From IMG/VR virus record IMGVR_UViG_3300030047_000065, positions 1-35,624 of that record: DNA of 35,624 nt. One strand, written 5' to 3'. Shown one piece after another: positions 1-35,624 of the stretch. The position numbers were made by a program, and so were the translations under genes. The notes beneath the pieces were generated by a model. The model ran no database searches, was not told the origin of the DNA, and worked only from the letters and a program-made list of their open reading frames with translations. The stretch is from a virus. Within the stretch, counting starts at the first letter, position 1, and the number at the start of each line of letters is the position of its first letter.

Positions 1-18
1 TCGGTGTAGCTTGAGCAT
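1..18 (-). CDS. Truncated 5' end of SegE-like nuclease gene (repeat copy)
   Basis: The first six codons (MLKLHR) of the gene fully present at 34931-35437, cut off by the left end of the window. It exists only because the terminal repeat includes the gene start. If the molecule is circular, this is the same gene and not a second one. Confidence 0.8.
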
Positions 19-206
19 CTTGTGTCTCCTTTCAAAGAGGTAGTTGCAATTTTGCTGTGTCTTATACCAGGGACATATGTGGCATCAAAAAGCCACTTCC
101 ACTCTCTACGCGTGATAGTTTTTTTTTGTTTGAAAATAGAGAAAATAACAATAACAACCCCCTCCTAAAAAGGTTCCCCCATTCATGCCCCCTAAACGTG
201 TAAAAA
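1..206. repeat. Left copy of terminal direct repeat
   Basis: This stretch recurs at 35420-35624. The two copies are identical except for one base in a T-run (9 T here at 119-127, 8 T in the right copy). It contains the first 18 bases of the nuclease gene that starts at 35437, that gene's promoter region, and three CCCCC tracts (158-162, 176-180, 188-192). It ends inside the left arm of an inverted repeat (198-224). It is either a true direct terminal repeat of a linear genome or overlap left from assembling a circular or permuted molecule. The sequence alone cannot decide. Confidence 0.95.
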
Positions 207-224
207 GTTACAAAACTTTTACAC
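198..224. repeat. Inverted repeat GTGTAA...TTACAC (operator-like)
   Basis: The left arm is GTGTAAAAAGTT and the right arm AACTTTTACAC, separated by a few bases; the arms pair except for one extra A. The outer half-sites GTGTAA/TTACAC are the same as those of the compact dyad at 353-365, which suggests a shared DNA-binding protein. The right copy of the terminal repeat ends inside the left arm, so the full dyad exists only once. Confidence 0.55.
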
Positions 225-300
225 AAAACAAAACACTATTGGCACGCTGTTCGCTTATATAATATATAATATAACAACCTAATAGGTTTACAGAATTCAT

Positions 301-320
301 ACACACACCCGTGTGTGTGT
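301..320. repeat. AC/GT hairpin
   Basis: ACACACAC, then CC, then GTGTGTGT: a stem of 8 bp with a 2-base spacer, followed by GTGTTTTC on the plus strand. It may act as a weak terminator or simply be an alternating purine-pyrimidine tract. There is no other support for a function. Confidence 0.35.
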
Positions 321-352
321 TTTCACAGGGGGACGTTGGAAAATGCAATAAT

Positions 353-365
353 GTGTAAGTTACAC
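353..365. repeat. Perfect dyad GTGTAAGTTACAC (operator-like)
   Basis: A 13-bp perfect palindrome (6-1-6), 28 bp upstream of the -35 box of the promoter for the gene at 428. It shares half-sites with the larger dyad at 198-224. It could be a repressor or activator site; no regulator is identified. Confidence 0.5.
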
Positions 366-392
366 CCATATCGGTGATTTTGTAGAAACAGC

Positions 393-427
393 TAGACACT
401 GTGACACGGTGTAGTTAACTTATCAGT
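393..427 (+). promoter_or_regulatory. sigma70-like promoter giving a leaderless start at 428
   Basis: TAGACA (393-398), a 17-bp spacer, and TAACTT (416-421). Six bases separate the -10 box from the ATG, so the expected start of transcription is the A of the ATG at 428. No Shine-Dalgarno sequence lies upstream of this ATG. The same -10 hexamer, TAACTT, is used by the promoter at 17520. A leaderless mRNA is inferred. Confidence 0.6.
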
Positions 428-994
428 ATGGCCACTAAAATTGTGTGTGGTGTGGGTATAAATGACTCTGCCAGTCCTGTATGTCATAAAGGGTTTGCTA
501 ATCGTGAGTATACAACGTGGTGCGGTATGCTGATGAGGTGTTATTCCACTCCATATCAACGAAAGTATCCAACCTATGTAGGATGTGCGGTGTGTGAAGA
601 GTGGCTAATATTTTCTAATTTTCAGGCGTGGCATCGCACAAACTATAAAGACGGGTTTGAACTAGATAAAGACCTACTAGTACAAGGTAATAAGATCTAC
701 TCACCACAAACGTGCAGATTTGTTCCACACTATATAAACTCGTTATTTTTGTGTAGCGCATCTCGTAGGGGTCGTTATCCTGTAGGTGTGACATGTATTG
801 GTAATAAGTACCAAGCGGCATGCCGCACACCACAAGGGGAGATGTTAACTAAAAGATTTGATACTGTAGATGAAGCCTCTTACTGGTATAAAACCACCAA
901 AACGAGAATAGTAAAAGAGCAAGCAACGAGAGCTTTTCTGGATAACGCTATCAAAACAGACATGTACTTAGCCCTTGTTCGTCGTAAGTTCTAA
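428..994 (+). CDS. HNH/AP2-type phage endonuclease-like protein
   Basis: A 188-residue protein of a type often found free-standing in phage genomes. The N-terminal half has the conserved run around WCGMLMRCYS, YVGCAVCEEW and LDKDLLVQGNKIYSP, followed by CRFVP and IN. This is the degenerate HNH-like core of these proteins. The C-terminal part (about residues 115-175, YPVGVTCIGNKYQAACRT onward) looks like an AP2-type DNA-binding module. Such proteins are usually homing-type endonucleases or DNA-binding relatives. It is the first plus-strand gene and is read from a probable leaderless sigma70 promoter. Across the control region sits another nuclease gene on the opposite strand, so the junction is flanked by two candidate mobile nucleases. 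Function is inferred from motif resemblance, and whether it cleaves DNA is unknown. Confidence 0.65.
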   Translation: MATKIVCGVGINDSASPVCHKGFANREYTTWCGMLMRCYSTPYQRKYPTYVGCAVCEEWLIFSNFQAWHRTNYKDGFELDKDLLVQGNKIYSPQTCRFVPHYINSLFLCSASRRGRYPVGVTCIGNKYQAACRTPQGEMLTKRFDTVDEASYWYKTTKTRIVKEQATRAFLDNAIKTDMYLALVRRKF

Positions 995-1012
995 ACTTTT
1001 TTTCAAAAGTTT
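993..1012 (+). terminator. Possible weak terminator after the HNH/AP2 gene
   Basis: AAACTTTT, loop TTTC, AAAAGTTT: an 8-bp AT-rich stem starting in the stop codon of the gene ending at 994. It is weak because the stem lacks GC pairs and the T-run lies within the stem. A related AAAAGTTTTG stretch follows the primase gene at about 3751. Confidence 0.3.
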
Positions 1013-1067
1013 TGTAATTCTGAAGAAAGTGCTAGCCAAACAAGTTTTTTGTGCTTACTTTCTCTAT

Positions 1068-1149
1068 AGAGCTGCTGACCCTTCTCTTCATATTAACTTT
1101 TGAGGCTCTTAGCAGTTCTGCGGTCAGGCAGGGCATAAGTCTAAGAGTC
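1068..1149 (+). ncRNA. Structured leader RNA, copy A (upstream of helicase gene)
   Basis: Predicted elements: hairpin P1 with stem AGAG/CTCT (1068-1071, 1084-1087) and loop containing CTGACCC (1075-1081); hairpin P3 with stem CTGC/GCAG (1118-1121, 1128-1131) and loop GGTCAG (1122-1127); and enclosing stem P2, GGCTCTTAG (1104-1112) with CTAAGAGTC (1141-1149), 9 bp with one G-U. The two loops can pair over 6 bp. A run of 9 T (1150-1158) and GGAG follow, then ATG at 1169. The layout resembles a terminator/attenuator with a loop-loop contact. A second copy with different stems but the same layout is at 3816-3892. It matches no RNA family known to me. Confidence 0.6.
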
Positions 1150-1168
1150 TTTTTTTTTGGAGCATAAC

Positions 1169-2872
1169 ATGACAACGGAACAAGCTACGAGCTTAGATAG
1201 ACTTATGCAAGCAAAATCTTTGTACATCTCTCCTAAGGGCAAGATCAAGTACGGTGGCTCATACAAGCCTCTTCCTGCTGTAATAGGAGAGATATACCAA
1301 CAATTCATGGGCATGATCTCCGAGGCAGACATCAGCACCTACATGCAAGCAAAAGTAGCAGAGTCGGTTACTACACAGGGAGAAGCTCTTACGGAGACTC
1401 AAATTGAGCGTGAGTGCGATAATTTTCTCTCCGAATCCAATATATCATATAAAGATGGTGTGTGGTATCATGCCAAAGCATCCGTTCCTGAAGATGATAT
1501 TGTATCTATTATTGACTCATTGGCAACCAATAAAGCTATTGCTAAAACACTTAATGTACCTCCTATGGCTATACTTAAATATGCTCGTGCAATGCCATCC
1601 ATGCAAAAAGTAATGTCAGCACAGAAGCGTATAGATGACTGCAACAAGTTTGTGGGTGACTGCGCTGGATATAGTGATGTATTTGCAAACGCATTCTATA
1701 ATTGCTATGAGCTACAATGTGATAGAGAGGTATTTATACGTAGTATGAAGCAACTGTTGCTTAACATTAAAATACAGATATGCACGCAACGAAACATCAT
1801 AATGCATAGTGGAATTATACTATGGGGTGCTGCTGGCACGTATAAAACCAAAGGATGGGAGGATTTATTTAGCGAGTTTCTGGGTGACACCTACATCACC
1901 CCTGAACTGACGCAACTACTGGACAGCAGGTGGATATCAGCAGCAACAGCTCTGGTTGGTAACGTGGACGAGTTTTCTCGTGGCCGAGATGGCAACATGG
2001 ATATAGATGACACAAGCCTGCAAGCGTCTCTCAAGAGCATTACCGGTTGCAGCAGTAAAGACGCCAGATCTATGGGCACTAACCACAGTTCCAAGGTACA
2101 TGTGTCGCTATCTCTAGTAGGCACAGCCAACCAGGAGCCATGGAAAACCATCTCATTTGACGAGGCTCTGAGTCGTAGGTTTATAATGCCTAAGATTGGG
2201 CTGCAGGCCAACCACGCCGCCTTCGTGGCCCACCCAGAAGACGCTCTGCTTGTTTGGGGACCTAGGGACGCACAAAATGTACCCCTTAACCACGACTGCC
2301 TGCTTAGAGCCTTGAGCGACATCAGTATTGACTCTCCAAATTTCTTACCTACTGTAGGAGACTCGTATTATCCAAATTTTGAGTCTGAACGGACCAAGTA
2401 TCTACGTCAGTCTACTGTCTCTGACTGGATTGACGATAGAGGCGTACTGTTCTGCCGCGACGAACTACACTGGATGCCTCTTGACGACGCTTATCGCCAG
2501 TACAAGGCTTATTGCGGAGAGACAAAAAGAGCCACGAAAACCTGGCCTAATTTCCGTCGCGACCTGGAGAATGTCCCAGGCTATAACATTAGAGTTGTTG
2601 ATAAGCACAAACAAATAAATATAGACATACTTGACATGTATACACTAGACGAGTATAGCCGTGTCAAGACACCACAGAGTTCTGCGGTTACAGCACCACA
2701 AGTCTGGACGCCTGGATTAGGAGCACCAAAAGTAGCACCACAACCTCTGACTACAACATTATCTGACTTTATGGCTGATCGTCCCGTACCACAGCCGCCA
2801 CAAAAAACATTAGAACAGGTAAAGGATCTAAACATTTCAGCATTCGGCTCAACTTTTGGTGGGGCTAACTAA
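1169..2872 (+). CDS. Replicative helicase, superfamily 3 / D5- or VirE-like
   Basis: A 567-residue protein. The central ATPase has a Walker A loop at residues 220-227 (GAAGTYKT, lysine 226), Walker B at 264-268 (GNVDE), an SF3 motif-C-like GTANQEPW with N321, and a possible arginine finger at SRR (R336-R337). Together these fit the phage D5/VirE-like helicases that work with a primase to unwind DNA. The Walker A is unusual: the glycine before the lysine is tyrosine. The start is the ATG at 1169, with GGAG seven bases upstream; a TTG at 1157 would include the ribosome-binding site and is rejected. The stop overlaps the ATG of the primase gene (TAATG), so the two are translationally coupled. 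The region before residue 170 has no motif I recognise. The C-terminal 70 residues are proline- and glutamine-rich and probably disordered. Copy A of the structured leader lies directly upstream. Confidence 0.75.
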   Translation: MTTEQATSLDRLMQAKSLYISPKGKIKYGGSYKPLPAVIGEIYQQFMGMISEADISTYMQAKVAESVTTQGEALTETQIERECDNFLSESNISYKDGVWYHAKASVPEDDIVSIIDSLATNKAIAKTLNVPPMAILKYARAMPSMQKVMSAQKRIDDCNKFVGDCAGYSDVFANAFYNCYELQCDREVFIRSMKQLLLNIKIQICTQRNIIMHSGIILWGAAGTYKTKGWEDLFSEFLGDTYITPELTQLLDSRWISAATALVGNVDEFSRGRDGNMDIDDTSLQASLKSITGCSSKDARSMGTNHSSKVHVSLSLVGTANQEPWKTISFDEALSRRFIMPKIGLQANHAAFVAHPEDALLVWGPRDAQNVPLNHDCLLRALSDISIDSPNFLPTVGDSYYPNFESERTKYLRQSTVSDWIDDRGVLFCRDELHWMPLDDAYRQYKAYCGETKRATKTWPNFRRDLENVPGYNIRVVDKHKQINIDILDMYTLDEYSRVKTPQSSAVTAPQVWTPGLGAPKVAPQPLTTTLSDFMADRPVPQPPQKTLEQVKDLNISAFGSTFGGAN

Positions 2873-3747
2873 TGTTATACAAGACTAACAAGTATCAAAA
2901 AGAGTGGCTACAGTTTAGTCAGGATCAAGCCTGGGATTATTTCTTCCAGATTTTACCGCAACCTAACACCATAGATAAAAATAACTGTCCTGTATATATG
3001 TTTGCACATGCATCAGCCGAGCAGCATGACATAAGTACCATTACAGATATCTATGCTATCATGCTAGACTACGAGGATGGGACGACGCCAGAACAGTTTG
3101 TAAGGCAGTATCCAGATCTACAGTATTACTGGTATACTAGCCGATCACACACACCTGAGAGCCCTAGATTCCGTGTGGTATTGCCACTCATGGAGCCTAT
3201 TGATTACCAGCAGATCCATAACCCACAAGCCAAAGCTGCTCTACAAGATTACTTCCCAGGCAACGACGGCACCAGCTATACTAATCTACAGTGCGTGCCT
3301 AACAGAGGAGACTACTATAGCTGGGGCTACAATATTGGTGAATACTATAGTCTTAGTAGACTACGCAAACAAATTGCTGAATCTCCAGCACTGAGTAGCT
3401 TGCCCAATAAGCGTACTTATGTCCAAGAGGCTGGTGAGTACAAGCATGTAGACGATTGGATGTCTTATGCTACAGCAGTCCGCAAAGCCCATCTGGAACG
3501 TCTAGCACTGCTTCCACGGTCGTCTGGTCACTCTAGCTATGGTGACTACTGTAGTCTTGTTGGCACCATGCTAAGAGTACATGCTAATGGTATGTGGATC
3601 TGGCAGGTACAAGAGATAATGGATATAGTGTATAGCAGGCGTCCAGAGAAAAACATAGCCAAGATGATCCAGGAGTTTGCTTCTCGCAGACCATTAGATG
3701 CGCCGCAGAAGCCTACAACCAAGTCGTTCAGTCAACTAGGACATTAA
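2872..3747 (+). CDS. Archaeo-eukaryotic-type primase (AEP / prim-pol-like)
   Basis: A 291-residue protein. It shows the AEP catalytic signature: a hydrophobic strand then LDYED (D66, E68, D69), followed about 25 residues later by YTSRSHTPESPRFRVVLPL with S92-H93, the S-x-H-type nucleotide-binding motif of this family. This predicts primer or primase-polymerase synthesis on unwound DNA, working with the helicase encoded just upstream; the genes overlap by one base. In many phages and plasmids the AEP and D5 helicase are fused in one protein, whereas here they are separate and in helicase-first order. No DNA polymerase gene is visible in the window, so this enzyme may only prime a host replicase, or may extend primers itself. 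Helicase and primase assignments support each other. Confidence 0.75.
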   Translation: MLYKTNKYQKEWLQFSQDQAWDYFFQILPQPNTIDKNNCPVYMFAHASAEQHDISTITDIYAIMLDYEDGTTPEQFVRQYPDLQYYWYTSRSHTPESPRFRVVLPLMEPIDYQQIHNPQAKAALQDYFPGNDGTSYTNLQCVPNRGDYYSWGYNIGEYYSLSRLRKQIAESPALSSLPNKRTYVQEAGEYKHVDDWMSYATAVRKAHLERLALLPRSSGHSSYGDYCSLVGTMLRVHANGMWIWQVQEIMDIVYSRRPEKNIAKMIQEFASRRPLDAPQKPTTKSFSQLGH

Positions 3748-3815
3748 TAAAAAGTTTTGCAAATATGTAAAAACCGCGTGCAATTCTTAATTTTGTTACT
3801 ATCTTTTGTTAGAGA

Positions 3816-3892
3816 GAGGTCTGACCCACCTCACAAGCACTCTTAGCTCTCAGGCATTGTCACGGGTCAGGTGACATTTAAGTCCTGAAGAG
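3816..3892 (+). ncRNA. Structured leader RNA, copy B (upstream of the 3916 operon)
   Basis: P1 is a perfect 5-bp hairpin GAGGT/ACCTC (3816-3820, 3828-3832) with the 7-base loop CTGACCC. P3 is a perfect 5-bp hairpin GTCAC/GTGAC (3859-3863, 3871-3875) with the 7-base loop GGGTCAG. The loops are fully complementary over 7 bp. P2 pairs CTCTTAG (3840-3846) with CTGAAGAG (3885-3892), with one bulged G. After P3 both copies carry a conserved AAGTC. Then follow GTTTTTGTTTTTGGAG and the ATG at 3916, matching copy A's T-tract-GGAG-ATAAC-ATG arrangement. The stem changes between copies keep pairing, which is the best available evidence for a real RNA structure. Confidence 0.65.
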
Positions 3893-3915
3893 CGTTTTTG
3901 TTTTTGGAGAATAAC

Positions 3916-4092
3916 ATGAAATCCATAGAATCAGTAACAATAGACAATATCATACGTGACACAAAGGCACTCCAGCATGCAACACAGGCATACAGTATAA
4001 ATAAGCACAGCATGCCGCCAGAGCTATTTGAGGAGTCACAAGAAGATCGTCCTATGATCGAGCCTATCAGCAATAACTGGAGTGAGGTATGA
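3916..4092 (+). CDS. Hypothetical protein, 58 aa
   Basis: A 58-residue protein, probably soluble, with no recognised motif. Its first half is helical-looking and the second half acidic and proline-containing (PPELFEESQEDRPM). The start is ATG 3916, with TTTTTGGAG seven bases before it; the in-frame TTG at 3898 lies inside the leader and is rejected. It opens a three-gene overlapping cluster, ending in a TATGA overlap with the next gene. Its leader contains structured element B, so it is likely co-regulated with the helicase-primase pair. Small early genes like this often encode host-takeover factors, but nothing here shows that directly. Confidence 0.65.
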   Translation: MKSIESVTIDNIIRDTKALQHATQAYSINKHSMPPELFEESQEDRPMIEPISNNWSEV

Positions 4093-4397
4093 CGCAGGCA
4101 GGCCAGTTATCAGATTTATTGAAACGTTTAGCTGCTCAAGTAGAGACACTAAATAAGAGCAGTATCTACCACATGCGCCATCCTCTAATACTGTTGTACT
4201 GCTGGCTATCTAAGCTAGACGATACTGCTACTACAGATAAGGCTAAAGCTATTGTTGAAGAGCTTGACAAAGCTATCAATAAACTATCCACACACTACAA
4301 GCCAGGTAAATGGGCAGATGAACAGCTTGCAGCAGAGTCTAGAGAGCTAGCCCACGAAGCACTAGATTTCGGTATATCTTTATTTGGGGATGTGTGA
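4089..4397 (+). CDS. Hypothetical helical protein, 102 aa
   Basis: A 102-residue protein, mostly alpha-helical by composition (LSDLLKRLAAQVETLNK, then a more hydrophobic HPLILLYCWLSKL and KAIVEELDKAINKL). No catalytic motif is recognised. Its ATG overlaps the stop of the 58-aa gene and its TGA overlaps the next ATG (TGATG), so translation is probably coupled through all three genes. The HPLILLYCWLSKL stretch is too short to call a membrane segment with confidence. Role unknown. Confidence 0.65.
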   Translation: MTQAGQLSDLLKRLAAQVETLNKSSIYHMRHPLILLYCWLSKLDDTATTDKAKAIVEELDKAINKLSTHYKPGKWADEQLAAESRELAHEALDFGISLFGDV

Positions 4398-4699
4398 TGC
4401 CCGATGCTAATCCATACATGGACATGTTCAATAGTGGGATTGCTGGGGATGGTCTTACTGCATATTTAGGTAGGGTTAGCAATCAGCAAAATGCAGCCAA
4501 TCTGACTTATGTAAATGATACCGAGAATAGAGTACAGCATCTTGAGTACACTAATTCACAGCTACAAAGAGTACTTGTTGACATATCAAATAAGATTGAA
4601 GCCTACGAAGAAATCTCCAAAGCTCAAGCTGATTTAATTCTAAATATTAAGCAAAGAATAGATGCGATAGAGTCATCTATTATAACATTAACAGACTAA
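4397..4699 (+). CDS. Hypothetical coiled-coil protein, 100 aa
   Basis: A 100-residue protein. Residues from about 35 to the end show a heptad pattern (NRVQHLEYTNSQLQRVLVDI, then IEAYEEISKAQADLILNI), predicting a long coiled coil. A GTG at 4394 is in frame but the ATG at 4397 overlaps the previous stop by one base and is preferred. It is the last plus-strand gene of the early block and converges with the minus-strand late operon: the two stop codons overlap (4696-4699), with no room for a terminator. Role unknown; an oligomeric regulatory or structural role is possible. Confidence 0.65.
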   Translation: MPDANPYMDMFNSGIAGDGLTAYLGRVSNQQNAANLTYVNDTENRVQHLEYTNSQLQRVLVDISNKIEAYEEISKAQADLILNIKQRIDAIESSIITLTD

Positions 4700-5124
4700 G
4701 CGTATCTCTTTTTGGCTGATAGCCAGGCATCCCAGCAGATGTCTCCGCCAAGTAAAGCGTAGTCAGCAGCAGCCCGCTTATTATTGATATACCTACGAGG
4801 ATCGTACCAACCGTACAGATCCTTTACTCGTTTCAAACAATTACGGTAAAATCTTAAATTAGCCCCCTCCCACGCAGCCTTAGAAGCGTCTTTGATATAT
4901 TCGAACTCGGCGTCGTGGATCATTGTAGCTACATCAGCGTATGGTAGTAGTATAGATAAAGTACGTCTAACTATAGATGGAAAACTGTCCGGTCCAACAC
5001 CATTAGCCGCTTTCTGAAGCTTGTCAGGGCCTAATATACAAACCACATAAGGTGATTCAGCTTGTATTCTGCTGGATATTTCCAGCAGATCGTCTATTTC
5101 CTGTATTGTGTAATAATAGCTCAT
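4696..5124 (-). CDS. Phage protein with NG-x-GPDSFP and IHD motifs, end of lysis cluster
   Basis: A 142-residue protein. It has NGVGPDSFPSIVRRTLSIL, then an MIHDAEFEY motif, then FYRNCLKRV and WYDPRRYINN. The pattern (N-G-x-G-P, an IHD-type His-Asp, then an F-x-x-N-C-L helix) resembles small phage proteins found near lysis genes, some annotated as phospholipase A2-like; that comparison is from memory and loose. The ATG overlaps the stop of the endolysin gene (ATGA), so it belongs to the coupled lysis cassette. The His-Asp pair could be catalytic but this is not shown. It is the last late gene and converges with the plus-strand early genes. Confidence 0.6.
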   Translation of the reverse strand: MSYYYTIQEIDDLLEISSRIQAESPYVVCILGPDKLQKAANGVGPDSFPSIVRRTLSILLPYADVATMIHDAEFEYIKDASKAAWEGANLRFYRNCLKRVKDLYGWYDPRRYINNKRAAADYALLGGDICWDAWLSAKKRYA

Positions 5125-5501
5125 TTGGGCATCTCCACGTGGTCTAAGTCTCTAAAGCTAAAGTAGAAGCCTGCTGTTAATCCTTGCTTGACGGCTATAT
5201 CAGCCATCTTTTTGTACAGGCACGCATCACTCCAGTTGATACTTCCATCGTCATTAAGTACAACAGCATCCCAGGATTCTCCTGATTGATGCCTGGACTT
5301 ATTATTATATCCATCACATTTTGTGACTATCTTGCCAGGTGCTGTCCTACCTTGTTCGTACAGCATATGCTGATATTCCGCGTCACGCAAAGTTTGAACA
5401 ATCTTAATGTTTAGACCGGCCTCTGTACAAAGACGTATGAACTTTAGGCAAGCATTCTGCGCATCTGGTTTTAGGTCTTCAACTTTTCGACTGTTGATCA
5501 T
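5121..5501 (-). CDS. Endolysin: M15-family (VanY/L-Ala-D-Glu type) peptidase
   Basis: A 126-residue protein. It carries the M15 zinc peptidase pattern SRHQSGESWD (H71, D78) and a C-terminal DLDHVEM (H121), giving the usual His-Asp-His zinc ligands; the preceding D118 or D120 may serve the catalytic-base role. Length fits the single-domain phage endopeptidases that cut peptidoglycan stem peptides during lysis. No signal peptide or cell-wall-binding domain is seen, so release would need a holin. It overlaps both neighbours (TGATG upstream, ATGA downstream) and is therefore coupled to the 67-aa upstream gene, a holin candidate. The usual small residue in G-x-A-x-D is Ser-Trp here, a mild deviation. 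Confidence 0.8.
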   Translation of the reverse strand: MINSRKVEDLKPDAQNACLKFIRLCTEAGLNIKIVQTLRDAEYQHMLYEQGRTAPGKIVTKCDGYNNKSRHQSGESWDAVVLNDDGSINWSDACLYKKMADIAVKQGLTAGFYFSFRDLDHVEMPK

Positions 5502-5704
5502 CAGATGGCATCCTCAATCTTGCCAATAACAGCACTAATTATCTCGTGTACAACATCCTGCGGCACAGTTACACCATGTGTTACTAATACAGTCGTCACA
5601 GCACTAGCCGCAACGCTGGATCCTTCTGTAATAGCTCCTCGTAGGATCGTCCTTGCCAGTGTGCTATTGCTAAAAAGACTTTTGATTTTTGTGAATATAC
5701 TCAT
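5501..5704 (-). CDS. Small hydrophobic protein, holin candidate
   Basis: A 67-residue protein with a basic N-terminus (FTKIKSLFS) and a central stretch rich in Ala, Val and Thr (GSSVAASAVTTVLVTHGVTV), then a second moderately hydrophobic helix (VVHEIISAVIG). It sits directly upstream of the M15 endolysin with a stop/start overlap, the usual position of a holin. Hydrophobicity is modest, so a membrane assignment is uncertain; it may instead be a small soluble helical protein. The single-TM protein encoded at 7437-7766 is the other candidate for the membrane component. Confidence 0.55.
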   Translation of the reverse strand: MSIFTKIKSLFSNSTLARTILRGAITEGSSVAASAVTTVLVTHGVTVPQDVVHEIISAVIGKIEDAI

Positions 5705-7434
5705 TGTTCATCTTTCTTTTCTTTTTGTTTGAGCAAATAGCTTCCTAACCCGGCAGCAATTGGTGCTGCTGCTAGCGGGCGCATAGAATTACGCCACATA
5801 TAGCTCTCCGGATAGGATAAACTACGTGGGTTAAATACGACATGCACATTTTGTGGAATCAAGCCAGCAGCATACTTCTCTGGATCCGCAAATTGCCAAA
5901 CCTGATCACTTAAGTTCCCTGGATCTACTTGATTTTTATAAATAACAGCATCTTTACCTTGTTTGCGAGCATTCGCTATCTGCAGATTTTGATACTCGTG
6001 TCCACCCTGCTCAAACGGCATATTGGGCACGTATTCAGGTTCGCCCGGCAAAGCTTTATGCCATCCCTCACCCCGCTTATCTATAATTCTAGGGTTTTTG
6101 ATGAATGGTACGTAAGTAGCATATTGTCCCTGGAGCCTAGGATCACCCGCTAATATATTATTGTATACTGTCTGTATATCACTAGATCTATGTTGTTGAT
6201 ATGTATCAGCCCAATCTTCCAACGCTTTAACAGACGAAAACATCTTAGGAAGATTGTCTTTAGTTATTTTACCTGATTGTATTGCTGCCTTTATAGCGTC
6301 ACCATACTGTGGAGTCTCCAGTATAGGGTGACTGTAGCTTTCGGCGCCAATAGTACGATTTGATAACCATTTGGGCTTGTACCATAAACCGCTTGCAGGA
6401 TCCTGGTGGAAATCTAACTCTTCGGCTCCATGAAGCATTTCATCTTCATTGGGGTTCCCTTTATAGGCCATCGTGTATGATGCCTGATCAGGATTAAACG
6501 TTTTAGGGCTCCATCCCGCATATAATTCTCGCTGCACAGACGGATCCACCCCACTCATACGCTCCGCATATAGTTGCCCCTCGGGGGTACGCATATCTGT
6601 AGTATAAGCATTGTTGCCTACTAACAAATCATCAAAAAAAGGATTTTTAGTGGTGCTAGACGGCACAAATCTTGGCTTACCTTCATCAATAAGTTTCTTT
6701 TCAATATCTTTAGATCCAGGTATAGCATCGTAGTTTAATACCTGATAAGTTGGCACACCACCAACATCTTCCGCAGGTATGGTTCTAGGTTTAGGTCCAA
6801 TGTTTAAGTTGGGCGCTTGTAGTGGCGTTCCTGGCCACGGTTCAAACGATGCTTCTGCTCTTGTACTAGGACCGACAAAACCGGTCTTCATGCTTTCGCT
6901 AGCTTCTGGTACTACCTCACGACTAGCAAAATTAGACGCATCCGTCATAGCAGACCTTAAACCAGCATCGGTTAATTCGTCACTACCTTTGGATGCGGGG
7001 ACCGCGTTAAGAGCACCGGATAGCAACGCGTTAGCAATATATTCTTTTGCTGATTTTGTTTTATAGTCGGGGGCCTGCTTGCTGAATGGGTGCATAGAAT
7101 CAAATAAATAGCCACCAAGTCCAGCAGCAATAGACCACGGGACACCAAGTTCTGGAGATGCTAATCCCGCTAGTATTTCACCAGGATGGTCTTTTATATA
7201 TTGACCACCCCTTATCAAATTCTCCCTAGCTAGTGCAGGAACATCAGACAACTGGGGACCCTGCTCTGGGCTAGTATTACTTACATCTTGAGCTATAGGT
7301 AAGTTATAGTTGTGTAGTAACCCACTCAGCAGAGTGTTTCCATGTAATACCTCGCCACCAAGATCTAAGACTGGCCTTCCTTGGTCATCCAGAACCCATC
7401 CAGCACCAGGTATTTGATCTAAGTTGTTATCCAT
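5701..7434 (-). CDS. Large virion-associated or effector protein with ART-like C-terminal region
   Basis: A 577-residue protein. The N-terminal third is rich in Gly, Pro and Asp, with a hydrophobic IAAGLGGYLFDSM at about residues 103-115. The C-terminal region (about 495-560) reads GKDAVIYKNQVDPG, then NVHVVFNPRSLS. This matches the G-x-D-[AG]-V-x-Y-x-N ... F-x-P-x-x-x-S pattern of polyvalent-protein ADP-ribosyltransferase-like domains of phages and mobile elements. The last 30 residues have a hydrophobic LAAAPIAAGLGSYLL followed by a lysine-rich tail. The gene lies late, between fibre genes and lysis genes, and overlaps the holin candidate (ATGA). It may be injected with the DNA or be a virion component. 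The ART assignment is pattern-based; catalytic residues cannot be named with confidence. Confidence 0.5.
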   Translation of the reverse strand: MDNNLDQIPGAGWVLDDQGRPVLDLGGEVLHGNTLLSGLLHNYNLPIAQDVSNTSPEQGPQLSDVPALARENLIRGGQYIKDHPGEILAGLASPELGVPWSIAAGLGGYLFDSMHPFSKQAPDYKTKSAKEYIANALLSGALNAVPASKGSDELTDAGLRSAMTDASNFASREVVPEASESMKTGFVGPSTRAEASFEPWPGTPLQAPNLNIGPKPRTIPAEDVGGVPTYQVLNYDAIPGSKDIEKKLIDEGKPRFVPSSTTKNPFFDDLLVGNNAYTTDMRTPEGQLYAERMSGVDPSVQRELYAGWSPKTFNPDQASYTMAYKGNPNEDEMLHGAEELDFHQDPASGLWYKPKWLSNRTIGAESYSHPILETPQYGDAIKAAIQSGKITKDNLPKMFSSVKALEDWADTYQQHRSSDIQTVYNNILAGDPRLQGQYATYVPFIKNPRIIDKRGEGWHKALPGEPEYVPNMPFEQGGHEYQNLQIANARKQGKDAVIYKNQVDPGNLSDQVWQFADPEKYAAGLIPQNVHVVFNPRSLSYPESYMWRNSMRPLAAAPIAAGLGSYLLKQKEKKDEQ

Positions 7435-7436
7435 AA

Positions 7437-7766
7437 TTAATTACCAGCAGCATTACCATTGGTTAACTTGTATGCTTTTGCTATGTCTGTATAGGTACTT
7501 GAGGCGGCTGCCTTGGCTGTATGTAGATAAGCGCTACTATCAACAGTCCTTGACAAGTCAATCTTTTGCGACTCAGAGCCCAGGTTAAACGCTAGTGAGA
7601 AGACCAGCGCAATGAAAATAACATAATGTTTCCAGTCAAACAGTTGCGGCTTTTTTTGTTTCAATTCTGCCACTTCTTGGCGAACATCAGCAATATCAGA
7701 CCGCAAATCATCTCTTACACTGTTTACTAGAGCAACAATTAGCTGGGTTGAGTCATTGCCTGGCAT
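7437..7766 (-). CDS. Single-pass membrane protein with coiled coil, lysis-associated candidate
   Basis: A 109-residue protein. Residues 1-42 form a coiled-coil-like helix (VRDDLRSDIADVRQEVAELK). WKHYVIFIALVFSLAFNLGS (about 45-64) is a clear transmembrane segment, followed by a polar Ala/Ser/Thr-rich C-terminal part. An N-terminal coil, one membrane span and a polar tail is seen in phage spanin-like and holin-associated proteins. It is immediately downstream of the 46-aa basic protein (TAAATG) and upstream of the 577-aa protein, within the late operon leading to the endolysin. Role in lysis is inferred from position and topology. Confidence 0.6.
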   Translation of the reverse strand: MPGNDSTQLIVALVNSVRDDLRSDIADVRQEVAELKQKKPQLFDWKHYVIFIALVFSLAFNLGSESQKIDLSRTVDSSAYLHTAKAAASSTYTDIAKAYKLTNGNAAGN

Positions 7767-7907
7767 TTATCTCGTCTTAACCTTTCTTTTATCTGCATCG
7801 ACAAACTCCTTGCCTACCTTTTGGGGTATGCTACCCTTCTTAGCAAATTTAGAGTTATGCGCCACAGCCTCCATTAACTTATGCTGTGATTTTAACTTAC
7901 TTGGCAC
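7767..7907 (-). CDS. Small basic phage protein (MPSK...QHKLM family), GTG start
   Basis: A 46-residue protein beginning MPSKLKSQHKLMEAVAHNSK and containing FAKKGSIPQKVGKEF, a pattern widely conserved in tailed phages near tail and lysis genes (function unknown, strongly basic). The start is GTG at 7907: a TGA is in frame just upstream, and AAGGTG precedes the GTG by about 5 bases. It overlaps the end of the 58-aa gene by 11 bases. The very short intergenic spacing and family resemblance make this a real gene despite its size. Confidence 0.75.
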   Translation of the reverse strand: MPSKLKSQHKLMEAVAHNSKFAKKGSIPQKVGKEFVDADKRKVKTR

Positions 7908-8073
7908 GTTTCACCTTCGCGTTATGGGCTTTACGACCCTTTTCGTCGGCCTTCATATCAGCCTTGGAGCCCTCTTTCGCATGTGGACCACCTTTTTTAT
8001 CTAGCTTGGCGTCCTGTTTAGAGTTCTCCCAATCCTTATGTGTCTTAATGATTTTTCCGTGAAAGTCTTTCAT
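7897..8073 (-). CDS. Small lysine-rich protein, 58 aa
   Basis: A 58-residue, highly charged protein (about 30% Lys) with the repetitive pattern KQDAKLDKKGGPHAKEGSKA, then DMKADEKGRKAHNAK. It has no hydrophobic segment and is probably disordered in isolation. GGA lies about 6 bases upstream of the ATG at 8073. It is embedded in the late operon between the fibre-associated gene and the 46-aa basic protein, overlapping the latter. The composition suggests nucleic acid binding or a virion-associated packing role, but this is only a guess. Confidence 0.65.
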   Translation of the reverse strand: MKDFHGKIIKTHKDWENSKQDAKLDKKGGPHAKEGSKADMKADEKGRKAHNAKVKRAK

Positions 8074-8084
8074 GCTATATCCTT

Positions 8085-8849
8085 TTACTCTGCATATCCC
8101 GCTTCAAGCCCAATCAATAGAGCTGCAGCAGTTGGTGTTATTGTTAAGGACAAAGCTTGTGCATTTGCCCAGTCTGTGAATGCTACCTTTGTGACAAGCA
8201 CGGCAGCGGCATTATCTACAAGCGTATTGCGCTGTAGATATATGTAGTTATTTGTTTGATCTAGAATAAACTCCAATTTGCGTATCTGTTGCTGACCTGT
8301 AGTAGTACCAGTATAAAGTGTAGTTGTACCAAGCTTAAGTGTTAAAGTCCAACTAGTAGATGCTGTAGGGCAGTAGATGTTGTAGTTAAGAGCAAACTTA
8401 ATCGTCTTACCTGTCAGTGGTGGCACAATTTTGAATCCTTGTGTAGATACTGCACTAATAATATCAGTAGCAGTACCAGCAGGCAGCGATAGTGGAGTAT
8501 AGTTGTAAAGAGTCCGTTCAACCAGAGCAGAATTATTACTAGAATCAGCATTGATAGAGTTAATAGTAACGCTAACTGTATTGCCATTAGAGTTAACTAA
8601 ACTTACTCCCAATCTGCCCACCACACCTGTTAAGGTCAGCGCTATAGAAGAATTAGCACCATAGTTTGTGACAGGAACAGAGGTTATCGTTGATATGTGA
8701 CCATTCTGGCTTGACACAATATCATACCCGAAAGCGTCTGTAGTAAGATTAGTTATGGTTACAATAGCGTCATATATGGCATACTCAGTACCATACCAGA
8801 CGTAATCTGTAGATGTCGTTGATTGATTAATTAGTGTCACATTAGCCAT
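8085..8849 (-). CDS. Virion/fibre-associated beta-rich protein, 254 aa
   Basis: A 254-residue protein rich in Thr, Ser, Asn and small hydrophobics, with alternating patterns typical of beta-structured phage surface proteins (ITNLTTDAFGYDIVSS; LPAGTATDIISAV). Its C-terminus, SLTITPTAAALLIGLEAGYAE, looks like a self-assembly or cap segment. The ATG at 8849 has GGAGGG about 7 bases upstream. It follows the fibre genes in one late operon, so a receptor-binding complex or head decoration role is likely. No enzyme motif was recognised. Confidence 0.6.
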   Translation of the reverse strand: MANVTLINQSTTSTDYVWYGTEYAIYDAIVTITNLTTDAFGYDIVSSQNGHISTITSVPVTNYGANSSIALTLTGVVGRLGVSLVNSNGNTVSVTINSINADSSNNSALVERTLYNYTPLSLPAGTATDIISAVSTQGFKIVPPLTGKTIKFALNYNIYCPTASTSWTLTLKLGTTTLYTGTTTGQQQIRKLEFILDQTNNYIYLQRNTLVDNAAAVLVTKVAFTDWANAQALSLTITPTAAALLIGLEAGYAE

Positions 8850-8861
8850 GATGCCCTCCAG

Positions 8862-9440
8862 TTAAGCTGATACAACGTTTAAGTAAATATTGCCTATGTC
8901 AGACGCCGTGAATGACATGCTAGCCGATGCACTGAATGCCCAGTCAGGAGCATACCCAGGACAGTCACATGTACCACTCAAAGTATATTGATCTACATAC
9001 CGTTCACCAACATAAAAATAGTAAGTAGTGCCTGCTATCAGTGCTGGTTTGGTTGTATATGTTTTTGTTATTAGTTGTTGCTGATAAGTGCCTGTAGTAG
9101 CACCAGCCGTCACTGTTATTCCAGTTGTTCCAGAGAAACAAGCATTAGTTACAGGTATTAGATTACCACCCGATAACGTCCATATACCACACACACCGTT
9201 ATTGAGGGTAGCAATGTTGGAAATGCGCGAAAAGGAGGAGACGCTTATGTTTGTTGCTGGTTTATATGCAGCCACATAAGTGTTACCTGATGTCATTTTG
9301 ATCCATGTAGATGTCGTCGGTGCTGTCCATACTTTTGTGCTGCCTAGATATACACTCTTAGCAACACTTGATCCGAGAGCAAGATTTGAAACGCTATGCT
9401 GTACGCCGGATCCATCTACATATACAAGTGATGCTGTCAT
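8862..9440 (-). CDS. Virion/fibre-associated protein, 192 aa
   Basis: A 192-residue protein rich in Ser, Thr, Ala and Tyr. The N-terminus (MTASLVYVDGSGVQHSV, then VYLGSTKVW) resembles the short beta modules at the start of many phage tail proteins. The middle part has paired glycines and aromatics (YYFYVGERYVDQY) and a CDCPG motif. No catalytic signature is seen. It overlaps no gene but starts one base after the preceding stop (TAA-T-ATG), indicating coupling. Likely part of the adsorption apparatus. Confidence 0.55.
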   Translation of the reverse strand: MTASLVYVDGSGVQHSVSNLALGSSVAKSVYLGSTKVWTAPTTSTWIKMTSGNTYVAAYKPATNISVSSFSRISNIATLNNGVCGIWTLSGGNLIPVTNACFSGTTGITVTAGATTGTYQQQLITKTYTTKPALIAGTTYYFYVGERYVDQYTLSGTCDCPGYAPDWAFSASASMSFTASDIGNIYLNVVSA

Positions 9441-9441
9441 A

Positions 9442-9645
9442 TTAGGTCGTCACTATGTAGAGAGTATTGGCCACTGGAGATCCCGGCATTGTGGTAACGA
9501 CACTAATACTGCTAAATCCCTGCGGACCTTGAGCACCAGCAGCACCTTGTGCTCCTTGGACGCCAGTTCCAGCGGATCCTTGTGGTCCCTGAGGACCTTG
9601 AACTCCAGCACCTGCAATTAGTGTAGTACCACGTCTAAAACTCAT
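9442..9645 (-). CDS. Short collagen-like protein, 67 aa
   Basis: A 67-residue protein: a short head (MSFRRGTTLIAG), then about ten Gly-X-Y triplets of the type GPQGPQGSAGTGVQGAQG, then a short tail ending in NTLYIVTT. It mirrors the architecture of the larger collagen-like protein at 10681-11718, whose C-terminus NNALWLVVSA is similar. Collagen-like triplets in phage fibres form trimeric stalks. AGGT lies upstream of the ATG. It is either a separate fibre adaptor or a degenerate duplicate of the long one. Confidence 0.7.
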   Translation of the reverse strand: MSFRRGTTLIAGAGVQGPQGPQGSAGTGVQGAQGAAGAQGPQGFSSISVVTTMPGSPVANTLYIVTT

Positions 9646-9655
9646 ATTATTTTAC

Positions 9656-10684
9656 CTATTTCCAAGAACTATTTATTCCGCCATATGGTGTAGCAAGTTT
9701 CCACGTACCGTTCACACCAACATAAGCTGATGTGACTGGTTTCCATGTTGCATTGCTGTAGATATATAGTTGTTTTGTTGGCGTAACCGCAGGCACCGAT
9801 CCAAGAGTAAGCTCGTCACCAGATATCCATATGTTATCTTTTGCGTCAACAATGCCAGAGAACTGCGCACCACTCCAGGTAGCTGTATACTCAAGTGTAA
9901 ACAAGCTAAAATTAGTTGTACTGTAGACCTGACGTGCATAGTTTGATAGATAATACCTACCATCATTATCTGGGAAGCAGCCCCACCACTGTTTAGTTAA
10001 TCCAACATCTGCGCCTGTATAGCTGCCTGTTGTTCCATTGAACACATATGATGTATCAAATATAGGGGCATAATATCTGCTCCCTATTAAAGCAAACTGA
10101 GTATAAGCATACCCTCCGTAGCCTGAGGTTGACCAACTTGCTCCATTATCAGAGCTATAATACATGTTAGAATTACTATTACCAGTAGATGTACCTATTG
10201 ACGCCCATATAATACCAGATGACGTGTGCCGTATGCAAGATACTGTAAGAGATTGTGCATTAACAGGTATATTATTAGATGTATCGGTCCAAGTAAGACC
10301 ATTGTTTACACTTTTATAAATATGACTATCATAACATCCAAAATAAATAGATCCATCTGAAGTCTGGTCACAGCAGTTTATACTAGCAGGGAAAGCTGTT
10401 GTTGTTGTAGTCCATGTAGCGCCATAATCATCAGAAAAACAATATGTACCCGAACTAGAAAAGCCCAATACACGCCCTGTTGATGTTACAAATCCGCTGT
10501 TCCACGCTTGTAATGGAGCTGTTGTTAAATCAGTCCAAGTTACTCCATTATCCAGTGTTTTCTTTACAGCGTTAGCTGATGTAGACGGAAACACATAAAC
10601 AATATTATTAGTATAATCTACGGCGGGGCACTGCTCTGTGCGGAATGTAAGAGGTGTACTCCATGTTCTTACGGGGGCCGTCAT
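9656..10684 (-). CDS. Asp-box (sialidase/BNR-type) beta-propeller fibre protein
   Basis: A 342-residue protein with at least four Asp-box motifs (S/T-x-D/N-x-G-x-T/S-W): TLDNGVTW, SDDYGATW, SVNNGLTW and SSDNGASW. These mark the beta-hairpins of a propeller, as in sialidases and many phage carbohydrate-binding proteins. The C-terminal 40 residues carry the repeated pattern ATWKPVTSAY / GTWKLATPYG / SSWK seen at fibre ends. It starts in a TGCATGA overlap with the upstream collagen-like gene, so the two are probably made together as stalk and head. No sialidase catalytic arginine triad was confirmed, so binding rather than cleavage is the safer guess. Confidence 0.65.
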   Translation of the reverse strand: MTAPVRTWSTPLTFRTEQCPAVDYTNNIVYVFPSTSANAVKKTLDNGVTWTDLTTAPLQAWNSGFVTSTGRVLGFSSSGTYCFSDDYGATWTTTTTAFPASINCCDQTSDGSIYFGCYDSHIYKSVNNGLTWTDTSNNIPVNAQSLTVSCIRHTSSGIIWASIGTSTGNSNSNMYYSSDNGASWSTSGYGGYAYTQFALIGSRYYAPIFDTSYVFNGTTGSYTGADVGLTKQWWGCFPDNDGRYYLSNYARQVYSTTNFSLFTLEYTATWSGAQFSGIVDAKDNIWISGDELTLGSVPAVTPTKQLYIYSNATWKPVTSAYVGVNGTWKLATPYGGINSSWK

Positions 10685-11718
10685 GCACTCACCACCAGCC
10701 AGAGAGCATTATTAGCTGGAGTACCTGTAGGAGCAGACGTAGAAACAGTAATGTTAGCATTACCTATAGTTCCTTGATTACCTTGGCTGCCTTGTGCTCC
10801 AACAGATCCCTGACTGCCTGTAGCTCCTTGAACTCCTTGCTTTCCTTGCACACCTTGTGCTCCTGTTGCTCCTGTTGCTCCTTGAGGTCCTTGAGGTCCT
10901 TGAGGTCCTTGAGCACCACTTCCACCACCACTAGTGTCATCAGTTATGTAATAGTCAGTTGTAGATGACCACGATCCAAGCGCATTATATTGAGCAAGAG
11001 TACCAACCCACTCTGAAGATCCACCAGCAGCACCCTGAGGACCTTGCGTACCAGCCGCACCTTGAACACCTGCTGAACCCTGCGCGCCTTGAACTCCGGT
11101 ACCAGCCGCACCTTGCGGTCCAGTAGCTCCCTGATTTCCCTGAGCACCTGCAGCACCTTGGCTACCGTTAGTGCCAGCTATACCTTGATTACCTTGGTTA
11201 CCTTGAGATCCATTAGCACCTTGGGGACCTTGAGCACCGGCAGTACCAGAACTGCCCTGAGAACCCGTAGCTCCAGTAGCACCTTGAACACCCTGAGGTC
11301 CTTGAGGTCCATTACCTGATCCAATAGGACCTTGATTACCTTGGTTACCTTGTGCTCCAACAGATCCTTGCGGTCCTTGAATACCGGTAGTACCATTTGA
11401 TCCTGCCACGCCTTGAGGTCCTTGAACGCCAACTCCAGCAGTTCCCTGGGGTCCTTGAGTACCTTGGTATCCTGTACCACTTCCAGAGTAATATGGGTAC
11501 CATGCTCCAGGAGTAGTACCTGTAATAACACGAGCCTTAAAAGCCGCCTGATTACCATCTACAGCAGCAATTTGTACTGTCTCTCCGAGAATAGCATCTG
11601 TAGACACCCACCCATCAGATAAATATCTCCAAGTTTTACCTGTATCCAAAGCAACAGCAGTTGAGTTAACTGCTGGTGTAGTTGTCAATAGCTTAGTCTC
11701 TTTTTCAAAGGTCACCAT
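10681..11718 (-). CDS. Collagen-like fibre protein (Gly-X-Y repeats)
   Basis: A 345-residue protein. The N-terminal ~80 residues are a globular module (KTWRYLSDGWVSTDAILGE). Residues from about 84 to 236 are almost continuous Gly-X-Y triplets rich in GPQG, GNQG and GAQG. A short insert with SSEWVGTLAQYNALGSW follows, then a second Gly-X-Y run (about 276-322) and a C-terminal NNALWLVVSA. This predicts a trimeric stalk with a globular interruption. The DNA carries matching short tandem repeats, so length may vary between isolates. GGAGGCT lies upstream of the ATG. It is coupled to the Asp-box protein by a four-base overlap. Confidence 0.75.
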   Translation of the reverse strand: MVTFEKETKLLTTTPAVNSTAVALDTGKTWRYLSDGWVSTDAILGETVQIAAVDGNQAAFKARVITGTTPGAWYPYYSGSGTGYQGTQGPQGTAGVGVQGPQGVAGSNGTTGIQGPQGSVGAQGNQGNQGPIGSGNGPQGPQGVQGATGATGSQGSSGTAGAQGPQGANGSQGNQGNQGIAGTNGSQGAAGAQGNQGATGPQGAAGTGVQGAQGSAGVQGAAGTQGPQGAAGGSSEWVGTLAQYNALGSWSSTTDYYITDDTSGGGSGAQGPQGPQGPQGATGATGAQGVQGKQGVQGATGSQGSVGAQGSQGNQGTIGNANITVSTSAPTGTPANNALWLVVSA

Positions 11719-11720
11719 GA

Positions 11721-14700
11721 TTAAGCCTCCAGCTTAATGAAGTATCTTGTTAGTGTCTCTTGTACCGAAGTAAAGGATGTGGGTACCACTGAAGACGTAA
11801 GGTTATCCTTCTTAAGAGACAAGAAGTATGGCGATATGTCGTTGAATAGTGCAGATGCTGTGAGACCACCAATACTTGCCCCAGTGCTGTTGGTAACAAA
11901 GCCTAGATAGTATCTACCCCCAGGCAAAGTTAGTGCGGTAGATAGGGAGTCACAATTACCATAGATAAAGCCGGGTGTGGTTATACCAACATTATTACTG
12001 TATGCCAGAGTATTGTATGTAGACGTTGACGAGCTATACTGGCCTAGCGTGAAGTGAAATGTATCTGATGAAGACCCTGCTTGCCCTAAGACGGCAGTGA
12101 ATCTGCTTGTTGGCGATATAGTAAACCCAGATTCCAGGTCAAACCCCGTCCAATATAGGCTCCATTGCTGTGGTGAGAAGACAATGGCACTCTGGATTAA
12201 AGCCTTTGAATATGTATCTACAACAAGCAGGGAAGATCCACCACCACTCGGTGTGCGTGGTTCCCACTTACTGTCAGCATCAATCCATGTTAATACTTGG
12301 TTGTTGATTCTACTGGCAACAGAAACATCGGCAAGATCGCTTAGATGTAGATTCTTCCCAATGTCAGCGCTGCTACTTGGTACTATTTTGCCATTTTCAT
12401 CTGTACCAAATACAGAAGTACTGGGCATATCTACCAAAAATGCGTCACCAGATACTCCTAAGCCTTTTTCACATACGAGCCTCTTGTGAGATGGTATACT
12501 ATCCACAAGCAACTCAAATATCAGCGGTGTAGAGTTATACATGTTGGTAACATACCAGTTCATGCCGTCCGACTGAGAGTCCCAGATAGCAAGCGTAGAA
12601 CCAGTACCAGTACCGATACCATCTGTATATTTAGTCCAATGGATGCCATCATCTGAGTAGGCATAAATGGGATCCGAAGCGTGCTGCTTGAGCGCTGTTG
12701 TAGCTACCCACAACCCATAAGCAGACTGTATGCTAGACCACCAAGTATATGGATCGCTAGTTATGTTGCCAAAAGTAGTACCAAGACGATCTACTTTTAC
12801 AGTCCCATAACTGTCAGAGGAACTATTACGAACATAAATAGGTAGTAAGTTAAATGCAGAAGGCGTAAACGTCCCTGTAGTAGCTTCTGATACGTTAGTA
12901 TAGATGCGTCCTGTATCACGATCAATAATGTTGTACGTTCCGTAATGATCAGAACCAACCCCTGAAAATCCAGCACCGTCATAGGTCTGATTGTACTGAT
13001 AGCTATGAGCGGTTATAGTTACAACTAACCCGGATGCAGGTGCAGCAGCAAGACGTACATTAATGGTACTTGTTCCACCGTCATAGGCAACATTGGAAAC
13101 AGTAAGAGAATTTCCACCAGAGTCAACCGCTGTTGCTGATGGCGAGTTGTAAGACTGATATGGTTGACATGCCAACGCAAACGTATCAGATGATCCATCA
13201 CCCGTAATAACACGAACTAAATCGGCATTAGTTCTTGGTGGGTTAGACTTTACTGTAGTTCCCGTACCAGCAATTGTTTCCTTATAGTTTACACCACCAA
13301 GTTGATATCCGGTGTACAAAAATCCACCAGTATTGACTGAACAAATATGTGCTGTATTTTTTGGCAGATTTGGACAAGGTGTCCATACCCAACCAGATGC
13401 CTTGAATGTTCCATCATCATTATAGTTTGCTGGTATATCCTCAAGTAGATATACATAATTATCAACAAATCCACCATACATCCAATAATAATTGCTACCA
13501 TCTTTAATGTAAGCAGCACATGACGCTGCACCCTGAGGTATCCTGCTATACGAAGCATCTGCCGTAAGTAAACTTGTATCTCGTGTAGTAGAGTTATATC
13601 TATCAAATGAGTTGTATATCTCACCTGTGCTACCAAAGGCACACCACACACGCTTGCGAATTTGTGTCCCAGTAGCATTCAGTACATAGGCATAACCTGG
13701 AATGCAAGACCTGCCGTACACAGCACCAGCATCTCCGGTACCAGGATTCCATGCTAGATTATTTCCTTGCGCATCTTTTAGCGTTTTTGCTCGCAGAGAT
13801 GCTCCTATACCTGTAAGTTGGCAAACACCTACTTCATCAGGATAAGCACCAAATAAATCATAGGATGGTGGATTCATTTTGTCTAGAATTTCACCATAAA
13901 TAGTATCCGTATTAACATGCAAACCTAGATGCTTATATGTATTATCAGCGCCTATATCGGATACTACGATATTAACATTCCCTGCAGCATCAGTGTCACC
14001 AATAATTTTGCTAGATAAATATCCTGCAGTAGAGTCTGCTTGATCTACTTTTACTTTTCCACCAATGTCATCAATAGACTGCCACTTATACTGGTCATCA
14101 GAAGAATCATGTATTAAGGCAGATGTTGTATTTGACACAGGTTCCGGAAACTCTTTTACTACCTGTGGATTCCACCAATACTTATCGCCAGATAAAACTA
14201 ATGAATACTCACCTGCAGGCAATGCTGTGAATACAGGTTGATCATTGACATTTATAGGTAGATCAAAATGTGGTGCTAGATTTCTTCTAAGAGTTCTATC
14301 AACATTAATAATTTCAGCACCAGATATTAGATTAACTTCTTTCCACAGATCTTTAGTTGGATCTCCACCATCATAAGATAATAGATACCACAGTGATGTG
14401 CCTGTAGTAAAATTACTCTGCTGCAGTTGGGCCGCAATAGGATACCCATATTTTACCATCATCTCCTTGTCCGTATTGGAAAGCAAGGTAGCGTCCATTT
14501 CTGGTGGTTTTGGGTATGATTCTAAGCAGATAAACCAAGTGAAGAACCTATGCAAATCTACATCTGATGTAGATCCTCCTCCGCCAGCTTGTACGTTATC
14601 ACGCGTATAAAGAAGGGAGCCATCTGCGTCCTTAAGAACAACAAGATACAAACCAGATTCTGGATATATCTGTGGCATAGTGCCAGAAGCATCCAATGTA

Positions 14701-14849
14701 ATTGGATTTGGTGCCACTACAGTATTAGCAACATCATACCATATATTTTTAGGCGTCGTGGTAGATCCAGCAACGAAGAACTCTACAGTTCCTCCAGAAA
14801 CCGGCCTGCCCTTAAATGTAAACTGTTCTAGGTACCATCCAAAGTTCAT
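11721..14849 (-). CDS. Large receptor-binding protein / tail fibre
   Basis: A 1042-residue protein. The first ~90 residues form an anchor module (KGRPVSGGTVEFFVAG, NPITLDASGTMPQIYPESG, LYLVVLKDADG, then GGGG) that resembles residues 1-95 of the spike encoded next. The middle has Asp-box-like SDDGIHWTKY and many beta-type Ser/Thr/Tyr-rich stretches. The C-terminal ~150 residues are distinct. This is the layout of an adsorption fibre: conserved virion anchor, variable body, receptor-binding tip. The start is ATG 14849, not the upstream in-frame MLYIC extension, because the latter overlaps the late promoter CTATATA (14855-14861). The promoter is identical to the spike's over at least 12 bases. 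Confidence 0.75.
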   Translation of the reverse strand: MNFGWYLEQFTFKGRPVSGGTVEFFVAGSTTTPKNIWYDVANTVVAPNPITLDASGTMPQIYPESGLYLVVLKDADGSLLYTRDNVQAGGGGSTSDVDLHRFFTWFICLESYPKPPEMDATLLSNTDKEMMVKYGYPIAAQLQQSNFTTGTSLWYLLSYDGGDPTKDLWKEVNLISGAEIINVDRTLRRNLAPHFDLPINVNDQPVFTALPAGEYSLVLSGDKYWWNPQVVKEFPEPVSNTTSALIHDSSDDQYKWQSIDDIGGKVKVDQADSTAGYLSSKIIGDTDAAGNVNIVVSDIGADNTYKHLGLHVNTDTIYGEILDKMNPPSYDLFGAYPDEVGVCQLTGIGASLRAKTLKDAQGNNLAWNPGTGDAGAVYGRSCIPGYAYVLNATGTQIRKRVWCAFGSTGEIYNSFDRYNSTTRDTSLLTADASYSRIPQGAASCAAYIKDGSNYYWMYGGFVDNYVYLLEDIPANYNDDGTFKASGWVWTPCPNLPKNTAHICSVNTGGFLYTGYQLGGVNYKETIAGTGTTVKSNPPRTNADLVRVITGDGSSDTFALACQPYQSYNSPSATAVDSGGNSLTVSNVAYDGGTSTINVRLAAAPASGLVVTITAHSYQYNQTYDGAGFSGVGSDHYGTYNIIDRDTGRIYTNVSEATTGTFTPSAFNLLPIYVRNSSSDSYGTVKVDRLGTTFGNITSDPYTWWSSIQSAYGLWVATTALKQHASDPIYAYSDDGIHWTKYTDGIGTGTGSTLAIWDSQSDGMNWYVTNMYNSTPLIFELLVDSIPSHKRLVCEKGLGVSGDAFLVDMPSTSVFGTDENGKIVPSSSADIGKNLHLSDLADVSVASRINNQVLTWIDADSKWEPRTPSGGGSSLLVVDTYSKALIQSAIVFSPQQWSLYWTGFDLESGFTISPTSRFTAVLGQAGSSSDTFHFTLGQYSSSTSTYNTLAYSNNVGITTPGFIYGNCDSLSTALTLPGGRYYLGFVTNSTGASIGGLTASALFNDISPYFLSLKKDNLTSSVVPTSFTSVQETLTRYFIKLEA

Positions 14850-14861
14850 ACAAATATATAG
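14850..14861 (-). promoter_or_regulatory. Late promoter motif, tail-fibre gene
   Basis: Minus strand CTATATA-TTTGT-ATG. The upstream ATGTG and the 12-base core are identical to those before the spike gene at 17491. The expected start of transcription is at or next to the ATG. Confidence 0.7.
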
Positions 14862-14872
14862 CACATGGATAG

Positions 14873-17491
14873 TTATGCAGTCTTTAGCACAGTCGCGCTA
14901 AATTCTATTGTGCAAGCTACACCACTAGGTGTGCTGACTTGAGCATCTGCAAATATATCACCCCAGCGCAAACCTGAACTCCATATTGCTGGTGTTGATG
15001 CTGTAGGTCCATATAGGCTTTGTACTAGACCCCTGGGGTTAGATACAGATGTGTGTTTTGCACCTAGCAAGGCAAAGTTAGCGTGATCACCAAAAATACC
15101 ACTAAGCCCATATGGTATATTACATTCTAGGTGTGTATATGGAATCGCATCACTCTGTATTGCATTAACTGCTAACAATGTGCTACCAATTAATATGACA
15201 TTAGAATTAATCCAATACTTCAGCGCATCCGAAATAGGATTAACATTTATACTGCAGGTGTAAGTATCATCAGCAGTTAATGGTACTGTTGTAGAACCAC
15301 TTACAGTTCTAGCCCAGCTTAACGATATTTGTAATACAGCTACTGATTTGCTTAGGGCTATTAGTCTAATACTATCTGTTCTTGCAGGAACATTAGTAGT
15401 CATATTAGTGCAATCAATAGTAAAATCGGTCCCACTAACCAAAATATTGGAACTCTTACCTGGTATGATATAGCCAGACGCGTCTGTAGCTAAGAAATCA
15501 GCACTGAGTATTTGTGGCAGGCATGGGCTATACAGAAAAGGGTTGGCGTAAGCCCCATTCTCAGATCTGTCATAAAGATTGAAACCAATAATGTTGGACG
15601 CAGTTGCGTTCATCTTAGAACTAATTGTTGCCGAGTGTCCTGTCAATAAAGCAGGTGATGTCCAGTACACACTATTTGCATCGGCATACTTATAGTACTT
15701 TAGAGTAAGACCTGTAGATTGTGAGTATGAGTATAGTGGATAATAGTTAGCTATACTCTGAGTTATGGATGGTGTGTAATTAAGGATAGGACCAGCACTA
15801 ACAGGACTATCCGATGTTGCTGTTATTGTGTAGTTTGTTGATAGATTTCTGAATCCAAAGGTGTCTCCAGCCTTAACTGCTGGGAACGACACGCCTGATG
15901 TATTTGTACTTAAATTTAATGTATTGAAAGTTCCAGGAACAACATTAAAATTAGCTGTATAGAATGTTATAGCGCCTGCTGCGACATAACTACCATCAGA
16001 ATCTGCGGTGGCTGTTATTGTAGTTACTAGGGTTGAACCATTGTATATCTGGAACATATCTCCTGTTTTTACAGCGCCAAAGCTATGGTCAACATAAAGC
16101 TTATTATCAGTATACTCAGCATTAATGGTTCTAGTTGACCCTAGGCCATTATAGTTATTCTGTATGGTTGTATATTCTATATCCAGTGTTCCTGTTACAT
16201 TCAAGGCAACATATAAATTTAAGGTGCCTTTACCGTGGATAGATAGATTGGTAAATGTTCCCAAACTAGTCATAACAGGATATGTTTTTCCATCAGGTAT
16301 TTCTAACTTACCGGACAGAGATGCCATTTTAACTTCAAAAACCCAATCTGTAGTCTGTGTACCAAACCAATCAGGCATCATATAATTATCACCAAAGTCA
16401 AAAGCATAATTGGCTACATTAGTGCGATCAAGATTGAATATCTGATATGGAACTTCAGGCAGCGCTATGTTAGGAATACTTATGGTCATTGTACCACTAA
16501 TAATGCCAGTACATACAATAATGGAATTATTTATAAACATTAGTGGATGCGTTGTTGATATATTCTGTGATGCAATATTGATGGTTCTATCAAGTATAAG
16601 TGTCTGATCGCTAGATGTTACAGATCCTAAAAACTTACTTAAGATGTCATCATCTGATATATCGGAAAAGTATGTGAACTTTATTTCGTCAGCAGCAGAC
16701 GCATCAATCTGAGCTGTTACGTTTTGTCCAAATATATTTGTACTATCAGGTAGAATCTTACTGCCAGCAGCAAAGGTAACTCTAATGCTATTACCAGAAA
16801 CAAAGCTGCCCCCACCACAGATTGTAACTCCTGTAGGTATGGTAAGATTTGACGTTATATATATCTTACCCATTAAACGTAGGGGCAAATTGTGCCTAGC
16901 AGACGAGCGCAATGCCACAACCATAGGCCCACTCTGGCTCACTAATGCATCATATACTACACCAAACCACCGAGGATTCATATAGCCATCGGTAATTCTA
17001 CGCCATACCATAGACCCAGACGTATTAGTTAGAATAACACCATCATCATCAATTTCAGTAGATCCAGGCACAAGTTCAAACAAGCCCTCACCGCCATCAC
17101 CTGCGGTTTCTCGTCCAGTACAGTAAGCTACAGTAACATTTCCTGCCAATGCTCTGATATCATTGTAAGTTCCAACAAATGTATATCCTACACTAGAACT
17201 AGGGTCTTCACCACCACCAGAACCTAAACCGTCAACAGGAGGAACTATCTGACCTCCGCGATAGTCAGATACACGTATACGATAAAGACCTAAACCGTAG
17301 ATTGCGCCAGGCCAGCCAGACGCGTCACAGATAACGGGATTAGTGCGGGGTATGGTGCATGCAAGATCACTGTAAACTGCCTTCCCGATATCATTTCCAG
17401 ATTCGGAGAAGAACAACTGAGCACCCGATGCTAGCTTACCATCATTTGTGCATTCACGTAGGATAACTGGAGTTAATAGAGTACCGGCCAT
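14873..17491 (-). CDS. Tailspike-like receptor-binding protein
   Basis: An 872-residue protein. The anchor module at residues 1-95 (FFSESGNDIGKAVYSDLACT, NPVICDASGWPGAIYGLGLY, DYRGG) is the typical phage fibre head-binding type and is related to the neighbouring fibre. The body from about residue 110 (FVGTYNDIRALAGNVTVAY) continues into long stretches with regular hydrophobic and Asn/Ser/Thr spacing, such as ITSNLTIPTGVTICGGGSF, characteristic of right-handed beta-helix spikes (pectate-lyase-like). These often bind or cleave surface polysaccharide. It holds the gp9 tailspike position of P22, next to the immI-like slot. The start ATG 17491 is chosen over the MLYIC extension because the promoter lies there. 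Enzyme activity not shown. Confidence 0.75.
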   Translation of the reverse strand: MAGTLLTPVILRECTNDGKLASGAQLFFSESGNDIGKAVYSDLACTIPRTNPVICDASGWPGAIYGLGLYRIRVSDYRGGQIVPPVDGLGSGGGEDPSSSVGYTFVGTYNDIRALAGNVTVAYCTGRETAGDGGEGLFELVPGSTEIDDDGVILTNTSGSMVWRRITDGYMNPRWFGVVYDALVSQSGPMVVALRSSARHNLPLRLMGKIYITSNLTIPTGVTICGGGSFVSGNSIRVTFAAGSKILPDSTNIFGQNVTAQIDASAADEIKFTYFSDISDDDILSKFLGSVTSSDQTLILDRTINIASQNISTTHPLMFINNSIIVCTGIISGTMTISIPNIALPEVPYQIFNLDRTNVANYAFDFGDNYMMPDWFGTQTTDWVFEVKMASLSGKLEIPDGKTYPVMTSLGTFTNLSIHGKGTLNLYVALNVTGTLDIEYTTIQNNYNGLGSTRTINAEYTDNKLYVDHSFGAVKTGDMFQIYNGSTLVTTITATADSDGSYVAAGAITFYTANFNVVPGTFNTLNLSTNTSGVSFPAVKAGDTFGFRNLSTNYTITATSDSPVSAGPILNYTPSITQSIANYYPLYSYSQSTGLTLKYYKYADANSVYWTSPALLTGHSATISSKMNATASNIIGFNLYDRSENGAYANPFLYSPCLPQILSADFLATDASGYIIPGKSSNILVSGTDFTIDCTNMTTNVPARTDSIRLIALSKSVAVLQISLSWARTVSGSTTVPLTADDTYTCSINVNPISDALKYWINSNVILIGSTLLAVNAIQSDAIPYTHLECNIPYGLSGIFGDHANFALLGAKHTSVSNPRGLVQSLYGPTASTPAIWSSGLRWGDIFADAQVSTPSGVACTIEFSATVLKTA

Positions 17492-17503
17492 ACAAATATA
17501 TAG
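17492..17503 (-). promoter_or_regulatory. Late promoter motif, tailspike gene
   Basis: Minus strand CTATATA-TTTGT-ATG preceded by ACATGTG. Same core as 14850-14861. It lies back to back with the plus-strand promoter at 17520. Confidence 0.7.
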
Positions 17504-17519
17504 CACATGTAAAAACCTG

Positions 17520-17548
17520 TTGACATGGGCGCATTTTTGTGTTAACTT
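17520..17548 (+). promoter_or_regulatory. sigma70-like promoter of the plus-strand membrane-protein gene
   Basis: TTGACA (17520-17525), a 17-bp spacer and TAACTT (17543-17548). The -35 box matches the consensus exactly. It faces away from the tailspike promoter. It would allow host RNA polymerase to express the gene at 17582 independently of the late operon. Confidence 0.7.
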
Positions 17549-17581
17549 CTATCCATAGCCAATAACACGAAAGGATTGAGG

Positions 17582-17749
17582 ATGTCTATCATAGCAGCAC
17601 TTATAGTTCTTATAGTAATTATTTGTGGTATATTTCCACTACTCGGCGTAACGGGTTATATTTGTTTTTTTATGTGTGGTGGTTTGATATACAATGTGTG
17701 CATAAAAGCGTATAAACTTTACCACAAGTTTGTTCCCGGCAAAAAATAA
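17582..17749 (+). CDS. Small membrane protein in the immI-like position; superinfection-exclusion candidate
   Basis: A 55-residue protein encoded opposite to all surrounding genes, too short for usual ORF cut-offs. MSIIAALIVLIVIICGIF, PLLGVTGYICFFMCGGLIY gives one long or two close transmembrane segments, with a basic C-terminal tail (KAYKLYHKFVPGKK) probably in the cytoplasm. AAAGGA lies about 8 bases before the ATG, and a consensus-like sigma70 promoter lies at 17520. It ends exactly one base before the convergent ejection-protein gene. In P22 the immI genes, including the membrane exclusion protein SieA, lie between gp16 and the gp9 tailspike, the same slot. A role in blocking superinfecting DNA entry is inferred from position, promoter and topology; no sequence similarity to SieA is claimed. 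Confidence 0.7.
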   Translation: MSIIAALIVLIVIICGIFPLLGVTGYICFFMCGGLIYNVCIKAYKLYHKFVPGKK

Positions 17750-19033
17750 TCACCTTGCTGCTTGGTTTTGCTTCCTAATTAGTGCAGGTGCTGATCCTAT
17801 CAAGTCACCAACACCAAAACCACCCAAACCAGAAATGAGTGATAGTGGCTTGCTACCATAATCAACACTTGATTTTATTACGGATGGAATTGCAAAATTA
17901 TTGGTTAAAGAACTTACTAGAGGACCCGCAATTCTTGGGTGTAGTTCGCCCATAATCTGGGCTGTCTTTTGAACTTTATTAGGTAGCCCACTAAGAAAGT
18001 TCATACCTTTAGGAGAATCCGGTAACTCTATACCCTTATTGATGCCCTTATAAAAATCAACGGCCTCTTTATCCGATGGCATGGCCGTTAAGCCAAAACC
18101 TTTATAAGATTCTGGATTAGAACGAACCATATACGACTTTATTGCATCTAGTTTTGTTCGTTGGGCATTAGAAAGAGCATCTGCTAGAGCTTCGTCTGTA
18201 TTGCTCAAAGTCCAATCATCTCTGGATGCTGTTGGTGCGCTATAAACGGGAACAGTGTTGTCTTTGACAGCATTAGATATTCCTGGATTGAATTCCTGGT
18301 TAATATCACTTAAAGCACTTCTGTTTTTTGCATATTGCGCTTGTGCTGCGTTTTCAGCTTCTTTGTATGCTGCTTTTCTGGCACCAGGACCACCAAAAAA
18401 AGATCCCAAATCACGCATTAAAGCAGATGTTAGGCCCGAACCTAGACCAGCACCAAGAGCTGACCCACCAACAGACAAGGCATTCTCAGATATCGGTTCT
18501 GTTTTCCACTCATTGGGCTCATCTGTCAGAGGATTGGCTTTGTTTATAGCTTCACCGGCACCAAAAGCTGCTGCGTTTATCAAGCCAGCAGTTAATGGGG
18601 ATGCTTCTGGAAATAGAGCTGTAGCGCCAATGGCTGCAACAGTGCCTGGATTTTTCTTTGCTAAGTCTACTACAGGACCGGCATAATCTCTATCTAAACG
18701 ATTGAGATAGTCCTTTGTTGGCTGTACAAAAGTTTCATTTATAGCTGTAGGTACACTTGTTTCTAGTGTTGTTTGACCATTATCGGTTCCTGACGTTGGA
18801 AGTGTATCATTAGACTGCAATCCAGAATTGCTGGATCTTACCTGCCCCTGATGCTGATTCCCATAAGTATTATAAAATGTTGACGAATCAGATACAGATG
18901 CCCCACCAGAAGCTAATGCTTTGCGAACCTTCTCGGAGAAGTTGGGATCCTGCATCTTTTGGGCAAAAGTAGATCTATCTACTGTAGCGCCTAAAGACTC
19001 TAATCCATTAGCTATATCATCTACTGTAGCCAT
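17750..19033 (-). CDS. DNA-ejection protein (P22 gp16-position)
   Basis: A 427-residue protein. The N-terminal ~60 residues (ANGLESLGATVDRSTFAQKM, then FSEKVRKALASG) are a helical module. Hydrophobic Gly/Ala-rich segments follow (VAAIGATALFPEASPL; GLINAAAFGAGEAI; LSVGGSALGAGLGSGLTSAL), as in phage proteins that insert into membranes during genome delivery. It is the third of three consecutive large proteins in the gp7-gp20-gp16 positions of P22. It starts in a TAATG overlap with the preceding gene. Assignment rests on gene order plus composition; no enzyme motif was recognised. Confidence 0.6.
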   Translation of the reverse strand: MATVDDIANGLESLGATVDRSTFAQKMQDPNFSEKVRKALASGGASVSDSSTFYNTYGNQHQGQVRSSNSGLQSNDTLPTSGTDNGQTTLETSVPTAINETFVQPTKDYLNRLDRDYAGPVVDLAKKNPGTVAAIGATALFPEASPLTAGLINAAAFGAGEAINKANPLTDEPNEWKTEPISENALSVGGSALGAGLGSGLTSALMRDLGSFFGGPGARKAAYKEAENAAQAQYAKNRSALSDINQEFNPGISNAVKDNTVPVYSAPTASRDDWTLSNTDEALADALSNAQRTKLDAIKSYMVRSNPESYKGFGLTAMPSDKEAVDFYKGINKGIELPDSPKGMNFLSGLPNKVQKTAQIMGELHPRIAGPLVSSLTNNFAIPSVIKSSVDYGSKPLSLISGLGGFGVGDLIGSAPALIRKQNQAAR

Positions 19034-20802
19034 TAGAATGATGATCCTGATAATGGTCCTGCAGTCTTTTTAGGTGTAAAAGCACCAGGACCTGTCTTCT
19101 TACCTGCCGCAGGTCCTCCGCCTACACCACCTTTATATTCAGGAAAAAACTCATCAAATTTGTCGCCTTTGCCATAGGCAGACCATTTGTTTCTGATAAA
19201 GTCACTAGTACCTTTTACAAGATATTTAGCGCCATCAATGCTATTTATACCTAATGCTGATTGGTATGCTTGCACCATGCCGGTAGCAGCAGCATTAGCA
19301 GCAGCACCACTAAGTCCGTTTTGTACTAATCCATTTGCTGCACTTTTTACAACGTCGCCTATGTTTGCACCATTCTGTACCTGCTGACCAACAGCGTCAA
19401 CCATACCCTCGCCAACAGGCAAGTTCATACCTTTAATTATTGACTTGCCAAGCATCAACTTAAACGCGCCCCACTCCGCAGAATTAGGCGATGGTGGATT
19501 TTGCATTAAGCTTATGATTTCTTTATCAGCGGCAGAAGCATCAGTTAAATTCTGTTTCTCTGCTGGCGATGGGAGGTAGCCACTAATAGCCGGATGTGAT
19601 ACCTGACTGAATTCCTTCTCTTGGTTGGCTTTAGCCATAGAATACTGATCTCTACCAAGAACTTCAGATAATGCTGTAGTATTACCATCAGCTAAAGCTT
19701 TAGCAGCAGCAGTTTTAGCGGCCATAACCTTAGCCCCATATGCTTGCACTTCTTGTGTATATCCAAGAACATCAAGCCTACCGTCTTTCATTTGGGGGGT
19801 AGGTACAGGAACTCCATGAGCTGCTTGTTCAAGTATCGCATCAACACCTTGTTGATTTTGTGACTTACCCATCTTAGCTAAAGTAGCATCAACACCCTGC
19901 TTCAGATTTAGATTTCCTGTTTTTACTACATTATCATAATTAAATATATTTGCATTATCGCCACTAGTTGTTGTTGTACTGCCGTTCGGTAGTGTTGGCG
20001 TTCCTGATCCAGAATCAGCAAGACGCTCTAAAATGCTACGCCTATCTGGTGTAGAAGTATATGACATACTATTGTCTTGAGGCGCAGGAGCAGTAAAGGT
20101 ACCACCACTATTGGCTTCTGGATTAGACGCATGTACAACAACCTGATTAGATGCTGTATTATCATCACTAGAAGTCATAGCTTTAGCTCCTGTTACAGGC
20201 TTAGGGCTAAATGCAGCAGCACCGGTATGTTGTTCTTGCACCTGATTTTGCTGAGATTGTGTAGGAGTAAAAGCTGCGGCACCATTAGCTCGTGCTGCAG
20301 CTCTAGCCCTAACTTCATCTGATGTGTCAGGAGAAGCATCTAAATTTAATGTGCTATTACCTTGAGGGGCTCCGGCACCTTGTTCATTATTATATTGAAT
20401 AGACTGACCAGCAGGTATCTGTTCACCATCAATAGAATTCATTCCACCAGCCCCAGGCTGTCCTGGTAGCTTACTTTGATCTCTAAGAGCATCAGGATTA
20501 AGGCTAAGTGTCTTCAACAGCATATTTGTTGTGCTCTGATTAGTAGCAGTATTATATGTGTCGTTCTGATTTGCTAGCCATGCCTTTACCGCATCCGGGC
20601 CAACACCATGAGACGATGCTGCATGTATAAAGCCAAACTGGTCCAGAGAACCATCATCATTTGTATGGGCAGACTGCAAATTTCTCAGTAATTGCTTATT
20701 TGCCCAGTCAATCTCATCGCGTGAACCCTGCTGAGCTGTGTTTAATGCTTGTGCGGATTGAAGAGGGTTCATACCGCCGGTAACATCTGCGAAAGCAGTC
20801 AT
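19033..20802 (-). CDS. DNA-ejection protein (P22 gp20-position)
   Basis: A 589-residue protein rich in Ala, Gly, Asn, Gln and Ser with low-complexity stretches. A short motif recurs: GAAAFTPTQ, GAAAFSPKP and near the C-terminus GPGAFTPKK, a possible linear binding motif for another virion protein. The N-terminus is helical (GSRDEIDWANKQLLRNLQSA). A central region with QGVDATLAKMGKSQNQQGVD and QQGVDAILEQAAHGV contains an internal repeat of QGVDA-[TI]-L. A lytic transglycosylase motif was not found. Position between gp7- and gp16-like genes supports a role in DNA ejection. Tightly packed with both neighbours. Confidence 0.6.
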   Translation of the reverse strand: MTAFADVTGGMNPLQSAQALNTAQQGSRDEIDWANKQLLRNLQSAHTNDDGSLDQFGFIHAASSHGVGPDAVKAWLANQNDTYNTATNQSTTNMLLKTLSLNPDALRDQSKLPGQPGAGGMNSIDGEQIPAGQSIQYNNEQGAGAPQGNSTLNLDASPDTSDEVRARAAARANGAAAFTPTQSQQNQVQEQHTGAAAFSPKPVTGAKAMTSSDDNTASNQVVVHASNPEANSGGTFTAPAPQDNSMSYTSTPDRRSILERLADSGSGTPTLPNGSTTTTSGDNANIFNYDNVVKTGNLNLKQGVDATLAKMGKSQNQQGVDAILEQAAHGVPVPTPQMKDGRLDVLGYTQEVQAYGAKVMAAKTAAAKALADGNTTALSEVLGRDQYSMAKANQEKEFSQVSHPAISGYLPSPAEKQNLTDASAADKEIISLMQNPPSPNSAEWGAFKLMLGKSIIKGMNLPVGEGMVDAVGQQVQNGANIGDVVKSAANGLVQNGLSGAAANAAATGMVQAYQSALGINSIDGAKYLVKGTSDFIRNKWSAYGKGDKFDEFFPEYKGGVGGGPAAGKKTGPGAFTPKKTAGPLSGSSF

Positions 20803-20805
20803 CTA

Positions 20806-21591
20806 TTAACCCCCCATCCCATACAGGCTATCTAATGCAGAACCTGCTGAGGATTGACTATTTGCAATGTTGCCAAATGTGTTGTTGATACCCGAGTTGA
20901 AGTTCTTGGCCTTGGAAGCATTAGTATTCCACGCCGTCTCAGCTTGTCCCTGATAATCTGTGTTGATACCAGAGTTGTAACCTTGCTGAAGTTGCTGGTT
21001 AGAATTAGTTGCAGACAAGCCCATATTAGCCAGATTACCGTAGTTTTGGATCTGCTGCTGCTGATAATTGTTGTTGTTAGAGTAATTCTGTTGTTGCTGA
21101 TTAAACGTCTGATTATTGCCTTGAAGCATCTGATTATAAGCATTGTTATAATTAGTCATGGCAAGATTGGCTGTGTTTGCGGATAGTGCCTTAGCTAAAC
21201 CACCACCAGTTCCACCGGAAGCGATAGCATTAGCTTCCATAGCTTTATTGCTTTGGTCTGTAGTATAAGCAGCCGACGGGTTAAGATAGTTATTAACAGC
21301 ATTGCTTGCAGAATTATCAGTAACAGTTGGTGTTGTCGCTTGCTGACGATTAACTATACCAGACGTGAACCCATTTAGCCCAGTTTCACCACCAGAAGTG
21401 TACGGCGAGTAAGCTGCGTTAGCTCCTTGCTGCCCCTGCTGAAGAGTGTTTATACCCTTGTTAGAAAGATTTTGATAATCTTTGTTTGCTGTATTTAGGG
21501 AGTCATTAGCTTGCTGCATGCCGATATAGTTACCGAGTGCAGAAGTTAGTGCTCCTGATGATTCTCCGAGTGATCCAAATAATCCAGCCAT
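20806..21591 (-). CDS. DNA-ejection protein (P22 gp7-like), Asn/Gln-rich
   Basis: A 261-residue protein. The N-terminus (MAGLFGSLGESSGALTSALG, then ANKDYQNLSNKGINTLQQG) and the ASGGTGGGLAKAL segment are typical of small phage ejection proteins of the gp7 type. The middle is strongly Asn/Gln-rich (NNQTFNQQQQNYSNNNN), a prion-like composition. It starts right after a late promoter motif (CTATATA at 21597-21603, five bases, ATG), so the ejection genes can be transcribed as their own unit. The preceding gene ends inside the promoter. Confidence 0.65.
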   Translation of the reverse strand: MAGLFGSLGESSGALTSALGNYIGMQQANDSLNTANKDYQNLSNKGINTLQQGQQGANAAYSPYTSGGETGLNGFTSGIVNRQQATTPTVTDNSASNAVNNYLNPSAAYTTDQSNKAMEANAIASGGTGGGLAKALSANTANLAMTNYNNAYNQMLQGNNQTFNQQQQNYSNNNNYQQQQIQNYGNLANMGLSATNSNQQLQQGYNSGINTDYQGQAETAWNTNASKAKNFNSGINNTFGNIANSQSSAGSALDSLYGMGG

Positions 21592-21603
21592 ATTATTATA
21601 TAG
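21592..21603 (-). promoter_or_regulatory. Late promoter motif, ejection-protein operon
   Basis: Minus strand CTATATA-ATAAT-ATG. It begins within the stop codon region of the 158-aa gene (TAACTATATA). It would drive the three ejection-protein genes. Confidence 0.65.
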
Positions 21604-22080
21604 TTAATTCTTGATTGTGTATGTCAGGTATACAACACGACGACCTAACGGTATAGTTACTTCTTTTGTTCCAGCAAGATACTCTGTGTTTTCATATATA
21701 AAAGGCAGAGCAGACTCAAAGGGCAGATCTAGACTAAATGCTGCTGGTGATGCAGATCCCAAATCATGCGATATGCAGCATAACGACCCATTTAACACAT
21801 GAGTAAGAGTCTTGCTCCAACTACTTCCATTGTATAGATAACTGTCTGTGCCAATTGTACAAGTATTACCAGCAACAGAACTCGGTGGATATGCTGTTAC
21901 AATGCCCAAATACTTTGATGTACCTGTAACAGGAGATTTGTTCTGTGGTGTACTAGATCTTGTAGCAATATCACCAAGATTCTTGAGATACTTTGTCCAA
22001 GGAAGAGACATCATACCACTGTCTAGTAATGGTGTGTTTACTGGGATGGGACTAGCAATTACTTTTTGATCAGTAGACAT
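21604..22080 (-). CDS. Small virion protein (P22 gp26/gp14 position)
   Basis: A 158-residue protein. The N-terminal half holds a motif common at the start of phage fibre or needle proteins (LLDSGMMSLPWTKYLKNLGD). The C-terminal half is beta-rich with paired aromatics (SYLYNGSSWSKTL; EYLAGTKEVTIPLGRRVVYL). It lies between gp10-like and gp7-like genes, where P22 encodes its tail needle gp26 and gp14. It is shorter than gp26 and shows no long coiled coil, so a needle identity is not supported; a tail-tip plug or small head-completion role is possible. Confidence 0.5.
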   Translation of the reverse strand: MSTDQKVIASPIPVNTPLLDSGMMSLPWTKYLKNLGDIATRSSTPQNKSPVTGTSKYLGIVTAYPPSSVAGNTCTIGTDSYLYNGSSWSKTLTHVLNGSLCCISHDLGSASPAAFSLDLPFESALPFIYENTEYLAGTKEVTIPLGRRVVYLTYTIKN

Positions 22081-22081
22081 G

Positions 22082-23638
22082 TTAGAACCTGCAGGGTAAA
22101 GACTCTACGATTATACCTATAAGAATAACTTGCACAGGAGCTGTTACGGATATTCGCCAAACTCTATTTCTTCCTATTCCAGATGTAAATACACGGCTAC
22201 GTTTGAAATATTCGCCCATTCGTCCCATAGGAGCATCTGTCTCACTTGACCAAGATTCTCCAGAATCATCAGACCAAGCAATCCAGCATTTAGGTTCCAT
22301 AGCATTATCGTATACTGTGTCTTTAGCTAAACCTACACCCTGTTGAAAAATTGGTTGAACGGCATTATAACGGACAAGAGTACCATTGTTAAAGCTGATG
22401 GGGCTTGTTTTGATACACTTTATGTAATTAGTCAACTCGTTGTCTGGATTGTCGTTAAGATAGTATGTTGGATCAAACTCAAACACTGTGCTGTGTGTGC
22501 TATGACCAACGATAAGCTTATCAAAATTATGCGTTGCATATAATGCTTTATGTGCTTCAACAAGTCCTGTTGCCTGATTAAGGTATGTTCTCTCATGCCA
22601 AGAATCTGTAACTGTGTCGTAAACAAAAGTACGTCCTCCCTTGGGAAATTGAAGAACATAAAATGTATGACCTGCTTGAGAATAAGCATAACCTATTGCA
22701 TCCGAGTATGTATCCATCTCTTCAATAATCTGCTCTAACCCACGCTTGCTTATACGCTGTGGTTGCATACCATTGTTAGTAAATACGCCAACAATACCAG
22801 TTCTGTCTGAACCTAACCAATATACATTGTTAGCAATGTTGACAATGGAACGTGGAGAACTACAGCCTATCTGCATTATGGCACCATCATATCGTGCATA
22901 TAGTTGTCCATTATAGTTACCTGTATCATAAGCTACTTCACAAGTATTCAACCCAAACAGCCACACATAGTTCTGAGCACAACATAAACCAACAATATTA
23001 TCTGCTTGAGCAAACTTACGACCTGACTGGATTGGATTCCAATAGCCATCAATTACTGCTGGATCATAATCTTTAGATGTATTATCGGCATTATAAGCAT
23101 AATAAGGGTTTGAGTAGTAGTATTCATTCGTATTTGGTACATTGATGATAAACCTTGTATCATTATAAGCTACATGTGTCGGTGCTAGAGTACCTTCAGC
23201 ATTTCCTGGAAAATACTCATCTCTAATCTGTGTGAATGTAATTGTAGTATAGTCAAATATATAACCAGCAGAACCGTCAACAAGCATCAACTGCTTGCCA
23301 TTCTCAGCCATCTGTACTTGCTCTGTAGATGTGATTAATGTACCAAGTTCTGTTTTAGAACCATTCATATCTATTTCATAGAACTTATTACCAAACACAC
23401 CATAAGTTGCTCCGGCTGCGGATGTGTATAGTCCACGACAAGCTCCTTTATTTATTGCATCTGTTGTTCCAAACTTACGCATGCCTGGTATCTTGAGCAA
23501 ATAATATTGAGCTTTAGAGTTCTCTGACTGTGCTACTTCAAGATATAAATTTTGACATACCTCAATACCAAGAGAGTAGAATGGTGAAGCATAAGGCTTT
23601 GATCCTAGCGGTATAGTAGTAGCTGTAATATTAGCCAT
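22082..23638 (-). CDS. P22 gp10-like head-completion / packaged DNA stabilization protein
   Basis: A 518-residue protein. It has repeated blade-like segments (GVFGNKFYEIDMNGSKTEL; QNYVWLFGLNTCEVAYDTG; NNVYWLGSDRTGIVGVF) and ends with GRNRVWRISVTAPVQVILIG. The pattern of a modest N-terminal part, repeated beta strands and this closing strand resembles the P22 gp10 family, whose ring joins the tail accessory ring to the needle. Gene order supports it: gp4-like gene immediately upstream, small tail protein downstream. It starts four bases after the gp4-like stop. A role in sealing DNA in the head is expected. Confidence 0.75.
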   Translation of the reverse strand: MANITATTIPLGSKPYASPFYSLGIEVCQNLYLEVAQSENSKAQYYLLKIPGMRKFGTTDAINKGACRGLYTSAAGATYGVFGNKFYEIDMNGSKTELGTLITSTEQVQMAENGKQLMLVDGSAGYIFDYTTITFTQIRDEYFPGNAEGTLAPTHVAYNDTRFIINVPNTNEYYYSNPYYAYNADNTSKDYDPAVIDGYWNPIQSGRKFAQADNIVGLCCAQNYVWLFGLNTCEVAYDTGNYNGQLYARYDGAIMQIGCSSPRSIVNIANNVYWLGSDRTGIVGVFTNNGMQPQRISKRGLEQIIEEMDTYSDAIGYAYSQAGHTFYVLQFPKGGRTFVYDTVTDSWHERTYLNQATGLVEAHKALYATHNFDKLIVGHSTHSTVFEFDPTYYLNDNPDNELTNYIKCIKTSPISFNNGTLVRYNAVQPIFQQGVGLAKDTVYDNAMEPKCWIAWSDDSGESWSSETDAPMGRMGEYFKRSRVFTSGIGRNRVWRISVTAPVQVILIGIIVESLPCRF

Positions 23639-23641
23639 CGA

Positions 23642-24376
23642 TTATACCCCGCCAAAGAAGTTAAATGGACTGCCACCCGAGAAGTCATTACGTGTTCTGT
23701 GCATTCCGTTCATCAAACCTCGTGCCTTGATATGCTTGCTGCAGCCACTAAGTTGTATGATTAATCCTTGAGGAACATCCTGACCATACAGACCAAGCAA
23801 TCTAGTAGCTAACTCAAGATATAGCATTTGGAAGTATTCGGGAGGGTCAATATAGGGATCTGTTACATTCTCATAATCTGTTAAGTATCTACGACCTTGT
23901 ACGCGTACAGCCCATCCCTGAGATAGTCCTGGATAAAAATAAACATTTTGCAGAGGATATTCAGAATCCAGATAAGCGCTATCTGGAATAGCAAACACAT
24001 TCTGTACTATTTTAGATCTGTACTCTTCATATGTTTTTAACGTCAATAAAAAGTTATTATTACCGTTTGCCGAGCTATTCATCAGTATGATCTGATCTAT
24101 AGAACTTGGTCTTATTGGTATATCACCAGCAATAGGGTTTAACGGGTCTGTGTTGTCCGTACCTAATGTGATAAATTGTTTGTTTGTGGTTGCTGAATAT
24201 GTCTGATCAAACTTAAGATTAGCTCTATTGTTGATAGAATACTCTGCTCGTATAGCATTAAGCAGCATCAGTGCTTCTCGTGCTTGGTTGGGTGGTATGC
24301 TATCATTAAAATATGCAACACCGGCTGCCCTAAGTGCCGAGAATAACAGGTCGTATACAGTGAGAGTACTTAGCAT
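23642..24376 (-). CDS. P22 gp4-like tail accessory / head completion protein
   Basis: A 244-residue protein. The N-terminus TVYDLLFSALRAAGVAYFND, then ALMLLNAIRAEYS, is the typical opening of the P22 gp4/T7-adaptor-like family that forms the ring under the portal. The middle (RSKIVQNVFAIPDSAYLDSE, YPGLSQGWAVRVQGRRYLTD) fits too. The start is the ATG at 24376; the upstream in-frame extension (MGLFHFYLYID) crosses the promoter motif. The gene has its own late promoter and a terminator separates it from the coat gene, so it begins the head-completion and tail unit. Confidence 0.75.
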   Translation of the reverse strand: MLSTLTVYDLLFSALRAAGVAYFNDSIPPNQAREALMLLNAIRAEYSINNRANLKFDQTYSATTNKQFITLGTDNTDPLNPIAGDIPIRPSSIDQIILMNSSANGNNNFLLTLKTYEEYRSKIVQNVFAIPDSAYLDSEYPLQNVYFYPGLSQGWAVRVQGRRYLTDYENVTDPYIDPPEYFQMLYLELATRLLGLYGQDVPQGLIIQLSGCSKHIKARGLMNGMHRTRNDFSGGSPFNFFGGV

Positions 24377-24388
24377 ATCAATATATAG
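24377..24388 (-). promoter_or_regulatory. Late promoter motif, gp4-like gene
   Basis: Minus strand CTATATA-TTGAT-ATG. It lies just downstream of the terminator at 24397-24423. Confidence 0.65.
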
Positions 24389-24396
24389 GTAGAAAT

Positions 24397-24423
24397 GAAA
24401 AAGCCCCACATTTCTATGAGGCT
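24397..24423 (-). terminator. Intrinsic terminator after the coat gene
   Basis: On the minus strand AGCCTCAT, loop, ATGTGGGGCT, then TTTTT. About 7-8 paired bases including G-U, followed by a T-run. It separates the abundant coat message from the downstream head-completion unit. Confidence 0.7.
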
Positions 24424-24452
24424 CAGTTTTATGTTACAATAAGATTTTCTGC

Positions 24453-25721
24453 TTAGTTGTGACGAATACGGATAATCCACTCAGGACGTAAAGTCTTAAA
24501 TCCTAAGAAACTATCAAGACGCGAGACAAACCCTACCGTGCCCGAAGCTCCTACCATGTCATACCCACGAAGGAAACGAACGCGTAGCTGATTCTCATCA
24601 ATCTCTTCGGCCATGTCAAACGAACTCTTCTTCGGCATCTCAAACTTGGGAGATACAGCAGCAATAGCGGCGCGATGGAATACCAAGGATTCCTGGCCAC
24701 TTGCAGCAGTAGCATCAATGAGAGTAAGAGTTGTGCTTGCAATAGGTGCAGAGATGTTCTGATCTGGACCAGAAACAACGGGAGCAGGAGACACCGTTAC
24801 AGTAGTTGCACCAATAGCTGCCGCAGTAACCACCGTGAACTGCTTGTAGTTTGCAGTTACGGCCTTAGTAAGAGGATTAACATGATAAACAGTAGAAACG
24901 AACACGTCTCCGGCATTAACCGCTCCTGTAAGAGCAGTAACTGTCAAAGTACCGGTTTCAGCATAAGCAGACAAGCTGTTACTAGCTGCAGAAGTTACAG
25001 CCAATGTACCCTGAGCGCCGTTTACGTGTGTAGCCATAGACTGAGAAACGTTGAACTCAATGCCGGAGAAGTCTCCAATGTATCCCTTTGTGTAGATACG
25101 AGAAATTGATTCCTGGGCATTAAACAGCGTTAACTGAGCGTTAGCAAGCTGACGGTTAGCACGCGGTGACAAAACACCAACAATATCACCATCGTCCGGG
25201 CAGCCAGAGTCAAGAAGGACCTGGAATGCATTAAGAATAGTATCGGAAGTCAATGCTGTAGCATACGAACCAACAACCCAACCAGCACTATTTGGGGTAG
25301 CAGTAGTAACGCCACCATCAACAGATGAACCAGCATAGCAGTTAACACAGGCACTAGCAATATCTGTATCAAATGTAGCCGCAAGCACTGCCACGGCCTG
25401 CTTTACATAGCGCGAAGAGAAGTCTTCAATCTTCAGGGCAAGATCAGCATCAAAGAAAGTAAACGGAACAGTGTACGAGTTAGAAACAGTCAACTGCGAA
25501 TACTTTTCAGTTACTGCCTGAGCACTGAATGCTAGGTTGTTGCGATTTACTGAAAACAGGACAGGAATACGAACACGGTACTGAGCACCAATCTTATTCT
25601 CTGAAGTAGCAAACTTATCGTTATACTGCCAGTCAACCTTGCGAGCAACGATCAAGCTGTTCTCAAACTGCATCAGTAATTCCTTACTGATGATGGTAGA
25701 GGTAAGTACTGTATTAGCCAT
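24453..25721 (-). CDS. Major capsid protein, P22 coat-like
   Basis: A 422-residue protein, close to the length of the P22 coat family (about 430). The N-terminus (STIISKELLMQFENSLIVAR, then VDWQYNDKF) and the following IPVLFSVNRNNLAFSAQAV are family hallmarks. An inserted beta domain (about 240-330, with VTALTGAVNAGDVFVSTVYH) fits the I-domain-like insertion of this group. The gene is not read from an adjacent late promoter: it has a ~125-nt leader from the promoter at 25852 that contains an 8-bp hairpin. No strong Shine-Dalgarno sequence precedes ATG 25721, which is odd for the most abundant protein and suggests the leader matters for translation or stability. Confidence 0.85.
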   Translation of the reverse strand: MANTVLTSTIISKELLMQFENSLIVARKVDWQYNDKFATSENKIGAQYRVRIPVLFSVNRNNLAFSAQAVTEKYSQLTVSNSYTVPFTFFDADLALKIEDFSSRYVKQAVAVLAATFDTDIASACVNCYAGSSVDGGVTTATPNSAGWVVGSYATALTSDTILNAFQVLLDSGCPDDGDIVGVLSPRANRQLANAQLTLFNAQESISRIYTKGYIGDFSGIEFNVSQSMATHVNGAQGTLAVTSAASNSLSAYAETGTLTVTALTGAVNAGDVFVSTVYHVNPLTKAVTANYKQFTVVTAAAIGATTVTVSPAPVVSGPDQNISAPIASTTLTLIDATAASGQESLVFHRAAIAAVSPKFEMPKKSSFDMAEEIDENQLRVRFLRGYDMVGASGTVGFVSRLDSFLGFKTLRPEWIIRIRHN

Positions 25722-25851
25722 TATTGTATCTCACTTTTCTGCCTATTAGGCGGTTATGTTTGCCCTGCACATTTTTTACTTCTCATCTATGCAGGGCTTG
25801 CATTGTGAGAATTACAACTAAGGTATTTTAACGAGTTCTTAGCCCCTCTAA
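25722..25851 (-). promoter_or_regulatory. Structured 5' leader of the coat gene
   Basis: The stem GCCCTGCA/TGCAGGGC (25762-25769 with 25790-25797) is a perfect 8 bp with a 20-base AT-rich loop. A second dyad GCCTA-T-TAGGC (25741-25751) lies nearer the ATG. This is the only late transcription unit with a long leader; all others place the promoter at the start codon. A stabilising or translation-enhancing role for the coat mRNA is inferred. Confidence 0.5.
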
Positions 25852-25863
25852 TAATTTATATAG
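25852..25863 (-). promoter_or_regulatory. Late promoter motif, coat gene (long leader)
   Basis: Minus strand CTATATA-AATTA, sitting just after the scaffold stop. There is no ATG at the usual distance; the next start is the coat gene about 125 bases downstream. The exception to the leaderless pattern. Confidence 0.65.
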
Positions 25864-25864
25864 T

Positions 25865-26746
25865 CTACCTACCAGTACGCCATTTTCTATATTCTGCTGG
25901 ACTCATATCTTCAACTCTCTTTGTTGGTGCCCTAGTACCCTTTACTGTTGGTGTTACAGGCTTTGTACTCTGCGTGAATGTTGGTTTACTATCAGATTCT
26001 TCTGATTCGGATGTGTCGTTAGATACGGGGGTACGTGAGAACTTTGCACTCCACTTTGCCATTGCCCTAATTGCGCCAATCTCATCATTAGATGATAGCA
26101 TTTGCATAATGTCAGCACCATCTGTACACAAGTGCTTAATAAGATCTGGACCATTCTCGTCAGTAACAATCGCATACCGTACCTGAGGGGATAGTTTTGT
26201 AGCATACTGTTTAGTAAACCAATCAGTAGCCTCCTTAACTTCTGGATCAGCCTTGATAGACTCTTCTAGGCGCACTTCAAATTTAGATGCTAGGTCTTTT
26301 TCTACCTGAGCAGCGGCACGCTGATATTCTTGCTGTCTCTGTCTTGCTTCAAAAGCCTTAAATGTTTCCTGCTGGAGATACGCCTCACGAGCCTTGAGCC
26401 AAGCATAATTATCAACCTCACCATCAGCGGTCTTGAATTGTTCAGGTTTAATGTCATCAATATTTGTGATCTCTGGCATTTTAGGGCCATTGACCTTAGC
26501 TTCTAATTCAGAATACTTCTGCTGCATCTCATTATAGCGTGCTTCAGTTTCTCTGAACTTGTTGTTAACTTCCTGAAACCTATGATACGGAATTGGATCA
26601 GGTTCCTTTTTATTCCAGGGACGCTCTGGTTTGGTTTCTTCTGGTGTTGGTGTAGCTTCAGAGTTATTGGTAGTTTCAACTACTTCAACTGGATTAGATT
26701 CTACTTCAACTTCTACTGGTTCTGTAATGGGTGTTTCTGTGTCCAT
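25865..26746 (-). CDS. Scaffolding protein
   Basis: A 293-residue, highly charged, helical protein between portal and coat genes, where P22-type phages encode the scaffold. The N-terminal ~60 residues are acidic, Thr/Glu/Val/Pro-rich. The middle is coiled-coil-like (FRETEARYNEMQQKYSELEA; RQRQQEYQRAAAQVEKDLA). The C-terminal 40 residues are basic and end TPTVKGTRAPTKRVEDMS, then AEYRKWRTGR, matching the basic coat-binding tail expected of a scaffold. The start is ATG 26746, since the MLLYM extension covers the promoter and operator. A terminator upstream separates it from the portal gene. Confidence 0.75.
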   Translation of the reverse strand: MDTETPITEPVEVEVESNPVEVVETTNNSEATPTPEETKPERPWNKKEPDPIPYHRFQEVNNKFRETEARYNEMQQKYSELEAKVNGPKMPEITNIDDIKPEQFKTADGEVDNYAWLKAREAYLQQETFKAFEARQRQQEYQRAAAQVEKDLASKFEVRLEESIKADPEVKEATDWFTKQYATKLSPQVRYAIVTDENGPDLIKHLCTDGADIMQMLSSNDEIGAIRAMAKWSAKFSRTPVSNDTSESEESDSKPTFTQSTKPVTPTVKGTRAPTKRVEDMSPAEYRKWRTGR

Positions 26747-26758
26747 ACTTTTATATAG
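26747..26758 (-). promoter_or_regulatory. Late promoter motif, scaffold gene
   Basis: Minus strand CTATATA-AAAGT-ATG. Upstream lies the inverted repeat GTACATGCCTGTAC (26761-26774). Confidence 0.7.
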
Positions 26759-26760
26759 TA

Positions 26761-26774
26761 GTACAGGCATGTAC
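26761..26774. promoter_or_regulatory. GTACA-N4-TGTAC inverted repeat (candidate operator), scaffold promoter
   Basis: GTACATGCCTGTAC on the minus strand. Three bases separate it from CTATATA. Same half-sites as at 29104 and 31038. Confidence 0.55.
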
Positions 26775-26788
26775 AACAACACAATAAT

Positions 26789-26815
26789 AAAAAAGAGAGC
26801 TTGTTAGGCTCTCTA
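26789..26815 (-). terminator. Intrinsic terminator after the portal gene
   Basis: Minus strand AGAGAGC, 7-base loop, GCTCTCT, then a run of T. A 7-bp perfect stem. It lies between the portal stop and the scaffold promoter. Confidence 0.75.
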
Positions 26816-26820
26816 AATTA

Positions 26821-28752
26821 TTACTGTTGGTTTGGTTTCACGACTAGCATATTTAATTCAGTTTTATGAATGTCGTGTCTATGATCCATTTCTTGCTGGA
26901 ATATCTTAGTCTGATTCTCAATATGACGATTAACTATGTCGTGCTCCATCTTTGTAGCTTCCAAAGATTTATCTTCCTTAGAATCTGCTTGACGTAGAGA
27001 TAAGTCATATTGATACTTTGCTTGCATAGCTTCCATCTGCATCTGATGCTTAGCCTGTTCTGCCTGCAAGTGAGTGGCCTGCTCCTGCTTAAGAGCCTGG
27101 TTCTCTGCTTGCATTTGTTGCATTTTCTGTTGCATCTGCTGCATCTGATTCTGTGTGGCAGCTAGCTGTTGTGGTGCTTGATCAGCATTGCTTGGATTAG
27201 ATGCAGCAAGTACCTGTGATGGTATTGCAGCTCTTAAGCGCATAGCCAGCTCATCAGCACCTGTGAAGTTCAGGTTCTTTACAATCAGATCACCAGCAAG
27301 TTGCATCATGGCGGGGTATTTTGTGACCAAGTCAGATAGACGATCGGCTGTCTCGGATCTCTGTGACTCGTAGGTAGGTCCTGTACTTAGACGGATGCTA
27401 TACTTACCTGATGTAAGATCGTGTTTAACCCATTGACCATTTTCAACGTATGCTTGGTTGATCTTAGCCGCAGTAATCTGACCATCTTCACCCATGATCT
27501 GAGCTATCTTAGGTTCGTCATAATAATGTGGTATAGCATCTACTAAGATCTTGCCCAACATCAAGATCCCATCTTTGAGCGAATCATAATAGTTATAGAT
27601 ACCAATGTTTCCCTCTGAAATTTGCAGATTTATAGCCTTACCAGACTGTGTTTGAGGGATGTCCTGTAATGGGTCTCTAATACCAATAGCCGATCTTAGA
27701 TCTGTATCAGCATCCTGCGCTGCTTGGATAAGTGCTGTTGGTGGTACCTGTGGTTGTATTGGTACAGGAGCACCGGTGCCAGAGTCTTCGTATGGCAGAT
27801 AATTATACTGTTGTATGTTGTTGGAATCCCAAACCTTTTGGTAAGGACCCATCTGTTTATCAGATATCAGCCACTGCTGCTTTGCAGATCTAGCTAAATA
27901 ATCAGCTATTTCAGACTTGGTATAGTTGAGTAGTTTTTGGATATCCTTAACGTCACGACAAATGCCCTTATACTCTTTTATATCATCAACAACAAACTCT
28001 TCACCAACAATATAAACAATAGGAATATATCGCGGCTTATAGTTATCTAGCTTCTCCAGAATCTCATTGGCTGTCATGATGACCATTTTAACTTGACCAT
28101 CTTCTTTATACCAATACTCTGCTATCTGTACCTTATCCTTTTGAAACCAATTGCTCTCAGGATCTAATGGTTCTGTGCTAGCTTCTGGGTACTTCTTTTC
28201 AAAATCCTTTTTCAGCATCCATGATATAACGAACGCATATTTCATATCTTCAAAGCAAAAACGTTCGGCATCTGGATCAATATATACATTAGTAGGGTCG
28301 CGAATACCACGAATATAGAAATCAGGTTCGCCATCCATATCTGGCTCAATAACTACACGAAAAGCGCCAAGTCCGCCCATCATCTCTTGCTTCAAGGAGT
28401 TGGCAAATACGGTCTTAGCATTACTATTATACATGATATACTTGATAAGACCATCATATACTTTTGCAGTATTCTGATCAGCACCATCCGTATATGGACT
28501 ACACGCCAATGACGGCATGTTCATTCTAGCATTGTTAACAATATATTTAATATTGGCTAATAGCTTATTGTAGTTTAGAGAAGATCTGTCTTCCATGTTT
28601 CGTATCTTGAGAATCTTATCATCCCACTGGTTCCCCGCGCAGAATCTAACATCCTCACGATATTGGTCATGTATACGCTCCCACTGATCGTGAGCATACT
28701 CAAATCTCTCTAATGCTTCCTTAATCAGGTCTTCTTCAGTTGTATCAGCCAT
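26821..28752 (-). CDS. Portal protein, P22 gp1-like
   Basis: A 643-residue protein. The N-terminal half (RFCAGNQWDDKILKIRNMED, RSSLNYNKLLANIKYIVNNA, GGLGAFRVVIEP, PTNVYIDPDAER) is the P22-type portal core. The C-terminal ~110 residues are a long glutamine/methionine-rich coiled coil (QNQMQQMQQKMQQMQAENQA), corresponding to the helical barrel region that projects into the capsid in this family. Twelve copies would form the DNA channel at one vertex. It is read from its own late promoter at 28753 and ends in a terminator at 26789-26815. Confidence 0.85.
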   Translation of the reverse strand: MADTTEEDLIKEALERFEYAHDQWERIHDQYREDVRFCAGNQWDDKILKIRNMEDRSSLNYNKLLANIKYIVNNARMNMPSLACSPYTDGADQNTAKVYDGLIKYIMYNSNAKTVFANSLKQEMMGGLGAFRVVIEPDMDGEPDFYIRGIRDPTNVYIDPDAERFCFEDMKYAFVISWMLKKDFEKKYPEASTEPLDPESNWFQKDKVQIAEYWYKEDGQVKMVIMTANEILEKLDNYKPRYIPIVYIVGEEFVVDDIKEYKGICRDVKDIQKLLNYTKSEIADYLARSAKQQWLISDKQMGPYQKVWDSNNIQQYNYLPYEDSGTGAPVPIQPQVPPTALIQAAQDADTDLRSAIGIRDPLQDIPQTQSGKAINLQISEGNIGIYNYYDSLKDGILMLGKILVDAIPHYYDEPKIAQIMGEDGQITAAKINQAYVENGQWVKHDLTSGKYSIRLSTGPTYESQRSETADRLSDLVTKYPAMMQLAGDLIVKNLNFTGADELAMRLRAAIPSQVLAASNPSNADQAPQQLAATQNQMQQMQQKMQQMQAENQALKQEQATHLQAEQAKHQMQMEAMQAKYQYDLSLRQADSKEDKSLEATKMEHDIVNRHIENQTKIFQQEMDHRHDIHKTELNMLVVKPNQQ

Positions 28753-28764
28753 AAATTTATATAG
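28753..28764 (-). promoter_or_regulatory. Late promoter motif, portal gene
   Basis: Minus strand CTATATA-AATTT-ATG. It begins three bases after the stop of the 108-aa gene (TGAA-CTATATA). No GTACA-type dyad is present here. Confidence 0.7.
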
Positions 28765-28765
28765 T

Positions 28766-29092
28766 TCAAACGGTTTCTGTTGACAGTTTTGCGAGCGTCA
28801 GATCTTGTTCTACACTTTCCATAGTGTCCTTAGCCATACTCTCTAACTTATCTGTAGCGTCGCGAACGGCCAAATTTGCCTTGATCATCTTATTGATTAG
28901 CGAGAGAATATTGATCTTTGGTATGTAGATCTTACCTTTGTAGCGTATGCCTTGAGGCATGATTTCATGCTTCATTAAACCTCCTAAAATTTCATTATCA
29001 AATCCATATCGAGGAAGATCCTGGATAAGTATCCATTCACCGCGAGAAAATCTAAAGTTGTCGGGTACGGGAGAGTCTGTATTTGTTGTCAT
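28766..29092 (-). CDS. Hypothetical protein between terminase and portal, 108 aa
   Basis: A 108-residue protein. The part GEWILIQDLPRYGFDNEILG, then YKGKIYIPKINIL, has the layout of a small winged-helix or excisionase-like fold. The C-terminal third is helical. It is read from its own late promoter, the only one in the window where the -10-like box, an 18-bp perfect palindrome and the two flanking genes leave just 26 bp between stop and start. A DNA-binding role in packaging or late regulation is possible, but no clear family is recognised. Confidence 0.6.
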   Translation of the reverse strand: MTTNTDSPVPDNFRFSRGEWILIQDLPRYGFDNEILGGLMKHEIMPQGIRYKGKIYIPKINILSLINKMIKANLAVRDATDKLESMAKDTMESVEQDLTLAKLSTETV

Positions 29093-29104
29093 GTATTTAT
29101 ATAG
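29093..29104 (-). promoter_or_regulatory. Late promoter motif with exact TATAAATA, 108-aa gene
   Basis: Minus strand CTATATAAATAC-ATG; contains TATAAATA, the T4 late consensus. The spacing from CTATATA to ATG is 5 bases. The palindrome at 29103-29120 overlaps its upstream edge. Confidence 0.75.
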
Positions 29105-29120
29105 TACAGATATCTGTACT
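29103..29120. promoter_or_regulatory. 18-bp perfect palindrome at a late promoter (candidate operator)
   Basis: AGTACAGATATCTGTACT, perfect two-fold symmetry. It contains GTACA-N6-TGTAC and overlaps both the CTATATA box and the terminase stop codon. Related dyads with a 4-base spacer lie at 31038 and 26761. Confidence 0.65.
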
Positions 29121-30483
29121 ACCTACCAGTAAAAGAGAAAGGTGACGATCCTGTATGTGCTACAGGCTCTTCTATTGTTACAGGAGCTTTATAGTATGAT
29201 ACATATCTAAATGCGTCAGCAGCATGTGAGTGGCTATCGTGTACTGGCTTGTCTGTCCATATACCTAAGTCTTCTTTCCACTCACGTCTATAGTTTACTA
29301 GATCTTCATATAACTCTTCACATTTTGATTTGTTGATCCACACGTGGCGGAACATAGTACGCGTTGACTGTATACCTTCAGCCAGAGTGTCACGAGGAAG
29401 TGGAAATACATCATTAGTTGTTTTGCGTGCTTGATCAATTATTTTAGTATTTGTTGTCCATTCACGCTTTGAACCATCATGTGGGAAGTAATGCTTTTGA
29501 TAACGATAACCACACGAATCCATACGTCTCATTACTTCTGGCATGTAATAGTCATTTAGACCCTTGTTATTATCTTTGATCATGTCAATAATATGTATCT
29601 CTTTACCAATAAACTGCACAAATAGTATTACTGTCATATCGGATGAACCAATATCCCAAAATGTAGATACAGGTATAGAAGGATCAAAAGGTACATTAGA
29701 ATACCTATGCTCATCCTTCATTGTTTTTAACTCATGCTCAAACACTTGTCCCTCTACCACGTCATATGCTCCCCAGTTACCGTATAGTAATGCGTTACAG
29801 TCCTCTTCACTCATCATCATAAGTTGCGCCTGGTACTCTTTGCTTATATGTGGGTTGTCTGATAGCTTGGCCTGTATATATCTAAAATGTTTTAATACTA
29901 CTGTACCATCATCAAGAGGATACTCTTTTACAAAATACGTTGAATCTCCAACATCATTAATGTTAAAATAGTTTCTCAACCATTTATATCTTGACGGATT
30001 TGAACTACACCTAAAGTAACATCTAAGCCCGTGGCTATCTCTCAAGCGTGACATAGCATACTGCATAATAGCAGGACTATCATACTGACCTATTTCATCA
30101 CAATGTATTATTGATAACTCTTGACCTTGGAAGAACGTTTCAGCTTGTTCAAAGCGTTCAAAGTGCTGGAAGTATATTTGGGCACCAGATGAAAATGTCC
30201 ATGTCAGAGTATTTCCACCAACAAACTTAGCACCAGGATCAATTTGTTTATATATCTCTTTACTCTTAAGTATTAAATCACGTAAGTCTTTATAGTGCTT
30301 GCGGTAAATTAAACCACGGTAATATGACTTCTGGTATCTCGGGCAGTCACTATCATTTAGCCCTAATAGATTAACAAGAGCCACAAGACTCTTGCCTGAA
30401 CCAGCACCACCAGCAATCATACAAACATCGTCATCAGATGCTAAGAATTGCTCCTGTTTATCGTTTGGTACAAACTCAAACAT
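29119..30483 (-). CDS. Terminase large subunit (packaging ATPase/nuclease)
   Basis: A 454-residue protein. The Walker A is GGAGSGKS (residues 25-32, K31) and the Walker B LSIIHCDE (D129, E130). The C-terminal RNase H-like nuclease shows STFWDIG (D277), FPHDGSKR (D336) and VHDSHSHAADAFRY (D416/D423) as likely metal ligands. Together with the small subunit it recognises, cuts and pumps concatemeric DNA into the prohead. Its start overlaps the small terminase gene by 8 bases. It ends TGR-stop in the boundary sequence shared with the scaffold gene. Confidence 0.9.
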   Translation of the reverse strand: MFEFVPNDKQEQFLASDDDVCMIAGGAGSGKSLVALVNLLGLNDSDCPRYQKSYYRGLIYRKHYKDLRDLILKSKEIYKQIDPGAKFVGGNTLTWTFSSGAQIYFQHFERFEQAETFFQGQELSIIHCDEIGQYDSPAIMQYAMSRLRDSHGLRCYFRCSSNPSRYKWLRNYFNINDVGDSTYFVKEYPLDDGTVVLKHFRYIQAKLSDNPHISKEYQAQLMMMSEEDCNALLYGNWGAYDVVEGQVFEHELKTMKDEHRYSNVPFDPSIPVSTFWDIGSSDMTVILFVQFIGKEIHIIDMIKDNNKGLNDYYMPEVMRRMDSCGYRYQKHYFPHDGSKREWTTNTKIIDQARKTTNDVFPLPRDTLAEGIQSTRTMFRHVWINKSKCEELYEDLVNYRREWKEDLGIWTDKPVHDSHSHAADAFRYVSYYKAPVTIEEPVAHTGSSPFSFTGR

Positions 30484-30850
30484 CCTTACTCTTTACTATA
30501 GTTACTGTCTCTTTTGGCGGCATAACAATAGTAACTTGGTTAGATGTGTCTGTTGTTGTATCTGGTTGGAAATCAGGACACTCATCATTTAGACTTACCA
30601 TCAACTTAATTGCTGCCGCATCTCCAGAACAGGCTTTACGATATAATCCATCCCAAATTGCCTGACGCTGGGCTTCAGGAATGCGATTAAGCCAGTTGCG
30701 AAAGTTAGTCTTTAGTGATAGCCCACCCATGCCGTTCTTACCGGCCCGACCCCAAGGGTTGCGAACGTCGCCAGGTTTTGCTGGCTTAAGATTCTCGCTA
30801 CCTGGGTGGGATCTCTTGGATCCATCTGATGGATCTTTACTCTTGGGCAT
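30476..30850 (-). CDS. Terminase small subunit, DUF5681-like
   Basis: A 124-residue protein. The N-terminus is basic and Gly/Pro-rich (PGDVRNPWGRAGKNGMGG), followed by a helical part (FRNWLNRIPEAQRQAIWDGL, YRKACSGDAAAIKLMVSL). This is the DUF5681-type pattern of small subunits found directly upstream of large terminases. It probably binds the packaging start site and feeds DNA to the large subunit. ATG 30850 is preceded by AAAGAGG; an upstream in-frame extension is rejected since it lies inside the previous gene. Overlaps both neighbours. Confidence 0.7.
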   Translation of the reverse strand: MPKSKDPSDGSKRSHPGSENLKPAKPGDVRNPWGRAGKNGMGGLSLKTNFRNWLNRIPEAQRQAIWDGLYRKACSGDAAAIKLMVSLNDECPDFQPDTTTDTSNQVTIVMPPKETVTIVKSKDV

Positions 30851-31025
30851 TACGGGCCTCTTTACGATCTGTTCGCGCTTGCTGTTGTTTAGTTTTGTAT
30901 ATTTGTATTTTATCTCGTATAAGTTCGGCCTCACTATCTAGATGCAGTTGCTCTGCTATAGATAGATCTTGACTCAGCCTATTGAGGTAGCTTATCTTGC
31001 TACGTGGGATGCCTAGTAAATTCAT
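30837..31025 (-). CDS. Small helical protein opening the late block, 62 aa
   Basis: A 62-residue, charged, helical protein (LSQDLSIAEQLHLDSEAELI, then KTKQQQARTDRKEARNAQE). It may be a coiled coil. It is the first gene after the gp55-like sigma cluster and is read from a TATAAATA-type late promoter. It overlaps the small terminase gene by 14 bases, so it may be a packaging accessory. No known family was recognised. Confidence 0.65.
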   Translation of the reverse strand: MNLLGIPRSKISYLNRLSQDLSIAEQLHLDSEAELIRDKIQIYKTKQQQARTDRKEARNAQE

Positions 31026-31038
31026 ACTATTTATATAG
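31026..31038 (-). promoter_or_regulatory. Late promoter motif with exact TATAAATA, terminase operon
   Basis: Minus strand CTATATAAATAGT-ATG: TATAAATA is the T4 late consensus. The spacing from CTATATA to ATG is 6 bases here, the only such case. GTACA-N4-TGTAC abuts it. Confidence 0.75.
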
Positions 31039-31051
31039 TACATCCCTGTAC
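31038..31051. promoter_or_regulatory. GTACA-N4-TGTAC inverted repeat (candidate operator), terminase promoter
   Basis: GTACAGGGATGTAC on the minus strand. Its last C is the first C of CTATATA. Same relation to the promoter as at 29103. Confidence 0.55.
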
Positions 31052-31058
31052 AACATGT

Positions 31059-31256
31059 CTAGTCTACTACTTCAGCGTCTGCTATATCGGCCATTGTACA
31101 AGGTACAGATAGATGACGATTTAAGTCATTTGCAATAATTGTAGCACACTCACCGTACACATGCTCTACTCTACATGCAAATTCTTCCTTGTCCATGATA
31201 TCACAGGCTTCCCAAAGTATATTATATACTAAATCAGGAGTTATTTCAGCCTTCAT
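31059..31256 (-). CDS. Hypothetical protein, 65 aa
   Basis: A 65-residue acidic protein (AEITPDLVYNILWEACDIMD, then ECATIIANDLNRHLSVP), mostly helical. GGAGG lies upstream of ATG 31256. It is encoded just after the gp55-like sigma and before the first late promoter. T4 pairs gp55 with a small co-activator, gp33; this gene could play that role by position, but there is no sequence support. Unknown function. Confidence 0.6.
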   Translation of the reverse strand: MKAEITPDLVYNILWEACDIMDKEEFACRVEHVYGECATIIANDLNRHLSVPCTMADIADAEVVD

Positions 31257-31635
31257 TATATTCCTCCACGTTGAACGACGAATCCCAATAAGCTATATCA
31301 ATATCAGTATAGATCTCAGCAGCATTTAGTTTCTTCAGTTTCTTCAATAGTCTATTAAACGTATTATTCATATTGAAATCTAAGTAGCCAATAGCAACGC
31401 CTTTACTGTAAGTTGGTTTTGGATTAAAGTTATGCCCCCATTTAATAAAATCAATCATAGCTTGAGAAGACATATCTTCTTTATCTTCTTTTGAAATATA
31501 ACAATATCTAGAATTTGAAAGTTTATTATTTATTAGTTGTCTAACAAGTAAACATAACTTAACTGAAGGTGTTTTTGTATCATGAAATAATAACAACTCA
31601 TCATAAGCTAACTCATTATTGATATTATAACCCAT
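31246..31635 (-). CDS. T4 gp55-like late sigma factor (candidate)
   Basis: A 129-residue protein. The segment AMIDFIKWGHNFNPKPTYSK (59-78), then AIGYLDFNMNNTFNRLLKKL (81-100) with the following KK, follows the sigma region-2 core of T4 gp55 (helix, H-N-F-[DN], then A-[YIG]-x-x-x-x-x-N-x-F-x-x-x-x-K-K). T4 gp55 is about 185 residues; this one is shorter and lacks a recognisable C-terminal flap-binding tail. gp55 recognises only a -10-type box, TATAAATA, in late promoters. The window has two exact TATAAATA promoters and seven related ones on late genes, which begin just downstream of this gene. The resemblance is by eye; a profile search is needed. Confidence 0.6.
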   Translation of the reverse strand: MGYNINNELAYDELLLFHDTKTPSVKLCLLVRQLINNKLSNSRYCYISKEDKEDMSSQAMIDFIKWGHNFNPKPTYSKGVAIGYLDFNMNNTFNRLLKKLKKLNAAEIYTDIDIAYWDSSFNVEEYNEG

Positions 31636-31969
31636 ATGTACCCCGTCTACTACGCTTCTTTGGGATATCTATCAACATTTTGTCAACAGGTGGTGGATTG
31701 ATTGGAGCAAACTGCGGATCGTATGTAATTGTTACTAATCTATGCTTCTGTGTTAGCTTTTCGCGTTCTCCAACAATTTGCATAGCTATTGGAAACGTAC
31801 CAAACAGGTTTGATGTTATATTTTTGTAGGCAGTGTCCCACGGTTTAGTTGCATAATCTTGTATATAAGGTTTGTCTAAGTCAATAATAGATATCTTTAT
31901 TTTACCAAGATCGCAGTATGTATTGTTCCACCAATCAATTTTCTTTAGTTTCTCAATGTCTATTATCAT
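31625..31969 (-). CDS. Hypothetical protein, 114 aa
   Basis: A 114-residue protein with aromatic and hydrophobic strands (IKISIIDLDKPYIQDYATKP; LVTITYDPQFAPINPPP) and a strongly basic C-terminus (PKKRSRRGTYGL). It overlaps the gp55-like sigma gene by 11 bases and the upstream 67-aa gene by 4. The basic tail suggests nucleic acid binding. In this position it could partner the sigma factor, but no family is recognised. Confidence 0.6.
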   Translation of the reverse strand: MIIDIEKLKKIDWWNNTYCDLGKIKISIIDLDKPYIQDYATKPWDTAYKNITSNLFGTFPIAMQIVGEREKLTQKHRLVTITYDPQFAPINPPPVDKMLIDIPKKRSRRGTYGL

Positions 31970-32169
31970 GCCATATCCCTAACTGCCTTAATGTGGCCAT
32001 CAAGTTGAGTTGGATATGTTCGTAGGAAGTTAACTGGTATATCTTCGTGATTTGGTCCGACAGTTATCCGCAGTACAATATCATCATACTGTATGTAAGT
32101 ATCTTCAAATTGCCAATAGTCGCCTTTATCGACATATCCTCTAGATTTAAGTAAATCAGGTATAATCAT
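31966..32169 (-). CDS. Hypothetical protein, 67 aa
   Basis: A 67-residue protein of mixed alpha/beta character (LLKSRGYVDKGDYWQFEDTY; IVLRITVGPNHEDIPVNFL). AAGGA lies upstream of the ATG, which overlaps the stop of the 46-aa gene in an ATGA arrangement. It belongs to the same overlapping cluster as the gp55-like gene. No function is recognised. Confidence 0.6.
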   Translation of the reverse strand: MIIPDLLKSRGYVDKGDYWQFEDTYIQYDDIVLRITVGPNHEDIPVNFLRTYPTQLDGHIKAVRDMA

Positions 32170-32306
32170 CGTGATTCGTCCTTAGTTCTGCACAGAACAA
32201 ATGCATCAAAAGTCTTGTACACTAACTGCAGATTGGCATTATCATGATATTCCCACATTAAGGCTATCTGCTTCTCTCGCGGTATGTTCTTCATTTGCTG
32301 CTCCAT
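32166..32306 (-). CDS. Small protein, 46 aa
   Basis: A 46-residue, mildly basic protein (MKNIPREKQIALMWEYHDNA, then LVYKTFDAFVLCRTKDESR). It fills the gap between the membrane protein gene and the 67-aa gene and overlaps the latter by four bases. The Shine-Dalgarno sequence is weak (GAAGTAAG). Real by tight packing; function unknown. Confidence 0.55.
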   Translation of the reverse strand: MEQQMKNIPREKQIALMWEYHDNANLQLVYKTFDAFVLCRTKDESR

Positions 32307-32314
32307 GTTAACAC

Positions 32315-32464
32315 TTACTTCTTGACGATAAAACTAAGTAGTGCAAAACCTAACGACGATCCTAAAAGTACCCAACCAAACGTTCCATGCGATAAACAAA
32401 GGCAAACAATGCCAGCTAGACCAACTACACAGTCAATTATATATGCTTTAGTTTTCTTTACCAT
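32315..32464 (-). CDS. Small two-pass membrane protein, 49 aa
   Basis: A 49-residue protein: basic start (MVKKTKAY), hydrophobic IIDCVVGLAGIVCLCLS, short turn HGTFG, then WVLLGSSLGFALLSFIV and a KK tail. This predicts a helical hairpin with both ends in the cytoplasm. AGGAG lies 6 bases upstream of ATG 32464. It is expressed with the middle-type genes between two sigma genes. It could affect the host membrane or exclude other phages, but the role is unknown. Confidence 0.7.
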   Translation of the reverse strand: MVKKTKAYIIDCVVGLAGIVCLCLSHGTFGWVLLGSSLGFALLSFIVKK

Positions 32465-32505
32465 TTTATTCTCCTGATTCAGTGTTTTCTAACATAAAGA
32501 AGTAG

Positions 32506-33072
32506 TCACGTTTTTCTAACTATGGCCTTATTTTGAGCCAAATTTTCAATTATTTTTGAAATACTTGACTTAAGTATCTGGTCAATAGCCTGTCTACTGA
32601 CTCCTAGTAGACCTGCTACATCTTTTATGCTGTAACCACACCTATATAGTAGTTCCATCGCTGTGCGTGCTCTAGGCTTTAAGTCCACATGATCTATCAC
32701 GTACCATAAATCAGATACATCCAGCACATCGTCTATTATGTCAGGTAATATCTCTACGTAGGGATCAATGTTACATAACTCTGCCTGCCGTCTCTGAGCA
32801 CCACGATAGCTTAGACTATGACTTACACCACCACGTACCTGCCATGCAAACCAAGTCCCAAACGATGATTCTGACGTACTATTATACGTTTGTAAAGCTG
32901 TTACGAAGGCGTCATTAACAATATCATTTAACAACTCAGTACCGGCATCGTTCCATACCTTGATGGTCTTGCGAGCACAGTAGTATCCATACTTTTTGTA
33001 CTTGTTATACAGTTCTGTGGCTGCTTTTTCGTCGCCAGATCTAGCCGCTAGTATCAAATCTTGATCGTCCAT
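32506..33072 (-). CDS. Sigma-70/ECF-like RNA polymerase sigma factor
   Basis: A 188-residue protein. Residues 1-90 fit sigma region 2 (DDQDLILAARSGDEKAATEL, LYNKYKKYGYYCA, then SSFGTWFAWQVRGGVSHSL). Residues 130-180 fit region 4 with a helix-turn-helix (GYSIKDVAGLLGVSRQAIDQ). This two-domain form is typical of ECF-type sigma factors. AGGGAG precedes ATG 33072. A strong terminator lies just upstream (33088-33118), so expression probably depends on readthrough or on a promoter I could not define. Likely a middle or late transcription switch. Confidence 0.75.
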   Translation of the reverse strand: MDDQDLILAARSGDEKAATELYNKYKKYGYYCARKTIKVWNDAGTELLNDIVNDAFVTALQTYNSTSESSFGTWFAWQVRGGVSHSLSYRGAQRRQAELCNIDPYVEILPDIIDDVLDVSDLWYVIDHVDLKPRARTAMELLYRCGYSIKDVAGLLGVSRQAIDQILKSSISKIIENLAQNKAIVRKT

Positions 33073-33087
33073 AATAGCTCCCTAAAC

Positions 33088-33118
33088 AAAAAGGGGTACT
33101 ACAGTGTTGTAGTACCCC
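33088..33118 (-). terminator. Strong intrinsic terminator after the ssDNA-binding gene
   Basis: Minus strand GGGGTACTACA, 4-base loop, TGTAGTACCCC, then TTTTT. A perfect 11-bp stem. It lies between the probable ssDNA-binding gene and the 188-aa sigma gene. Confidence 0.85.
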
Positions 33119-33167
33119 GAACAGACCCACCCTAGAAGACAAACACGTATAGTGGGACTGCTTACTA

Positions 33168-33737
33168 TTAAAATGCGATAGCAGGCATCTCACGACCAAC
33201 TACGGCGGGATTGCCTGGTAGCTGTGCCATAACCTCGGCTGGGATCGTAGGGACCTCCAGCTTATCCTGTAACACATGGATATTTTTCCATGGGCTGTCT
33301 GGGTTGGTTGGGTTAGCCTTGATTACCAACTCAGCAAGGATCTCATCACCCTTGAGGATGCGCTTGTTGACAGCATTGATATAGTTAGCGATAATCTCTT
33401 GCCAGCTATCAGCATCGTCCTCCAACTTGGCTACATCGTACCCGGTAGCTGCCAGCAACTCGATGTATGGCTTGAGGTTACTAGCCGTCTGCTCATCTGC
33501 CTTAGCCTGGGTCCTATACTTTTCGGGCTTACTCTCTGTGATGTAGGTATTAACGAGACCCGTCTCAGCCTCACCCTCAACAACCTCCCACTTGGTCATC
33601 CCGCGATAACCATCACGGGCGTGATTTTGGCCATACTCGGCGGATACTAGTTTGACGATATATCTGCCCACACCAACCTTGGGGCGAGATGATCCACTGT
33701 ACGACTGAGCTGCTTTGATTTGATCGAGAAACGACAT
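33168..33737 (-). CDS. Probable ssDNA-binding protein (DUF669-like)
   Basis: A 189-residue protein. The N-terminal half (YSGSSRPKVGVGRYIVKLVS, then GMTKWEVVEGEAETGLVNTY) shows alternating beta strands like the OB-fold of DUF669-type phage SSB proteins; the C-terminal part carries more strands (RILKGDEILAELVIKANPTN). It would coat single strands made by the helicase at 1169. AAAGGTAAG precedes ATG 33737. The leader has a 7-bp hairpin and a tandem octamer. A terminator follows the gene. Family call is moderate. Confidence 0.5.
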   Translation of the reverse strand: MSFLDQIKAAQSYSGSSRPKVGVGRYIVKLVSAEYGQNHARDGYRGMTKWEVVEGEAETGLVNTYITESKPEKYRTQAKADEQTASNLKPYIELLAATGYDVAKLEDDADSWQEIIANYINAVNKRILKGDEILAELVIKANPTNPDSPWKNIHVLQDKLEVPTIPAEVMAQLPGNPAVVGREMPAIAF

Positions 33738-33758
33738 GATACTTACCTTTTGATGTGA

Positions 33759-33774
33759 GTACTCTTGTACTCTT
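33759..33774. repeat. Tandem octamer AAGAGTAC in the SSB-gene leader
   Basis: Minus strand AAGAGTAC AAGAGTAC, two perfect head-to-tail copies between a hairpin (33792-33817) and the gene start. Possibly a binding site for a regulatory protein. Confidence 0.4.
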
Positions 33775-33791
33775 GTTTTTGTCTACTAAGG

Positions 33792-33817
33792 ATCTCTTGA
33801 TTCTTATACTAAGAGAT
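33792..33817. repeat. ATCTCTT/AAGAGAT dyad upstream of the SSB gene
   Basis: A 7-bp inverted repeat with a 12-base spacer that contains the minus-strand hexamer TATAAG, a possible -10 box lacking a good -35. The dyad could be an operator over that promoter. Confidence 0.4.
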
Positions 33818-33839
33818 TTACACAGTTACATGACCAATC

Positions 33840-34640
33840 TTAGATATTTTGCACATCAGCAAAACTTTTTATGCTGTGGTAGCCTGCACATAATCTTATC
33901 CCATCCAGCACAGATGTCAGCCTACTCCGTGCAATAGCTGTAGTAGTACCTAGCCTCTTAGCCAGATCAGCAGCGTGCAGGATCATATAATCCTTGGTGC
34001 CTACATCTAGCGTAGCCAGATATTGCTTGAGTAGCTCTCTTTTGTCATTAGATAGGCCAGCAAGGTCCATCAGGTACTGTAGTGATGTACTTGCCCACTC
34101 CGCTTGCTCATCGTCTTCCAGGCCCTTCTCTGCCGCTTTGTCACCAATCTTGTCCGAGATGTTAACATTATCATTTGTGGACACGTCAGAAATGGGAGCA
34201 TCCAGATACAACGGACAGTAATCGGGCATAGGATTGTCTGGATTAGCCTTATTGTAGTAATGAGCTTGTTGTGAGATGCGGTATCGTACATCCACATCCT
34301 TACGTGCCTCCCAGAGCTTGCGTCTGACAGTCCAAACTACATAGGTGATCAACCTAGCACCACGAGTAACGTCGTGCCTTGCAATGGCCTCGTAGACAGC
34401 TTCTTCTGCCACTCCAAAAAGCTCCCTGAAGTATGGGCTACGGCTATTGTTGATGCTTACATGACGCCTAGCAGCATTAATGCAGGCCCGGAACAACAAG
34501 TCACGAGCTATGTCATCACCAGCTTGTGCTTGTAGTACTAGCTGCTGCTCGTCTTCAAGGCTGCACTTGAGCCAGCTAGCATTGTACATGTTAGGATCTA
34601 GTGTTGTTGTTAGGTCTGTTGTGTATGTTTTTGTAGCCAT
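33840..34640 (-). CDS. Sigma-70-like RNA polymerase sigma factor, early
   Basis: A 266-residue protein. Residues about 28-110 match sigma region 2 (DEQQLVLQAQAGDDIARDLL, LFGVAEEAVYEAIARHDVTR, GARLITYVVWTVRRKLWEA). A region-3-like stretch follows (RYRISQQAHYYNK), and the C-terminal part (HAADLAKRLGTTTAIARSRL) is a helix-turn-helix of region-4 type. The first Met is ATG 34640; the upstream MYILS extension lies over the -10 box. The promoter is near consensus (TTGACA-17-TATATT) and predicts a leaderless message, so host polymerase can express it at once. It may start the transcription cascade. Confidence 0.75.
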   Translation of the reverse strand: MATKTYTTDLTTTLDPNMYNASWLKCSLEDEQQLVLQAQAGDDIARDLLFRACINAARRHVSINNSRSPYFRELFGVAEEAVYEAIARHDVTRGARLITYVVWTVRRKLWEARKDVDVRYRISQQAHYYNKANPDNPMPDYCPLYLDAPISDVSTNDNVNISDKIGDKAAEKGLEDDEQAEWASTSLQYLMDLAGLSNDKRELLKQYLATLDVGTKDYMILHAADLAKRLGTTTAIARSRLTSVLDGIRLCAGYHSIKSFADVQNI

Positions 34641-34675
34641 GGATAAAATATACAACCGTGTGCTACTGCTGTCAA
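34641..34675 (-). promoter_or_regulatory. Near-consensus sigma70 promoter, leaderless, of the early sigma gene
   Basis: Minus strand TTGACA, 17-bp spacer, TATATT, then TTATCC and ATG. The -35 matches fully; the -10 matches 5 of 6. Transcription is expected to begin at the A of the start codon, seven bases after the -10 box. No Shine-Dalgarno sequence exists upstream of this ATG. Confidence 0.75.
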
Positions 34676-34718
34676 CACCCTAACAGCAATTAATATTAAT
34701 GCCAGCCACACAAGTATA

Positions 34719-34931
34719 CTACAAATCATTAGAATTCTCAGTATCGTCCGTATCGTCCACAATGTGGTACTCAGGATTAAGCCACTCGTTTTTGATGTTC
34801 TCAAGCATGCCAACGATCAGCACAGGGGGTAGGTCAAACTCTGCAGCCAGGGCATCTACCCTAGTACCAATCTCGTTGATAAACCTAACCATGTATTGTT
34901 GTTTCTCTGCCCAAGTATCAATGTTGTTCAT
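34719..34931 (-). CDS. Hypothetical acidic helical protein, 70 aa
   Basis: A 70-residue protein (MNNIDTWAEKQQYMVRFINE, then RVDALAAEFDLPPVLIVGML) with an acidic, Asp-rich C-terminus (DDTDDTENSNDL). GAGGT lies about 8 bases before ATG 34931, which overlaps the stop of the upstream nuclease gene. Small acidic early proteins are often inhibitors or DNA mimics in phages, but no such match is shown. Function unknown. Confidence 0.6.
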   Translation of the reverse strand: MNNIDTWAEKQQYMVRFINEIGTRVDALAAEFDLPPVLIVGMLENIKNEWLNPEYHIVDDTDDTENSNDL

Positions 34932-35437
34932 TAGGTGTACCTCACATTAGACTTAGCTTTATGCTCTCGTTTGAACTTAGTATATGTAGATTGCTTAGAT
35001 AATAAGTCACCATTAGCTAAAGCCTTATTAAGACAATATCTAGATCCTTTACGTTTTCTACATTCCATTATATAACTACACTCTATCGCATGCAGTTGTC
35101 CTTTACTATATCCATATCCAAGTATTTCAAATGTAATATCAGGACCACCAAATAGTAATGCACGCTCTAGTATAAGCTTAACATATTGTGAGCTAGTACA
35201 GTATGTCGTCCAGTCATTGTTCTTGCCAAATGCTTTGGATCCAACATATTCGTCTGCTATTGTTCTTGATTTATGTTTAATAGTAACACGATAAATAAAG
35301 CCGTATAGCCCCTGGTCCTTAGCAGTCACAGGATCTAGTCCAGCAAACCTTCCTGTACTCGCTAGTACCACAGTACCATCAGCACGTCCAAACGTGAGTG
35401 GCTTGGGATCTGTCTTGTCTCGGTGTAGCTTGAGCAT
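34931..35437 (-). CDS. SegE-like GIY-YIG-type nuclease-like protein
   Basis: A 168-residue protein. The core YGFIYRVTIKHKSRTIADEY, then VGSKAFGKNNDWTTYCTSSQ and a helix with ILERALLFGG, followed by ITFEILGYGYSKGQLHAIEC, matches the layout of SegE-type GIY-YIG proteins in phages: [YF]-x-Y-x-[IV], [YV]-[IV]-G-[SK], W-x-x-Y-x-x-S-S, then the E-rich helix (E before CSYI). They are often homing endonucleases. The first six codons recur in the left repeat. AAAGGAG precedes the ATG. It sits opposite the HNH/AP2-type gene across the control region. Confidence 0.65.
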   Translation of the reverse strand: MLKLHRDKTDPKPLTFGRADGTVVLASTGRFAGLDPVTAKDQGLYGFIYRVTIKHKSRTIADEYVGSKAFGKNNDWTTYCTSSQYVKLILERALLFGGPDITFEILGYGYSKGQLHAIECSYIMECRKRKGSRYCLNKALANGDLLSKQSTYTKFKREHKAKSNVRYT

Positions 35438-35624
35438 CTTGTGTCTCCTTTCAAAGAGGTAGTTGCAATTTTGCTGTGTCTTATACCAGGGACATATGTG
35501 GCATCAAAAAGCCACTTCCACTCTCTACGCGTGATAGTTTTTTTTGTTTGAAAATAGAGAAAATAACAATAACAACCCCCTCCTAAAAAGGTTCCCCCAT
35601 TCATGCCCCCTAAACGTGTAAAAA
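35420..35624. repeat. Right copy of terminal direct repeat
   Basis: Second copy of bases 1-206, one T shorter in the homopolymer. It runs from codon 6 of the minus-strand nuclease gene through its promoter to the end of the window. The one-base difference sits in a homopolymer, so it may be a sequencing error rather than real divergence. Confidence 0.95.
35480..35507 (-). promoter_or_regulatory. sigma70-like promoter for the SegE-like nuclease gene
   Basis: On the minus strand: TTGATG, 16 bp, TATAAG. This lies upstream of an AAAGGAG ribosome-binding site and the ATG at 35437. An identical copy lies at 61-88 in the left repeat. The -35 box overlaps a GTGGC/GCCAC dyad, which may be an operator. 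Confidence 0.5.

Follow-up and report, generated by a model that had tools for sequence, protein, structure and literature searches.

Nearly the whole late regulon of the phage genome analyzed here (35,624 nucleotides, IMG/VR record IMGVR_UViG_3300030047_000065; this whole stretch is referred to as the window) carries an invariant CTATATA box, which, judged from the sequence, probably represents a single-element late promoter giving rise to leaderless mRNAs; its probable reader is the RNA polymerase core of the host together with the phage sigma factor encoded at positions 32506–33072 (sigma-1). Leaderless late promoters had been proposed in the initial annotation, and this reading remained the best one, being supported by the comparison with shuffled sequences, the lack of Shine-Dalgarno and -35 sequences, and a related phage in which the arrangement recurs at 4/4 starts; from these findings, we infer that the mRNAs lack a leader.

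The window represents the genome of a P22-type podophage, with P22 portal and coat families being detected above the Pfam cut-offs. Furthermore, genes for a gp10-like head closure protein, a scaffold protein, a terminase, and a VanY-type endolysin were identified, and the late genes are located on the minus strand throughout. The virus is a small tailed phage featuring sigma-factor genes of its own. Rfam families were not found in the window, and a gp10 search of genome contigs detected neither a prophage nor a host. A search with the coat protein led to a relative, IMGVR_UViG_3300048598_000020, whose coat and gp10 proteins are 87% and 93% identical, respectively. The contig of this relative (G112, comprising the loci L228 and L233) matches both window ends within one stretch: window positions 34970–35374 pair with L233 1206–1610, and positions 2872–3683 pair with L233 4262–5073. 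Because the contig runs across both ends, and thus crosses the junction of positions 1 and 35624, little of the genome appears to be missing, and the window, despite being classed as linear, probably represents a nearly complete, circularly permuted genome. An HNH endonuclease gene (428–994, plus strand) is located before the gene at 1169–2872 in the window, whereas the copy of the relative (L233 5134–5712) follows a primase-like gene; this different location indicates a mobile gene. A T4 SegE-type GIY-YIG endonuclease (Pfam SegE_GIY-YIG) is encoded at 34931–35437 on the minus strand, and a collagen-like protein rich in GxQG/PQG repeats (10681–11718, minus strand) is encoded among the tail genes.

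Nine exact CTATATA boxes were found on the minus strand between positions 14855 and 31038, each at the location previously assigned to it (the higher coordinate denotes the 5' base of the box):

31032–31038, minus strand: CTATATA box, six bases (AATAGT) before the ATG at 31025 of a 62-aa ORF; contains TATAAATA
29098–29104, minus strand: CTATATA box, five bases before the ATG at 29092 of a 108-aa ORF; contains TATAAATA
28758–28764, minus strand: CTATATA box, five bases before the ATG at 28752 of the P22-type portal gene
26752–26758, minus strand: CTATATA box, five bases before the ATG at 26746 of the scaffold gene; a terminator lies just upstream
25857–25863, minus strand: CTATATA box belonging to the coat gene and the only one without an adjacent ATG
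24382–24388, minus strand: CTATATA box, five bases before the ATG at 24376 of the P22 gp4-like tail-adaptor gene; kept in the relative at L228 1157
21597–21603, minus strand: CTATATA box, five bases before the ATG at 21591 of a 261-aa gene, a probable ejection protein; kept at L228 3933
17497–17503, minus strand: CTATATA box, five bases before the ATG at 17491 of an 872-aa fibre/spike gene; kept at L228 8372
14855–14861, minus strand: CTATATA box, five bases before the ATG at 14849 of a 1042-aa fibre/spike gene; kept at L228 10754

A recount from the sequence gave a distance of five bases in seven cases and of six bases in one (31038), and exact TATAAATA is indeed present in two copies (31038 and 29104), both in agreement with the initial annotation. 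The 62-aa ORF heads the packaging unit leading into the terminase gene. An identical promoter and start stretch, CATGTGCTATATATTTGTATG, is common to both fibre genes (14849–14866 and 17491–17508, minus strand), suggesting cassette duplication or conversion. The statement that no -35 consensus is shared also held: no column upstream of the boxes reaches a -35-like conservation, T at -4 being the sole position with 7/9, and sigma70-type -35 matches near the boxes were not above chance. One conserved box without a conserved -35 element is the layout of a single-element promoter, and a -10-like element at a fixed distance of five to seven bases from the start codon is that of a leaderless unit. 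The base preceding the ATG is a pyrimidine in 8/8 box genes, as expected for a transcription start of the Y-1/A+1 type.

CTATATA alone occurs at chance frequency in the window (13 copies vs. 11.8 expected). CTATATA-N5-ATG, on the other hand, was counted seven times, compared to a mean of 0.27 and a maximum of three in 2000 dinucleotide shuffles, so that the signal resides in the placement of the box. The earlier argument that chance AT-richness could hardly account for the pattern is hence valid for the fixed-spacing placement, but not for the box by itself, which is not enriched. In an unbiased scan of all 7-mers at spacings of 0–12, CTATATA-N5 was the top pair. When the best combination of 7-mer and spacing (0–12) was taken from each of 400 shuffles, which allows for a motif chosen after the fact, a count of seven was never reached, and a count of six was obtained in one shuffle. 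All eight N5/N6 matches start real ORFs on the late strand, ranging between 62 and 1042 aa. One-mismatch boxes at N5 or N6 were not found before any ORF start, indicating that the element is invariant and not the top of an AT-rich continuum.

The expected lack of a Shine-Dalgarno sequence was evident from the duplex energies with the 16S tail: the eight box genes averaged +0.4 kcal/mol, 30 other genes -5.6 kcal/mol, and random windows -1.9 kcal/mol (p = 3e-5). Since the other genes of the phage use Shine-Dalgarno sites, this lack is confined to the box genes. The gene at 31025 is borderline, with a weak predicted site (-4.0 kcal/mol), and an in-frame ATG at 31043 could be the start of this first ORF instead. 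For the portal, tail-adaptor, scaffold, and one of the fibre genes, co-linearity with protein profiles supports the assigned ATGs as true starts: the portal protein follows its profile from residue 3 (position 5) onwards, residue 8 of the scaffold protein corresponds to profile position 10, and residue 18 of the fibre protein starting at 17491 corresponds to position 18 in phrog_26190; the tail-adaptor ATG is supported likewise.

At the level of sequence, conservation of the cassette in the relative is the decisive evidence. The scan of related phages, as suggested in the initial annotation, revealed CTATATA-N5-ATG, in all cases as CTATATATTGGTATG, at 4/4 orthologous starts covered, namely those of the genes at 24376, 21591, 17491, and 14849, and the 11-kb piece L228 contains no CTATATA besides these four sites. 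Ungapped identity in the 30 bases upstream was 12, 23, 14, and 5 of 30, respectively. Box, spacing, and ATG were thus kept while the flank diverged, which argues for selection independent of the flank. The box genes of the relative also lack a Shine-Dalgarno sequence (+1.3 to +2.2). This close-relative evidence comprises one contig, which ends before any sigma-1 orthologue would come into view; the contig IMGVR_UViG_3300031521_000299, considered as a second relative, was 100% identical and therefore discarded as independent evidence. The portal relatives (about 30% identity; 40 records) feature 0–2 matches per record and do not carry the box; the start signal ranking first in them is usually the Shine-Dalgarno sequence. 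Close relatives by terminase or either sigma protein were not found in IMG/VR, nor were relatives of either sigma found among GenBank phages. Among the matches listed in a ACTATATAAATNNATG scan, 70 viral records, which were selected for holding one box, were checked in full and contained at most three CTATATA-N5-ATG each.

The coat box lies 136 nt before the coat ATG at 25721. The terminators reported before two of the units proved to be real, with stems at 26814–26794 and 24424–24401:

25722–25852, minus strand: predicted coat mRNA leader of about 130 nt, strongly folded, with a weak Shine-Dalgarno sequence in a stem
26794–26814, minus strand: intrinsic terminator between the portal gene and the box at 26758
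24401–24424, minus strand: intrinsic terminator between the coat gene and the box at 24388

The fold of the coat leader (25852–25716) amounts to -38.8 kcal/mol (z = -4.3 vs. shuffles). It includes a 10-bp hairpin, and the weak Shine-Dalgarno sequence GUGAGA pairs with an upstream UCUCAC (25716–25852, minus strand); translational control of the coat gene by this fold is possible. The stem of the terminator after the coat gene is conserved in the relative, though its bases have changed. With two boxes following terminators and the coat box being remote from its ATG, the box appears to act in transcription and not in translation.

As expected for promoters of this class, the phage encodes sigma-family proteins:

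32506–33072, minus strand: sigma-1, phage sigma factor, with Pfam Sigma70_ECF, r4, and r4_2 above cut-off; phrog_1740
33840–34640, minus strand: sigma-2, a second, divergent sigma-like protein, with an orthologue at L233 302–1129 (38% identity)
34647–34675, minus strand: sigma70-type promoter TTGACA-17-TATATT, six bases before the sigma-2 ATG

Sigma-1 is the leading candidate for the reader of the boxes, as deduced from its homology. It matches phrog_1740 at 1.6e-13, and gp36 of phiEco32 matches the same profile at 1.9e-45; the profile also matches in cellular genomes, so membership in this family is broad. Sigma-1 possesses region 4, which gp36 lacks, and could thus in principle read a -35 element; this point and the existence of sigma-2 speak against the assignment. 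Pairwise BLAST detected no similarity between sigma-1 and gp36. A strong intrinsic terminator (33093–33118, minus strand; 11 pairs, GGGGTACTAC...GTAGTACCCC-TTTTT) is located directly before the sigma-1 gene and its Shine-Dalgarno site; read-through or antitermination may be required for the gene to be expressed. Sigma-2 is possibly a leaderless early gene transcribed from a host-type promoter; TTGACA-17-TATATT is not conserved in the relative. With AlphaFold run on single sequences, the two sigmas were modelled at very low confidence only (pLDDT 38 and 43). Substitutions at Gln437 of sigma70 favour C at -12; an arginine at this position in region 2.4 of sigma-2 was considered as a clue to the box but not relied on, the neighbouring aromatic residues not being conserved in the relative. 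An RNA polymerase gene was not seen in the window or the relative by a family search without a working control.

Regarding known systems, the Thermus phage phiYS40 is, by analogy, a better precedent than T4 for the leaderless part. Its middle and late promoters reportedly possess a single -10-like element (Sevostyanova 2007) and are reported to use host sigma-A. The middle and late transcripts of this phage are mostly leaderless (PMC3594737). In its genome, TA..[AC]T peaks six bases before ATGs. Leaderless mRNAs and the single -10-like element would thus be shared features; however, phiYS40 is large, not related, and infects Thermus, in which many genes are leaderless anyway, whereas an invariant box, phage sigma factors, and Shine-Dalgarno sites at other genes are found here. 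In Deinococcus-Thermus, leaderless mRNA results from a -10 motif located 6–7 bp upstream of the ORF (PMC12340547), again representing a -10 element adjoining the ORF, but this concerns cellular genes with a degenerate TANNNT motif read by the primary sigma.

The gp36-dependent middle and late promoters of phiEco32 feature the element tAATGTAtA without a -35, are transcribed by the host core with the phage sigma, and start 6–8 bp downstream (PMC8948821). Being a podophage with a single conserved element and a sigma factor in the same PHROG, phiEco32 resembles the phage studied; its box, however, has another sequence and is sited 33–39 bases before the ATG. The late TATA box of T4 starts at -13, is 8 bp long, and lacks a -35, with AT-rich DNA just below (PMC2988020), which places +1 at the sixth base downstream. 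Applied here, the spacing of T4 or phiEco32 would put +1 on or beside the A of the ATG. The comparison to T4 drawn in the initial annotation was appropriate for the kind of element (one AT-rich TATA box, no -35), but not for the leaderless part, since T4 late boxes are found 14–28 bases before the ATG. Moreover, the consensus here is CTATATA, the T4 octamer TATAAATA occurring in 2/9 copies only, and homologues of gp55, gp33, and gp45 were not among the matches of general Pfam/PHROG scans. With boxes 14–39 bases before the ATG, both T4 and phiEco32 have leaders. What is new here is an invariant box fused to the start codon, covering nearly the whole late regulon, probably read by a phage sigma, and kept by selection, and this combination occurs in a phage that relies on Shine-Dalgarno sites for its remaining genes.

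Leaderless promoters could also be read by the primary sigma of the host in a -10-only manner, aided perhaps by an activator from the phage or by remodelling of the host sigma, while the phage sigmas serve other genes. TATATA resembles the -10 hexamer, phiYS40 provides the precedent for leaderless middle and late mRNAs (with reported use of the host sigma), and the sigma-2 gene has a sigma70-type promoter at near-leaderless spacing. This explanation is nonetheless unlikely, as the leading C and the last-position A are invariant, unlike in the sigma70 -10 (TATAAT), -35 matches are at chance level, and the phage encodes sigma factors, one of them in the phiEco32 gp36 family. It is quite improbable that the box is not a promoter but a translation signal on longer mRNAs, for instance an AU-rich, S1-type, or start-codon context: while it occupies and replaces the Shine-Dalgarno position, the distance of the coat box from its ATG and the two boxes directly after terminators, where a new start is needed, contradict this view, as do the normal Shine-Dalgarno sites of other phage genes and the invariant seven-base core, whose leading C sets it apart from AU-rich enhancers.

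Promoters of a phage single-subunit RNA polymerase would explain a fixed and invariant box near the start, and CTATA resembles the T7 CACTATAGGG core; but both the conserved -17 to -5 block and the G run at +1 are absent, and such a gene was not seen in the window or the relative, whose contig spans the window ends (family search without a working control), making this reading very improbable. Finally, chance AT-richness in intergenic gaps accords with the expected frequency of CTATATA by itself. It fails on the fixed spacing, whose count was not matched in shuffles, on the conservation of box, spacing, and ATG in the relative, and on the low numbers of matches in the 40 portal relatives (0–2 per record) and the 70 box-selected viral records (at most three); shuffles and conservation refute this explanation, and its probability is negligible.

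According to the preferred reading, i.e., leaderless late promoters served by a phage sigma, host sigma70 would transcribe the early genes, including sigma-2 from TTGACA-17-TATATT, and the phage sigma, made earlier in infection, would then direct the host RNA polymerase core to the boxes. CTATATA in the -10 position would be the single recognition element, a -35 element not being used. Transcription would start on the A of the ATG or no more than one base away from it, and the presumed late mRNAs would consequently be leaderless. Their 5'-terminal AUG would be translated without a Shine-Dalgarno site by 70S initiation, a mechanism that has been reviewed (PMC9031893). The coat gene, with its structured leader of about 130 nt, would be the exception. 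A tentative and rather doubtful extension is that the late regulon except coat is built on a 15-bp CTATATA-N5-ATG cassette, in which one element sets both starts in a host otherwise using Shine-Dalgarno sites, and that a conversion of the ribosomes to leaderless (70S) initiation, bypassing host mRNAs, may form part of the late switch.

If the preferred reading is true, almost the entire structural regulon of a Shine-Dalgarno-using phage would have moved to leaderless mRNAs made with a phage sigma, by means of a compact promoter-plus-start cassette. This would provide a sequence signature by which phages of this kind could be recognized and a clean natural test of leaderless translation at the high rates that late phage genes need. 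The coat gene, being the most heavily expressed gene and the sole exception with a long, folded leader, would make the trade-off testable within one genome.
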